Source of the DNA: Paenarthrobacter nitroguajacolicus JCM 14115
GTDB lineage: Bacteria > Actinomycetota > Actinomycetes > Actinomycetales > Micrococcaceae
Reading direction: 5' to 3'
NCBI GenBank assembly: GCA_001313365.1
Contig: BBFS01000002.1
Location: 76,327-140,326, forward strand
DNA: 64,000 nt
In this document: piece after piece, positions 1-64,000 of the stretch
How positions within the stretch are numbered: the stretch's first letter is position 1
Layout: every line of letters begins with the position of its first letter
The notes under the pieces: model-generated
Databases searched by the model: none
Told to the model about the DNA's origin: nothing
The model's input: only the letters and a program-made list of their open reading frames with translations
Program-made: the position numbers and the translations under genes

Positions 1-24
1 GGGATGAGCTTGTGAACAGGCCAA

Positions 25-56
25 GAGGCGACCGCGGGTTGTCCCGCCGTCGCCTC
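25..56 (-). terminator. Terminator hairpin after the ligJKI-MFS operon
   Basis: Two 14-base arms (25-38 and 43-56) pair with a single mismatch around a TTGT loop. The hairpin sits 20 bases past the stop codon of the MFS gene, where the minus-strand operon would end. Confidence 0.6.
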
Positions 57-75
57 CTGCTTTCTCTGGGCCAGT

Positions 76-1476
76 TTAGGCCTTGTTCGTGGATGGATAA
101 GGCGATGCTAGCTTCTCCTTGGCCGCGTGCACGATTCCTTTTGGCCGTGTCTTGGGTCCGAACAGCGCCAGGACGATGGCTCCGAAAAGCCAGGTGCCTG
201 CGATGAAGAAGAAGACGCTTTGGTAGCCGCTACCTGTGTAGAGTCCTGCGATGATCAGCGGTCCTGCGGCGTTGGAGAGACGTCCCAGCCCGTAGGAAAC
301 GCCCGTTCCCAAGGATCGTCCTGCCGTGTCGAAGACTTCGGGCGAGTAGGCGTAGGCGAGTGCTGTGTAGCCGCGCTCGAAGAGGTTCACGAGGAAACCG
401 AAGACTACGATGAGGACTGGGTTGAACGTGAGGCCGTAGAACAGGCCGCAGATGGCGATGGTGGTTCCGAAGACCACGAGGCACCATTTGCGTTCAAAAC
501 GGTCCGTCACTAGGGAAGCCAGATAAGAGCCCAAGGGCGCGCCCACGGTGGTCAGGGCGACATAGAAGATGGAGTCGCTGACGCTGAATCCTTCTTGAGC
601 AAGGAGTGTGGGCGCCCAACTGGAGTAGCCGAAGAACCCGATGGTCTGGGTTACCCACAGGACGGTCAGGAGAATGGTGGGGGCCGAGGTACTTCTTCTG
701 GAGCAGGAGCTTCAGGGGGTGCCTTTGGCTTGGATTTGGCAGGTGCCGTGAGCGCTGGAGCCGGGGCCGGTTCTGGCAGCGTTCCTTTTTCGGCGGTGAT
801 CTGGGCTTCCATCTCCGTTAGTACGGCGTGAGCTTTGTCGAACTGACCTTTGCTCTCGTACCAGCGGGGTGATTCTTTGAGGTGCCGACTAAAGAGGATG
901 AAGACGATGCCCATGGCTCCCCCCCAGAGATATACCAAGCGCCAGGACCAGTCGCTCAGCGGAACCACGAAGCTGGCAATCAGGTTCGTGGCCGGGGGTT
1001 CCGCAAATGCCGATGACGATGGCGTAGGCCTGGTACTTGCCGCGAACCGCCGCGGGGGAAGATCTCGTTGACATAGATGACCGCCACAACAGTCATTGCT
1101 GCCAGACCGGCCGACGTCAGGACCCGGAAGGCGCCGAGGGAAATGATGTCCCAGGCGAAGACTGCGGCGAAGGAAAAGATCGAGAACCACACGGTGGTGA
1201 TGACCAGGGCCTTCTTTCGGCCCCCCATCGGTCGGCGAGCCAGCTGGCGATCAGGGAGCCGAAGAACATGCCGACGAACGACAATGACGTCACGTAGGCG
1301 ATCTGGTTGATGGTGACACCCCCCCAGAGCGTGATGAGCTTGGGGACCGTAGTGGCGAAGCTGTTGATGTCCGCGAATTCAAAGAAATAGGCGAAGGCAA
1401 CCGCGATGAGCGTGATCTTGTGGAGGCGGGAGATGGGAAGCCGGTCAAGCCGGTTCGCCGCATTGGAATGCATCAT
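76..1476 (-). CDS. MFS transporter, probable aromatic acid or metabolite:H+ symporter
   Basis: Predicted inner-membrane secondary transporter of the major facilitator superfamily, about 460 residues with 12 hydrophobic segments. The loop after TM2 reads ASWLADRWGGRKK, the usual MFS G-x-x-x-D-R-x-G-R-K signature, and a long Pro/Ala/Lys-rich hydrophilic central loop (about residues 225-260) separates the two six-helix halves. The reading frame is broken near 918-925, 980-1030 and 1220-1226, mostly at C runs. The start is one of two adjacent ATG codons after GAGGAC. It is the last gene of the galD-ligJ-ligK-ligI operon, so uptake of the aromatic acid degraded by that operon is the likely job. 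The exact substrate cannot be read from the sequence. Confidence 0.8.
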
Positions 1477-1511
1477 TGGAGTCCTCTGGGAATGTGTGGG
1501 GGTGGCGGGAA

Positions 1512-2467
1512 TCAGGCGTCTTCGCCTGGCCAGTAGAGCCGCATGGGATTGGCCACGAGCAGCTTGTGTTGCTGTTCCGGTGTGACCGCAACTTGGGGGG
1601 ATGTAGTCGATCAGCAGGCCGTCATCGGGCATGTGGCCGGTGAGATTGGGGGTGTGGCCAGTCCGTGCCCCCCCAGAGGGCGCGGTCCGGAAATTCTTCA
1701 ATGACTTTCCGCCGAAAGGAACGGCGTCCGCGTACGCATGTTGTTCGCCGCCCAGAGCGGGAGGACCACTGACGCTGAGACGTTCCGGGCAGCTGACTTT
1801 GACCCAAACATTGTTCTGGTCAACGAACCTCAGGAATCTGCTGAACTCCGGACCGTCCACGGGTTTGGTGACATTCGGCCGCCCCATGTGGTCCACCACC
1901 AAAGGGGTTGGGAGGGAACCGAAAAATCCCTCGAGTCCTTCCAAGTCTTCGCCCTCAAAGTAGATGACCACGTGCCAACCCAGAGGGGGGGCGATCTTCC
2001 TGGCAATAATGGCCAGATCTTCCTGGGGGGGTGCGGACCTGACCAGTCGTTTCAGGAAGTTGAATCGAACGCCGCGCACCCCCGCCCTGTGCAGACGGTT
2101 GAGTTCGGCATCGGAAATGTCGGGCCGGACGGTGGCGATACCGCGTGCCCGGCCGCCGGCGGCCTGGACGGCATCCACCATGGCGCTGTTGTCAGCACCG
2201 TGGCAGGTTGCCTGAACAATCACATTCCGGCTGATGCGAGGTGGTCCCTGAGCGCAAAAAGATCCTCTTTACCGCCGTCACAGGGGGGGTGTACTTCCGT
2301 TCCGGGGGGGCGAACGGGAACTCCTCGCCCGGACCGAAGACGTGGCAGTGGGCGTCCACAGCTCCGGCGGGAAGCTGGAAGCGCGGTGTGGACGGGTTGC
2401 TGTACCAGTCCAGCCATCCAGGGGTCTTGGTAAAAGTTTCCACGGTGGTTCCTGTATTAGTCGACAT
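1512..2467 (-). CDS. ligI: 2-pyrone-4,6-dicarboxylate hydrolase (LigI)
   Basis: Amidohydrolase-superfamily lactonase that opens 2-pyrone-4,6-dicarboxylate to 4-oxalomesaconate in the protocatechuate 4,5-cleavage pathway. The reassembled protein (about 300 residues) follows Sphingomonas LigI closely from memory: VDAHCHVFGP near the N terminus (metal-binding HxH), NVIVQATCHG, GVRGVRFNFLKRLV, WHVVIYFE, PLVVDHMGRP, WGTDWPHPN (catalytic Asp) and a C terminus in NPMRLYW. Frames break at G/C runs near 1594, 1670, 1980, 2022, 2283 and 2304. The run in the WGTDW motif has 7 bases where the family needs 4. The ATG overlaps the ligK stop by 11 bases, which suggests translational coupling. Confidence 0.9.
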
Positions 2468-3157
2468 AACGCAGCCCCCCCGCATCTGCCAACGGTCCGC
2501 GCATTGAGTAGATATCAAGGCCCAGCTCCCCCCCTGCGGCAAAACGCTGACGCTTGCTCTCTTCATTGTCTTCCCGTTTGCGGCTGCTTCAGCGACTTCT
2601 GCAGCACGGTCAGCAGGGACCACCACGACGCCGTCGACGTCTGCAACCACAACGTCGCCTGGGGTGACCAGGGCGTTGGCGCACACTACGGAATATTGAC
2701 TGAACCCAGTGTCGCTTTGACGGTGCCCTTGGAGTTGATGGCGCGACTGAAGACGGGGGGGAAGTTCATTTCCTGCAGTGTGGCGATGTCCCGGCAGCCG
2801 CCGTCGATCACCAAACCGGCGGCACCCCCCCGGGATTGGAGAGAGGTGGCCAGCAGATCGCCGAAGAAGCCGTCATCGCTTTCTGTAGTGCAGGCGGCTA
2901 CCAGAACGTCGCCGGGCTGGATTTGCTCGGCGGCTACGTGCATCATCCAGTTATCCCCCAGGCTGGAGCAGCACTGTGACGGCGGTGCCGCAGAGTTTGG
3001 CGCCTGGAAACACGGGCCGGATATAGGGGGGGCGCATCAGCCCCAACCGCCCCCCCATGGCTTCGTGAATGGTGCTGACACCGAATTCCGAGAGGGTTTT
3101 AACATCAACGTCCGCGGCGCGGTTGATGCTGCGGTGGACTACTCCTAGTTCCTGCAT
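2457..3157 (-). CDS. ligK: 4-carboxy-4-hydroxy-2-oxoadipate aldolase / oxaloacetate decarboxylase (LigK, RraA fold)
   Basis: Cleaves 4-carboxy-4-hydroxy-2-oxoadipate to pyruvate and oxaloacetate, the last step of the PDC/oxalomesaconate route. About 228 residues, the usual size for this RraA-like class II aldolase family. Visible family motifs are STIHEAMG near residue 30, [12 protein letters not shown], the [10 protein letters not shown] segment with the pyruvate- and metal-binding Arg-Asp, [16 protein letters not shown], and a C terminus in [16 protein letters not shown]. The start ATG follows AAGGAGCTTAGAACC. Several G/C runs break the frame (near 2465, 2527, 2757, 2826, 3027 and 3050). 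It lies between ligJ and ligI in the same operon. Confidence 0.9.
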
Positions 3158-3176
3158 GGTTCTAAGCTCCTTGTAG

Positions 3177-4212
3177 CTAGCGGCCCTGCTGCTTGAGCAG
3201 TGCGTTGAGGCGGGGGTAGACGGTACGGGCGTTGTGTTCCTGAATAGCTGCGAGATCGGGATCGGTGAGTCCGGCTGCGTCAAGGTACCGGGCAGTGTCA
3301 TCGAAGTTGTGGCCCGTGCAGGGGTCGACGTCACGGACGGCGCCGATCATTTCGGATGCGAATAAGACGTTGCGGGTGGGGATGACGTCCAGAAGGAGAT
3401 CGATGCCTGGCTGGTGATAGACGCAGGTATCGAAGAAGACATTGCCCAGCAGGTGCTCTTCCAGTGAGGGTTTCCCCATCGCCATGGCCAGCCCACGGAA
3501 GCGTCCCCAGTGGTAGGGAACGGCTCCGCCACCGTGGGGGGGAATGACTAGTTTCAGGGTGGGGAAGTCGGCGAAAAGATCGCCCTGGATCAGCTGCATG
3601 AATGCCGTGGTGTCGGCATTCAGGTAGTGGGCGCCGGTGGTGTGGAAAGCCGGGTTGATGCTGGTACTGACGTGGACCATGCCAGGGATGTCGTATTCGA
3701 CCATTTTTCGTAGATGGGGGGTACCAGTATCGGTCCGTCAACGGAGGTGCAGTCCACTGGCCGCCGGACGGGTCGGGGGGGTTCAGGTTCAGTGCCACAG
3801 CGCCGTATTCATCGACGCAGCGGTCAGTTCAGGAATGCAGCTCGCCGGATCGACGCCGGGCGACTGCGGAAGCATCGCCGCCGGCGCGAAGCGCTCCGGG
3901 TACAGCTGGCTGACGCGGTAACAAAGTTCATTGCAGATGGCCGCCCACTCAGCGGACGTTTCGAAGGATCCAACATGATGCGCCATGAAGGACGCCCGGG
4001 GGGGCGAGAAGACCGTCAGGTCAATCCCACGCTCATCCATGAGCCGCAATTGGTTCTGCTCGATGCTTTCCTGCAGCTCGGCGTCGGAAATCTTCAACTC
4101 CGAAGGACGCGGCGCCAAAGCCGGGTCGATCAATCCGGCGATCTGGCGGTCCCGCCACTGGCCGAGGGCCGGCGGGGGCCGTGGTGTAGTGGCCGTGGAT
4201 GTCGATAATCAC
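3177..4212 (-). CDS. ligJ: 4-oxalomesaconate hydratase (LigJ)
   Basis: Zn-dependent amidohydrolase-fold hydratase that adds water to 4-oxalomesaconate to give 4-carboxy-4-hydroxy-2-oxoadipate. The protein is about 342 residues and starts MIIDIHGHYTTAP, with the metal-binding HxH at the N terminus. FPTLKLVIPHGGGAVPYHWGR and LLGNVFFDTCVYHQPGIDLL are typical of the LigJ branch, and FASEMIGAVRDVDPCTG holds the late acidic residue. The start is a GTG preceded by AGGAGC and overlaps the galD stop by 4 bases (GTGA). Frames break at runs near 3535, 3715, 3775 and 4000. Confidence 0.9.
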
Positions 4213-5415
4213 TTTTCTTGCTCCTTGGGAGATTCAGTTGGCGAATGCCAGAGACGTGAAGGAACCATGACGTCGCCGGCCATGATCAAGCGCGCTGTCC
4301 TTAGCAGCGCAGACTTCGTCACGCGCGTGGGATCGGCCGGGTCCAGCTCCAGTTGGACCGTGAATTCGCCGCTGGGGGGGTGTTCGACCGAAACAGCCGG
4401 CTTCGCACCGGCGGGCAGAGCCGCCACAGCATGCGCCACAGTTCCAGGCAGCACTGCAGCGGTCGCCACCGTCACGGCGGCCAGCACACCGATCGACTCA
4501 TGGCAGGCATGGGGGGATAAAGCTGCGGGTTCCGATCGCGCCGCCGCTCGCCGGTGCTGATACGAGCGTCATTTTTGGGTAGTTCTTGCCGCTCACGTCG
4601 CCGAGTCCCATGATTTTCCCGCAGTCCAGGCGGAGCGCTTCCAGCCGCTCTTTGAGCGCCGTATCGGTTTCAAGTTCGACGACGGGTTCCCGGCCTGTGC
4701 GCTCCAGCTCGATTGCGTCGATGATCACCAGCGGCTGCCCGTTGTCGATGCAGGTGACGTCCACTGAACCGAAACCCTCGATCTCCACCGTGTCCCGCAG
4801 GTTTCCGGTGGGAAGCAATGATGTGCACACCGAGCCGGCTGTATCGAGGAAGTTGATGACTACCGAGGCCGAGGTTCCGGGGACGCCGTCGATTCTCGTA
4901 TCCCCCCCGCCATACTCGACATAGCGGCTTTCCCCACTGGACGGCGTCGAAATGGAAATCTCAGCAGTGACCCCTGTATTTAGCGTGAGAACGCGCGCGG
5001 TTGTCGTGTCGTCAGCGGGAACCAGCAGCCCGGCTTCGATGGCGAAAGGAACCACAGCCGCCAGCATGTTTCCGCAGTTGGCAGAGGTGTCCACCGTGCT
5101 ATTCCCGGGCTGCAGTTGTGCGAACAGAAATTCAAGGTCCACACCGTCCCGGTGGCTCACTGCGACAATCCCGGCTTTGCTCGTCAGCGGATGCGCCCCC
5201 CCGCCAACGCCGTCGATCTGCCGCGGGTCTGGCGATCCCATGGAAGCCAAAAGGATGGCATCCCGGGCGTCCACATCACGGGGGTAGGTCGTGCGCACGG
5301 AAAAACGGTCCCTTGGACGTGCCACCGCGCATGAACCAGCACGGAACCGCAGCCTGACTGCCCAGGTGGCGGGGGGGTCAGCTTCTCTCGCCGCTCGCAA
5401 AGTTGTCGGAACCAC
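4209..5415 (-). CDS. galD: 4-oxalomesaconate tautomerase (GalD/LigU, PrpF family)
   Basis: Isomerase of the PrpF fold that interconverts tautomers of 4-oxalomesaconate before LigJ. Read across a frame break near 5280, the N terminus contains MRGGTSKGPFFRAHDLP and then LASMGSPDPRQIDGVGG and HPLTSK, the hallmark start of PrpF/GalD proteins. STVDTSANCGNML carries the conserved Cys. The proposed start is a GTG at 5415 after AAAGGGGC, which gives the usual short leader before the MRGGTSKG block. An ATG at 5448 is possible but would add residues not expected in the family. The C7 run at 5371-5377 should be 5 for the frame to hold. It is the first gene of the operon, divergent from the GntR gene. 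Confidence 0.85.
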
Positions 5416-5460
5416 AATGCCCCTTTCGTCAGTAGTGATGCAATACACACACGATATCCG

Positions 5461-5495
5461 TTAACGAAATTGTTAGCAATCCATTTAACGATTTG
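5461..5495. promoter_or_regulatory. AT-rich divergent promoter with repeated TTAACGA boxes
   Basis: Two copies of a TTAACGA-type element (TTAACGAAATTG at 5461 and TTAACGATTTG at 5485) lie in an AT-rich spacer between galD and the GntR gene. The position and repetition suggest the operator of the GntR regulator. The assignment is inferred. Confidence 0.4.
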
Positions 5496-5569
5496 TTTTG
5501 CTACTGAGTCGACCATCTTCCTCGCAGGATTGTTTACACTGGAGGTTAGAGGGCGACGAAGGGTGCAAC

Positions 5570-6230
5570 ATGACGACGGGGGGGACCGACGTGAAAGAGC
5601 CGTCGCTGTCGGCCCAGGAGCTGGTCGAAATCCTACGAACGGCCATCGTGTCCGGCGAGCTTGTCCCGAAGCAGAGGCTCGTGGAAGCCGATTTGGCGGT
5701 CGAATACGGGGCCAGCAGAGGAAACGTACGTGTGGCCCTGACGGAACTCAGCGTCGAGGGCTTGGTGGAGCGGGTCCAGAACCGTGGCGCACGTGTCAGA
5801 GCGGTCTCCATAGAAGAAGCTGTGGAAATTACTGAGGTTCGAGGGGCCTTGGAAGCGCTATGCGCACGAAAAGCTGCAGAGAGAATCAGCGATATCGAAG
5901 CTGCAAGCCTCAGGATCCTGGCTCAGGAGATGGAAGACGCCGTATCCCGAGGCGACCGCGAGGCCTACTCAGCATGCAATCAGCGGCTGCATGCGCAAAT
6001 TATCGGGATCAGCGCCCAGGGTACCGCAGCCGCCACCATTCAGCGACTCCGAGGCCAGGCTGTCAGATACCAATTCCAGCTCGCCCGGCAGCCAGGCGCC
6101 CCCAGCGTGTCACTTCCCCCAACATCTGGCGATCATTGACGCCGTTTGCCGCCACGATCCTATAGGAGCTGCGGAGGCAATGAGGCTGCATTTGGAAAGC
6201 GTGGCCGCTGCCATACGCTCCTCAGAGTGA
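5570..6230 (+). CDS. GntR-family (FadR/FCD) transcriptional regulator
   Basis: DNA-binding regulator of about 220 residues. The N-terminal winged helix (about residues 10-75) shows LVEILRTAIVSGELVPKQRL, DLAVEYGASRGNVRVALTEL and EGLVERVQNRGARV, the standard GntR layout. The rest is the all-helical FCD effector domain: EEAVEITEVRGALEALCARKA, then a His in LHAQIIGIS and a final QHLAIIDAVCRHDP segment with metal-binding His residues. One break near 6112-6120 (run of five C) is bridged here. It is divergent from galD and is the obvious candidate regulator of the lig/gal operon, probably responding to a pathway intermediate. The ATG at 5570 is followed by a G7 run, so the first residues are uncertain. 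Confidence 0.85.
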
Positions 6231-6786
6231 ATGTCGTCGCTGGTTGCCGTGGGGTAACTCCAGACCTCAGGAACCTTTGCTAGGCAGCGCGAGTAGAGCC
6301 CCGGATTCCGTACAGCAAGGCCGTGTTTTTGCGGGTGGAGAGACTGATAAGCGGTATCTGGAATTGGCAGAACGCGCTGATAGAGAAGCCCGCCGCATGC
6401 CAGGTGGGGGACTACTACGACGCCTCTTTACTTAGGGGGGCAGGCCAGCAGACTAATCCGAGGTGTATTGCAGTTAGGAGCAGCAGATGCAAAAAGTGGT
6501 ATTACCTCATCATCCGGAAGCGAAGTAACGAGTCCGCGGGCAAGCACGCGCTCCACTCGCCGCGTCGTGTATCGCTACACACTTTTCCGCTCATCTGCCA
6601 CCGCTGCGACTTCGCAGGCGCGTCGGTGGCGCGGGCGATGACGCTCCGTTTCCCCAATTACAGATGCAATCAGCGGCGTCCTGCGAACCGCTCGGTGCCG
6701 ATAACGGCGCCTATGACATCCACCGAAAGAACGGCGAATTACACCCGCCCTGTGGATCGTTCCCCCCGGTACTTGGTAGTTCTGCG
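6231..6786. other. Gene-free spacer between the lig/gal locus and the accessory genes
   Basis: I see no gene I can support. A short open stretch on the plus strand ending at 6435 encodes a charged helical tail (YLELAERADREARR) and could be the remnant of a small gene, but it has no convincing start. No tRNA or strong terminator was recognised. Confidence 0.4.
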
Positions 6787-8272
6787 TTACAAAGGCAACG
6801 CCTCTGCCTCCGGTGTGCTGAGGCGGAATTCTTCGGCGGTGGGTTGTTCGGTGAATTCAACGAGTTCGACGTGGTGTTCCTTCAGTACTTCCAGGACCTG
6901 ATGCGGGGGGGTGACCCGGAAGAATTCGCGGCGCAGGTTGACCTTGTTGACGCGCTGCTCAGCGAACGTCCGGTGCAGCATTGCCTCGGTGGCGAGGGCA
7001 TCGTCGGAGTAAAAGAGCGCGTGTACATCGAATCGGAACGGTACGGACGCATCTCCGAGTTCGTTGACTCGGTCCATGGGCTCCAACCGGCGGGTCATGC
7101 CGATCTTGACCATGTTTTCCCCCCCGAAAGCGCCGATGTTGGAGATGACGTATACGTACCCGGCGCGGATGTTCGCTGCGCGGCGTTCCACGTCGGCGAG
7201 GGCGAGTTCGTCTTCAGCGATTTTGGCGCGCATTCGTTCGGCGCCTTCGAGGTCGCCGTTGGCTATGAGTGCGTCCAGGGTTGCCTGGTGCATGGCCCGT
7301 TCCTTGGCGAGCTTTTGCCGGGCGGCGGCGAGTTCCGCTTCGGCTTTCTTCTGCTCACGCAGATCTTCGCGTCGGGCGCGCTCCAGTTCCTTCTCCGCAG
7401 CAAGGGCTTGGAGGTGTTCTGCGGCGAGCACCATTTCCTGGATGCGCAGGTGGTGATAGGTCTCGTCGACTCGTAGGTTGATCATGGTGCCTTGGCGTTC
7501 GATCTGTTCTTTCGCCTTGGTCAGGCGCGCCGTCGCGGTTGCCAGGTTTCCAGCTTTGACCGTTTTCACGCAGTTCTCGGCTTCGGCGTTATAGGCACGC
7601 AGCATGATGGTCGACATCTGGTTGACGAACTTCATGCCCTGCTTCGCGGAGTTGTTAAACGTGAAGTTCGACGTCGCGTGGATGGCTTGCTTTGCCCTGG
7701 CCATCTCCTTGTATTGGGCACGGACGGAATCCAGTCTGGCCGCCAAGTGAGCGGAGTGTTCTGCGGGGGGGTGGTCGAAGTCAAAGACACCGACCTCTTG
7801 CAGCGCCGCCGACGCACGAGCTGTCACCAGCTGGCCTTCGGCTTCGGCAAGTTCAGAACGCAGGGCTTGCAACTGAGACTGAAGCTGCTGGTTTTCCGAT
7901 GCCCAATCCCTGCGTTCGTTCTCAGCAGTGCGGCGAAGCTCATCCCGGCTGGCTTCTATCTGGTCGAACTCAAGCAGGCCACGCTCATCCAGGATCCTTT
8001 GCAGCCGCTCCACATCGGCAAGGGCTGTCTCGGCCGTCTTCTTGGCACCGAAGAATCCGACCTTGCGCGCACCTCCTGTGCGTATCTGATTCAGCTCGGG
8101 CTGTTGCTGGAACTGATGCTGAGCCTGGACAGGAACCTGGGGGGGAGCGCTCGGCATAGGTGCCGACTGTGCCGGCTGAACAGGCTGGACGTGATCAGTC
8201 CAACGCATGCCATCCCAGTAGCGGACAAGGCAGAGCCTTGAGGTCGGTGTACCAGCCGGCGGGAACGCTCAC
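6787..8272 (-). CDS. DUF2510 - coiled-coil (DUF4041-like) - GIY-YIG nuclease-family protein
   Basis: About 490 residues. The extreme N terminus, read from a GTG at 8272 with two missing bases bridged, gives VPAGWYTDP followed by RYWDGMRWTDHV, a DUF2510 motif common in actinobacterial surface or phage-related proteins. A Pro/Gln-rich linker leads to a long coiled coil (about residues 80-350, rich in Glu/Lys/Ala) resembling DUF4041. The C-terminal domain (about 360-460) begins AGYVYVISN, then MVKIGMTRRLEPMDRVNELG and LHRTFAEQRVNKVNLRREFF, the T5orf172/MUG113 branch of GIY-YIG nucleases. Proteins of this build are frequent in prophages and mobile islands. The DNA target and role are unknown. Divergent from the DUF4192 gene across a 573-base spacer. 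Confidence 0.75.
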
Positions 8273-8297
8273 AGGGACCTATCGTCGTCGAAACATA

Positions 8298-8324
8298 AAC
8301 TGCTGGGTTCATCACCCAGCAGTT
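8298..8324. repeat. Perfect 10-bp inverted repeat
   Basis: AACTGCTGGG (8298-8307) pairs perfectly with CCCAGCAGTT (8315-8324) around a 7-base loop. It lies 26 bases upstream of the GIY-YIG start and has no T-run, so an operator or mRNA leader structure is as likely as a terminator. Confidence 0.6.
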
Positions 8325-8657
8325 CAGATCAACATGCCTAGCTCCCCCAAGATGATCTTGCCCTACCCCCCACCAGAAACTCGAACAACCGGCCAAATCA
8401 TTTCGCGCCATCGGGACCAGACACAACACAGACTGACACCGCAGTACCTGATTATCACGGATGCCTACACCTAGTCCGATCGGTTTCCTCCACCACATGG
8501 CTGAGGCGTTGGCGACGCCACCACCGATAAAGCAGCGCCGCAAGGTAAACGCTGCGGGCGTCATGGCGCTGCGTCGAGCACTGTTCATGAACGACCAGAA
8601 GCAACAACGCTGTTTGTCATTCTGATATCCCGCTCATCGCTGGATGGGCCTCCGCGC

Positions 8658-8689
8658 AACCTGGGCGCTGACATGCCAGCGCCCAGGTT
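8658..8689. repeat. Perfect 13-bp inverted repeat
   Basis: AACCTGGGCGCTG (8658-8670) pairs perfectly with CAGCGCCCAGGTT (8677-8689) around ACATGC. It stands alone in the spacer, about 155 bases before the DUF4192 start. No gene ends here in either direction, so it is not an ordinary operon terminator. Confidence 0.6.
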
Positions 8690-8845
8690 CCGCTTGGCAC
8701 TCCCATGGCACTTGGCCCCCTTCCGAACTTTCCGGACCTGCCCCCGGGTCCCACGTGGCACTCCAAACCCCCGACCAGCTAATGGTCCCCTATCAAAACG
8801 GCCCACAAGACCAAAGACACAACGCACGCACAAAGGAACAGGACA

Positions 8846-9887
8846 ATGAATGCGCTCACCATCAAAGACCCGGCAGACCTGCTCAGCTTCATCGGGCACA
8901 CGTTAGTTCTGGCCAAAGGAAAGCCTCGTCTGCATCACCCTGGACAAAGGCAAGGTCGGCGCCACCCTCCGCATCGATCTACCCCCCCGCCAACCAGGAA
9001 CAGAAATCCCTTACGCCCGGACGGTCAGCAGCTATCTCACCAGCGACACCAGCGCGACGAGCATCGTCTTCGCCCTCTACACCTCACACTACTGCGAACC
9101 CGGCCAGCCCAAACCACACGCAGCAACCATCGCCGCACTCACCGGAGTCCTCGCCGAAAACGGCATCACCATCCGTGACGGAATCTTCGTCGACGACAAC
9201 ACCTACTCCCCCCCTACGACAGCGAACCCGGACAAGACATCAGCCTGCCCCCCCTCAGCACCACCGAATACAGCCGCGTCAACGCCGAATTCATCTACCG
9301 CGGCAGCACCATCGAACCCACCAACCAAATCGTCCTCCCTGCGCCAGCCCAGGAAGCAGACCACGCCATCGCCGTCGAAAACCTCATGAACACCATCCGA
9401 GCCCAGGCGCCGCGACAAGCTGCGGAACAAGCCAGACAACTCTGGACGACGATGCTGGAATGCAACGACTTCCCCACAGACACCGAGTGCGCCACCCTCA
9501 TCGCGAACTTCCAATTCCCCCCACATCCGCGACCGGCTCATGGCCGACATCCCCGGCATCGACGAACCACCCCAACACATCCTCTTCGCCCAAACCCAGA
9601 CCGCGCCAAAATGGTCACGTGTCGAATGGGCGCAACAACTCCTCCTCCACGCCTACACACGGACCAGCCCACAACACGCGGCACCCATCCTCACCACCAT
9701 TGGCTACATCAGCTGGTGGGAAGGCAGGGGGGGGTCCAAAGCACACCAATACATGCAACTCGCCCTAGACACGGACCCCGGCTACCGCTTCGCACGTCTC
9801 ACCGATCAGATGCTCGGAGCCGGCATCATCGCCGGCTGGAACACCAACAAAAACACCGCCTACAAAACCCGGCTCGACATGCCCTGA
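8846..9887 (+). CDS. DUF4192 family protein
   Basis: About 340 residues. The start ATG follows AGGACA and gives MNALTIKDPADLLSFIGHTL, then, after a one-base slip near 8908, a GFWPKESLVCITLD-like segment: the diagnostic beginning of actinobacterial DUF4192 proteins. The C-terminal half (WSRVEWAQQLLLHAY, ISWWEGRGSKAHQYMQLAL, DPGYRFARLTDQML) is the conserved alpha-helical region of the family. Function is unknown; family members are often carried on plasmids and islands of Actinobacteria. Frames also break near 8985, 9215, 9520 and 9727. Third positions are strongly C-biased compared with the neighbouring permease gene. Confidence 0.8.
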
Positions 9888-10046
9888 AGGGAACAGCCGA
9901 CCGATGATGCCTGTTGGGGTATCGGGCTAGGGCTGGGCCTCTACACGGTGCCGTGTCCAAGCCCTGGCACCGTCCGGGAGATTGAGTTCATGGATCGGAG
10001 CGCGGAAGCGCAATCAGTCCACCCGCTACTGGCGCGAAAAGCCTGG

Positions 10047-10268
10047 CTAGTGATCGATGCCGATGTGATCCTCTGGCTCAAGTGCCCACGCAACGCGATG
10101 GAGAATCGTTGCAACGCGCCCGCGCAGGGCATCCAACCAAGGATGTGACGATCCTTCGTGGACAGGGACGACAGGGGCGTGTGGAAGAGCGCTGTTTGCC
10201 GTTTCCAGAGCGCTTTGCGCCGCTTCCTGTCGCGCGAGCAGAAGAGCGAGCGGGTAGTAGCTGTTCAT
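10047..10268 (-). CDS. Small hypothetical protein
   Basis: A 73-residue open frame starting MNSYYPLALLLARQEAAQ directly after a good ribosome binding site (TTAGGAGAATCCC). It is Ala-rich at the N terminus with a charged C terminus. It lies on the same strand as, and about 90 bases downstream of, the APC permease gene and could be its last co-transcribed partner. I do not recognise a family. The ribosome binding site is the main support. Confidence 0.45.
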   Translation of the reverse strand: MNSYYPLALLLARQEAAQSALETANSALPHAPVVPVHEGSSHPWLDALRGRVATILHRVAWALEPEDHIGIDH

Positions 10269-10355
10269 TGGGATTCTCCTAACATTGGCAGCAGCGAGCG
10301 ACCGTGGCGATTCGCTTGGGGGAAAGAGAAGAAGGCGGAAAGGTCCCGATGCGGA

Positions 10356-11827
10356 TCAGTCGACATTCTGCCGGCCCAGCCTCGCATAAACGTTGGGACG
10401 CTTGGATCGGAGGAAGAGCGCGTAAAAGATGCCGCCGAAGAACAGGGCGAAGGTAAAGCTCATGAAGATCACAGTGAGCAGGGCTGAACCGCCGATCAGT
10501 TCAGGGTAGTTGGTGATAGCCAGGTACGTAATGACGCCGAGGAAAATGACACTGACCAGTGGAGCTATGATGCTCTTCCAAATAGATTCAGGTGCAAAGC
10601 TGCGGCGCCGCAGGAAGTAAACGAGCACAGCAAAACTCGTAATGAACATCAGGAGCAGCACTGCAAAAGTACCGCTTCCGCTGGCAATTGGATAAAGGAC
10701 ATCAGGCGCTACGCCCAGAATTGTGAAGACGACCGTAGCGGCACCCCCCCAGATAACTCCGACGGCCAGTGCTGAAACGAACGGTGACTTGTGCTTGGGA
10801 TGCACCCGCCCAAGAACCGTTGGCAACGCGTGATCTCGCGCCAATGCAAAGCTGTACCGCGCCGCGATGTTCTGGATCGACAACATACACGCGAGTACCG
10901 ACGTAATGAGCAGCACCACAGCAATATCCGCAAAGATCTTCCCAACCAGAGCTGCAACGCGTCGTTGAAGAGGTTCACAGTATTGGACTCCGCCGCGGCC
11001 TGTACGTTGTCAGGGCCCAGGAAAGCAATGAACGCCCACGCCGCAAGGGCATAGAAGAGCCCAATGCCGACGACCGCGATGTAGGTCGCCCTGGGTATGG
11101 TCCGGTCAGGGTTCTTGACCTCATCGCGATAAATAACGGTCGCTTCAAATCCGAAGAAGTTCCCGACGGCGAAAAGCAGCGCCAGGCCCAGAGTTGCATC
11201 CCCCCCCAGGGAGGGAAGGGCAAAGACCGCTCCCTGAACTGCCTCCATCCCGTTGGCTGAGAAGGACGCGATGTCAAACACCACCACCACGGCCACTTCC
11301 AAGAGCATGACGACAGTGAGCACCTTCGCCGAGAGATCGATGCGGTTATACGCAAGGAGTGTGGTCACAGCGATAATGCCTAGCGCGTACCAATACCAAG
11401 GGACATCCGGGCCATTCAGGGAATTCATGACGAAACCGTTAAGGGTCACACCGAAGAACGAAGGTGCAAAGAATCCGATGAACATGTAGCCAAACAGCGC
11501 AAGAAAGGCGCCTCCAAGACCAGCAGGCTTTCCCAAGCCGGCCGTAACGAAGGAGTAGAAGCCGCCAGGTCCCTTGACGCTCCGGCTCATCTTCACAAAG
11601 CCCACAGAGAACATCAGCAACATCAGAGTTATAAGGACATAGATAGCTGGGGGCGGTCTGGCCGCTGAACATCAGGAGAACGGGGGGAGAGTTCCCGCCA
11701 CGGTGGCCAGAGGTGACGAGAATGCCAGCACGTTCATCACAAGTTCCCCCACCCCCATGTTGCCGCTGAGTCGGGTTTCCTGGGCATGGCGCGTCGCCTG
11801 AGGAGCGTCAATTGTCTTGTGTTGCAT
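10356..11827 (-). CDS. APC-superfamily amino acid permease, copy 1
   Basis: Inner-membrane amino acid or amine transporter of about 485 residues with 12 predicted hydrophobic segments. N terminus: LSGNMGVGELVMNVLAFSSP; conserved FGFEATVIYRDEVKNPDRTI after TM6 is the APC E-x-x-x-P-x-R-x-I-P signature. It is a close paralogue of the permease at 21672-23146, with the same start, loop and C-terminal signatures (VYARLGRQ). A frame break occurs near 10950. The ATG at 11827 follows GAGGCC. The 17-bp operator at 11890-11906 and a TACTGT -10-like box at 11862-11867 lie directly upstream. The substrate is unknown. Confidence 0.85.
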
Positions 11828-11889
11828 GTAGGCCTCGTCACTTGGTTATGAGTTCCGAATCACAGTATCGATGGCCGGCGTCGCGCCCT

Positions 11890-11906
11890 TGTGCCACCTT
11901 GGGACA
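11890..11906 (-). promoter_or_regulatory. 17-bp operator, TGTGCCACCTTGGGACA
   Basis: Matches the recurrent dyad of this region (consensus TGTNYCANNTTGRGACA). It ends 22 bases from a minus-strand TACTGT box (11862-11867) and 63 bases from the permease start, the same geometry as upstream of the second permease. Confidence 0.7.
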
Positions 11907-11964
11907 CCTTCCAGTGGATGCCCCCAGCGAGACCGGGTAGGCCGTACTATTGCCGCATGTGGAG

Positions 11965-12632
11965 CTAGACGGCACTTCGGATTTCGGCGTTGATCTCGAC
12001 GATGGAAAGGGTCAGGGCCACGGCCCGGTCAGTCAGCAGAGAAAGTTCCTGGTCCCCCCCGCCGCTCCGACCGGCCCATCGACCAACACCGTCAAGCAAG
12101 GTGAGTATCTGTTGGACGGTAGAGGCCGAGAGCTTGAGCCCCATCTCATCGGCTGCAGCAATGAACATGTCCTGGTGGAGACTGGTCCAAAGGTCGGCCT
12201 CTGCGCGGACCTCGTCCTTTAGAAAGCGTGCCACCTTGTCCGTAGCGACCAGTAGGTCCCATATATTCGGTTCGGGCCTTTGCAGTTGCTGAGCCAGGTG
12301 GCCTTGGACAAGCGCAGCCCAGTACTCCTCGGCAGACGTCGCTTCTCGGCCCCAGCCAGAAGGTCATAAGCAAAGGCATGCGTAAACCACCGAAGCGACT
12401 CCGCCACGATCTCGTCTTTTCCCCCCCGGGAAGCTCGAGTAGATGCTGGGTGCTTGCATACCCACCTCCCTGGCTAGGTGCGCAGGCTGACTGACTCAAA
12501 ACCGCGGGTCGCAGCGAGTTGCAGGAAGCCCGCCACGATTCGGCGCCGGGTCGGAGTCTGCATTGACCAATCACGCCCTGACAGGAATTTTCTGACAGCG
12601 GCATTAGCTTGCAGTCGCGGCGACTCGCTCAC
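11965..12632 (-). CDS. TetR-family regulator, paralogue of the one at 42833
   Basis: About 222 residues. The N-terminal helix-turn-helix region reads RRRIVAGFLQLAATRGFESV and, after a break near 12478, a PSIYSSFPGGKDEIVAESLRW-like recognition segment. The C-terminal ligand domain contains IWDLLVATDKVARFL and TLLDGVGRWAGRSG. The same blocks occur in the TetR protein at 42833-43498, so the two are paralogues. The GTG start at 12632 is chosen because it reproduces the paralogue's N-terminal extension. Breaks also lie near 12055, 12310 and 12421. A palindrome of the same type as that of the paralogue lies just upstream at 12673. Confidence 0.75.
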
Positions 12633-12672
12633 ATCACCCACCCCGTTGATCGACAGTGACGACTCCAGCTTA

Positions 12673-12692
12673 GCTAACGAACACTCGTTAGC
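12673..12692. promoter_or_regulatory. TetR operator palindrome, copy 1
   Basis: GCTAACGAACACTCGTTAGC is a perfect 8-bp inverted repeat with a 4-base centre. A near-identical box (GCTAACTAATGGTCGTTAGC, one mismatched pair) lies at 42721-42740 before the paralogous TetR gene, so both are probable TetR binding sites. This copy overlaps the stop codon of the KipI-like gene. Confidence 0.65.
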
Positions 12693-13354
12693 ATAGAGGA
12701 AGAATCCAACCGTCCTCTCAGCCACATATGATCGCCCATTCGCAGGAGCGCGGCAGTTCCGACCGATCTCTCGGTCACCCGCCCGATGATAAGTTCGTCT
12801 GAATAGGCTGCGCGACTGGCAATGGTCAGGCCCGCACCAGATAGGGTCAGCGACCCTGGAGGCACAGCCCGTTTGGATCTGCTCGCCTGAAGTGTTTGGA
12901 GGCCACTGTCCGACCACGGCAATTCGAGGAGCGCAGACGCCCCGGGCTCCGAGAACATTCTCACAGTGTGTCTACTTCGGCAGATCCGCCTGATCAGGGT
13001 GCTTTCCGACGTACCTAAAAGGACGCCTGCCACAGCCAGATCCGGTCCCGCCGGACCTCCAAACGTGATCGGCAAGATGTGCGTTGATGGACGATGCTCG
13101 CCATGGTCATAGGTGACCGTTGAATAGGCAGCCGCTAGGAAAGCCTCGAGGTCCTTCGCACCTATGGAACGCTCGTCGTAGTCGAGAAGGACGCCATCTT
13201 TCATCTTCTTAAAACCATTGATTGCGACTGATTCAAGAGACTGGACGGCCTCCATGAATGCTTCTACGTATGGACCAGGAACAGCCGGCGCCAGTATCTC
13301 CACCAGCAGCTTTCCAGGTTCACAGGCAATGAAAGCCAAATCTTGGAGACTCAC
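12674..13354 (-). CDS. KipI/PxpB-like protein (5-oxoprolinase subunit B / allophanate hydrolase subunit 1 family), divergent
   Basis: About 226 residues from a GTG at 13354 preceded by TGAGGGCGTC; an upstream ATG at 13423 is also possible. The C-terminal half resembles the KipI fold: TFGGPAGPDLAVAGVLLGTS, RHTVRMFSEPG and KRAVPPGSLTLSGAGLTI, which correspond to the family's GPD, GF-x-PGF and VPAGSVGLAG blocks. The GFxPGF block is degenerate, so activity as a 5-oxoprolinase subunit is doubtful. No KipA or PxpA partner lies beside it. It is upstream of and co-directional with the TetR gene, 41 bases apart. The family call is moderate; the role is unknown. Confidence 0.5.
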   Translation of the reverse strand: MSLQDLAFIACEPGKLLVEILAPAVPGPYVEAFMEAVQSLESVAINGFKKMKDGVLLDYDERSIGAKDLEAFLAAAYSTVTYDHGEHRPSTHILPITFGGPAGPDLAVAGVLLGTSESTLIRRICRSRHTVRMFSEPGASALLELPWSDSGLQTLQASRSKRAVPPGSLTLSGAGLTIASRAAYSDELIIGRVTERSVGTAALLRMGDHMWLRGRLDSSSMLTSVR

Positions 13355-13757
13355 GACGCCCTCAGTTCTCCTGCGAAAGGAAAGAAAGCGGGCCGTAGCG
13401 CTTGAACACAGTGCCAGGAACAAGCGCTACGGACCGCAGCTTGGAGGGTCTAGATGCCCCGAATCGGCCACGGCCACGCATCACTCGTATCGCGGCCCTC
13501 CGACATTTCCTGAAGGAGTCGATGTACAGTTCCGCCAGACCGCTTTAGTGCATGGTCGCTGCGCTCTCCGGAATCCGTCTCACTGGAGTGAGGTGAGGTT
13601 CGCAGCCACTCAACGTGGCGTCCTTGTGCGAGCTTCCTGTTCATCATCGGGATCAACCTTAAGAATTAGTTGTGCCTTTTGGTCAATTCCAGTTTGGGTT
13701 CCTGCAGACCTTTCCATCCGTGTCAGTTTGAGACACCGCACACTAGAATTCCCGGAC
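13355..13757. other. Spacer with an operator-like site
   Basis: No gene I can support. It contains an operator-like sequence at 13719-13735. Short open frames on both strands lack family signatures. Confidence 0.4.
13719..13735. promoter_or_regulatory. Possible 17-bp operator, CGTGTCAGTTTGAGACA
   Basis: Fits the regional dyad except for the first base. It is about 365 bases upstream of the KipI-like start, and I see no clear -10 box at the usual distance, so this is the weakest member of the set. Confidence 0.4.
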
Positions 13758-13955
13758 TCAACGCGAACTGATACTGACAACAAAGATGAAGATCCCGGAC
13801 GCAGCAATCAGAAGCGCCGCTGCACGAGGCGGGACGCTGTGGACACCTCGCATTGTTGCTGTAGCCCGGGGCTGCGGGCCAGGCTTGGCCAAGTGGTCGC
13901 CAACCAAACGCAACCCGGCAGCCACTAGAACCAGGAAGACCCCAAAGTACTCCAT
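13758..13955 (-). CDS. Small putative membrane protein
   Basis: A 65-residue open frame with two hydrophobic segments (FGVFLVLVAAGLRLV near the N terminus and AALLIAASGIFIFVVSI near the C terminus) separated by a basic, proline-containing loop. It is co-directional with and adjacent to the end of the large FAD/Fe-S dehydrogenase gene. The ribosome binding site is weak. No family recognised. Confidence 0.4.
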   Translation of the reverse strand: MEYFGVFLVLVAAGLRLVGDHLAKPGPQPRATATMRGVHSVPPRAAALLIAASGIFIFVVSISSR

Positions 13956-16918
13956 TCAGTCCGCCCATCGGGCGCTATACGGATCCAGCGCCACGGCCAG
14001 ATGCTTGCTGGTGTATTCAGGGTCCACCTGCGAGACCTGCATGGCACAACTGAAACCGTCCGTAAGTACGAGTGCACCATCATCAGCCTGACCAATTGAT
14101 GGAATGATCGAGTGCTCCGCAACTTTCATCGACACGTCAAAGTGCTCTGCCTCGAAACCGAAGTTGCCGGCCACACCACAGCACGAGGACGATTCCACCA
14201 GGTTGGAAACTCCCCAGGCTTCCAGGACCCGTTTCTGGCGCCGAACCGAACACGGCATGCTCGTGGCAGTGCGTTTGCAATACTGCTGATTCGGGCGGCA
14301 GGGCCTTCGGTTTCCATCCTCGCGTAACGGCCTCGTCCACGGCGACGGCGAAGGATCGAACTCTGGCCGCGACCCTCGCAGCAGCGTCGCCTCCTACCAG
14401 TTTCGGACCTTCGTCCCGGATGGTGGCAGCGCAACTGGGTTCAAGGACAACAATGTCCCGGTCCGTGCCGTCGTCGAGCTTGCTGATTAACTGAGCCAAC
14501 CGCCGTCGGGCCCCTTCGCGCTGCCCGGTGGAGATCCACGTCAGACCGCAGCAGGCGTCCGGCGTACAGCTACAGATTTGCCTGTGTCACGGAGCACGCG
14601 GGCAGCAGCCGGAACCACCTCGGGCCTAAAGGCGCGGGTAAAGCTGTCGATGAACACCAGGATGTCGGCATTGTCCGCAAATTTTGCTTCCCGCAGCCGC
14701 TTCCGGATCCTGCCGTTCGCCGCAAAAGCCGGGAGTCGTCGTCGGGCACTGATGCCCAGCCACTCCCCCCCGCAAGCCTGAACGGCCGGAATGATGCTCC
14801 CAGGTTGGCCAGTGGCGCCACCCGCGTCAGCAACGGAAGCCACCGCGGCAGCCACCCAATGGAGTAATGCGTGAACGGCCGGATCCGCCCACGATAGTAC
14901 TCATCGACCAATTCTGATTTTGCCTCGGCAATGTCTACACCTGTGGGGGGGCAATCCGTGGAGCAGGCTTTGCAAGAGAGGCAAAGGTCCAGGGCCTCCC
15001 GGACTTCCGGGCTTGACCAGCCATCCTTGCTGCTGCCGTTTGCCCGGGTCAGTTCCTGCAGCACCCGCGCACGGCCACGGGTCGAATCCTTTTCATCCTT
15101 CGTGGCCCGATAACTGGGGGCACATAAACCCGCCGCTGGTGGAACGGCATCTGCCACTCCGATACAGGCGTGGGAGTTACCCACAAATGGACTGGAGACC
15201 TTCAGCAGTTCGCGATTTCCAGAGGAAAGCACGACGGCGGCACCCGGGTCTGCGGTCAGCCCACCGTGAGTGGGTCCAGGCTTGACGACACCTTCCAAGG
15301 CCAGCGAGGCAGCGAAGGGAACTGGATGAACGATGATCCGGGGTTGAGGATTTGTGCCGGATCCCAGAGGTGTTTGAAGGACCTGAAGATGCCGATCATC
15401 TCCCGGGAATACATGACTTCCAGCAATTCGCTGCGTGCCCTGCCGTCACCATGCTCGCCGGACAGCGAGCCACCATGGGTCACCACCAGGTCAGCCGCGT
15501 CATGGGTGAAGTCACTGAAGACCTTACGTCCGGAGTCGCTGCGGAGGTCGTAGTCCAACCGCATGTGCACACACCCCCCCGCTCCAAAGTGGCCGTACAT
15601 GAGGGCGGTGTAGCCGTACCTTTTCACCAGTGGAAGAAGGTCCGCCAAGTAGTCGGCAAGCCGTTCAGGGGCCACAGCAGAATCTTCCCAGCCCGGCCAC
15701 GTTTGAACTCCGTCGATCCGCAGCGACGAGAGTCCGGCGCCGTCTTCACGTACCCGCCACAGCTTTCCTCGCTCAACAGGGTCAGTGACGATCCTGAAAT
15801 CAACAACGCGCCCGTTCGCGCCGAGCTTGTCGGCCAGTTCCTGACAGGAAGTGTCGGCCAGCTGCAAAGTGTCGGCCGAAAACTCCACCATGAGGAAGGC
15901 ACTCCCCCCCCAGGCAACGACTCAACGCTGGCCGCTCCTCGCCGGTGCCTCATGATGTCCACGATCGAAACATCCAGCCCCCCCTCGATGGCGCTCGGCT
16001 TGGCGGACAAAATGGTCATCACGTCACGCAGAATCAATGGTGTCGCGATATCCCAGGCAGAGCAGTGCGGTGGTGACGGGCTTCGGCACGAGGCCCACCT
16101 TTGCCCGCACGATGACAGCGCACGTACCTTCGCTGCCTGCCAATGCGGCGGCCACATCGAATCCGTGTTCCGGCAGCAGATGGCCCACGTGTACCCGGAA
16201 ACCTGCCTGGGAATGGTCTGAAGTTCAACGCGTAGCCTGGCCATGTTCTTTGCGGCCAAAGCCTCCAGGCCCTCGGTAAGCTCCAGCGCACGAGCAACGG
16301 AATGGGTGTCTGATTCGTCAACAGCGCGGAGAAAACCACGCCCGGCCCTCAGGTAAGCGCCGTCAGCAGTGACAAGATCCACCTCCCGCACATGATGCGT
16401 CATGCGCCATAGGCCACAGAGTGATTTCCGCAGGCGTCATTGCCGATGGAACCACCGATGGTGGCCCGGGTCAGGAGGAAGGATCCGGTGCGAATGTCAG
16501 CGTCCCCGTCGTGGCCTTTTCAACGTGGGCGCGCAGCTCACCGAGGACAACCCCAGCGTCGGCCCAGACTGTTCTATCTTCGGCGTCGAGAGCCCCTACC
16601 GCATTCATGCGGCGGGAGAGATCCATCACCAAACCGTCGCCGATGGCGTTCCCTGCCATCGAGGTACCCCCCGCCGCGCGTCGTCATCGGCACTGCCAAT
16701 GCCGAACATAGGCGCACGACTGTTCGTACGTCATCGACACTTTTGGGGGGAAAGCCACGGCGGCGGGTCTTACCCGATAATTCGATGCATCGTAGGAGTA
16801 CTCAGACAGCCTTCGCGAAGAGTCGTCCACCTCGACGCCGTGATGCTCCAACCGGGCGAGCAACTGCCTCAGAGCCGTGTCGCCGTTGTCACCATGGGGG
16901 CATGGTTGCGTTCTCCAT
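13956..16918 (-). CDS. FAD-linked and [4Fe-4S] D-2-hydroxyacid dehydrogenase (GlcD-GlcF fusion, YdiJ/D-2-hydroxyglutarate dehydrogenase type)
   Basis: A long fused flavoprotein of about 985 residues that oxidises a D-2-hydroxy acid (D-2-hydroxyglutarate, D-lactate or similar) and passes electrons to Fe-S clusters. The N-terminal FAD domain shows TRGGGTSMAGNAIG, TLTFAPDPSS and ATIGGSIGNDACGNHS, the classic FAD-binding-4 motifs. The middle holds FGAGGCVHMRLDYDL and HGGSLSGEHGDGRARSELL, which carry the FAD-linked oxidase C-terminal metal site. A ferredoxin-like segment LCLSCKACSTDCPTGVD follows, then Cys-rich CCG repeats (TPDACCGLT and ESSSCCGVAG). Breaks lie near 14767, 14945, 15572, 15905, 15980, 16665 and 16745. 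Start ATG at 16918; a terminator separates it from the ABC operon. Confidence 0.85.
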
Positions 16919-16980
16919 TCGTAGGTTTCGGGAAGAAGTGTAAGCAGCCGCGGTATTCCCTGGATTGTGCCAAAACAGAA

Positions 16981-17010
16981 CGGGCACAGCGGATAAACCC
17001 GCTGTGCCCG
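16981..17010 (-). terminator. Terminator of the sugar ABC operon
   Basis: Perfect 12-bp stem (16981-16992 with 16999-17010) around a 6-base loop. In the minus direction it follows the stop of the binding-protein gene by about 18 bases and is trailed by TTCTGTTTTGG. Confidence 0.8.
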
Positions 17011-17028
17011 CTTGACTGATCTCGCTGC

Positions 17029-17998
17029 TTACTTCAAGAACTCGGAAAGGTTGTCCTTGGTAATGAGCGTGAATGGCAGCGTGTAGCGGTTCTCCACATT
17101 GCCGCCCTTGAGGAAGTCAGTGACAACTTCAACTGCCTTGACGCCCTGTCCAGCAGAGTCCTGTCGGACGGTAGCCGACATTGTCCCGGCTTTGATGTCC
17201 TGCATGGCTGGTTCAGTACCGTCGACGCCGACTACGGCCTTGAACTCGGCAGTTCGTCCCGCGTCAGCAATAGCGGAGGCTGCACCGATGGCCATTTCGT
17301 CATTGTTGGCCACTACGGCGTCGATCTGGCCGGCGCTAAAGCGCTGAAGCGTGTCTTCCATGTTGCGTTTGGCGTCGTCACGGCTTCCCTTCGCCTGGAA
17401 TTCAGCCACGATCTTGAAGTTCTTGTTGATCTTGCTGTCGAAGCCGTTCTTGCGGCGATCGGTCCAGGAGCACCGTAGATGCCCGCGGCGAACACAATGT
17501 TGCCACCCTCCGGAAGAGCCTTGTTCAGGTACTCAGCCTGCATTTCACCGGCCACGGTGTCATCCACACCGATGTAGCTCTTATATCCAACGTCCGAACC
17601 TTCGGCGAACTCGGTGGACAGAATGAACAGCGGTATGTTGGCCGCGATGACACGCTTCGCTGCGTTCTGGCTGGCCTCGCCATCCAAAGGCTGCATGATG
17701 ACGGCGTCTACCTGACGGGTGAGAAGATCTTCAACCTGGTTGAGCTCACTTCCTACGTCCTTCTTGGAGTCGGTGATGTTGAGCTTGACGCCCTTTTCAT
17801 CGGCAGTCTTCTTCATGGCGTCCGTCATGTGCGCCAGATCCGGGTCCTGAAGGTCAAGAACCACAACGCCAATGTTGTAGGACTTGCCTGCAGCCTCCGA
17901 CGTGCCGGGGGGGTACTACTCCCACCGCAGCCGGTGAGTGTGAGGGCTCCAGCGGCCAGCATAGCGGTGGTTACGGCGAGCTTCTGTCGCATTCCCAT
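17029..17998 (-). CDS. Sugar ABC transporter substrate-binding lipoprotein (RbsB/FrcB type)
   Basis: Exported sugar- or polyol-binding protein of about 320 residues. The signal peptide ends in a lipobox (TAMLAAGALTLTGCGG), so the mature protein is anchored through Cys. The Peripla_BP_4 fold is recognisable from NIGVVVLDLQDPDLAHMTDA, VDAVIMQPLDGEA, YIGVDDTVAGEMQAEYL, AVVANNDEMAIGAASAI and VVGVDGTEPAMQDIKAGTM. The ATG at 17998 follows AAAGGAACC. Frame breaks near 17450 and 17910. Last gene of the ATPase-permease-binding protein operon. The family transports ribose, fructose, inositol and related compounds; the context with inositol-type dehydrogenases favours a cyclitol or sugar acid, which is inferred. 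Confidence 0.85.
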
Positions 17999-18090
17999 GA
18001 TGGTTCCTTTCAATGGTTCTGATTGCTGAGGAGATTGTTGGTTCTGTGGACCCCATTGGGTTCGGGGGGGCATTTCGGTTATTGCAGTGG

Positions 18091-19094
18091 CTAGTCAGAC
18101 TTCCACCGGTTCAGCAGCACGGCGAGCACCAGGATGATGCCTTGAACTCCTTGCTGGTAGTACGACGAGACCCCCCCATCAGGTTCATGCCATTCATGAC
18201 CACGCCCAGCAGGAGGACACCGATGACCGTTCCGCGAATGGTGCCTACGCCACCGAAGAGACTCGTTCCTCCAATGACGACAGCGGCAATCACCTGAAGT
18301 TCGTATCCAGTTCCGGCAACCGGCGCCGCGCCGTCCAAGCGCGCAGTGAGAACCAGACCTCCGAGGGCGGCTGTCACGCCACCGATGAGGTAAACAGTGA
18401 AGAGCACCCGGCTGGTGGAGATGCCCACTTTCTTGGCGGACTCTTCGTTGCCGCCTACGGCATATACATGCGAACCGAATTTGGTGCGGCTGAGGACAAA
18501 CTCACAGATAACTGCGGCGATCAAGAAAATAATCACCGGGACAGGAACCGGACCGATGAATCCCGAGCCAAGCCATTCAGCAGGTCCGCTAAGCCCGGAA
18601 ACAACCTGCCCGTCCGTCATGACCAGAACCGCCGTGCGGGCAATGGCCATGGTCGCCAGTGTTGCCAGAAATGGCAGGATGGCTCCCCCCCAGACCACTA
18701 ACGCTGCGCTTAGGAATCCAACCAGCAGGCCTACCGCGAGGCCTGCTACCAGCGGCAGCCAGAACGCGCCACCACTTGCTGGTGCCAGCAATGCGAAGGT
18801 CATACCCGCCAAACCCACAATCGAGCCAACAGATAGGTCGATGCCGGCAGTGATCATGATGAACGTCATCCCTAGGGCGATCAGTCCTATGATGGACGAC
18901 TGCCGGACCACGTTGACTATGTTGTTCAGGGTCAGGAAGTTTGGCGCAGCGACGGCGAGGAAAACGAGGATAACCACGAAAAGGATGATGATCCCATAGT
19001 CACCAATGAAGCGCTTGACCTTGGTGGCCGTCATTCCTTCCTTGAGGTCAGCGGGCCCGAGCTTTGTCTTGATGTTTTCCATTGTGAGACTCAT
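18091..19094 (-). CDS. Sugar ABC transporter permease (RbsC/FrcC type)
   Basis: Membrane subunit of about 334 residues with roughly ten hydrophobic segments. Signatures of the BPD_transp_2 family include MITAGIDLSVGSIVGLAGM, the GGNEESAKKVGIS cytoplasmic loop that contacts the ATPase, and VIGGTSLFGGVGTIRGT. The C terminus runs on as YYQQGVQGIILVLAVLLNRW after a break near 18174. The start ATG overlaps the ATPase stop by 4 bases (ATGA), a sign of coupled translation. An internal ATG (MENIKTK) 12 bases later is an alternative start. Confidence 0.85.
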
Positions 19095-20005
19095 GAGTGG
19101 CTCCCATTCGTAGTACCTGGACTGGCCAACGCATCAACGACATCCATTGATGAGGTGCTTCCGATTTTGCGGCGTTCTTCGGGGGGGATGCCTGCGCCGT
19201 CGTCGATGTAGTCATCCAACGTGCCGTGGGAGATGAGGTGTGCCACTTGTGCTTCGGTAACCTCACCAACCCGGAAGCGACCCACTACTTGGCCTTGGCG
19301 CATGACCGCGAAACGATCTGCCACGGCAAATGCCTCATCCAGCCGGTGAGTGATGATGATGACGCGATGCCGAGATCTTTGAGGCGCTGGGTCACTTCAA
19401 TGAGCTTGTCCACCTTGGCTACCGACAGGTTTGCCGTGGGCTCATCCATGATGATCAAGCGGGCATCGAATGCCAACGCCCTGCCAATGGCGACGGCCTG
19501 ACGCTGTCCGCCTGACAATCTCTTGACCTTGAGCCGCGGATTGATGGGGATGTCCAAGCGTTCGAGTACCCGTTTGGTTTCGAGTTCCATCTTTTTGCGG
19601 TCGATGATCCGCAATAGGGGGCCGAGGATGTTCTTCTGCGGCTCCCGGCCCAGGAAGATGTTGGAACGAACATCAAGGTTGTCCGCCAAGGCGAAGTCCT
19701 GGTAAACCATCTCCACGCCCTGATCGCGTGAAGCTGATGGGGGTTGGGAACTCAGTCGCTTTGCCGTCCAGTTCGATGGAACCTCGGTCTGGTTGGTACA
19801 CGCCCGTCAGTACCTTCATGAGCGTAGATTTGCCGGCGGCATTGTCGCCCAGCAGTGCGAAGGTCTCGCCAGGCTGGACATCGATGCTGACGCCGCGCAA
19901 GGCGGACACTGCTCCGAATGTCTTGTGTATGTCCTTGAGGGCGACCAGTGGAGGGGGGGTCGCCGGTGGTGCTTCGGTCATCTCATCCTCGTTCGTTAGG
20001 GCCAT
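19091..20005 (-). CDS. Sugar ABC transporter ATP-binding protein, single-domain (FrcA type)
   Basis: Nucleotide-binding subunit of about 300 residues with one ABC domain, unlike two-domain RbsA, so the FrcA type fits. Walker A is LLGDNAAGKST, the Q-loop MVYQDFALADNLDV, the signature motif KRLSGGQRQAVAIGRAL, Walker B ARLIIMDEPTANLS, and the H-loop (THRLDEAFAVADR) is recovered after a break near 19365. Breaks also near 19735 and 19955. Two starts are possible: ATG at 20005 and ATG at 19981, the latter with the better ribosome binding site (GAGGATGAG). First gene of its operon; the 17-bp operator lies at 20158-20174. Confidence 0.85.
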
Positions 20006-20157
20006 GTGAATGATCCGGTGAAACACTTGAGGCGCGGTCCATAAAACTACGTTGTTTGACCTGCTGATTCGGGATGGTTCAAAAGCCCCCGAACCGCGTG
20101 ACCTTCGCCACACTGTTTCACTTACTAGAACTTTGACGGATGAGCGTTCCATGGATG

Positions 20158-20174
20158 TGTGCCACTTTGGAACA
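20158..20174 (-). promoter_or_regulatory. 17-bp operator, TGTGCCACTTTGGAACA
   Basis: Member of the regional dyad set, upstream of the sugar ABC operon (153 bases before the ATG at 20005). The -10 box is not clear here. Confidence 0.65.
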
Positions 20175-20208
20175 CGAGAATGATACGTTTCAACAACTCA
20201 ACTAAAAA

Positions 20209-20236
20209 TAGCTTCCAGCGAGAATACTGGAAGCTA
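20209..20236 (-). terminator. Rho-independent terminator of the 78-residue gene
   Basis: Perfect 10-bp stem TAGCTTCCAG/CTGGAAGCTA with an 8-base loop. On the minus strand it is followed by TTTTTAG, 11 bases after the stop of the small gene at 20248. Confidence 0.85.
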
Positions 20237-20247
20237 AAATCAGCTGC

Positions 20248-20484
20248 TTACGGCCACGCGACGAGGCTGTAGCCGTCGGCTATGTGAAATAGTCGACGCT
20301 CACCCACCGAGAGAACCCAGACGATATCACCGTCGGGAGTCGCGTCGTCAACGTATCCGTCATAGGGAGGCCAGCCAGGCCTCTGCAAACGGACAGCGTC
20401 GCCAGCCTCCACCTTCTCCCAGAACCCGGCGGGCGGTGTCCAGCCGGCCTGCATTGAGTTCTCTGACTTATGGGCTGCGTTCAT
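20248..20484 (-). CDS. Small hypothetical protein with its own terminator
   Basis: A 78-residue frame, MNAAHKSENSMQAGWTPP..., rich in Trp, Gly and Asp, with no membrane segment. Its second half (RLQRPGWPPYDGYVDDATPD, GDIVWVLSVGERRLFHI) looks like a small beta-barrel, SH3-like fold, but I do not recognise a family. The frame is unbroken, it is preceded by AAAGGGATGG, and a strong terminator follows directly, all of which support a real gene. Confidence 0.65.
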   Translation of the reverse strand: MNAAHKSENSMQAGWTPPAGFWEKVEAGDAVRLQRPGWPPYDGYVDDATPDGDIVWVLSVGERRLFHIADGYSLVAWP

Positions 20485-20613
20485 GTCCAGCTACCCATCC
20501 TTTCCCTTGGCACCGCATCACCAGTGTTCTGACAATTGAAAATGCCCGACCTGGGCCCGCAGTTGTCGTTGCGGGAACATCTGCGGCCCAGGGCAGGCGG
20601 CCTTATTACCTGA

Positions 20614-21631
20614 TTAGCTCAGGTCCACTTCAACGGCAGTGCCGGTTCGGGCGGATTTCTCCGCAGCATCCGCAAGAATCAATGCAGCACGGCCGTCCTC
20701 GAACCCGGGACTCCTGGAAGGCAGGCCTCGAACAGCACGGAGGAACTCTGCAACTTCCAATCGATAGGCCTCTGCATAGCGCTCCAGGAAGAAGTCCTGG
20801 TATGGCCCTATGGACTCAACGGATCGAGGACCCCAGTGCCGGACGAGGTTATCGTTCTTATTCCCCCCCACCTGCAGCAGCCCCCCCTTTGAGCCGAAGG
20901 CTTCGATCCGCTGGTCATAACCGTAGGCTGAGTGGCGCGAATTGATGATCGTCACGAGTTCATCGTTGGACCCCCCCGCAAGGTGACAACGGTGGAATCG
21001 AAATCGCGCGCGTGACGGATGGCGTCGCTGAATACGTTTGCACCTTGTGCTGAAACTTCAACGATATTTGGAATGAAGTATCGTGCCATATCAAGGTCAT
21101 GGATGGTCATGTCCCGGAAGATTCCGCCGGACTGGGGAAGATAGGCTGCCGGGGGCTCCCCCCCGGGTCCCGGCTGGTGATCAGCAGCTGCTCCAGAACT
21201 CCTATTTCCTCAGCGGCCACGCGGCGTTTCAGCTCCACGAAATGGCGGTCAAAGCGCTTGTTGAAGCCAAGGGCAACAGGAACGTCTGACAAAGCCGCTA
21301 TCTCCCGAAAAGCGTTCACGCGGGAAATTTCCAGGTCGATCGGTTTCTCACAGAGGACTGGCACGTCCGCCTCGATCGCCTTTGCGACGAGGTCCAAATG
21401 AGTCGCCGTGGGAGAGGCCACGATGACAGCATCGATCTCACCTGAAGCGAACACTTCATCAGGATCGTCGGTCACCCGACCACCGAATTCGGCTGCCGTT
21501 TGTTTAGCGCCTTCGATGAAGGGATCACAAACCCAGGACAGCGTAGCCTCGTCCAGGGTAGCCAAGCTCATGGCATGTACTTGGCCTATGCGCCCGGTTC
21601 CGAACAGGCCGACTCTGATTTGATGCGTCAT
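20614..21631 (-). CDS. Gfo/Idh/MocA oxidoreductase, inositol 2-dehydrogenase-like
   Basis: NAD(P)-dependent dehydrogenase of about 338 residues. The Rossmann motif is at the N terminus (RVGLFGTGRIGQVHA), the conserved lysine in VPVLCEKPIDLE, the family GFNKRFDRHF block follows, and IHDLDMARYF contains the catalytic Asp-His region of IolG-type enzymes. Breaks near 20868, 20885, 20970 and 21165. It follows the second APC permease gene by 40 bases on the same strand and is probably co-transcribed with it. A cyclitol is the likely substrate by family, but Gfo/Idh enzymes vary widely. Confidence 0.8.
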
Positions 21632-21671
21632 TGCAGATCTCCAAGTCTATGTGGAAGAGGAACCTTTTTTG

Positions 21672-23146
21672 TTAGTCGATCTTTTGCCGGCCCAAGCGTG
21701 CATAAACATCAGGCCGCTTGGAACGCAGGAGGTATGCGTAGACAATCCCGCCGAAGAACAAGGCAAAAGTGAAACTCATGAAGATGGCAGTCATGACTGC
21801 GACCCACCGATAAGTTCCGGGTAATTTGTGATGGCCAGGTAGGTGATGAGCCCCCAGGAAAAAGACGCTGATAATCGGAGCCACGATGGTCTTCCAGACC
21901 GAATCCGGGTCCACCCGCCGGCGGCGAACGAAATAAACAAGCACGGCAAAGCTGGTGATGAACATCAGAAGCAGGACTGCGAAAGTGCCACTCCCGCTTG
22001 CAATCGGGTACAAGGCCTCTGGGGCTACCCCCCCAATGACGGTGAAGACGACGGTTGCGACGGCCCACAACAGGCCAATGGCCAATGCCGACATGTAGGG
22101 CGACTTATGACGGGGGATGCACGCGACCTAGAATCGAGGGCAACGCTCCATCGGCGGCCAGCGAGAAACTGTACCTGGCGGCGATGTTCTGGATCGAGAG
22201 CATTGACGCCAGGATCGAGGTGATGAGCAGGACAATAGCAATATCCGCAAAGATCTTTCCCACCAGCACCGTGGCACCATCGTTGAACAGGTTCACTGTG
22301 TTTGCTGCAGCTGCATCCTGGACTTTGTCAGGACCGATGAAGGATGTGTAAGCCCACGCCGCCACAGCGTAAAACAATCCAATGCCCACCACTGCAATGT
22401 ACGTGGCCCTGGGGATGGTGCGATCCGGGTTCTTGACTTCATCCCGGTAGATGACGGTTGCCTCGAACCCGAAAAAGTTTCCGACGGCGAACAACAACGC
22501 CAGCCCCCCCAATCCGGCATCGGTGATCCATGGCATGGAGAAGCCGATCCCCCTGAACCGCCTCTGCGGATCCTGTGGAGAAGGCCGCAATGTCGAAGAC
22601 AATGACTACTGCAGATTCAAGCAGCATGACAACGGTCAGGACCTTTGCCGAGAGGTCAATGCGGTTATAGGCCAAGAGGGTGGTGATGGCGATGATGCCG
22701 AGCCCGTACCAATACCAGGGGATGTCGGGCCCGTTCAGTGTGTTGACCACGAAGCTCTGGAGCGTGAGAGCGAAAAGGGACGGCGCGAAGAACCCTATGA
22801 AGATGTAGCCAAAGAGCGCCAGCAGTGCTCCCCCCCCGAGGCCCGCAGGTTTACCCAGGCCGGCTGTGACAAATGAATAGAAACCGCCGGGAGCTTCAAC
22901 GCTGCGGCTCATCTTGACGAAGCCGACTGAGAAAATCAGCAGCATGAGCGTCACCAGCAGGTAGATGCCCGGTGCCGTATGGCCGCTGAAGAGAAGCATC
23001 ACAGGCAGTGTGCCTGCAACGGTCGTCAGCGGTGATGAAAAAGCGAGAACGTTCATCACGAGCTCGCCTACGCCCATGTTGCCGCTGAGCTTGTGTTCCT
23101 GGGTTTGAGCCGGCGTTTTCGTCGTACCTCTTGGTGTGCTTGACAT
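21672..23146 (-). CDS. APC-superfamily amino acid permease, copy 2
   Basis: About 485 residues with 12 hydrophobic segments, a close paralogue of the permease at 10356-11827. Shared blocks: LSGNMGVGELVMNVLAFSSP, MSRSV-x-x-PGGFYSFVTAGLG, FGFEATVIYRDEVKNPDRTI and IASGSGTFAVLLLMFITSFA. The N-terminal leader differs (MSSTPRGTTKTPAQ). Breaks near 21800, 22030, 22115, 22506 and 22835. ATG at 23146 after GAGGAT. The operator and the -10 box (TAGTGT, 23181-23186) sit at the same distances as in copy 1. Followed by the inositol-dehydrogenase-like gene. Confidence 0.85.
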
Positions 23147-23209
23147 GTAATCCTCGTCGCGAAATTTTGAGTGCTGAATCACACTACCGACGGGGGATCG
23201 TGGAAGCAC

Positions 23210-23226
23210 TGTACCAGCTTGGGACA
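23210..23226 (-). promoter_or_regulatory. 17-bp operator, TGTACCAGCTTGGGACA
   Basis: Regional dyad upstream of permease copy 2. It lies 23 bases from a minus-strand TAGTGT box (23181-23186) and 64 bases from the start codon. Confidence 0.7.
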
Positions 23227-23289
23227 CGGGATCCCATGGGATATTCCGGCCTGTTCAGCTCACGAAATATCCCATGGGAAAAAGCTTTA

Positions 23290-24283
23290 TCAGGGCCTTT
23301 CGGGCGCCATGGCAGAAGCAGATGGATCAAGTTTTTTCAGATCCACCACATCATTCAAGGGTTCATTGGCCTTCCAGAGACTGAGGTTCCGGGCAAAACA
23401 ATCCACCACTTTTCCCCCCCGCCACCCGATCAGGTCCCCCCCGGAGGCATGAGGTGAGACCAGGATGTCCCGCCGGCTCCACAGCGGATTAGCGGCATCC
23501 AATGGCTCATGCTCGAAGACGTCCAAGCTGCGCCGCCTAGGCGGCCGGAGTCAAGTGACTCCAGAAGGTCTTGCTCCACCACTACCGCCCCGCGGCCCAC
23601 ATTTACCAAGCGAGCTCCGGGCTGCATTTTCTTGAATCGCGACGAGTTGAACAGGCCGCGGGTTTCTTCTGTGAGCGGCAATGTCAGCACCACGTCATCA
23701 ACGATGCCCAGAAGCCGGTCAAGGTCATCAAAACCCGAGATGTGTCCCAACTGTGCGTCATTCCTCGCAGATCGACCCACAATGTCGACGTCCATTCCGG
23801 CAGCACGGAGGAGAAGGACGGTTTCGCGGCCCACCGGTCCCGGCCCCCACAACCAAGACCTTCCGGCCCAGCAGTGGCTCGGTTTCGCGGTGCTGCCATG
23901 TCCGGGCCTGCTGAAGCTCGATGGTGCGGCGCAAATCCTTGGTAAACATCAGCAACACCCCCCCCAGGACCCACTCAGCGATGGGGGCGCTCACACACGC
24001 CGCGGGAGTTGCTGACCACAATGTCGCTGTCGATGATCTCCCGGGTCATGAGGCTGTCCACACCGATGCTGGACGTGTGTATCCAGCGCAACTCGCCGGG
24101 TCCTACTTCCCGAAGGAGTTTGGTCCGGAAATCGTTCAGGAACAGGATCTCTGTTCCTGGCTGGGCGGCCCGAAACTCATCTGCAGTGCGCACCACCGCG
24201 ACATCAGCTTCGGCTTCCAACCGTTCAAGCGGAGGCAGCGGCCGGCCCTCCTGAACAATCACCATCACTTTCGGCCGCGACAC
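23290..24283 (-). CDS. D-2-hydroxyacid dehydrogenase (phosphoglycerate-dehydrogenase-like)
   Basis: NAD-dependent D-isomer-specific 2-hydroxyacid dehydrogenase of about 325 residues. N-terminal substrate domain with WIHTSSIGVDSL and a NSRGVCERPIAEWVLGGVL helix; NAD domain with VLVVGAGPVGRETVLLLRAAG; catalytic Arg in VNVGRGAVVV, Glu in DVFEHEPLD and His in SPHASG. Breaks near 23412, 23437, 23845, 23960 and 23995. The start is a GTG at 24283. It is the third gene after the SDR and the IlvD-type dehydratase on the same strand. It may reduce a 2-keto acid formed there, which is inferred from position. Confidence 0.8.
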
Positions 24284-24376
24284 AGCTTCCCGGGCCTTCC
24301 CCCCCTCATCGGCACTCCCCCCCGGTTGTTCTCATGTTCGGACGCGTAGCTACTCACCAGCCGCCCTGCCAACCGC

Positions 24377-26128
24377 TCATGAGCCATAGGGCAAACGCTG
24401 CGGTTCCTCATCAGGAAGGCCCTTGAGGAAGTCGAAGTCACAGCCTTCGTCGGCCTGGTTGACGTGATCGATGAAGAGCCGTCCGTAGCCACGCCGGTAT
24501 TTCGGTTCGGGGAGCTTGAGTTCGGCAAGTCGGCTCTTGATCTCCTCCGCGGGGGATATCCAGGTCCAGGCGCTGGTTCTCTACGTCCAGCACAATGGGA
24601 TCCCCCCCGTCCCGGACTATCGCCAGCGGTCCACCTACCGCCGCCTCAGGCGATACGTGCAACACTGTGGTTCCAAAGGCGGTGCCGCTCATCCTGCATC
24701 GGAAATACGGACAATGTCACGGATGCCGCGCCGCAACAGCCTTTCGGGAATGGGCAGCATGCCCCCATTCAGGCATCCCGGGAGCTCCCACGGGCCCGCT
24801 GTTTCGCAAGACCAGAACAGAGTCTTCGGTGATGTCCAGCTCGGGATCGTCAATCCTGCGCCCAAGATCATAAATGTCCTCGAACACCACCGCCGATCCC
24901 TTGTGCTGCAACAGATCCTTGGATGCCGCGCTTCGCTTGATGACCGCACCGTTGGGTGCCAAGGAGCCGCGGACGACGGCGATGCCTCCGGAGGCATCAA
25001 ACGGGGGGGCTTCGAGCGTGCTGACCACTACGCCATCGGGTTCGGGGGGGGCCGAGTTGTAACCATTTTCGAGGGACTCACCTGTGACCGTAATGGCGTC
25101 CTTGTTCAGCAGCGGCGCCAGTTCCTTGAGTACCGTGGAAATGCCGCCCACCTGGAACAGCTGCTGCACCAAGTACTCGCCCGAGGGGCGGACGTTGACA
25201 ATGCGGGGGCGTACGTTGCGAAATCTCATGGAAGCGATCCAACGGCAACTCGTAACCGACGCGCCTCGCGAGCGCCAGAAGATGCACTACTGCGTTAGTG
25301 GAACCACCCACGGCCATCAGGAGGGTGATGGCGTTATCGAACGCCTCTTTCGTCAATATTTCGCTTGGCTTTGGTCCCTGTGACATGGCCATTTCAACTG
25401 CCCGGCGTCCTGTGGCTTCGGCAGCTTGGGCACGACGCGCGTCCACGGCCGGGATTGATGCAGTGCCCGGCAAACACATGCCGAGTGCCTCAACCAGCGA
25501 CGTCATGGTAGAGGCGGTTCCCATTTCGCTGCAGTGTCCAGCAGAGGGCTTGGCAGCCGACTCAAGCTCGTCGAAGTCAGCCTCGGTGATCTTTCCTGCA
25601 CGCAGCTCATCGGCATACTTCCACGTGTCCGTGCCGACACCAAGCTGCTTACCACGGAAGTGCGCCGGCTCTTGGGGGCCCACCGGTGAGCATGATGGTC
25701 GGGACGTCCGCACTCGCAGCACCCATGAGTTGGGCTGGAACGGTCTTGTCGCAGCCGCCCAGGAGCACGATGGCGTCCAACGGGTAGCGCGGATGGATTC
25801 TTCAACGTCCATGGCCATGAGGTTTCGGAACTGCATGGCTGAAGCTTCATGAGACTCTCGCCCAGGGAAATGGTGGGGGAACTCCAGGGGGGAGCCCACC
25901 GGCCATGAGGACACCGCGCTTGACAGCGTCGGCCAGCAGCTTGAAGTGAATATTGCAGTTGACAAGCTCCGACCACGAGTTCGCGATGCCGATGACCGGT
26001 TTGTCCTTGAGTGCGAAGCGGGAGAAGCCTTCAGCCTGAATCGCTGTTCGGTGAACGAATCCCGTGAGGTCGTGGGGGGGTGCAAACCAGCGCGCACTGC
26101 GGAGGTCCTTATAGCTCGACTCTTCCAT
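24377..26128 (-). CDS. IlvD/Edd-family dehydratase, probably a sugar acid dehydratase
   Basis: Fe-S dehydratase of about 580 residues. Cluster and Mg ligands are seen in [15 protein letters not shown] and [15 protein letters not shown], and [37 protein letters not shown] and [21 protein letters not shown] follow in family order. The N terminus ([20 protein letters not shown]) resembles the arabonate/sugar-acid dehydratase branch more than biosynthetic IlvD. Breaks near 24550, 24603, 24775, 25005, 25045, 25215, 25670, 25785, 25885 and 26075. It lies between an SDR and a D-2-hydroxyacid dehydrogenase, fitting a non-phosphorylative sugar acid route. Confidence 0.85.
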
Positions 26129-26180
26129 GTCTTTAGCTCCTTGGGTTTGATCGGTCTTGACAGGTAATTAGTGACGATGC

Positions 26181-26954
26181 CTACGCGGCTGACGTGCCGC
26201 CGTCGAATGCCATGCTGGTTCCGGTCGCAAAGGTTCCGTCGACCGCCAGGAAATAGATGGCTGCTGCCACTTCGTCGGGATCCGCGAGACGGTTCAGCGG
26301 CACAGTGCTCTCTTTCAATCTCCGGGCCTCTGTTGGGTCCGGCGCCGCGGCCAGGCCTTCACGCACCATGGGCGTGTCAATCGGTCCCGGGCAAACGGCG
26401 TTGACTCGGACCAGTGGCGCCAGTTCCAGTGCCATGGCCCGGGTGAGGCCCACAACGCCTGCTTTCGCCGCGCAGTAGTGAACAAGGCCTGGCACGCCCA
26501 TGGCGGCGAGATCGGATGCGACGTTGACGATCGAGCCGCCCCCCCGGACCGTCTCATATGGAGTGCAGCCTCCCGCGCCACGTAGAAGGTGCCGGACAAG
26601 TTTGTCTCCAGCACTTCGTGCCAGCGGCCTTCGGTAAGGTCTTCCAACGCAACATGTCCGGCTACACCCGCAGCGTTGACCACTACGTCCAAGCCACCTA
26701 GTGAGTGGATCGCGCCCCGCACGGCGTTCTTGACCTCGCTGGCAGCGGCGACATCGGCAACCACCGTGTGGGCGCCGGCGTCGATATCTTCTGCCACACG
26801 CTGCAATTCCTCAGAACGCCGGGCCAGCAACGCGAGCCGGTGACCCCCGCTTGCCGAAGAGTCTTGCGGTCGCTTCCCCCCCAACGCCTGAGGTTGCACC
26901 AGTGATGAGAACCCGAAGGGGTTCCGTTCGGGTTTGTTGCTCGCGGTCCATCAT
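26181..26954 (-). CDS. Short-chain dehydrogenase/reductase (SDR)
   Basis: Classical NAD(P)-dependent SDR of about 255 residues. The cofactor motif is ITGATSGVGG, then VVVNAAGVAG (NAG), the catalytic Ser in VNVASDLAAMG, and the Tyr-Lys pair in YCAAKAGVVGLTRAMALELA; PGPIDTPMV and GTSMAFDGGTSAA close the protein. Start at one of two adjacent ATG codons after GAGGAG. Breaks near 26543, 26848 and 26876. First gene of the SDR-IlvD-dehydrogenase operon; the shared operator (27032) is 78 bases upstream, with a TAGTGG -10-like box at 26999-27004. By position it may oxidise a 2-keto-3-deoxy sugar acid. Confidence 0.85.
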
Positions 26955-27031
26955 CGGCGACGGGCTCCTCTTGCTTGGCAGTGGCGGACTAGTACGTCCC
27001 ACTAAAACAGCGCGCAGCTACCCCCCCCAGC

Positions 27032-27048
27032 TGTCTCACATTGAGACA
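27032..27048. promoter_or_regulatory. 17-bp operator, perfect dyad TGTCTCACATTGAGACA
   Basis: The most symmetric member of the set: 7-base arms around CAT. It lies in the divergent spacer between the SDR gene (minus) and the Gfo/Idh gene (plus). On the plus side a TAGGCT box (27071-27076) sits 22 bases away, on the minus side a TAGTGG box with an inflated C8 run in between. Confidence 0.8.
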
Positions 27049-27145
27049 CAGAGCACACGGACAACGTTCCTAGGCTGATCAACAGATGCCGCCGTCAGTC
27101 TGCGGCACAGCACCGCGGGACAGCGGTAGAGACTAAGGAGCGCTC

Positions 27146-28360
27146 TTGGAACAGCAAAACCGCCTTGGGGTTGGCCTGATTTCGGTCGGATGGATGGGGA
27201 GACTGCATTCCCGCGCGTATCTGGCGACCAAGCAGTTCTTTCCTGAACTGCCCCCCCGCCATCCAGAACTGGTGATCGCTGCCGACCCGGACGATGCCGG
27301 CCGCCATCACGCCGAAGACGCGCTCGGCTACAAGCAAACGGCCACGGACTACCGCAAAGTGCTGGAAAACCCGGACGTGGATGTCGTATCTATCTGCTCA
27401 CCCAACTTCCTTCACCATGAAATAGCGCTTGCCACCATCGAGGCAGGTAAACACTTCTGGATTGAGAAGCCCATGGGCCGCAGCGCCCAAGAGTCCCGTG
27501 AGATTGCCCAAGGGGCCGAGGCCGCTGGCTCATCACCTCCGTTGGGTTCAACTACCGGCACGCCCCCGGCAGTGGCCGAAGCGCGCAGGCTGATCAGGTC
27601 CGGAACTCTGGGCAAGATCACCAATGTGCAGATCCGTCTGCTCACCGGATACGCCTCGGATCCAAACCAAGTCTTCACCTGGCGCTATGAGCAGGCACGT
27701 GCAGGATCCGGCGTCCTGGGCGACGTACTGAGCCACGGTTTCGACCTCGCCCAGTTCCTGGTGGGTCGCATCACGTCGCTGAACGCCGTCACCGAGACAT
27801 TCATCAAGGACCGGCCGCTCCCCCCCGCTGGCAACTCCTCGAATTCCTTCGACATGGGTCAGGCTTCCGAAGTCACCCGAGAGGTGGAGAACGAGGATTA
27901 CACTGCCATGCTTGCCCGTTTCGAGGGTGGAGCAATCGGCATGTTCGAATCCACGTGTCGCCATCGGCCCACACGCCGAGTACATCATCGAGGTCTACGG
28001 CACCGAGGGATCATTGCGTTGGAATTTCGAACGAATGAACCAATTGGAACTCGCCACCGACCGCACTGGCTATCGCACCATCATGACTCCCCCGTCCTTC
28101 GGCGAGTTCGGCCGCTTCCAGCCCGGACCCGGCCCCGGCATCGGCTTCAATGACCTCAAGACCATTGAGGCGGCACTGTTCTTGCGTTCGGTGGCCGAAG
28201 GGAAACAACTGGGTCCGTCCGTCGCGGATGGCTGGTCAGCGTCCGAGCTCGTTGATGCCTCGCTGCGTAGCGCCGGCTCCGGCGACTGGGTCCAGATTCC
28301 GGAGGTTTCCGGGAAAACCACCTACCAGGCTAGGCACAACCTCACTCCACCCGCAATAAA
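27146..28360 (+). CDS. Gfo/Idh/MocA family oxidoreductase
   Basis: About 400 residues, the only plus-strand gene inside the regulon. It starts with TTG after a strong AAGGAG. Rossmann motif LGVGLISVGWMGRLHSRAYL, conserved lysine in HFWIEKPMGRSA, then a SVGFNYRHAPAV-type block after a break near 27530, and GVLGDVLSHGFDLAQFLVG with the Asp-His catalytic area. Breaks also near 27252, 27820 and 27957. The C-terminal end is uncertain: a slip close to the stop makes termination near 28360 most likely, just before the terminator at 28361. Substrate unknown, cyclitol or sugar by family. Confidence 0.8.
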
Positions 28361-28392
28361 AGGAGGCCGGATTATCAATGATCCGGCCTCCT
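28361..28392. terminator. Bidirectional terminator between convergent genes
   Basis: Perfect 12-bp stem AGGAGGCCGGAT/ATCCGGCCTCCT with an 8-base loop. On the minus strand it is followed by TTTTATT. It separates the plus-strand Gfo/Idh gene from the convergent aldehyde dehydrogenase. Confidence 0.85.
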
Positions 28393-28408
28393 CTTGTTGC
28401 GTTGTAAA

Positions 28409-29765
28409 TTACTTGGCGAAGCGGAACAACTTCTTGTTGGCGAACTCGAGCATGCCCACCTTGCCCAGTTCCCGTCCATAACCGGACTTCTTGACACCAC
28501 CGAACGGTACATCGGCTCCGCTGAGTCGTAGGCGCCAATGAACACCATTCCGACGTCGAGCTGGTTCCCTACCCGCTCGGCACGCTCGTGGTCATCACAA
28601 ATCACCACGGAACCGAGGCCATACGGCGACGAATTCGCGAGTTTGATGGCTTCCTCATCGCTGCTGACCTTGTAAAGCTGGGCAACCGGTCCGAAGAGCT
28701 CTTCACTGTAGACGTCCATGGCAGGAGTGATATTGGTAATCACTGTTGGGGTGAAGACGTTGCCTGCGGTTCGTTATTGCCCACCAGGATTTCGGCACCT
28801 TGATCGATGGCTCCCTGTACCTGCCCCCTTCAGGAACTTAGTGGCTGAATCTGAAGACATCGGGCCAAAGTCGCCGTTATCGTACGATTGGCCGGCAATG
28901 GCTGCCTTGAACTTTTCGGAGAACTCATCGAAGTGCTTATCCAGCACGACGATTCGCTTCGAGCCGTTGCACGACTGACCGGTGTTGCCCATCCGTCCCA
29001 TGACAGCTTTTCGCACTGCTTGATCCAGGTCGTCCGTCTCGAGAACAATGAATACGTCGGCACCGCCGAGCTCCAGCACGCACTTTTTCAAGGCACGACC
29101 TGCCTGCTCAGCCACGATTGCGCCCACCTGCTCGGAGCCAGTGAGAGAAACGCCTTGGATGCGGTCGTCCGCGATGATGTCTGAGATCTGCTGATGTGTG
29201 GCGAAGAGATTGACGTAGGCGCCATCCGGAAAGCCCGCGTCTCGGAACAGCTCTTCAAGTGCCAGAGCAGATTCCGGGCATTGGCTCGCGTGGCGGACTA
29301 TCACGGTGTTGCCCAGGATGATGTTGGGAATCGCGAAGCGTGCCACCTGATAGTACGGGTAGTTCCACGGCATGATGCCAGAACTACGCCCAGGCCTTGG
29401 TATCGGAAGAACGTCCGCAGACCATCGGCTACCTCAAGGTCCTCGTCGGCCAGCCATTCCTCTGCGTGCTCGGCGAAGGCTGCGGCGATGGAACCGGAGA
29501 ACTCTGCTTCTCCGGCTGCCTGCGCGAGGGGGGGCTTGCCCATCTCCCGGTTGATGATGGCTGCAAGCTTGTCCTTGCGTTCCACGAAGAGTTCGGCCAG
29601 GCGCTTGGCCAAAGCAGCCCGCTCAGCCACTGTGGTGGTGCGTGACCAGTCCTGGTAGGTAGCCTGGGCTGCGGTCAGGCCGGCTTCTACCTCTGCATCT
29701 GTGGCCGCTGGGTATTGTGCGTGCTTGGTTCCCGTGGCTGGATCAATAACGGTAAATGCGCTCAT
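28409..29765 (-). CDS. NAD(P)-dependent aldehyde dehydrogenase, succinate-semialdehyde-dehydrogenase-like
   Basis: Aldehyde dehydrogenase of about 455 residues. N terminus [39 protein letters not shown] is the conserved cofactor-domain block; [19 protein letters not shown] binds NAD; the general base Glu is in [13 protein letters not shown] and the catalytic Cys in [29 protein letters not shown] and [15 protein letters not shown] close the fold. Breaks near 28515, 28775, 28827, 29380 and 29530. It lies downstream of iolD with an intervening hairpin. The residue pattern around the Cys matches SSADH-like enzymes, so a short semialdehyde acid is plausible. Confidence 0.85.
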
Positions 29766-29816
29766 GTTGGTACTCCTTTGTCAGTATTTAGGCTGAGTAT
29801 GGTCCGGTAAATGGGT

Positions 29817-29849
29817 CAGGCGGGACCGTCGCATGACGGCCCCCGCCTG
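29817..29849 (-). terminator. Imperfect hairpin between iolD-like and aldehyde dehydrogenase genes
   Basis: CAGGCGGGACCGTC pairs with GACGGCCCCCGCCTG around GCAT with one mismatch and one extra C in a run. It may attenuate read-through from the iolD-like gene into the dehydrogenase gene. Confidence 0.5.
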
Positions 29850-29855
29850 TTGCGC

Positions 29856-31821
29856 TTAGCGCTGGTCAGGTGCAGTGGTGGCTGCGTAGAAGCGCTGGCG
29901 GGCGCGGCCCTCCAAGTGCTTTGCAGTACCCTCCTGGCTGCCCGGACGCTGCGAGGTCATAGGCACTCCCACGTCCCAGAAGGCTCCGCTGCCGGACAGG
30001 TAGCGCCAAGGCTCCACCCGAGCAACGATCACTGCGGGGGGGCCGTCCCCCCCTTCCTTGGCCTCCTTGAGCGCATTCTGGAACTCCTCAACGGTGGAGG
30101 TGGACCAAGCTGCACATCCCATGCTGGCGGCATTGGCGGCAATGTCGAAGTCCAGAACTGCCCCCGTCAAGGCGACCGGACTCAGTGCTGCGTTCCCGAT
30201 ACTGTGTCCCGAACTCGCGCCCGGGGGGCCACCCTTGGAGACCTGTAGCGGCCAGATGCACTGGTGTCCGCGGTTGTCGATCACAATGGTGATGATCTTT
30301 TTGCGTTCCTGTACGGCTGTGACCAGCTCCGTTGGCTGCATGAAGTAGGTGCCGTCACCGATCAAGACGTAGACCTCTCCCGGCGCGTCCCCCACGTGCG
30401 ATCCGGTAGCCGAGGCCGGCCGGAATCTCATGGCCCATGCACGAGTTGGCGTACTCGAAGTGGATTTCAGCGCCGTTGGACGTATCCCAGGCCTTGTGGA
30501 TGCCCTCAACCACACCACCGGAGCCAGGATCAGTGCGTCCTGGTTGGTTGCGGTGCGGTTCAGAACGTCGATGACCTGGGCCTGGCTCATGTTTTCACCG
30601 GGGGGGAATGCCTGAAGATCGTGCTTGCGCACCTCAAGGGTGGCCTTCCGAGCGTCCGCGATCTCGCTGCGGTAATCAGCGGAGGTGCCGAAGTCAATGG
30701 CTGCCAGTCGTTCCCGCAGCGCCGCAAGCGAAAGTTTCGCATCGCCGATGACCGGGAATGAACCCATCTTGTGAGCGTCGAACGAGCCAACGTTGAGGTT
30801 GACGAACTTCACGTTGGGGGTTCTGGAACAACGAGTGTGAAGCGGTGATGAAGTCCTGGAGGCGTGAACCAACGGTGATGACAACATCAGCACCATCGGC
30901 GATCTCGTTGGCTCCCACCGTTCCGGTCACACCCAGCGCGCCCAGGTTCAGCTCACTAATGGGACCGCTGCCCTTACCTGCATAGGTCTCAGTAACCGGG
31001 ATTCCGAAGTCGGCGCTGAAGCGTGCCAGTTCCTCCTGGGCCTTCGAGTACCGGACACCACCTCCTGAAATCAGCAGGGGACGCTCGGCGTTCGCGATGA
31101 TGTCGGCAGCATCGCGGTATTCGTCCTCCACAGCCGGACGACGACGAATGTGCCACACCCGCGGCGTGAAGAAGGACTCCGGGAAGTCGAATTCCGCGCC
31201 CTGAATATCTTGCGGCAGACAGACCACGACGGCGCCGGTTTCCACGGGATCGGTAAGAACACGCATGGCCTCCGGAAGGGTGGACAGCAGTTGGGCTGGA
31301 TGAGTGATGCGGTCGAAATAGCGGCTGACCGGACGGAAGCAGTCGTTGGCGGAGACGTCCCTCTCTACCGGATGCTCGATCTGCTGCAGCACCGGATCAC
31401 CAAAACGGTTGTTGATGATGTCGGCAGGGAACAGAAGCACGGGGGAGGCGGTTGGTGGTTGCCGTCGCGGCCCCCGGAAACCATGTTGGTGGACCCCGGC
31501 CCTGCGGAAGCCGTGCACGCAAGGGTGGCTGCGCGGTTGGAAGCCTTTGCGAAACCAATGGCTGCATGGACCATGGACTGCTCATTCTTGCCCTGGTAGT
31601 GGGGGGAAATCCACACCGTACTCGTCGATTCCCTGCGCCAATCCAACGGAATTTCCGTGGCCAAAAATGCCGTACATGCCGGGAATGAGGCGACGACGCT
31701 CACCGTCCAATTCGCTGTATTGGACCTGAAGGTATTCAACGATTGCTTGTGCGACAGTGCGGCGGCGGACGGCCTTGTTGTCGACCACGGTGCCGATGTC
31801 AGCAGCGGCTGTGCTAGTCAT
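29856..31821 (-). CDS. iolD: IolD-like 3D-(3,5/4)-trihydroxycyclohexane-1,2-dione hydrolase (ThDP-dependent)
   Basis: Thiamine-diphosphate enzyme of about 640 residues; IolD opens the cyclic dione of the inositol pathway to 5-deoxy-glucuronate. The N-terminal PYR domain has YGIFGHGNSVGLAQ, YQGKNEQSMVHAAIGFAKA with the catalytic Glu, and GPGSTNMVSGAATATTNRLP. SVNDCFRPVSRYFDRI-like and LPQDIQGAEFDF blocks are typical of IolD. The C-terminal PP domain holds VLIGDGTYFMQPTELVTA and later VIDNRGHQCIW, the GDG...N ThDP-Mg motif. Breaks near 30040, 30220, 30395, 30510, 30600, 30815, 31480 and 31605. No iolB, iolC, iolE or iolJ gene is in the window, so it may act on a related ring. Confidence 0.85.
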
Positions 31822-31907
31822 GCGATCTCCTAAATTCGAAGGTGCGTCGGCATTTGCAAACCGATTCGCCCGAACTTCAGGTTTTCACCGTCGGGGGGGC
31901 CGTGGTG

Positions 31908-31924
31908 TGTCCCACTTTGATACG
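31908..31924 (-). promoter_or_regulatory. 17-bp operator, TGTCCCACTTTGATACG
   Basis: Regional dyad with one mismatch at the last base, 87 bases upstream of the iolD-like start. No convincing -10 box at the usual 22-23 base distance; an inflated run between them may distort the spacing. Confidence 0.6.
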
Positions 31925-31965
31925 CGGCGGGGTTTCCTCCGCGGTAAATCAGTAGAAAGCAGGAA

Positions 31966-32007
31966 ACAGCAGCCGACGCGTACGCGTGTACCGCCGTCGG
32001 CTGCTGT
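31966..32007 (-). terminator. Terminator after the third Gfo/Idh gene
   Basis: Perfect 13-bp stem ACAGCAGCCGACG (31966-31978) with CGTCGGCTGCTGT (31995-32007). It lies about 20 bases past the stop at 32026 of the minus-strand gene. Confidence 0.8.
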
Positions 32008-32025
32008 CTTTTTCTTGATGACTTT

Positions 32026-33178
32026 TTAGTCGAAGCGGTAAGGCTCCTGCGGCCCCCCCACAGAAGGCAGTGGACGTGGCCGCTGGCAGGTGCTTTCGAT
32101 CTCGATGTGGCGGCTCTGCTCCGAGGAGGCCTCGAAGGCGAGCAGGACTTCGAGTACGTGGTAAGCGAAGTCCCCCCCTCCTGTGCGAGGTTCCAAGCCC
32201 TTGCGGATGGCATAGCCGAATTCAGCCAAGCCGATGCCCCCCCGGTAGGCGTCGTCCCGATGTGTGATGGGCGTTTCGCGCCAGTCGCCTCCACCCGGAG
32301 GAGTCATGTCCAGGGCCAGGTCACCGGGTTCACCGCGTCGCAGCACGGGAGCGCCGGAAAAGTGGTCCGGGTTCGGTGCAGCCAAGGAGCCCCCCCTGTT
32401 CCGTAGACCTCCAAATGCGGCAGATTGTGATTCCAAATGTCCCAACTCACCATGACGGTGGCGGTTGCACCGGACTCGAAGTCGAGAGTGCCGGTGACGT
32501 GTGTCGGGGTCTTGATGTGGATGACTTCGCCGTCTTTGCCCGGACGCGGCCGGGTCTCAGATGAACGCGGTGTTGTGGCAGAAACGCGTTTCACGGGACC
32601 GAAGAAGTTCACCAGGTTGGTGATCAAGTACGGCCCAATGTCCAGCATGGGGGCCGGCGCCGGGGGGCTGTAGAAGGGGTCAACGTTGGGGGGGTGCCAG
32701 TGCTCGTAGCCGCGGCATGCGAAGGATGCGAAAGCGGCTACAGGCTCTCCGATCCAACCGTCATCGATGAGCTTGCGGCTCGTCTGCATGCCGGAGCCAA
32801 GGAAGGTGGTGGGGGGGCGGATCCCACTTTGACGCCTGCCTCCCGGGCGGCATCCAGAATCTGCTGTGCTTCCTCGAGGGAAGTAGCGAACGGCTTTTCC
32901 GAGAGGACGTGCTTGCCGGCAGCGATCGCTTGGAGTGTCACAGGTGCGTGGAGCTTGGGTGGAGTGAGGTTCAGGACCAGCTCAACCTCGTCATCGGCCA
33001 GAAGCTCATCCGGTGAGAGCGCCTTGGCAACCGAATACTCCGCTGCCCGGGCTTTCACAGCGTCCGGGTTCACGTCGGCGAGTGCCACGACGTTCACGTC
33101 CGGGTGGACACCGATCTTGTCCAGGTATTGGTTGAGAACGTTTCCGACGCCGATAATGCCGACTCGAATGGGTTCCAT
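32026..33178 (-). CDS. Gfo/Idh/MocA family oxidoreductase
   Basis: About 375 residues. Rossmann motif RVGIIGVGNVLNQYLDKIG, conserved lysine in HVLSEKPFATSLEEA, and PMLDIGPYLITNLVNFFGPV with a substrate-domain helix typical of Gfo/Idh proteins. The beta-sheet substrate domain includes GTLDFESGATATVMVSWDIW and HLEVYGTEGSL. ATG at 33178 after GGAGAATCAC. Breaks near 32055, 32175, 32240, 32393, 32663, 32690 and 32813. It lies downstream of hyuB beyond a hairpin, so it may be partly co-transcribed with the hyu operon. A predicted NAD-dependent dehydrogenase for a cyclitol or sugar derivative; the exact substrate is unknown. Confidence 0.8.
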
Positions 33179-33207
33179 GTGATTCTCCGTCAGTAGTTGG
33201 TGAAACC

Positions 33208-33243
33208 TTCCGGGGGGGCGAGGACTATACCCCGCCCCCGGAA
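33208..33243 (-). terminator. Terminator hairpin after hyuB
   Basis: TTCCGGGGGGGCG (from 33208) pairs with CGCCCCCGGAA (to 33243) around ACTATACC. The G run in one arm is probably inflated by the sequencing problem described in the findings. Confidence 0.6.
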
Positions 33244-33265
33244 TCAGTTGCTATGGCTGGTACTT

Positions 33266-35033
33266 CTAGCTGGCCAGGCGCGATTCGCGCGTCTTGGCCG
33301 TTGCTGCTTCGTCAATGCCGCCGTCGGTAATAACGACTCCGTATTGTGCAGCGGCCGCTTCCAGGGAAATCCGTGATTCGCGGAAGTCGTCCAGGACTGC
33401 GAGGACGTCGCGTTCCAGCGGGTCACCGTATCCACCGCCTCCAGGGGGTGATGGATACGACCTTTTCGCCGGACTGGAGATCGTAGCGACCCACCACGGG
33501 GGGGATCTCGCGACGTTCACCGGTAGTGAGATCCTCAACCAGGTTGACGGCTTGGTACCATCGTGGCCGCCGCGGACCCCCCCTTCGGCGGGTTGATCTT
33601 GCCCTCGATTCCGTACGTCAGCGTGACGCTTTCACCCCGGGGTTCCATGGTCACACGGGTCGCGAGGCCACCTCGTTGCCTTCCTGCTCCCCCCGGTATC
33701 AGCAACCAGGGTGCGTTCGTGAACCAAGATGGGGGGGTAGCGCTGCTCATCTACCTCGACGCTGTCGTGGTAAAGCAGTGCGCCGCAGACGGGTCGCTGA
33801 TACGTAGGCCAGCCGTCAACGTAGGGTGTAGCTGGTCCACCGACGCCGCCAACAAGGATCTGATTGACATAGGCGTTGCCGTTACGTTCGTCAATACCGG
33901 AGATGACAGATTTTGCCGGTGCCTGTCCCGCCGCTCCCTCGGCCGTGCCGTAGCCGTCCTCTATTTGGGAGAACGCGGCTTGAACGATGTTGACAACCCG
34001 GTCGGCGAGGTTGGTGGTGCCCGATGAGCAGGAGTACGGGTGTTTGGGAACTCCGACGGCGCAGCCGTCCCGGAGCAGAACTTCCACTCGACGGAAGGTG
34101 CCCGCGTTGCTCGGAAGGTTCTCCGGGATGCCGGAGAGGATGCCGGCCAAGGCAGCACCCGTAGCCGTGGCCTTTGTGAGGTTCAGGCCATTGGGGAGAT
34201 TGTCCGGGTTGTCACGCAGGTCAATGACGATCTTGCCCTGTTTGGGCTTCACTTCAACGGTTGCCTGCAGGTGCACGCCGTCCGCGCTGGTTCCGGGGAA
34301 GGGATCGTGGACCGAGGAGCCATGGAGGACGTACTCGGGCAGCGTTTCGATCGCAGTCGCGGTGAGGCGTTCCGAGTAGTCGAACCAGGCATCCACGAAG
34401 TCCACCAGGTCATCTACACCAAACTTCTCGGCGAGTTCGTGAATGCGGCGTTCGGCGATGCGCGACGCACCGACCGAGGCCAGGTAGTCCCCCGTACCAC
34501 TGGTCAGGTACACGGATGCGGGACCGGCACATACGGATGATGTCGTCGATGTCCTTATGGTCACGCTGAACACGGACACACGGAAGATCAGTGCACCTTC
34601 TTCATACACATCCCGTGCTGTGGCGAAGAAGGTGGTAGGCAGCGAGTTGCCGCAGTCGGCCTGGTGGGCTTGGTGACTGCGTGAAGAGGTGACGTCCATG
34701 GACGAAGATCGGAACGAGGATCACATGGTCGGCAGCATGCGAGTTGCCCATGTAGGGATCGTTGTGCAGGAATGCGTCACCTTCACGGATGTCGTCGTGC
34801 AGCTGCACCATGTCCTCGCCGAGCGGTCCGGCACCGAAGACGTGCACCGGTACGCCCTCTGCTGCTGCCAGCAGCTGGTTATCAGCCGTCAGAACAGCAC
34901 ACGAAAAGTCGCGGGCAGTGTTGATGACAGAGGAACGGGCGGAACGCAGCAGGCCGTTGGTCATCTCGCGGACAATGCCGTCGAATGCATTAGCGAGGAC
35001 CGAGAGCTTTACGGGATCGAATTCGCGCGTCAT
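33266..35033 (-). CDS. hyuB: Hydantoinase B / oxoprolinase-family protein (HyuB)
   Basis: About 585 residues, the usual size of the HyuB subunit that works with HyuA in ATP-dependent opening of hydantoins, 5-oxoproline or lactams. Family blocks: VREMTNGLLRSARSSVINTARDFSCA, EGVPVHVFG, GDAFLHNDPYMGNSHAADHV with metal-binding residues, a SADGVHLQATVEVKP region, YSCSSGTTNLADRVVN and, near the end, ITPGGGGYGDPLERD followed by SLEAAAAQYGVVI. Breaks near 33450, 33500, 33578, 33690, 33735, 34525 and 34690. It starts 2 bases after hyuA ends. Substrate unknown. Confidence 0.85.
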
Positions 35034-35035
35034 GG

Positions 35036-37133
35036 TTACGCCTCCTTACGTGTGAGGTAGATATTGGATCGTTCGTCGAGCGTGGCGTTCCACTCCGGTG
35101 GCACCACGATGGTGGTTGTGGGCTGGTCGATGACAGCAGGGCCAACGATCTTGTCCCGGGGGGGCAAGGGTGACTCCGCGGTATCGCTGGGTGCTGAAAC
35201 TTTCGCCCCCGAACACAATGGAGTCCGTGCGGTGGACTTCAGTCCCACGGCCCACTTCGGCTTGATCTTTTGTCAGCTCAGGCCGCGGGATTTCGACCCT
35301 GACACCCCACGTGATGATCTCCACGCGGCTGTCCGGATCGTGCGTGCCGTTGCGGCGATCGTGCTCTTCGTGGAAGGCACGCTCAACGATGCCCGCTGCA
35401 TCACTGGCGGTATCGGGCGCAGCGTCCAAGTACACACGCAAGTCCCAGGCCTGGCCCGGGTAGCGGGCGTCAACAAAATAGGTGACTCTGGGAGCAGCAC
35501 CCACACCATCGAACCTCTTGGCGAATACCTCTGCCTTGCCCGTTAGCTCCTCAACGGCCCGCGAAGCGAACCAGCGTCGAAGCTACGGGTGTCGTTGTGC
35601 AAGGGCGAGAGGAATTCCGTAGCAATCGGAGCGCGATGCGCGCCGTAGGCCGCGAGCACACCCGCGGTCGCGGGAATCAGGACCGTATCAGCTTCCAGGA
35701 GCACGCCGATGGCGGCCGCCACCATGGCACCTGCACCGCCGCCCGCCACAATCAGGGCACCTCGAGGGTCAACACCCTGTTCCAAGGAAGCTTGGCGGAT
35801 TGCTGTTGCCATGTGGTTGGCGGATACGTCCAAAATGGCCTGTGCAGCCTGCAAAGTATCCATGTTCAAGGGGCCAGCGATGCGGGTATCGATGGCGCGG
35901 ATGGCAGCCTCACGGTTCAGCGTGAATCCGCCTTCAAATCCGTCAGCGTCGAGGTAACCCAAAGCTACGCAAGCGTCCGTGACGGTGGGTTCCTCGCCAC
36001 CGCGACCATACGCGGCCGGTCCGGGAGTACTCCGGGCACTTTGCGGACCCACCCGAAGCAGACCGCCGCCGTCGATCCAGGCGATGCTGCCGCCGCCGCC
36101 GGCGCCAATGCTGGAAACAGCCACCGAAGACAGACCGGTCAGGTGGCCTACAAAGGCTCTCCCAGCCAGGCTTCCCTCGTGTGGCGAACGACGCCCTGTT
36201 CAACCAAGGACACGTCGAACGTGGTGCCACCCATATCGCAGACCACCACAGTGTCGCGATCGGGAGCGGCGGCCGCACCAACCAGGGGTGCCATGGAAGG
36301 GCCGGAGTTCAGCAGCAGTACCGGGCGGTCCAGGACATCAGCGACGTCGAGCACGGCGCCTTCGGAGGTCACTACCAAGAGGTCACCGCCAAACCCATAC
36401 TCCTGGAGGTCGGAACGCAATTTTCCAAGGTGGTCCGCCATCAGCGGTTTCAGGGAGGCATCAATCGACGCTGCCGAGGAACGGCGGTATTCGCGAATTG
36501 TTGGGTTGGCCTCGTTGGACAACGTGTACGGCACATCCGGAAGGATCTCTTGGATGAGTTCCGCCACGCGCTTCTCGTGGGCGTCGTTGATGATCGACCA
36601 CAGGAAAGAAACGGCCACTGCTCGATTCCCTGTTCTTTGAAGGAGCCGAGCACTTCGCGCACCTTCGCTTCATCCAGCGGCACCAGGACATCACCCTCGG
36701 CGGAAATCCGCTCCGTGATTTCGAAGGTCAAGTGACGCGGGATGTACGGCGGAGGGTAGGCAGCTTTGGAGTCAAAAGCATCCCGGCGTCCGCCTTCGCG
36801 AAGCAGGAGGGTGTCGGCGAATCCGCCAGTGGTCAAGAGAGCAGTCTTGGCCACCTTGCCGGTGAGAACTGCGTTGGTAGCGTGCGTTGTGCCGTAAACA
36901 ATCACGTCTGCATTGCGCAGGACGTCATCACCGCTCCAGCCAACCGACTCGGCAGCCCTGCGGACTGAGGCTTCAAAGCCAGTGAAAACGCGGTCATAGG
37001 TGGTTAGGGCCTTGCCGACCGCCATGTCGCCTGTGTTCGAGCCGACCACCACGTCCGTAAACGTGCCACCGGTATCGACGGCGATGCGGTACCTCGCTTC
37101 ACCAGGTTGTGTCTGTACTTCACTCATGGTCAT
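35036..37133 (-). CDS. hyuA: Hydantoinase A / oxoprolinase-family protein (HyuA)
   Basis: ATP-binding subunit of about 695 residues with an actin-like ATPase fold. N terminus YRIAVDTGGTFTDVVVG (phosphate-binding loop), VIVYGTTHATNAVLTGKVAK, then VVVCDMGGTTFDVSLV, the second phosphate loop, and IGAGGGSIAWID. ALIVAGGGAGAMVAAAIG and a beta-rich C-terminal domain with GVRVEIPRP and GPAVIDQPTTTIVVPPEW follow. Breaks near 35155, 35495-35550, 36085, 36165 and 36600. It pairs with HyuB directly downstream. HyuAB-type enzymes also include caprolactamase and pyrrolidinone hydrolase, so a lactam is possible. Confidence 0.85.
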
Positions 37134-37159
37134 CTAACTTTCTTAGAGTTGGAGGGGGG

Positions 37160-38064
37160 TTAAAGTTGGGGCTTGCCGACGCGGTTACGCAGCACGCCCA
37201 CCTTGTCGATCTCGATTTCCACCGTGTCGCCCGGTTCAACCAGACTGGAGGATTCCGCTTGGCACCAATGCCTTGTGGTGTGCCTGTGGCGATCACGTCT
37301 CCTGGTTCGAGAGTGAGGAAACTCGAAAGGTAGGAGACGATGCGGGCTATGGAGAAGATCTGATGCTCGGTATTCGAGCGCTGCACTTCGATGCCATTGA
37401 CCCGTGTCGCGATGTCCAGCTTTTGCGGGTCTCCCACTTCATCCAGCGTGACAATGGCGGGACCCCACGGGGTTGAACCGTCCACGGCCTTACCAGCCAG
37501 CCACTGGTCCCGCGGTACTGGAGATCGCGTGCCGTGACATCGTTGAGAGGCGCAAGGGCTGCGACATAATCCAAGGCTTCGTCCTCGGAGACCTCAGCCG
37601 CCCGCCGTCCTATGATGACGGCGACTTCTCCTTCGAAATCGAGGTTATTGCTGATCTGGGCGCCGCCGATCTCGTCCTCGGGGGGGCCAATCATGGTGGA
37701 GGCGAATTTGGCGAAGACGTCCGGATATTCGGGGGGGAAAGCACGCCCGGTTTCGGCAACGTGGTCTTTGTAATTGAGTCCAATGCACAGAACCTTGGCC
37801 GGATCGGTGATGGGTGTGGTCAACCGGACCTCGTTCAATGCGCCGACGCGGGCCACGGGGGTCCTCGGAGGCAAGTGCTGTAATGCCGGAGGAAATGGCA
37901 GGGATCCGGTCACCGTAGAGTGACAGGAACTCACGGACGGAAGTCGTGGCTCCGTGGATGGCTTCTGTGGAGCTTGAAGGAGCAGCTCCAGGTCATAGAC
38001 GGCATCGTCGATGAGGACTCCCCCCGCGGACGCCCGATTCGTGGTGGTAGGAAACAATCTTCAT
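37160..38064 (-). CDS. Fumarylacetoacetate hydrolase (FAH) family protein
   Basis: Metal-dependent C-C hydrolase/decarboxylase or related enzyme of about 300 residues. The core is VLCIGLNYKDHVAETG, PDVFAKFASTMIGP, DFEGEVAVIIGRRAAEV (metal-binding Glu residues), PLNDVTARDLQ, and LEPGDVIATGTPQGIG close to the C terminus. The ATG at 38064 lies 2 bases after the aminotransferase stop. Breaks near 37250, 37490, 37680, 37730, 37858 and 38020. Related FAH enzymes hydrolyse 2,4-diketo-3-deoxy sugar acids or 2-hydroxy-hepta-diene dioates; the operon context does not decide between them. Confidence 0.85.
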
Positions 38065-38066
38065 GG

Positions 38067-39372
<1,306 letters not shown>

Positions 39373-39391
39373 TTGGTTCTCTCCAGTCTTT

Positions 39392-40343
39392 TCAGTTCAC
39401 AAGGTCGATGAGCGGCTGCCCGGTCAGGGCCAAGCGGACACGTTCAACGGCGCCCTCCTGAAGTGCACCTGTGGAGCGGTTGGAACGCCAGGCAATATGG
39501 GGCGTCAGGATGGTGTTGGGTGCTGTGCGGAGCGGGTGCTCAGCCCCAAGCGGCTCTTCGGCAAAGGTGTCGATGCCAGCACCTGCAATGTGGCCGGAGG
39601 TGAGTGCCTCGGCAAGGGCTGATTCCTCAATGAGACCGCCACGGGATACGTTGACCACCACTGCGCCCCTGCGCATGCGCGCCAGAACGTCCTTGGAGAT
39701 CAGGTTTGCGGTATCCGCGGACAGCGGCAGGTGGAGCGAGACGACGTCGGAATTTTCCAGGATGTCGTCCAGGGAGGTCAGCTCCACAAAGCTCTCCGTC
39801 ACGAACGGGTCGTAGGCCCGGACCCGTGCCCCGACGGCTTGATACATGCGGGCAACGTGTTGACCAATACGGCCCATCCCCAGGACCCCGACCTCGAGTT
39901 CGGACAGAACCGGGGGGGTGTCGTAGCCGATGGTCCCGGCCCAACCGAGGTTCTGGATCGAGGCGTTTCCTGCCGGCAGACGGCGGGCCAATGCCAATCC
40001 CATCGCGAACGCGTGCGAGGCCACTTCCTCCGAAGCGGTGCCCGGGACGATGGATACGGGAATGTCTGCTGCAGTGGCTGCGTCAACATCGATGTTGTCG
40101 TAGCCAATGCCATACCTGATGACAGCCTTGCATTTGGACATCACCGGGAAGTCCGCGGCTGTGAGTTTCGCGTAGGGGGTGATCATGACGATGTCGGCTT
40201 CGGGAAGGCCTTGACGGAAGCTTCGACGTCGGCCGCCGGGTTGAGTGTGTAACCGAACTCCTTTGCGAGTGCGTGCTCGCGGTCAAGGTTCGGAAAGTGA
40301 TGGGGGGGGCCACAAGAATGGTTCCCTGGGCATCGCGGGTCAT
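39392..40343 (-). CDS. D-2-hydroxyacid dehydrogenase (C-terminal-binding-protein / SerA-like)
   Basis: NAD-dependent dehydrogenase of about 315 residues, first gene of the five-gene hyu operon. Conserved IRYGIGYDNIDVDAATAADI, NAD motif VGVLGMGRIGQHVARMYQAVG, the Arg in VVNVSRGGLIEE, the Glu in DTFAEEPLG and the His in LTPHIAWRS. ATG at 40343 after AGGACGACGACT. Breaks near 39912, 40202 and 40303. Upstream lie the operator at 40451 and a TGTACT -10-like box at 40423-40428. The glycine-rich motif and the Arg-Glu-His triad are intact, so it should be active. Confidence 0.85.
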
Positions 40344-40450
40344 AGTCGTCGTCCTGTTCGTTAAGTACCCTTTTCATCTGCCGAGCACCCGTTGGAAGGG
40401 TGCCGGTGTCCGGGTGATTTCAAGTACAACGCGATATGTGCAGGTTCATC

Positions 40451-40467
40451 CGTGCCAATTCGAGACA
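40451..40467 (-). promoter_or_regulatory. 17-bp operator, CGTGCCAATTCGAGACA
   Basis: Regional dyad (first base and one inner base differ from the consensus), 22 bases from a minus-strand TGTACT box at 40423-40428 and 108 bases from the start of the dehydrogenase that opens the hyu operon. Confidence 0.65.
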
Positions 40468-40471
40468 CTGA

Positions 40472-40490
40472 GGTGGGACAGTGTCCCACC
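40472..40490. promoter_or_regulatory. Perfect 19-bp dyad GGTGGGACAGTGTCCCACC
   Basis: Nine-base arms around a single G, placed 4 bases beyond the operator at 40451-40467 and between the hyu operon and its adjacent activator gene. The half-sites TGGGACA and TGTCCCA match the operator half-sites but with a different centre, so a second protein contact or a tandem site is likely. Confidence 0.6.
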
Positions 40491-40518
40491 GGTTGCCGTC
40501 AGGGTGGGCACAGCCCAA

Positions 40519-40551
40519 AAGCAGCCGGCCACTTGCGGCGGCCGGCTGCTT
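40519..40551 (-). terminator. Rho-independent terminator of the AcoR-like gene
   Basis: Perfect 12-bp stem AAGCAGCCGGCC/GGCCGGCTGCTT, trailed on the minus strand by TTTTGGG, 21 bases after the stop of the regulator gene. Confidence 0.85.
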
Positions 40552-40572
40552 CACTACACGGTTTCGGGGGGG

Positions 40573-42390
40573 TTAGAGGTCGAAGCCTCTACTGCGGAAG
40601 TAGTCCATCCGGCGGTAGAGGGTGGAACGGCCAATCTGCAAGGTCTCTGCCGCGAGGCTCCTGTTACCCGATGCTCCTGCAGTGCAGTTCGCAGCTCGCT
40701 GAGTTCGGCGTCCTCCAGACGGGACAGTCGCCCCTTGGTCAGAACCCGATGAAACCCCTGCGGGAGGTCGTCTACGGTTACTTCTGCTCCACTGGCGCGT
40801 TCAACGGCGTTGGACACTACGGCTCGGAGCTGGTCGATGTTTCGCGGCCAGTCAGCATGCGTCAGCGTTGTAAGAAGCCGTCGGGATAACCTCCGGTCTC
40901 CCATCTCTTCAGCAATAGCTACCGCAAGCTGCGGAATGTCCTCACGTCTGTTGCGTAGCGGCTCAACCGAAATCTCCAAGACGTTGAACGCCTCCGAGAG
41001 TATCAAGGTGGCATCGGTTGGATGTGTGATGGTGAAAGCAAGCTTGGTGGTGGCATTGCCCCCCCTAAGGTTCCGGGCGAGCTCTGCTGCCTCGTTCTGT
41101 GAAAGTTCGTCGGCATGTTCGACAATCAATGTTGATGGCAGTTCGGTGGATACTCGATGGATCACATCCCGGAGTTGGTTATTCCGTAGAGAGCCACCCC
41201 CCCTGGCATCGACCACTACGTGCTGCCCACGAGTGTCGGCAATTGCGCCCGCAAGCCGGCGTTTACCGCTACCCAACTCACCAATGATGACAACAGAACG
41301 CTCCTGCTCCACAGCCTTCCGGGCAAGCTCAAGGTCCGCTTGAAGCCCATGCTCGTCCCGTCAAGATGCTTCACGATTCTGTCCGCAGCATCCGGCAAGG
41401 CAGCCTGCGGCTCTACCTCGTCGCTATGGGGGTTGGGTTGGACGTTCCTTCGTGGGTGAGTGTGGGCGGACCACCACGATTGCCCCCCCTACGTTGGCTG
41501 CAGATAAGGTCACGGGCGAAACTTCCAGGGTGGAGATCCCAGGCCCCCCCTGGAGCGAGACCTCACAATTGAGTTCGCGGCCGGAGGACATGACCGCTTT
41601 CGCATACCCGGAGATGACGGAGACGTCGCCGTCCTCCAAGGTCGCCGTTGCCGTTGCGTTGAGCAGGGAGTTCTTGCCGTCCAGGGCAATCACTGCCCGG
41701 TTGCCGCGCCGGCGGGAGATCCTCAAGTATTCGCTGAGTAGAGCCCGCTCCTTTGATGAGGTCCTCACTTCGATGTCGCGCTCAATGCGAGAAGCTACTC
41801 CCTCCAGCATCAGCAAAGTGGACGACGGCTCCAAAGAGGTGACCCGGTTGCCGTAGAGTCAGTCCGATGACGGCCCGAACCCTGTTGTGGAAAGGGTCGC
41901 GGACGAGGGAAGCAAAACACCAGTTACCGCGCATGTCCTCACGGAAGTGCTCTTCGGGCGCGAGCCAGACACCCCCGCCCCCCCTCTTCAAGGCTAGACC
42001 TTCACCATTGCTTCCACAGCTCTCCTCCAGGAGTGAATATCCGGCGGGGGGGAAGCCGTCATCCCGTAGGTAGTCCGCTTTGACCAGTACACCGTTGGGT
42101 GCCGTCAGGTTGACGTAACCGCCAAGGTCCGCGGCGACCTCGTCCAGCTTCTGCAGGTGTGGCCCTGCCGCCTGGATGGTGTGTTCGTCCACGCGACCCT
42201 CGTCAAAGAATCCTCGGTCTGCCACAGCATCAACGCCGGCTGCCCTGCTCCTGTACCAGGAGCGCGCGACGATGGGTCGGATTCCGCTGAGGTCGGCATG
42301 GGGCTGCATGAGGAAGAGTTCGCGTAACCGATCGATTTGAAGCAGCGGCTCTCGCGGCACCCAAGGGGAAAGTACTTCTGCAGAGGACAT
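40573..42390 (-). CDS. AcoR-like transcriptional activator (GAF - AAA+ - Fis-type HTH), sigma54-independent type
   Basis: Regulator of about 600 residues. The N-terminal part (LQIDRLRELFLMQPHADLSG, RPIVARSWYRSRAAGVD) and the GAF domain (YSLLEESCGSNGEGLALKR, CFASLVRDPFHNRVRAVIGL) match AcoR proteins. The AAA+ part has Walker A VVIIGELGSGKRRLAG, Walker B STLIVEHADEL, and LRNRREDIPQLAVAIAEEMG, but no GAFTGA loop, so it should not act on sigma54. The C terminus is a Fis-type helix-turn-helix: AAETLQIGRSTLYRRMDYF. Breaks near 40660, 41065, 41200, 41330, 41440, 41495, 41545, 41850, 41980 and 42045. It is the best candidate to bind the recurrent 17-bp dyad. Confidence 0.85.
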
Positions 42391-42422
42391 GTCAATTGGT
42401 TCTTTCTGCTGGAGCCAGGTAT

Positions 42423-42647
42423 TCAGGAAACGACGGCGGTACCACCGCGGCGGCGGGAGTCAAGCCACTTGCGCGCCCGGCCTCGACTCTTGGGGCGGAA
42501 AGCCTGTTGCGCGTGCCAGTTGTCGTTGTGAGCCGCATCGTCTTCGACAGCGCGCGCGCTGATATAGGCGGCGATCATGCCAGAAAGCCCACTGCCAAAG
42601 GTCATGCTGCTTCCTTTGGCCCCCCGGTTCGAATCTTCGCTAAACAT
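42423..42647 (-). CDS. Small hypothetical protein under divergent TetR-box control
   Basis: A 74-residue protein starting MFSEDSN after an excellent ribosome binding site (GGGAGGAACGGATC). It has a glycine/serine-rich hydrophobic stretch (SMTFGSGLSGMIAAYISA) and a basic tail (FRPKSRGRARKWLDSRRR). It lies upstream of the AcoR-like gene on the same strand, and the TetR operator at 42721 is 74 bases before its start. I do not recognise a family; the tail could bind nucleic acid or membrane phosphates. Confidence 0.6.
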   Translation of the reverse strand: MFSEDSNRGAKGSSMTFGSGLSGMIAAYISARAVEDDAAHNDNWHAQQAFRPKSRGRARKWLDSRRRGGTAVVS

Positions 42648-42720
42648 GATCCGTTCCTCCCTGTTAAGGCACTGATAGTGACGGGACCAGCCTGTGCTGG
42701 CTTGCGCCACTTTCAGAGTA

Positions 42721-42740
42721 GCTAACTAATGGTCGTTAGC
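42721..42740. promoter_or_regulatory. TetR operator palindrome, copy 2
   Basis: GCTAACTAATGGTCGTTAGC shares both arms with the box at 12673-12692. It lies in the divergent spacer between the small gene (42647, minus) and the TetR gene (42833, plus), where autoregulation would place it. Confidence 0.7.
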
Positions 42741-42832
42741 CAAGAGTTTGCGTAAAGTTGGTCCATGCTTAATTTGCCACGGCGATGGACCGCTTCCGAA
42801 GGGTCAACCCCCACGACTGTTAGGGTCAAAGC

Positions 42833-43498
42833 ATGAGCAGTTCCTCCTACAAGGCCGCCCGCGACACGTTCGCCCACCGCTTGGAAGAATGGAATTGGGC
42901 CGGTCAAGGGGGGGCTTCAAGACGCCACATACTCGAGGCATTTCTGCAACTTGCCATCGCCAACGGGTTCAGTTCAGTCTCCATGCGGACCATCGCCAAC
43001 GCCGTCAACATCAAACCGCCGAGCCTCTACTCGCATTTCCCCCCCAACGGCAGGGACGAAATCGTCGCGGAATCACTGCGCTGGCACTTTCACCGTTTCG
43101 GCACGGCACTTCTCGAGGCCGTTGATCATGCGGAATCAGCAGGTGACTTCTGGGACGCCATGGTGAGGCTGCATTTCACCAGACAGGTCAGGCTTCCCGA
43201 AAGCAATCTGTGGGACCTGCTCGTGGCAACCGACAGGATGGCCTCGATCCTTCCCGCAGACCTGCGGGCCCAAGTGGATGACTGGGTTTCACTCCACGAA
43301 AACATGTACGCAGCTGCCGCCCGGGACATGGGCCATTCCAAACCAGAGGAACGAGTCGGGATGGTGGTGACCCTTCTGGAGGGTGCTACGCGATGGGCTC
43401 CTGGCAACTATAACGACGCGGAACTCCGCATCATGGCCGACAAAGCCGTGCAAGTGTCCCGCATCATTCTTGGGGCCGAACTGCCCGGCGAACCGTAG
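42833..43498 (+). CDS. TetR-family transcriptional regulator, paralogue of the one at 11965
   Basis: About 220 residues, with G/C runs near 42909 and 43038 that leave the frame open. The helix-turn-helix region is SRRHILEAFLQLAIANGFSS, SMRTIANAVNIKPPSLYSHF, and the ligand domain includes ESNLWDLLVATDRMASILPA and GMVVTLLEGATRWAPGNY. The extended N terminus (about 25 residues before the HTH), the recognition helix and the WDLLVATD block are shared with the regulator at 11965-12632. The upstream operator at 42721 and strong terminator at 43539 delimit it as a single-gene unit. Effector unknown. Confidence 0.85.
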   Translation: MSSSSYKAARDTFAHRLEEWNWAGQGGASRRHILEAFLQLAIANGFSSVSMRTIANAVNIKPPSLYSHFPPNGRDEIVAESLRWHFHRFGTALLEAVDHAESAGDFWDAMVRLHFTRQVRLPESNLWDLLVATDRMASILPADLRAQVDDWVSLHENMYAAAARDMGHSKPEERVGMVVTLLEGATRWAPGNYNDAELRIMADKAVQVSRIILGAELPGEP

Positions 43499-43538
43499 CG
43501 TCCTCTTCCCCCCCCGGGCAGGAGTATGGATTCCCGTG

Positions 43539-43578
43539 ATCTGAAAGGCGCGGAACGCAGGTTCCGCGCCTTTCAGAT
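43539..43578 (+). terminator. Terminator of the TetR gene
   Basis: Perfect 18-bp stem (43539-43556 with 43561-43578) around GCAG, 40 bases past the TetR stop. Confidence 0.85.
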
Positions 43579-43995
43579 TTAGCTTCACTTCGGGGGGGCT
43601 ACGGCGGCTGCCTGGTGCCTACAACCCGTCTCCGACACCCGGGTCTCCCAGGTTCGTCTACTGCTGGCTTTGGCCTGACAAAACATCAGCCTGGCCAGCT
43701 TCCTCACTTAAGGAACGAACCGAACCCAGGATCTTTGACGCAAGGTCTCGAAGTCATGTTGTGCCCTATACCCCCCCTACCCATGAAGAGGTGTAGGCCA
43801 ACCACGACCCACCGAACGAACCAGGAGAGGAACTTATAACCCCCCCAGTTCAGAGCAAGCGGAAGGCGCACCAGCCAGGCCCCCCCTGAACCCGCTCCCC
43901 CCCACAACCAAACAGGCGGCCCGCGGCGCCAGGCACATCCCGCGGCCAGTGTCAGAGGGACCTGACCACCCACAATTGTCAACACGTTAAAGCAA

Positions 43996-44022
43996 AAACC
44001 CCCCTCTGACGAGGGGGGGTTT
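43996..44022 (-). terminator. Terminator hairpin, probably of a former tRNA gene
   Basis: AAACCCCCCTC pairs with GAGGGGGGGTTT around TGAC. In the minus direction it follows the tRNA-end remnant by a few bases and is trailed by TTTTTGC, the typical arrangement of a tRNA terminator. Confidence 0.6.
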
Positions 44023-44026
44023 GCCG

Positions 44027-44047
44027 TGCCCGAGGTGGGACTCGAAC
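44027..44047 (-). other. tRNA 3'-end remnant, probable attachment site
   Basis: The minus strand reads GTTCGAGTCCCACCTCGGGCA, i.e. TPsiC loop, 3' T-stem arm, acceptor 3' arm and discriminator of a tRNA. The match stops at the T-loop: the 5' T-stem arm that should read GTGGG is ATCCC. Conservation limited to the T-loop and 3' end is typical of an att core left after integration into a tRNA gene. No intact tRNA was found nearby. Confidence 0.5.
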
Positions 44048-44129
44048 GGGATTCCAAGCCTTGCGAACACTGGGAAATGGCGAAAACATGCGGAATCCGG
44101 GCCGGTCCGGTGGCTGTACGAGTCAGTCC

Positions 44130-44168
44130 GAGACAGGAAGTGTGGACAGTGTCCACACTTCCTGTCTC
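44130..44168. repeat. Perfect 39-bp palindrome
   Basis: Nineteen-base arms (44130-44148 and 44150-44168) around a single G, with inner core TGTGGACAGTGTCCACA. It is followed by TATATATTTG. There is no gene end beside it, so a terminator role is unlikely. Confidence 0.75.
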
Positions 44169-44365
44169 TATATATTTGCGGACAAGTCGAGGTAGTCTGG
44201 GGGGGCGAACAAGGGCCTACGGCCCGGGCGATAAGCACACACTAATTGCTGGCAGAGACGACCAAAGCGGAGCAAGACTTGTCCACAAGAACCCCTCCGC
44301 TCAAATCTCTACTTGTGCATCAACCTCGCGACGACATGACCCTTCACCGAGAGCGGTCGCCCTAC

Positions 44366-46312
44366 CTAAAGCTTCCCAGCCATTACCAGCCCCTGTTCAA
44401 GCACTTTGGTCAGGATCTCCGGCGGTGCGCCTTCGGCCCTCGTCGTCGCCGTCCGATAACCGATCTGGTTCTTACGGAGCGAGACACCCGACTCCTTTGC
44501 CAGCGCGTCGAATGAAACCTCCCATTCGGTCCATTCAGAGGCAAAGAGGGTCTCCAGATGATCACTCAAGATGGCAACAACGTCCGTGACCTGCTGGGTC
44601 GGAAAATCTACTTCGGGAAGACCGAAGTACTTTAGAAGTTTCCTATTTGCCGATACGTGTCCGGAACGCTCCTCCCGGATCTTCTCCAAATTCTTTCCGT
44701 TCGCAACCGCTCGGCTCTCAAAGCCATCGTCTCCATCGAAAATTGCGTAGACAGGTATACCGAGGCTAGTGAGTATGGCGTGGGCAAGGGGAATACTCGA
44801 CTTGCTCCTACCTCGACGACGGCCGCACCCCCATGCTGCAAGGCTTCCGACCTGGGTTCGATCAGCTATACCCTCGAACACCGCGACCTCTGTAGTGCCC
44901 TCAACCAAAATAACCGCGTTGGCAAACATGGCAAGTGGAAGTCGAGCAGAAACGGTGCCGTCGAGTTGACTATCCACAGTGGCAGGTTTGACTATGCCGT
45001 CGAGCATTGACTTGACGATGGCAATACTGGACGCATGGACGCTAACGGCGCCCTTCCCCCTCAATACTCCGAGTAAGACGACGAACCTGGGAGAATTGTT
45101 GTGCCTCAATAAACATGGGACTATGGGTGGCATAGGCCACTTGGATGTTCTTTGAACCATCTTCCGCAAGGTCGCGTAGCACCTTGGCAAAGGCCTGCGC
45201 TTGAACCGGATGCTGATAGAGCTCAGGCTCCTCGATTGCTAGGCAAATAACGCCATTCGCGGACGCGGCCCCCGTGTTCAGCAAGCATCTGCAAGGACGA
45301 AATGAGAAGCGTTCTTTGAAAACCGTGGCCCTGCCGCTCTACCGGCGTTTCCAGCGTTCCGTCAAGGATCGACACGTTAAATGTTGTACGTGGTGCCTTA
45401 AGCTCCACTTCCGCAGGAGTGACTTTCAGGAGCCTGCCTGGACTATAGGTTGAAACGACGGAGTTTAGGCGCCCTGTCATTTTTTCAAGCGGCTCTCGGA
45501 AATTCTTTGTGTAGATCGCCTGTTGGGCCGCTCGACTCTTTTCAACAATTTCCGCGATCTGAGAGTCTGCGACGTGCGATCGATGGTGCGCTCGAGAATC
45601 CTACCAATAATGCTTGTCTTAACGTCCGACGATTCCTCTGAGGCACGAAGATCGGCGGTGATCAACACGAAGTCAAATAGACCACTCATTTTGCCAGCAC
45701 TGTTGAATCCGAAGAAGTTGGTCTGCAGAGTCTCCGGCAGCTCAGTCAGCTTTTCGACGTTGGCCGACTCCCAGGCTCGGATTGCCGCATCAACGGCTGG
45801 GCCGGAGGAGGCAGCGGGCAGATCCAGCTCAGCATGCTCAGACCGGAGGGTTCTATACAGCTCTTTCTTAACAGTTGCCGACAAACCTGGCGCTTTGAGT
45901 GGTGTGAAGGCTTCATATCCTTTGGCGTTAGCGGAGAGGTACTCAGACCCATCGGGCGTGCGCGACTTCCAGGCCACGAATACTTCTGAGGTGGCCGAAG
46001 CATACGCTCCGAGCTCAGCCCGGTCCTCGGTCGTCAGCCAGAAAACTGGACTTCGACTCGTATGGTCCGACTGGACTCGCCGTTAGTACAATCTTCATCA
46101 CACAGGTCCCCATTCTTAGACCCATTGAAAAACCAGTCCAAGGCTCGAAGTATGGTGGACTTCCCAACCCCCCCGTTAGGCCCAATGAAAGTTGTTACGT
46201 TCTCAAAATCTATCGATACATCCTCTAACGATCGAAAATTCTGAACGCGTACTCGTGAAATCCTCAATGCATCCCCCATAGCGACTTGTGGTGTTGTGAC
46301 TTTTCTAGCCAT
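44366..46312 (-). CDS. OLD-family ATP-dependent endonuclease (AAA ATPase - TOPRIM)
   Basis: About 650 residues. The SMC-like ATPase begins RISRVRVQNFRSLEDVSIDF with Walker A FIGPNGVGKST (one extra base in the run at 46170). The C-terminal half of the ATPase has the signature-like GHGFQRTLLISSLQML and Walker B CLAIEEPELYQHP, then VAYATHSPMFIE. The TOPRIM domain holds AVILVEGTTEVAVFEGIADR and PVYAIFDGDDGFESRA, the acidic DxD pair. OLD proteins act as phage-defence or plasmid-exclusion nucleases. Breaks near 44830, 45058, 45268, 45530 and 46020. ATG at 46312, or TTG at 46318. It is bordered by AT-rich DNA and an att-like remnant. No GajB-type helicase is adjacent. Confidence 0.85.
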
Positions 46313-47150
46313 TGCCAAAATCCTAGCAACTAATTTGGCTTAATTTGTATTGTTTCGATATCCCACAATTCTAATTTGACAATAGCTGACAATGAGCAGA
46401 CTAATATCGATTCTTTTACTGGTGTCGTCCGCTAAATGCTTCACGAGGATGTATGCCTGCCTGGACCAAAACGCGTACTACCTGCCCCCCAGATAAACAA
46501 ATCCTTTTTCCTTATCGCGCAATATAACACCCATGGTGTCTATCACTCAGGAGTGTACAGAAGGGGGCTTCAGAAGCTGCGGGATCGTGGCCTTTCTCTC
46601 GCGAAATCAAACCAAGACTCGCACCACGAAGCCACTGACTAGCCATTCACAGCCTCGGCCAGCAGTCCGAGCGACCGCTTGACAGCGGCCGCTGTGCCCA
46701 TGACAGTACCGGAGTATTCACGCTCATCTCGGGTCGGCCCGTCGCATCCCCCAGCGGCACCTGAAGATAGGGCTGGCGACATCGAACATTGCCCTTCGGG
46801 CAATTTGGGTCGCCAAGGACGACGCGCAACCAAGGAGAACCGCGCCGGAGAGGTGGGGGGGCCGAGGTCGCCGATAACGGCGCATATGCAAAGTCCCCAC
46901 CGCACGCACCATGGCAACAAGACTCCGGGCTCCGCAAGGAGAGACCGCCGCCGCGAAATAATTGGCGACAGAGGAGCGCTGCCCTGGATAAGTTAGGGCT
47001 TGCTGGCGCGCTGATTGCCTTCTATCACCGAGACCTTCCAAAGTGCTCAAAAGCCAAAATGCCGACTGCACTTGTCGACGCACACCTAGAGAAGTGCGTG
47101 ATACCTCTGGCCGCCCCCCCGACGCAAGTCCCGTGCGAAGGCGCTGGGCT
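46313..47150. other. AT-rich promoter region and gene-poor spacer
   Basis: The first 120 bases (46313-46430) are clearly more AT-rich than the rest of the window and probably hold the promoter of the OLD gene. Open frames between 46430 and 47150 exist on both strands but have no start signals, motifs or consistent codon use, so I do not call a gene. Confidence 0.45.
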
Positions 47151-47773
47151 CTAGTGCTTTGTAATCAGGTTCATGAATTCTTGGAGATGTTTGGCCATGT
47201 CCACTGACTCGTCATAGAGCCAGCTCAGTTGGATTCCATCCACGAGCGCGGTGATCTGGCGGGCTACGACATCGGGCGAGATCCCATCCCTCAGGCGTCC
47301 GGCCGCAAGCTCGCGTTGCAGTTCTGTTTCAACAGAGTCCACAAAGTCCTGGTTGCGTCTCAACAGGAAGTCGTGGGCCGGATGGTCGGGGCTGATGGCC
47401 TCCGCACGCAGCGTGGCATCGAGATGGATCACTCCCCCCCGGATACCGGCGTTATGCTCATAACGGCGGGGGGGACGGTTTCCAGGAGCCCTTTCTCACT
47501 GATGAGCTCTTGGCGCCACGGCCCTTCTCGTTCTTCACGGAGTACCAGCACGGCCTCCAGTAGCGCTTCCTTGCTGCCGAAATGATGGAGAAGTGCAGTG
47601 TGGCTGGTGCCCACGGCCTCCGCAATCTGGCGGATGGACAAGCCAGGTACCCCTTTTCAGCGAACACTTGGAACGCCGCCGCCACCAACTCGGCTCGTTT
47701 CCTGGCCCCCGTTGGCGTAGGGGGGGGCGCGCTTCCCCGTTCGGCCCGGGGGGGCGCGGGTTTCCTGATCCAT
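47151..47773 (-). CDS. TetR-family regulator of the flavonol-glycoside module
   Basis: About 205 residues. HTH domain: RKRAELVAAAFQVFAEKGYLGLSIRQIAEAVGTSHTALLHHFGSK (shown as the AcrR-type fold, residues about 20-65), followed by EALLEAVLVLREE. The C-terminal ligand domain ends ITALVDGIQLSWLYDESVDMA, typical of TetR_C_6-like proteins. Breaks near 47435, 47467, 47650, 47722 and 47750, all at G/C runs. It is divergent from the sugar MFS gene with a possible operator between. By analogy with QdoR/LmrA-type regulators a flavonoid or sugar effector is plausible, but that is inference. Confidence 0.8.
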
Positions 47774-47798
47774 GGATAGACCTCCTCTCAGACGAGGC

Positions 47799-47824
47799 TA
47801 CCAAGTTTCCTTTCCACTTTGGTA
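47799..47824. promoter_or_regulatory. Possible TetR operator in the divergent spacer
   Basis: TACCAA and TTGGTA arms are separated by 14 bases in the spacer between the TetR gene and the MFS gene. The dyad is short, so the call rests mainly on position. Confidence 0.35.
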
Positions 47825-47962
47825 AAGAAATCTCGAGGAAAGTATTCCAATGTGGTCAAAGTTTGGTTAGCGTTGCAGGAAGACATCACGGGCCGATCCG
47901 CACCAGCCCGCTTCACCGGTCACAAAGAGCCAACGGTGGCTCTGGTCCAAAGGAGGATTTTC

Positions 47963-49305
47963 ATGGGTGACCCCCCCACAGCCCCCCCGGTACAGGTCAT
48001 GGAACCTGCAGGCCGCGCAGAACTTGACGCTACAGCCCCCCCAGCAACAGCGCCGTCGGGTACTGCGCCGCAGCAGTCGCAGCAACAGTCCAGCAAGAGC
48101 ACCATGCTTTGGTCCTCATTGCCGCATTGGGCATGTACATCATGAGCCTCACTCTGGGCACGGCACTCTCCCTGCGCTTGGCAGTAGTTGATCCAGCGGC
48201 CAAAGAGACCAGCTACGGCATGGCCGTCTCCATCAGCTCGTTGCTGCTACTCGTCACCATCCCCCCCTCACGCGCGCTGTCCGATCGCACCGCAGGCCGG
48301 TTCGGTCGCCGTCGTCCGTGGATCATCGGCGGGCTGGTCGCCGCGCTGCTCGCGGCAGCCGTCATCGGGACAGTACCGTCCACCCCCCCCGTCATCGTCG
48401 CGGCGTATGCCGTTGCACTGGTGTCGGCGCAGGCTGCATTCAACGCCTATGCAGTCATTCCCATCGAGGCCCTTCCGGACAACAAACGGGCACGTGTCAT
48501 GGGTGCCATGGGCATGGCCGGCGCATTGGCGATGTCCGCAGGGTCATACCTCGCCGCTTGGCTGGTGGACGCCCCGCTGCTCATGATGTGCGTTCCCGTC
48601 CTGCTGGCCCTCGTCTGCAGCATTCCGCTGCTGGTGCTTTTCAAGGACCCGGCGAAGACACGAGCCGAGCTGCCGCCGCTTGACCTCAAGGGGGGGCTGG
48701 CAAAGTCCTTCCTCGTGGATCCGCGGAAGCACCCCCAATTTCGCTTGGGCCTGGGTTTCACGATTCCTGGCCGGCATCGCCATGACGGCGCTGTTCGCCT
48801 ACTTCATCTTCTTCCTGATGGACGGCCTGGGCATGCCGATCGCCGAGGCAGGCAAGAGCGCCGGCCTGCTGACACTGATTTCTGCTCCCGTCAGCATCCT
48901 GTTCTTTACCGCTTCCGGCTGGCTCTCAGACAAGATCGGACGTCGCAAGCCGTTCGTCATCGCGGCCGCGTTGCTCATGGCCACTGCCTTGGTGCTCGGC
49001 GCCATGGCAACGTCTTTCGAACAATTCGTCGTGGCCTGGATCGTCTTTTCCATGGGTCAGGCTATGTACCTCACCGTGGACTTGGCGCTCTGCGCTGCTG
49101 TCCTCCCGGACGCCCGGGACACCGGCAAGGATATGGCCGTCTTCAGCCTCGCCCTCAGTATCCCCAACATCATCGTTCCCACAGCCGCCCCCCCGCGATC
49201 CTCGCCATCGGCAGCGGACATAACTACGGCTTCCTCTGGTTCGCAGCAGCAGCGCTCTGTGCCCTCGGCAGCATCACCGTCACGTTCATCAAAGGCGTCC
49301 GCTAA
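47963..49305 (+). CDS. MFS transporter, probable sugar or glycoside importer
   Basis: Membrane transporter of about 445 residues with 12 hydrophobic segments. ATG at 47963 after a perfect AGGAGG. After a hydrophilic Gln/Ser-rich leader of about 45 residues, the first helices read MYIMSLTLGTALSLRLAVVDP, and the TM2-3 loop is SDRTAGRFGRRRPWIIGG, the glycoside-pentoside-hexuronide type signature. The second half has TASGWLSDKIGRRKPFVIAA. Breaks near 48100, 48735-48765, 48250 and 49187. It heads an operon with a beta-glucosidase, an alpha-rhamnosidase and a quercetinase, so uptake of a flavonol glycoside or its sugar is likely. Confidence 0.8.
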
Positions 49306-49344
49306 GCAGCGGGCAGCCACCTTCACGCCTCGAAAAGGAAAACC

Positions 49345-50671
49345 ATGACAAGTTCCGCAGCGTTCCCCCCCAACGACTTTCTCTGGGGGGAGTCGCCACC
49401 GCCGCCCACCAAGTTGAAGGCAACAACGTCAACAGCGACACCTGGTTCCTTGAACAACTTCCCGGCACCATCTTCGCCGAGCCCTCCGGCGATGCCATCG
49501 ACCACTACCACCGCTACCGCGAGGACATCGCTCTCATTGCGAGCCTCGGGTTCACCACTTACAGGTTTTCCCTGGAGTGGGCTCGGATCGAGCCTGAAGA
49601 AGGACAGTTCTCGACGGCGGCACTCAACCACTACCGCCGCGTACTGGAGGTCTGCCACGAGCACGGACTGACGCCAGTAGTCACCTTCCATCACTTCACC
49701 TCGCCGTTATGGCTGCTTGCCGCCGGTGGTTGGGAAGACGCCTCAACGCCGGAACGTTTCGGACGGTACTGCGACCGGGTTACCGAGCACCTCGGTGACC
49801 TGATCGGAGTCGCTTGCACGCTGAACGAACCCAATCTCCCCTGGTTGCTCAAGGAGATCGGTATCGGTGGCGGTCCCGCCGAGACCCGCGGCCAAGTGCC
49901 CATCTGGCTGCTGCGGCCGAGCGCCTCAACATCGAAGCGGCCAGGGTGGCCCCGTTCCAGTTCACCGTCTCCGATGCAGGCTTCGACGTAAAACTTGCAG
50001 CGCACCATGCCGGCCGTGACGCCATCAAGGCCCGCCGCCCGGAGCTCATGGTGGGCTGGACCCTGGCCAACACGGACATCCACGCTGCCCCGGGCGGTGA
50101 AGCCAATGCGGACCGCATCCGCCGGGAGGTCAATGAACGCTTCCTGGAAGCCTCCCGTAGAGACGACTTTGTGGGAATCCAGACCTACGGCCGTACGGTG
50201 TTTGGAGCCGAGGGACTTGTCCACGCAGAGGACGGCGTCCCCCACCAACCAGATGGGCGAAGAAATCTATCCGGAAGGCTGGAGGCAACTATCCGCGAGG
50301 CTGCCCGGATTGCACAGATCCCCCCCGTCATCGTCACCGAAAACGGACTGGCAACCGAGGACGACACCCAGCGCCTGGATTACCTGCGCACCGCTGTTGC
50401 AGGCGTTGCATCCTGCTTGGCAGACGGCATTGACGTTCGTGCTATATCGCCTGGACCGCGTTCGATAACTTCGAGTGGGTGTTCGGATACGTTCCCAAGT
50501 TCGGCCTGATCGCAGTGGACCGGGCGACGCAGGAGCGCACCCCCCAAACCCAGTGCGCACTGGCTGGGCAGCGTGGCGCAGAGCAACGGCGCCTCGCTGG
50601 AGCCCGCAAGCAACCCGCCTGATCCTGACCGCACCACCGGCAAACCACTAAAAACCTGGAGGCTACCCTGA
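49345..50671 (+). CDS. Glycoside hydrolase family 1, beta-glucosidase
   Basis: GH1 (beta/alpha)8 barrel of about 435 residues, probably cytoplasmic because no signal peptide is seen. Start [20 protein letters not shown] (recovered across the G run at 49385), [20 protein letters not shown], acid/base Glu in [10 protein letters not shown], nucleophile Glu in [13 protein letters not shown], and [16 protein letters not shown] near the C terminus. Breaks near 49370, 49385, 49905, 50240, 50270, 50440 and 50540. The stop overlaps the ATG of the rhamnosidase gene (TGATG). It should remove the glucose of quercetin 3-glucoside after rhamnose is cleaved. Confidence 0.85.
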
Positions 50672-52955
50672 TGACTACCTGGCACGCCCGCATGATTGCT
50701 GCGGACAAAGAGCATGACGGCGCACCGCTGCTCCGCGGCGAGTTCGAGCTCGACGAAGGCCACGGCGATGTCGAGTCCGCCACCCTCTTCCTGTCCGCAC
50801 TTGGCGTGGTGGAAGCGTGGGTCAACGGCCAGCGAGCTTCCCAGGACCTGCTGACGCCGGGCTGGTCCAGCTACGAGTGGCGGGTCCGGTACAGCGAGCT
50901 CGACGTCACCGCGCTAATCAGCACGACGACGGTCATCGGACTCGCGCTGGGAAACGGCTGGTACAGGGGGCCGGCTGGCTTGGTCGGGCGGTTCGAAGTA
51001 CTACGGCGAGGAGCTGGGCGCATTTGCCGAGTTGCGCGTTCGGTTCGCGGACGGACACCAGCAAATCATCGGGACGGACAGCTCCTGGACCGCTGGGCCT
51101 TCAGCCACAACAGCCAATGACCTTTACGACGGACAGTCCATTGACGCCCGACGTTTCGACGACGCCTGGCTCGCCCCCCCCGGGTTCAGCTCCGGGCAGT
51201 GGACTGCGGTGCGCATTTTGGACGCTGACCTAAACCGCCTCGAGCCCTACATTGGCCCGCCCGTACGCCGTCAGATGGAGCTGCGGCCAGTGAAAGTGTG
51301 GACCTCGCCCGCCGGCAAGGTCTTGGTGGACTTTGGCCAGAACCTGGTGGGCTGGGTGTGGGCATCTGTGACGGGTACTGCCGGTGATGTGGTGACCGTC
51401 CGTCACGCAGAAGTGCTGGAGCACGATGAGTTGGGCACGCGGCCCCTGCGCTCTGCAGAAGCGACAGACCGCTTCACGCTCTCAGGTGGGGAAGACGTCT
51501 TCGAGCCAACCTTGACGTTCCACGGCTTCCGGTACGTGGAAGTTGAGGGCTGGCCAGGAGGCGTTGACGCCCTGCTCGACGGCGGCCTGACCGCGTCGTG
51601 ATCAGTTCGAACATGAAGCGGATCGGCACTTTCCTAACCTCGGATCCCCTCCTGAACCGTCTTCACGAGAACGCGGTATGGGGGGGCATGCGTGGCAATT
51701 TCGTGGATGTCCCGACTGACTGCCCACAGCGTGATGAGCGCTTGGCTGGACAGGAGACCTCTCGGCGTTCGCTCCGAGTGCCGCGTTCCTGTTTGACAGC
51801 AAGGACTTCCTCCGCGACTGGCTGCGGGACCTTGCGTTGGAGCAGAAACACGACGCCGATCTGGTGCCGTTCGTTGTCCCCCCCAATGTCCTGAAGTACA
51901 TCGAACAGCCGGCCGCGTTCGGCGCCCCGGACACCGCAGCGGTGTGGAGCGATGCTGCGGTATGGGTTCCGTGGGCACTCTGGACCGCCTACGGGGGGGA
52001 CAAGCGCGTGCTGGAAGAGCAGTTCGAGTCGATGACCGGCCACGCCAGGCGGCTTCGCAGCAAACTCTCACCCAACGGCTTGTGGGACACCGGCTTCCAG
52101 TTCGGAGACTGGCTGGATCCCGACGCTCCCCGGACCAACCGTGGGCCGCAAAAGCCGACAAGCATGTAGTGGCGACACTGTGCGCCTTCCGAACTGCGTC
52201 CTTGGTTGCCGCAACAGCGGAGGTCCTCGGAGATGAGGGGCTGCCACCGAGTTCGGAGCCATGGCACAGGAATTGCGGGCGGCATTCACGGAGCACTACG
52301 TTTCCCATGGCGTCATCACCAGCGACTGCACCACTGTCTACGCGCTGGCCATCGTGTTCGACATCCTGGGTGAGGCAGACCGGGAAATCGCAGGGCGCCG
52401 GCTCGCGGAGTTGGTGGAAAAGTCCGGTTTCCGCATCTCCACCGGTTTCGCGGGAACACCGTTCGTCACCGACGCACTGACAGTCACAGGCCACCTCGAC
52501 GAGGCATACCGTCTGCTGCTCCAAACCGAAAACCCCCTCCTGGCTGTATTCGGTCACCATGGGCGCCACCACCATCTGGGAACGCTGGGACTCAATGCTG
52601 CCGGACGGCAGCATCAACCCCGGCGAGATGACCAGCTTCAACCACTACGCGCTCGGAGCGTGGTGGACTGGATGCACCGGACCATAGGTGGGCTGGCGCC
52701 GCTGGAACCGGGATACCGGCGCATCCTCATGGCGCCACAGCCTGGCGGCGGGCTGCAGTGGGCTGAAACCAGCCTGGAAACGCCCTTGGGATTGGCCTCT
52801 GTCCGCTGGGAAGTGGTTGGCGGCCGGCTGGAAATCTCCGCAACAGTTCCGGATGGCGGCGAAGCGTCCTACGGCTTCCTGGTATGGACGATGAGATTGT
52901 GGGCCCTGGCCAGCACACCCGGAGCGGAGACCCCGCGGAGCTCACCTTCCAATGA
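50671..52955 (+). CDS. Glycoside hydrolase family 78, alpha-L-rhamnosidase
   Basis: Inverting rhamnosidase of about 755 residues, on the short side for GH78. The N-terminal beta domain has LFLSALGVVEAWVNGQRAS, PGWSSYEWRVRYSELDVT and ALGNGWYRG. The catalytic (alpha/alpha)6 domain shows NFVDVPTDCPQRDERLGWTGD (a signature with the catalytic Glu), AVWSDAAVWVPWALWTAYGD and FQFGDWLDPDAP. The C-terminal beta domain contains ERWDSMLPDGSINPGEMTSF and NHYALGAVVDWM. Breaks near 50975, 51175, 51595, 51685, 51745, 51885, 51995, 52125, 52240, 52540 and 52640. It follows GH1 directly and would remove rhamnose from rutin or rutinose. Confidence 0.85.
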
Positions 52956-53038
52956 TTGAAAACACCGCACTGCGCCACGGGTACGATGCGCGAAGCTAAG
53001 AGCAGGCACAAAGTTTGACGAAGGAAAGAAGGAACCAC

Positions 53039-54122
53039 ATGTCCCTCACCGTCGAGGAAATCAACAAAACACTCCCCCCTGGCCAACACCCTCCCAGGTG
53101 AAGCTGTCCCCTATTACATGGCCTCAGGCGAAGGGGGGGCCAGGTATGAGATCAACGGCCAGCTGGTCACGGTCATTGCCCGCGCCGCCGACACCGGCGG
53201 GATTTTCAGCGCCGCCTACATCTCCGGTGGCATGGGTGCCGAATCACCGTTCGTCACCCACTCGATCGAACACAAAACGTTGTACGTGTTCGACGGAATC
53301 CTCCACGTCTGGCTGCCTGGCGAAAGCCGCATCCTCACCCCCGGAGACTCCGTGGTCATTCCCCCGGGGGGGACCCCCCCACGCTTACCGGATGGCCAGC
53401 CACTACACACGGTTCCTAAACTGGATGACGCCCGGGGGGGCGCGGAGGCGTATTACGAGCGCGTAGGTACACCCATCGACTCCCACGTTCCACCAGTGCG
53501 TGCCGGACACAAGTTGACCGCCCAGGAGCAGGCCGAAGTTGGCGCCGAATTCGGCATCACGTTCCCGGACATCGAACGCGTCAACCCGAGCCTCCAACAC
53601 AACGCCGGCCTGCCGTCGTCACTGAGCCCCTACTTCCTCAGTGCGGGCGAAGGCGAACGGCTGGTCAGCTACCAGACCATGTTCTCCTACCTCTCACGCC
53701 CGCAGAACACAGGGGACAACTACTTCGCAGTGCACACCAAGGGTGCCAAGTCGCCGTACATTCCGCTGCACTTCCATTCCGAACACACTGAGAATTTCCT
53801 GTGTACTGAAGGCAGGATGTTCCTGTACGCCAATGGCCGCGAGATGCTGCTGACCAAGGGCGATTTTGTGCACGCCCCCAGCGGGCACCATCCACTCCTT
53901 CGCGTTCGATGCGCACAACACCCAGATGGTGGGTTTCCTGACGCCATCGGTCTTCAACGGCTTCTTTGAGTACTTCAACAAGCCCACAGAGGACTACATC
54001 TACACCGAGGGTGGCGAGCCCTACATGGACATGGAGGCTTCGGCCGCGCCCAGGCGGAATTGGACCTGACTGTGGTTGGTCCTCCCCCCGCAGAGGCGTG
54101 TGGCTTTGGATATCTAGGCTGA
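53039..54122 (+). CDS. Quercetin 2,3-dioxygenase (bicupin)
   Basis: Metal-dependent dioxygenase of about 350 residues that cleaves quercetin to 2-protocatechuoyl-phloroglucinol carboxylate and CO. Two cupin domains: the first has FVTHSIEHKTLYVFDGILHV and GDSVVIPPGTPHAYRM; the second has YIPLHFHSEHTENFLCTEG with the HxH...E ligands and FVHAPSGTIHSFAF with the late His. Length and order fit bacterial quercetinase (QdoI/YxaG-like). Breaks near 53080, 53130, 53370, 53437, 53885 and 54040; bridging the last gives a C terminus of QAELDLTVVGPPPAEACG. ATG at 53039 after GGAAAGAAGGAACC. Confidence 0.88.
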
Positions 54123-54124
54123 CC

Positions 54125-54165
54125 ACAGAAGGTCCGGACTCCCTCACGGAGTCCGGGCCTTCTGT
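54125..54165 (+). terminator. Terminator of the flavonol-glycoside operon
   Basis: Eighteen-base arms (54125-54142 and 54148-54165) pair with one G-T mismatch around CTCAC, directly after the quercetinase stop, and are followed by TCTTTGG. It separates two convergent operons. Confidence 0.8.
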
Positions 54166-54193
54166 CTTTGGTTCAGGCTGTCTTTGGTTCAGG
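54162..54193. repeat. Tandem duplication of a 16-bp unit
   Basis: CTGTCTTTGGTTCAGG occurs twice head-to-tail (54162-54177 and 54178-54193), followed by a partial third copy (CTGTCAGG). It begins in the end of the terminator arm. Confidence 0.6.
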
Positions 54194-54196
54194 CTG

Positions 54197-55737
54197 TCAG
54201 GCAAGCCCGACGGCGGAAACGGCAGTCTGATTGCTGCGGCGCAGTTCGTGGAGCTCCAGCAGATTCTGTTCGATCACCAGCCCCGCCCTCCGACAGAAAT
54301 CCATGGGCTCGGCCGCGGCGTCGGGCTCCTCGCCGACCACCGCACTGACAACGCCGCATGCCACCAGATCATCCGCCGTGATGCGGAGGTTTCCGGCGAG
54401 TTCGGGAGCCTGGACGTGTCGCGGTGCAGTATGGCGCTGGCTCCCTCGGGTGCCAACGGGGCGAGCCATGCGTGCTGAGCGCACATGATCTTGTCGGCCG
54501 GGAGCAGCGCAATGGCGGCTCCTCCGGTTCCCTGCCCAATAATAAAGGAAAGCGTCGGCACGGATATCGCAGGGAGAAGCGCCAGGCACCGTGCAATCTC
54601 GCGGGCCAAACCGCCCTCTTCCGCGTCGGCGCTCAACTCGGCCCCCCCGGTGTATCAATAACCGTCAGCAGCGAAAGGCCCAGCTGGTCCGCGAGTCGCA
54701 TGCCCCCCCTTCTCGCCGTCGCCAGATGCCGTGGGCCGATGAGTTGTCCGGCATTCTGAAGGTGTCTGTCCTGACCAACCACGACGCAGCGAACGCCCCC
54801 CCAAAGGACGCCAGGGCCACCGTCACGGGGGCCGGTGTCCAGCAGCATCACGTCATGTGCAGCTGCGGACAGGAGCTCCGGGAGCCTGGTCGGCCCCCCC
54901 GTTACGTGAACGAAGGACGGCGTCCCACTCCTTGCCCTCCGAGACCGCTGGAGGCACCGCAGCGAAAACACCCCCCCACAGGGCTTCCGACCCGTGAGGG
55001 GGAACCAGCGCGTTCGTACGACGAAGTGCCGTGTCGGGCATAGCGGAGGCTGTTCACCAGGACGGAGCGCAAGCCTCCCAGCGGCACCACAGCATCAACC
55101 ACACCGTGCAAGGTGAGATTTTCCGCCGTCTGGACGCCGGAGGGAAACGCCTCACCGTGCAACGACTCATACACCCGCGGACCAAGAAAGCCCAGCAGGG
55201 CACCTGGTTGGGCGAACGTCATGTGGCCCAGCGAACCCCCATGACGCCATGGCCCCCCGCCTGTGGTGGGGTGCCGGAGGTACACGAGGTAGGGATTGCC
55301 GGCAGACTTATGGCTTTCCACAGCGGAGGCAATAAGCGCCATGGCCAGGAAAGCGGGTGTTCCTTCTTGCATGCGGGTCCCCCCCGGACGAGGGACTGGC
55401 CACCACTGGCAGACCCTCAAGAGTTGCCCGTTCCAAGGCCCCAATGATCCTCGACGCTGTAGCCAGCCCGATGGAACCGGCCAGGAACGCGAACTCCCCG
55501 GCAATTATCACCACAGCCTTGCCGTCAATGGTGCCCGCGCCCGTCAGTACGGCTTCGTCCTTGCCGCTGCGCTGTCTGGCGGCTTCCAGTGCCTCCGAGT
55601 AGCCGGTGTCGTGGACAGGGTGCCGGGGGGTGGGCTGTCCCAGGACACGTAAGACCCGGGATCCACTATGGCTGCAATGAACCTGACGCAGGGATGATGG
55701 GTGCCTTGGCCTCACGCTGTGCACTGCCGGCCCTCAT
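54197..55737 (-). CDS. Acyl-CoA carboxylase carboxyltransferase, fused beta-alpha (AccDA-like)
   Basis: Crotonase-fold carboxyltransferase of about 505 residues. The AccD half has IAAIVDPGSYVSWDS, DTGYSEALEAARQRSG, EAVLTGAGTIDGKAVVIIAG, EFAFLAGSIGLATASRI and a GTRMQEG-type oxyanion segment. The AccA half has SLLTVIDTPGG, AREIARCLALLPAISVPTLS and FIIGQGTGGAAIALLPAD. About 17 residues (MRAGSAQREAK...) precede the first domain, and the ATG overlaps the CoA-transferase stop by 4 bases. Breaks near 54657, 54708, 54895, 54975, 55245, 55383, 55630 and 55690. No biotin carboxylase is nearby; the acyl-CoA substrate in this operon is unknown. Confidence 0.75.
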
Positions 55738-57004
55738 GGTGTCGGCGCACTGCTGGATGGACGATCGGACGCCAGCCACCTCCGGATGCCTTCGCCGTGT
55801 CGGTTCAACAGCGGTGGGGGGGCCTTGTGCGTCACCGGCGTGGTTTCGCGCTCGCCGTCGGGTGTGGCATCGAAGAATCGTATCGGTGGGCCGGGAAGAG
55901 TGATGGTGCCCAGGGTTTCGTGCTCAACATCCACGGCAAGGCCCTGCGAATGAACCTGGTCCCAGGCGTAGACCTCGTCCAGGGAGCGGACTTTGCCCGC
56001 TGGTATCCCCCCCGAGAGCCGAAGCTTCTCCAGCAAATCGGCAGCAGGATAGGAAACGAAGGCTTGCTCCACAAGTGCGATTGTCTGGCTACGGTTCCGT
56101 ACCCTGTCGGCGTTCGTCGCAAAGGAAGGAGCCTCCGCATCCAGACCGAAGGTCGCACAGAATTTCCGCCACAAAGCGTCGCTGCCCACACTGATTTGCA
56201 CCGCACCATCGAGGCAACGGAACAGTCCGTAGGGCGCGATGGACGGATGGTGGTTCCCTTGAGCTACAGGGACTTCCCCTGCGACTGTCACCCGCGTTCC
56301 TTGGAATGCGTGGACACCCACGACGGCGGCAAGCAAGGAGGTGCGCACCACCTGTCCGCGTCCGGTCCGCTCGCGTTGGAGCAGCGCAGCGAGGAGTCCG
56401 TAGGCTCCGTACATGCCTGACAGCAGGTCTGCGATGGGAACGCCCACGCGCTGCGGGTCCTCGGGCCCGTTGCCGGTGACGGACATGAGGCCGGCTTCGC
56501 CTTGGACGATTTGGTCATACCCGGCCCGGCCACCTTCGGGGCCATCGTGCCCGAAGCCCGTAATGGAGAGGATGACCAGCCGCGGGTTCAGTTCCTGCAT
56601 GGCCGAGGTGGAGAAGCCAAGCCGGTCCATGACGCCGGTCCGGAAGTTTTCAATGACGACGTCGGCCCGAACCAACAACTCCTGCAGCACCTCACGGTCG
56701 GCGTCGGACTTCAGATCGAGGGAGATCGATTCTTTGTTCCGGTTGCAAGAGAGGAAGTACGTTGCCTGTAGCTCGTCGTCCGGGCCGACGAAGGGCGGTC
56801 CCCCCCAGCCACGGGTGTCGTCACCAGTGCCGGGTGATTCCACCTTGATGACGCGGGCGCAGGTCCCCCGAGCATCATCCCGGCGTGCGGACCAGCAAGT
56901 GCACGGCTGAGGTCGATGACGAGCAATCCCTGAAGGGGGGGGCCGGCTTGCTGTTCCGGCAGGGCCTCTGGCTGCGCGACGTGGGCTAGTTCCGCCGTCG
57001 TCAT
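55734..57004 (-). CDS. Class III (CaiB/BaiF) acyl-CoA transferase
   Basis: Formyl-CoA/carnitine CoA-transferase family, about 420 residues. N terminus LQGLLVIDLSRALAGPHAGMMLG, then [27 protein letters not shown] after a break near 56865, ENFRTGVMDRLGF, SITGFGHDGPEGGRAGYDQIVQGEAGLM with the catalytic Asp, and later VEQAFVSYPAADLLEKLRLSGIPAG. ATG at 57004 overlaps the DUF3500 stop by 4 bases. Breaks near 55820, 56008, 56806, 56865 and 56940. It activates an acid as its CoA ester using another acyl-CoA, so it can feed the carboxyltransferase encoded directly downstream. Confidence 0.85.
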
Positions 57005-58264
57005 TTGTCTTCTCCTGCCGAGCGGGCGGCCGCTTGTATAACCAGCGCCCGGCCGTAGTCATTGCCGTTGGGTGTCCGCACTACCGTGTGCATGTGGAAG
57101 GGTGCGGGATGGTCGTTGTTCAGGAAAACGCCGGTGTGGTGGTCGAGTTCCAGGATGACCACGGGGCTCTGGATGCGGAAGTAGAAGGCTTCCTCTCCTT
57201 GCCAGCCGCCAATCCACGAGAACCAGGTCTCCTGGTACTGCCCTTGGATTTCCCTGAGACGGGCAGCACGCGGCCCGGCCGGCAGGTAGGAAATTGAGTC
57301 CTCCGCCATCTTGTCCAGGAGCGCTACCGCGGTGGCGGGCATTGATGAGACAAGAATGCCTTCGTATGGAATGACCCGGTTGTCCTGGAAGCAACCGGCC
57401 AGATGCCGTTCATCCCCTGCGTGCAGGCGCCCTTCAGGCATGGCGGGGGGGTCCTGCATGTGCCGGTACACGATCGCTTCGGTACGGAGCTCGGGTGGAA
57501 GGGAGGACATCAGCTGCCGGGCCCACTGGATGCGTTCCTTGAAGACCTTCACACCTTGGTGGGGGGGGCCGTCGTCAATGATGTCCGGCTCGGCGCCCAG
57601 GAAGACCGGTGAGATGACCATTTGGGTGCCCGTCACCAGGCAATTCAGTGCCACATGGTGCCCGAACAACTGCCAGCCCCACGGCTCCGTTTCAGAGGGC
57701 GCTCCGTACATTGCAAAGTTGTAGCTGTACTCGTTCATGAGCAGCGGCAGGTCCACCAAACCGCCTAGAAATCCATTGATGCGCATCAGGTTGCGCACCA
57801 ACGCGTATCCCTCGGGGCTGAGGCTCGCGTCCGCCACAGCCAAGACGGCATCACGTTCGGCGTGCCCGAGTTCGTCCAGGCGGAGCCCCGTATCGTGCTG
57901 CATGAATTCAGGGTTGGCCCAGCTCTGCCACTCGTGGGCATCGGCGTCGTAGCAGAGGCGATCCAGCAGCGCGGACGGGAGCAAGGCAAGAAGCTTTTGG
58001 GCTGCGGCAACCATCTCCGACGTCGGTGCCTCCTCGCCGGGCAACGCTTCGGCGAGCGTGAACAGCCCTTCGTGCACCACGCCGTCGGTAGTCACACCGA
58101 CGAAGGGTTGGGGATACAGCTTCTTCCATCCCTCGATCATGGGACCAGCAAAAGAATCGTCCTTGGCAGCGTCCGCGTAAGACCGTGCGTCCAGGCCACG
58201 GAGCTTGGCTACGCGGGGGATGATCCGGCGTGTAGAGGTAGTCACGAAATGACGACGTCGACAT
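57001..58264 (-). CDS. DUF3500 domain protein
   Basis: About 420 residues covering a full DUF3500 domain: EGLFTLAEALPGEEAPTSEM, then EGYALVRNLMRINGFLGGLV, LLMNEYSYNFAMYG, WGWQLFGHHVALNCLVTGTQ, ISPVFLGAEPDI, and a C terminus rich in aromatic and acidic residues with FYFRIQSPVVILELDHHTGVFL, several His and Asp residues of which could bind metal. The start is an ATG at 58264 (MSTSSFRDYLYTPDHP); a slip at the C run near 58215 moves the frame into VAKLRGLDARS. It overlaps the monooxygenase stop by 23 bases. Function is unassigned; it is the least characterised enzyme-like component of this operon. Confidence 0.8.
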
Positions 58265-59979
58265 GGGAGGCGTCCTCTGTTTCCTGGGTTTCGTTGTGGG
58301 ACCACCCCCGCGGCGATGCGGAGGGCATGTGCTGCTGAGGCGGCGGTGGAACCCCGCCAAGCGACGTGTTGATCGGGGGGGCGGACAAGCACGGCGTCGG
58401 CTGCCCAAAGGTCCGACATCCGTGTTCCCCGGCTGTCAGGTCCTACCGCCATCGTGGTCACGGGAACGCCGAGCTCAGCAGCTGCCAAAAGGACCGGCAC
58501 GTACGTGCCGTCGACGTCGCCACCTGTCAGGGATTGGACGTCCACCAGCAGCGTGAACCCTGTGCCCAAGTGGTCATAGAGTGATGTCGAGTCCGGCAGC
58601 CATGTGTGGGGAAGCAGGGCTCCCGGAGTGGCTGTGGGCACATAACGGATGGGATCTTCCACAGGCACCGGTGACCCGTCCGGAGCTACCAGCGGAGATG
58701 CGGCGTAGTTGTACCCCCCCAATACCAAGCCCAGGGAATCAAACTCGCTTTGCTTGACGCCGAGTGCTGCATGGGCGCGGGCCCTGGCAGCCACACCGTC
58801 GTCCCCTTCACGTTCCAAAGCTGGGTCCGCGAAGTGGTAGGCGAGCGCCTTGCCGTTGGCTGCGGCGTCGTTGATGGTTCGCTGGGCAATGGGCCGCCGT
58901 TCCAGTGCGTAGCTGGCCAGCAAGTTCGGTCCGGCCCAACCGTCCAGAGCGGCGGCGATCTTCCATGCCAGGTTGGCGGCGTCTCCGATGCAGGTGTTGA
59001 AGCCGTGGCCGCCCCCCCAGGGCGGGTTCTGGTGCGCGGCGTCGCCCACCAGGAACACGCCGTCGCTTCCGTAGGACGGTGCAAGGAGCATACGGGCCGT
59101 CCAGGGATCGGTCGCGATAACGTCAACCTCGACGTCTGCACCCACCAGGGATCGGACCATCGTTGCAGGATCCAGGTCAATCCCCTCTGCCGTGGCGTCG
59201 ACCCCTTGAATAATGGCCCACCACGTTTGGTCGAGGTTCATGCGGCCCACCATCCCGGCTGTTCCCGGGCCGAGGACCCAGTACTGAACGGCAGGATCCA
59301 GGCTGATCGTTTCGGCAAGGTCGCTGGAGCGGAAAAGGATGCTGATGTTGGACAGGGCTGCGGATCCGCCTTCGAAACGGATTCCTAGCCCGCGGCGGAC
59401 GGTGGACGAACCGCCGTCGGCTCCTGCCAGGAAGCTGCACGCAATGGTCCGGCTGCTGCCTGTACCGTCAGTCACGGTGACCGTCTGTCCGCCGCCCGCT
59501 CGTGCGGTGAAGTCCTCCACCCGAAGACCGGTGACCAGTGTGGCATATGGTGAGCCGGCCACGGCCTGACGGAGCACGGTTTCCAGGACCGGTTGCGGGA
59601 CCTGCTGTCCACACTCTGGTTGTGGCCCATAACGGCCGTTCTCAAGCTGGAAAGCATTCGGGAACCGCCTGATTTCGCGGCCGGTCAGGGACGAACAGAA
59701 GATGACGTCCTGGGCGTACCCTACCGGGAGCGGCGCCGCGTGCCGCAGTGTATCGGCGAGGCCCAGCCGCCGCAGGTGCGTCATGGTTCGGGCGTTCGTG
59801 GTCTTGGCGCGCGGACGGTCCCGGTCGATGGATAGGCGTGGCTCGATGACCAGGCTGCGGATTCCCCCCCGGTGCGCGAGGTCCAAAGCCAGGAACAATC
59901 CGCTCGGTCCACCACCTGAGATCAGGACGGGAACGGCGTCGGGAAGGTCCGCCAAGCGTGCTTGGTCAATGGCAGTCAT
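58242..59979 (-). CDS. Class A flavin monooxygenase (PheA/TfdB/MhpA-like aromatic hydroxylase)
   Basis: FAD-dependent aromatic hydroxylase of about 580 residues. Dinucleotide motif LISGGGPSGLFLALDLAHRG at the N terminus, PRAKTTNARTMTHLRRLGL, the DG motif FLAGADGGSSTVRRGLG, the GD motif GVFLVGDAAHQNPPWGGHGF and FNTCIGDAANLAWKIAAAL, and a thioredoxin-like C-terminal domain. Breaks near 58310, 58375, 58715, 59015 and 59865. The C terminus, after correcting the run at 58308, is NETQETEDASHVDVVIS. The ATG overlaps the FAH gene stop by 1 base in an ATGA pattern. Predicted to hydroxylate a phenolic acid before ring opening; substrate unassigned. Confidence 0.85.
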
Positions 59980-60833
59980 CAGGCCCTCGCCCGGAGCGAC
60001 GGTTCACCAACGGGAGTCACCAAAGTGCCGAGCTTCTCGATCTCGACCTCCACGACGTCGCCGGACTGCAACAGCCACTGTGGCGTGCGCGCATAACCCA
60101 CTCCCTCTGGCGTTCCCGAAGCGATCACGTCTCCGGGGTGCAGGGTGAAGGTTTCACTGATCAGCGAGATGATGGCCGGAACAGGGAAGATCATGTCCCG
60201 GGTGTTGCCATTCTGAACTTCAGTACCGTTGACCCGAGTGCGGACCTGGAGGCCATCGCGGAGGTCACCAACGTCGTCGCGGCTGACCAGAGGACCCATG
60301 GGCCGGTAAAGTCGCCATTCTTGCCCAGTGTCCACTGGGAGGTGAGCTTCTGGGCACGGCGAGCCGTGATGTCGTTGAACGTGGAGTAGCCAAATATGGC
60401 GTCCTCAGCGGCGGCCTCGTCAGCAGACTCCACGCGTTTACCGATGTACGCAGCTACCTCGCCTCCCAGTCCAGGCCGGCTTCCCCCGCCCGGAACAGGA
60501 ACCGGAACGTTGCCCACGGACAAGGACGCCGTCCACCGACCAAACAAGGTGGGATGCGCCGGGAGCTCCTGGTCCTTGTAACTGCCTTCCGCCGCGTGGC
60601 CCTGTAGTTAAGCCCCACACAAATCACTCGCGCCGAAGCCGGAACTAGTGGAATTTCGGTAACCGCTGCTCGATCGATGCCAGCCGAACCATCGGTGATG
60701 AGCGCCGGTGCTTTCTCCTGCCACCTCGCCGCATCGGCCCAAAAGTCCGTCACGGATGCCAGCGGGAAAACGCGCTCGCCGCTCAGGCTGCGACCCAACG
60801 GCCGCCGTCGTGGTTGATGCCTATGTACTGCAT
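59979..60833 (-). CDS. Fumarylacetoacetate hydrolase (FAH) family protein
   Basis: About 285 residues. ICVGLNYRA at the substrate site, GGEVAAYIGKR, STFNDITARRAQKLTSQW, LHPGDVIASGTPEGVGYA and VEIEKLGTLVTPVGEP are the family blocks. ATG at 60833 gives MQYIGINHDGGRW, then a slip near 60790 restores the frame to VFPLASVTDFWADAARW. Breaks also near 60315 and 60490-60620. It sits directly upstream of the flavin monooxygenase, a pairing seen in hydroxyaromatic and phloroglucinol-type degradation clusters, where FAH enzymes hydrolyse the ring-opened product. A second FAH protein in this window (37160-38064) has different context. Confidence 0.85.
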
Positions 60834-60927
60834 GTTGGGCCTTTCAGCTTCGCCCGAAGGCGGTTATCGGTAAGAGGGCACGGCAAGGAGACCCCCCCAA
60901 GAGGTGATGCCGGAGTGGGATGGAAAT

Positions 60928-61796
60928 TTAAGGGTGGGCCGCTTGCTTACGGAAGAAGGTGACTGTGGCCGCCATCGCCTTCTCAGCCGCTGCCGAACTT
61001 CCGTCCGCGAGCGACCACATGTGGTCGGCGTCGTCGATGAGGAGAAGTTCGACGTCGGCGCCGGCCTTCTGCAGCTCAGCAGCCAATGACTCCGACTGGG
61101 CGGCAGGGACGAAGCGATCAGCGGTGCATGGATCAACAGGAAGGGCGGAGCGTCAGGATTCACGTAGCTGATGGGGGGGCTGGCCGCGGCCGTTTTCCCG
61201 GGGGGGTTCTCGGCCAGGACCGCGCCCACGAGGAGCTCTTCGCGGGAGCCGGGATCGTTGGCACGCGCGACGGCGTTGGGCAGCGCCTGCTCCCCCCATG
61301 TGGATCAGGTCTGTCGGTGGGTACCACGCGGCGACGGCAGCGACGCTGCTCTTGCCCGCCCCCCGGTAAGGCCCACAAGGCTGGCAAGGTGCCCACCGGC
61401 GGAGTCACCCCCCCAGGCATAGATGCGGTTGGGATCAATTCCGTACTGTTCCGCATGGTCCAGGACCCACTGCACTGCGGCAAGCGCATCATGAAGTTGC
61501 GCCGGAAACTGTGCCTCGCGCTCAGCCGGTAATCGGCGGATGCCACGACGAAACCGGCTTCCGTGAGAACATCAAAAGGCGTCAGGCCGAAGCGTCGCAA
61601 ACAGGTCCCAAGGAGGATCGCTCGCCAACCCGCCATCCGCCGCCATGAAAATGGACGACGGCGGGACGCAGCTTGTCGCGGTCGGAACCCTTCTGCCTGA
61701 TGCGGGCAGGTAAAGGTCCAGCAGCAGCGGGTGCGAGCCGTCGCCGGTGGCAGGGGGGGCAAACTCGATGCCCTTCAGTATGCGGCCCTCCGTCAT
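60928..61796 (-). CDS. Alpha/beta hydrolase (esterase), first of three in the operon
   Basis: About 285 residues. HFHGGGWRVGERSSL is the oxyanion-hole motif, GDSAGGHLASLVGL (after a run near 61410) the nucleophile elbow, and the His is in DADHMWSLADGSS. Close to the esterase/lipase group of HSL-like BD-FAE proteins. ATG at 61796 after GAGGAGTCAACG. Breaks near 60894, 61175, 61205, 61290, 61360, 61410 and 61670. It is a candidate to hydrolyse an ester or depside such as the quercetinase product; that is inferred from the neighbourhood. Confidence 0.75.
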
Positions 61797-61889
61797 CGTT
61801 GACTCCTCAGTTGCGAACGCCGGATCCTCGGTGTTCCGGTCTTTCCCTCCAAGGATGTCGGACAGACCTCCCGGGCTGAACTGTCAATT

Positions 61890-62879
61890 TCAATCATTGG
61901 AACTGCAAGCAGTGGATAGTTCCGACGCCAGGAATTCGAGCCCGCGCCGGACGACGTTCAGTGCCGCGGAGTGGTTGAGGAATCCGTGGGTCGTCCCTTC
62001 TGCCAGCCTGTACGCGACGTGGGTCCCAACGCTGCGGAGGCTTGCTGCATACAGCTCAGCCGAGGGACGAAGGTCGTCGTACTCACAAGCCAGAATGGCA
62101 GCGGGCGGCAGGCCCGTGGGATCGGCGGGGCCCGGTACGGCATACGACGATGCCAGGCTGACCGGACCGCCCAGGTAGTTCTCCATCATGGCCGTGCAGT
62201 CTTCGGCCGTGAAACGCAGGATGCGTGGCAAGGATGCCATCACTCCGGAAGAGTCGTGAAGCGGCGGCAGCACAGAGTGCAGGAACGGGTAGGCCAGGAG
62301 CATCTTGGCAGGTAACGGTTCTCCTATGTCCTTCAAGTACAGGGTGGCGCCTACCCCCCAGATTGGCTCCCGCGCTCGCCCCGCCAAGACACAGCCTGTG
62401 CGGATCGATTCCCAAGTCCACGGCTTGCCCAACAGCCCAAAACCACGCAGCCAAAACATCCTCGTGCGGCACCGGAAAATGCACTCCATCCCTCGCCAAG
62501 CGGTAGCCAACCGAAATGACTATGCCGCCAGTCCTGGTCACCAGCTCGCGGGCCAGCTGGTCTGCCTCGCGCATCTCCAGGTCACCGCCAGCGAATCCAC
62601 CGCCATGCAACCAGACCAAGCCGGGAGCCCCGCGTCGTTAGTGGTGTTCTTTAGTGCCGGTGCAGGTGCCGGGCCGTACACACGCAACGGCACCGGTCCG
62701 TTGGGTCCTGGGGCAAGGCGCTCCACGACGGAGACATTGGGAGGCGAGTATGCCAAGTGGGCACCGCCGAAAGCCTTAAGCCGTTCGCGACCCGTCGGAT
62801 CGGCAAGGAGCTCGGCGAAGGACACTGCCCCCCCTGCCACCGGTTCCATCAGCGCGACCAGCTCGGCGTCGAGGCTCAT
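61890..62879 (-). CDS. Alpha/beta hydrolase (HSL-family esterase)
   Basis: About 325 residues. Family IV esterase motifs: LVWLHGGGFAGGDLEMREAD (HGGG), VISVGYRLARDGVHFPVP, LCLGGASAGANLGVG (GxSxG nucleophile), EYDDLRPSAELYAASL with the acid residue, and TTHGFLNHSAALN with the His. A MSLDAELVALMEPVAGGAV leader precedes the domain. ATG at 62879 overlaps the next gene's stop by 4 bases. One break near 62360 and one near 62630. The complete catalytic triad suggests an active esterase. Confidence 0.8.
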
Positions 62880-63845
62880 TGTTGCCGGAATTCGCGTCGG
62901 AAGAAGTCAACAGAATCATCCAGAATGCGGTCCATCTGGTCTTCGGCGAAGAAGAAGCAGTGGTCCGCCCCCCCTCAATCGTTAAGAGATCACGGTGAAC
63001 CCCCCCTGCCCGCCCCCCCAAGGCGCCGGCTAACAGTTCGCTTTGCGAATGCGGCACCAAGCCGTCGCTGTCGCCGTGGACCAGCAGGAATGACGCAGCA
63101 TCCGCGCTGACGTAACTTATAGGGCTGCCGCGGCCAAAAGCTCAGGGTTGTCGGAACCGCCCACGAGCATCGTCTCAGGGTGCAACGATGTGCCTTCCGG
63201 TACTGCAGCAAGAAGCGCCGGGGGCATAAAATCGTTGGGTGCAGTTATGGGTGGCATGTCGTTGAGGGACGACACACCATAGAAGTCCACCACAGCGCTC
63301 ACGGAGCTTGGGTGTCCCTGCACGCCCAGACCCCCCCCTTCGAGGTCCTCGCGTTGGCCAGTGAGTCCCAACAAAGCCGCCAAATGACCACCCGCCGATT
63401 CACCCCCATGCCCCGATCCTGTCCGAATCGATTCCCAAGTCATCTGCGTGATGCCGGAGGTAGCGGACAGCTGCCTTGATGTCGTGCAGCTGTGCCGGGA
63501 AGGGTGCTTCCAAGGAATGTCGGTAGTCCACTGTGGCGCAAGCTATGCCTGCTTGGTTCAGGAGCCGGAACACCGAGTCCGGCGCGAAGGTTGGCGGTAA
63601 TTCCCGCCGGTCCCCCAGCTGGAAGGCTCCTCCGTGGATCCACACCACCAGCGGTACGGCGGTAGTTGCTGCTTTTCGCGGAAGCCAAATGTCCATGGAT
63701 AGACGCCGGAAGCCCACAGCAATCGCATAACTAAGCTCGCGGTGGACCATCGAGTCATCGGATACTGCCACCGGCCGCCCTGGAGCATGGAAAGCCGGAA
63801 ACGGAGGCGGGTTGGGCACGCGGCGTCAGTGGTCTCAAGTGTCAT
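62876..63845 (-). CDS. Alpha/beta hydrolase (esterase), first gene of the operon
   Basis: About 320 residues. WIHGGAFQLGDRRELPP (oxyanion hole), YRHSLEAPFPAQLHDIKAAVRYL, GESAGGHLAALLGLTG (nucleophile), and a C-terminal SFLLVHGDSDGLVPHSQSEL with Asp/His in the region ADHCFFFAEDQMDR after a break near 62967. It is related in size and motif order to the hydrolase at 60928-61796. ATG at 63845 after CCAGGAGC. Breaks near 63005, 63120, 63330, 63405 and 63810. It opens the eight-gene operon, and its promoter would lie in the last 150 bases of the window, where I see no clear signal. Confidence 0.75.
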
Positions 63846-64000
63846 ATGTTGCTCCTGGAAAGTTCGGGGCCGTTGGTCGAAATGGCTAAGCACTAGTTCA
63901 GGCGTAGTGGCAGGCGACGTCGGAATCGCCCACGCGTCGCAGGGCCGGGGCGCTCGCTGGCGCAGAGCTCGGTAGCCAGCGGCAGCGCTGCCGGAAGGGG

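Follow-up and report, generated by a model that had tools for sequence, protein, structure and literature searches.

In the available parts of a survey of Clostridiales (PMC6615313), the upstream sites of 15 groups of enhancer-binding proteins take the form of a TGT/ACA dyad with a spacer of 10-12 bp, as do those of NifA and FhlA, and the Clostridiales acetoin regulator AcoR has a distinct motif of its own. Regulators that lack GAFTGA and act at sigma-70 promoters have also been described, among them E. coli DhaR and TyrR, Rhodobacter capsulatus NtrC, Vibrio VpsR and Caulobacter NtrC (PMC3162934, PMC10274813, both in excerpt), and the first of these sources, in its accessible portion, reports Actinobacteria to be without sigma-54. 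In Rhodococcus sp. BCP1 and its relatives a Fis-family regulator gene lies divergent from prmABCD, and the authors point out a palindrome across the prmA -35 region (partial text of PMC4428276). We found little literature on how relatives of sigma-54 activators work in a phylum devoid of sigma-54. The portions covered of PMC8784404, PMC4428276 and PMC4428206, and likewise of PMC10018347 and PMC4941409, leave the operator unstated, which at such partial coverage does not prove its absence from the literature.

Here we analyse a 64,000-nucleotide stretch of Paenarthrobacter nitroguajacolicus JCM 14115 (the window), in which a 17-bp dyad recurs across an apparently catabolic gene cluster next to a gene for an AcoR/DhaR-like regulator. 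We put at roughly 80% the probability that this regulator, a sigma-54-independent relative of enhancer-binding proteins, binds the dyad and activates at least seven transcription units with ordinary RNA polymerase. The ingredients of such a system are known already; new are the regulon, the promoter arrangement and the evidence that points to a more general operator rule.

Results and Discussion

All seven dyads listed by a first-pass annotation are present, at the positions it gave, in a scan of the window (7/7). Site A (40451..40467, TGTCTCGAATTGGCACG on the minus strand) precedes a minus-strand operon (33266..40343) for a 2-hydroxyacid dehydrogenase, a class-III aminotransferase, an FAH-type hydrolase and a CapA/CapB-like hydantoinase/oxoprolinase pair, which is followed by a Gfo/Idh/MocA gene (32026-33178); immediately upstream of site A lies an everted half-site pair, TGGGACA-N1-TGTCCCA (40474..40488), that occurs in Arthrobacter-type loci only. 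The remaining operators, like site A and the everted pair assigned to neither strand as features, lie 5' of the iolD-like gene (31908..31924; gene 29856..31821, minus, with an aldehyde dehydrogenase gene after it at 28409-29765), between divergent SDR and Gfo/Idh/MocA genes (27032..27048), 5' of APC permease 2 (23210..23226), 5' of the ribose-type ABC transporter operon (20158..20174) and 5' of APC permease 1 (11890..11906; gene 10356-11827, minus), with a weaker copy (13719..13735) 5' of a run of small ORF, KipI-like and TetR genes (11965-13656). The SDR gene shares its minus-strand unit (23290..27002) with an IlvD/EDD-type dehydratase and a further 2-hydroxyacid dehydrogenase, the divergent Gfo/Idh/MocA dehydrogenase (27146..28333, plus) is levoglucosan-dehydrogenase-like below cut-off, APC permease 2, whose start was placed by eye 3' of the site, is paired with IolG (20614..23146, minus), and the ABC operon (13956..20026, minus) encodes an ATPase, a permease, a substrate-binding protein and a large FAD/Fe-S oxidoreductase.

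This gene content apparently points to a sugar-like (polyhydroxylated), nitrogen-bearing substrate and a predicted pathway for its breakdown. IolD and IolG exceed their NCBIfam cut-offs (746.4 vs. 715 and 356.9 vs. 355 bits), and scanning of the cluster genes turned up neither IolE nor IolB; beside a site at locus L025 there is an IolE-like gene that scores below cut-off. Two more specific assignments were not supported, levoglucosan dehydrogenase at 309.1 vs. 650 bits and caprolactamase CapAB at 494.8 and 302.3 vs. an NCBIfam equivalog cut-off of 1000. No paper on this cluster emerged from literature on hydantoinase/iolD clusters, rhizopine, scyllo-inosamine, calystegine, caprolactamase and Arthrobacter.

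The sites share the form of the NifA/FhlA-type TGT-N10-12-ACA inverted repeat, with a spacer of 11 at the perfect copies. The symmetric form, TGTNNCANNNTGNNACA, is found with 0-1 mismatch at six places in the window, all inside the cluster, against two for the reversed control pattern; the seventh, site A at 40451, differs from it at two positions and is one of three sites with ACG as their end or CGT as their beginning. At three mismatches there is no enrichment in the window (16 matches vs. a shuffle mean of 13.7, equalled or exceeded by 28 of 100 shuffles), so that significance has to come from other evidence.

Such evidence was sought in the nearest genome, G001 (about 5 Mb; 96.7% identity over window positions 8831-44047). 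Compared with it, many G/C runs of the window are lengthened, and 22 of the 24 genes of at least 200 aa in the aligned block are broken in the window and open in G001. The symmetric form occurs there perfectly at seven places, four of them in this cluster, compared with a single perfect place for the reversed control; two of the other three lie within ORFs and the third stands 81 bp before the sole other HTH_8 (Fis-HTH) gene of the genome. With up to one mismatch there is no clear excess in G001 (38 places vs. 33 for the control): two of the 31 one-mismatch places are in the cluster, and eight of ten others inspected fall within ORFs, the remaining two being intergenic (531779, 142712). Blind enumeration of dyads in the intergenic DNA of the G001 cluster ranked TGTNNCA-N3-inverse first, with only three occurrences; the APC permease 2 site is missing from that enumeration, probably lost through ORF trimming. 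The possibility raised by the first-pass annotation, that the sites are no more frequent genome-wide than expected by chance, is not borne out for perfect sites in G001 and its relatives. That the dyads are chance matches chosen after the fact would agree with the lack of excess under relaxed matching in both window and G001, but is contradicted already by the concentration of perfect sites, by their conservation at orthologous loci and by blind recovery of a dyad at remote ones, and we give it almost no weight.

A scan with a relaxed pattern, allowing one mismatch, recovers a site between the regulator and the hydantoinase-type operon (2-hydroxyacid dehydrogenase gene first) at 18 of 18 orthologous loci, comprising 17 named loci and genome G153 and ranging from Arthrobacter to Nocardia, Amycolatopsis, Leucobacter and Brevibacterium; two Hyphomonadaceae loci, of about 30% identity over the C-terminal part only, had been excluded before the count of 17. 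All seven units are preceded by sites in G153, and at L024 and L030 the relaxed scan shows site A and no further site beside a cluster gene; it also picked up no fewer than eight stray matches, inside genes or in DNA left unassigned. In 14 genomes of the same genus there are 29 perfect sites, of which 27 belong to the six genomes whose HTH_8 match exceeds 30 bits, a line chosen after the table was seen, and two to the other eight (Mann-Whitney p 0.008). Of the 11 strong Fis-HTH genes (>30 bits), ten lie within 40 kb of a perfect site; the eleventh, in G300, has none genome-wide, and none with one mismatch in 4 kb.

These distributions also bear on whether a TetR-type protein, encoded at 11965-12641 or at 42833-43498, uses the dyad as its operator and represses the cluster. 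Dyads of such size are common TetR targets, the site at 13719 precedes the gene run in which the first TetR gene lies, and relatives of this gene are present in all five Arthrobacter/Paenarthrobacter genomes searched and in Amycolatopsis. Yet six of seven distant genomes whose loci retain site A (Nocardia, three Leucobacter, Pseudolysinimonas and Brevibacterium) contain no relative of the first TetR at E 1e-8, the second TetR gene adjoins the regulator in Arthrobacter-type loci and is missing from eight of eight distant ones, and the same dyad appears upstream of remote Fis-HTH genes, which together leave TetR control distinctly improbable.

The gene that accompanies the sites (40573..42390, minus) is frameshifted in the window assembly and open in G001. 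Its product has an N-terminal sensor region, what appears to be a shortened AAA+ domain and a Fis-type HTH with IGRSTLYRRM; it matches AAA_lid_14 (40 vs. a cut-off of 27) and, at the C terminus, PF02954 (36.7 bits vs. 22). Neither PF00158 nor PF14532 matches the G001 protein, and the Brevibacterium orthologue scores 26.1 vs. 25 for PF14532 and 19.8 vs. 20.2 for PF00158. A low-confidence structure model (pTM 0.41), used for the AAA+ region only, matches isolated AAA+ domains from sigma-54 activator-type proteins at a target-normalised TM of about 0.62-0.67. The recognition segment GRSTLYRR is identical in eight of nine aligned orthologues, Amycolatopsis having GRSTFYRR, and reads GRTTLYRR in the G001 paralogue, for which a GAF match was also noted. 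As for its identity, AcoR proper was rejected, since the regulator has no GAF match and no acetoin gene is named among the cluster genes scanned; the distinct motif of the Clostridiales AcoR means that this operator does not in itself mark AcoR. DhaR gives the best NCBIfam match but stays far below the equivalog NF008485 (76.9 vs. 551 bits).

The first-pass annotation had taken this neighbour for an AcoR-like activator without GAFTGA that runs the regulon through ordinary sigma-70. A GAFTGA-like motif occurs in 0 of 18 proteins and Sigma54_DBD exceeds its cut-off in 0 of 19 relatives, with one sub-threshold match; these negatives, the site at all 18 loci and the co-occurrence of sites with Fis-HTH genes uphold that proposal at the level of sequence. 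The converse, in which a hidden sigma-54 system uses the sites as promoters or enhancers, could draw on TGGCACG or TGGCACA forming one half of several sites, TGGCACG being similar to the sigma-54 -24 element. Against it stand both negatives, the symmetry of the dyad and the presence of TGG[CA]-N7-[TC]GC within 120 bp at only one of seven G001 sites. Added to the reported lack of sigma-54 in Actinobacteria (PMC3162934, in part), they make such a system exceedingly improbable.

The constant distance from operator to -10 element claimed earlier likewise holds. Candidate hexamers lie 22 bases from site A (TGTACT, 40423..40428, minus), from the divergent operator (TAGGCT, 27071..27076, plus) and from that of APC permease 1 (TACTGT, 11862..11867, minus), and 23 bases from that of APC permease 2 (TAGTGT, 23181..23186, minus), where the window has a longer C run than G001, an assembly artefact; the distance there is 22 in G001 and G153, and G001 has 22 at all four. 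The -10 score plotted against distance is maximal at exactly 22 (2.45; runner-up 1.69). Of 32 rows, 19 have their best hexamer at 22 and two more have it there in a tie, with no convincing -10 at 22 before IolD (31908) and the small ORF (13719). With an operator over the -35 region at a fixed distance from the -10, the arrangement is of class-II type as far as predicted start sites allow.

Such geometry helps to weigh whether the regulator instead binds chiefly as a repressor relieved by inducer. An operator overlapping the -35 region is equally suitable for repression, and Caulobacter NtrC, also without GAFTGA, represses some targets and activates others (available part of PMC10274813). Repression would not, however, need a 22-base spacing fixed at many promoters, which suits a contact activator, and we regard a mainly repressing role as unlikely.

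Whether the dyad follows the Fis-type HTH beyond this cluster was examined at 28 remote loci (400 bp upstream each) from a whole-protein search with the regulator, several of which matched its N-terminal sensor only. This search replaced a phylum-wide HTH_8 sample of 30 loci with 1.5-kb flanks, which contained many weak HTH matches and yielded one site only, with one mismatch. A Pfam scan found HTH_8 in 22 of the 28; the six without it (LuxR, SpoIIE, GGDEF or GAF only) served as an unplanned control. TGT-N11-ACA lies upstream of 12 of the 22 Fis-HTH genes and 0 of the 6 others (one-sided hypergeometric 0.02, by hand), and its 12 of 28 loci compare with a mean of 1.2 and a maximum of 4 in 100 shuffles and with at most 6 for other TGT/ACA spacings. 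The upstream regions of L088, L090, L104 and L105 share sequence by BLAST, and counting them once leaves nine loci, still above the shuffle maximum. The top blind dyad, GTNTCA-N3-inverse, occurs at seven of the 28 loci, all among the 22 Fis-HTH genes and no pair sharing sequence by BLAST, against a mean of 3.1 and a maximum of 4 for the best dyad of 40 shuffled sets. Within 400 bp, TGT-N11-ACA is missing from 10 of the 22 Fis-HTH loci, seven of which lack the top blind dyad as well.

Concluding Remarks

In the light of these data, we propose that the 40573-42390 product is an enhancer-binding protein relative without the sigma-54 contact loop, whose Fis-type HTH would recognise the 17-bp dyad (TGT-N11-ACA, inner CA/TG). 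At most promoters the dyad would span about -51 to -35 (centre about -43), with 22 bases between its edge and a -10 of sigma-70 type, so that contact between regulator and polymerase might stand in for a proper -35 element, as in class-II-type activation. A pathway compound sensed by the N-terminal region would then switch on at least seven transcription units, serving uptake through two APC permeases and the ribose-type ABC system, and breakdown of the presumed polyhydroxylated, nitrogen-bearing compound. The regulon groups as one unit an undescribed catabolic route with a hydantoinase-type lactamase, an aminotransferase, IolG/IolD and sugar-acid enzymes, and the joint occurrence of operator, spacing, regulator and targets, conserved over several families, makes the mechanism directly testable. 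Beyond this locus, we hold it an even bet that Actinomycetia, which are without sigma-54, have turned much of their Fis-HTH enhancer-binding-protein family into ordinary class-II activators under one operator rule, namely TGT-N11-ACA with inner CA/TG and an edge 22 bases from the -10. That rule is on offer for regulon assignment and, if true, would make the regulons and inducible promoters of the family readable straight from genomes.

Compared with NifA, FhlA and the Clostridiales groups, the present system shares a Fis-type HTH and a TGT...ACA dyad, here with a spacer of 11; most of their sites precede a sigma-54 promoter by 100-250 bp (available sections of PMC6615313), whereas here the dyad sits at about -43 beside a sigma-70-type -10, GAFTGA is lacking, and sigma-54 was not found in the relatives. 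With the GAFTGA-less sigma-70 regulators it has in common a Fis-type HTH, the lack of the sigma-54 loop and, by appearance, an AAA+ domain (PMC3162934, PMC10274813, as excerpted), but it differs from them in belonging to another phylum, in its predicted catabolic regulon of seven units and in scoring far under the DhaR cut-off. As in myo-inositol catabolism, IolG and IolD exceed their NCBIfam equivalog cut-offs, here mixed with a CapAB-like hydantoinase, an aminotransferase, an FAH hydrolase and an IlvD-type dehydratase. The prm system of Rhodococcus sp. BCP1 likewise combines a divergent Fis-family regulator with a palindrome over the -35; in the accessible text of PMC4428276 that arrangement was suggested from a single promoter and the substrates differ, being gaseous alkanes.

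Results

The nearest compared genome, G001, aligns with the window across positions 8831-44047 at 96.7% identity. Runs of seven are far too frequent in the window (83 of C, 59 of G): 72 such runs in the aligned block correspond in G001 to runs of four (46), five (11) or six (3), with 12 unclear, and the surplus, exemplified by 41059-41065 and 41197-41203, is a sequence artefact. These lengthened runs break 22 of the 24 genes of at least 200 aa in the block and shift promoter spacings; because the broken genes are open in G001, annotation was made there and then mapped back. The G001 match ends at both flanks (window 1-8830 and 44048-64000; 69 kb compared), and the cluster is possibly mobile or a product of rearrangement. 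First in cluster order is the AcoR/DhaR-like regulator gene (40573-42390, minus strand), next to which lie genes for a 2-hydroxyacid dehydrogenase, a class-III aminotransferase, an FAH-type hydrolase, a hydantoinase/oxoprolinase pair (closest model caprolactamase, score below cut-off) and a Gfo/Idh/MocA protein. IolD (over cut-off) and an aldehyde dehydrogenase follow, then divergent Gfo/Idh/MocA and SDR genes, an IlvD-type dehydratase and a second 2-hydroxyacid dehydrogenase, APC permease 2 with IolG (1.9 bits over cut-off), a ribose-type ABC operon that also encodes a large FAD/Fe-S oxidoreductase, genes for KipI-like and TetR proteins, and lastly APC permease 1. The enzyme families point to a polyhydroxylated nitrogen-bearing compound as candidate substrate.

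The first-pass annotation had placed a 17-bp dyad upstream of at least seven transcription units and proposed these as one regulon of the adjacent regulator; all seven dyads are present in the window, and blind enumeration in the intergenic DNA of the G001 cluster returned TGTNNCA-N3-inverse as the top dyad (three occurrences). A loose pattern was not enriched in the window. A genome-wide scan of the kind that the annotation had proposed gave a divided answer in G001: the perfect symmetric form, TGTNNCANNNTGNNACA, occurs at just 7 places versus 1 for the reversed control, whereas up to one mismatch yields no clear excess (38 versus 33 for the control). Four of the seven perfect places fall within this cluster, a fifth is found 81 bp upstream of the one other G001 gene with a Fis-type HTH (HTH_8), with a flavin-monooxygenase-like gene on its other side, and the remaining two are within ORFs.

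Comparative genomics supports the one-regulon reading. In G153, whose regulator is ~80% identical, sites precede all seven units. A search with the regulator as query returned 19 loci in named genomes; two of them, from Hyphomonadaceae, were excluded since the C-terminal part alone matched (~30%), leaving 17 orthologues at 56-86% identity. At 17/17 of these, and in G153, a site is placed between the genes for the regulator and the 2-hydroxyacid dehydrogenase, in most loci as TGTNYCGATCTGGNACG; the Leucobacter matches L027 and L028 are identical, and the count is therefore one of loci rather than independent events. In Brevibacterium two other genes separate the regulator from the site at the 2-hydroxyacid dehydrogenase gene, and sites precede both the regulator and a lactone-oxidase-type gene, the latter with a gluconate-type permease gene downstream. 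Another CapA/CapB-like group, diverged from the first and with dyads in its neighbourhood, adjoins the cluster in Arthrobacter sp. S39 (L018 1-8000) and NtRootA1 (L022 1-8900).

That the dyad instead serves a TetR-type gene of the cluster is very improbable: the second such gene (42833-43498) is missing at all eight distant loci, and the first (11965-12641), in a search taking in 12 of the 17 orthologue genomes, has relatives in 5/5 Arthrobacter/Paenarthrobacter genomes and Amycolatopsis but none in the other six distant genomes.

Promoter geometry was assessed over 32 promoter rows, where the weighted -10 score reached its maximum, 2.45, at a distance of 22 bases to the operator (second-highest value 1.69, at 27) and the best hexamer in the 15-34 range lay at 22 in 19 rows, tied in 2 more. 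As the rows are not independent, they were regrouped into 15 classes using the better of two adjacent offsets; the peak remained at 21-23 (2.28-2.31; next 1.90). All nine rows for site A, the operator beside the regulator (40451-40467), carry TGTACT, TGTAAT, TTTAAT, TGAAAT or TGGAAT at 22 (G001, Nocardia, Amycolatopsis, Brevibacterium, Pseudolysinimonas, Leucobacter), and with this hexamer placed at -12 to -7 the operator is predicted to extend from roughly -51 to -35. This spacing does not hold for the IolD, small-ORF and GFO3 rows or for some outlying ones; for six outlying sites the plus direction of the locus was assumed to be that of the gene. Directly upstream of site A, everted half-sites TGGGACA-N1-3-TGTCCCA (window 40474-40488) occur at 9 of 19 loci checked, including G001 and G153, and the TGTCCCA half is kept at 11, at 13 (nine loci), 12 (one) or 11 bases (one) from the operator. 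The pair, confined to Arthrobacter-type loci and absent at 8/8 distant ones, may bind further subunits. A distinct T-tailed hairpin, seen by eye, follows the regulator gene in G001.

A scan of 14 genomes of the same genus found 29 perfect sites (reversed control, 3). The six genomes in which an HTH_8 match exceeds 30 bits, a line fixed only after the table was seen, hold 7, 4, 10, 5, 1 and 0 sites, the eight others 2 altogether, and 22 of the 29 sites are no more than 40 kb away from a gene with such a match; the exception, G300, has one strong Fis-HTH gene and no perfect site. Regulator and operator thus appear to travel together within the genus. Two clusters rich in sites occur in G297, along with three strong Fis-HTH genes. 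Four Fis-HTH genes (L108-L111; one in G296, three in G301) each have a perfect dyad 63-66 bp upstream and a divergent partner starting MYSKDGENYFIVDAH, presumably an amidohydrolase from its sequence start, and probably represent another regulon of the family. An identical perfect dyad, TGTTTCACATTGGAACA, lies at L106 1854 (G301) and L107 1814 (G297) with no strong Fis-HTH gene near, possibly as unlinked targets.

Farther afield, 197 genomes of the class searched with the second G001 regulator yielded another 28 loci, spread over 19 genomes and 26-35% identical. Blind enumeration over ~400 bp upstream ranked GTNTCA-N3-inverse first, at 7 loci (best dyad in 40 shuffled sets: mean 3.1, maximum 4), and TGT-N11-ACA occurs at 12 (100 shuffles: mean 1.2, maximum 4), or 9 once shared upstream sequence is removed, versus at most 6 for any other TGT/ACA spacing from 6 to 16. 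A Pfam scan found HTH_8 over cut-off in 22 of the 28 proteins, the other six having LuxR-type, SpoIIE, GGDEF or GAF domains only; every locus with either dyad falls among the 22 (12/12 and 7/7), none among the six, and either form is present at 15 of the 22 (one-sided hypergeometric, by hand: 0.02 for 12/22, 0.005 for 15/22). Hardly any sites were found in a phylum-wide sample of HTH_8 loci taken with short flanks. These distributions support an operator rule for part of the Fis-HTH family.

Discussion

Together, the data support a predicted regulon of the adjacent regulator with the dyads as candidate operators. The single pieces are already known; the novelty lies in how they combine, in the predicted regulon and in the signs of an operator rule for a σ54-free group.

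The regulator matches HTH_8 and AAA_lid_14, its Walker A motif is intact (GELGSGK in G001) and its Walker B altered by eye; an AlphaFold2 model of low overall confidence (pTM 0.41) has an AAA+ region resembling those of σ54 activators. No GAFTGA-like motif was found in 18 proteins, the G001 paralogue among them, and none of 19 relatives has Sigma54_DBD over cut-off (one sub-threshold match). The annotation's AcoR-like activator keeps its Fis-type HTH and its lack of GAFTGA, but the name is loose, because no GAF domain was matched and the Clostridiales AcoR group has a different operator motif (PMC6615313). Regulators without GAFTGA that work at σ70 promoters are known, as described in PMC3162934 and PMC10274813, and the present regulator would fit among them.
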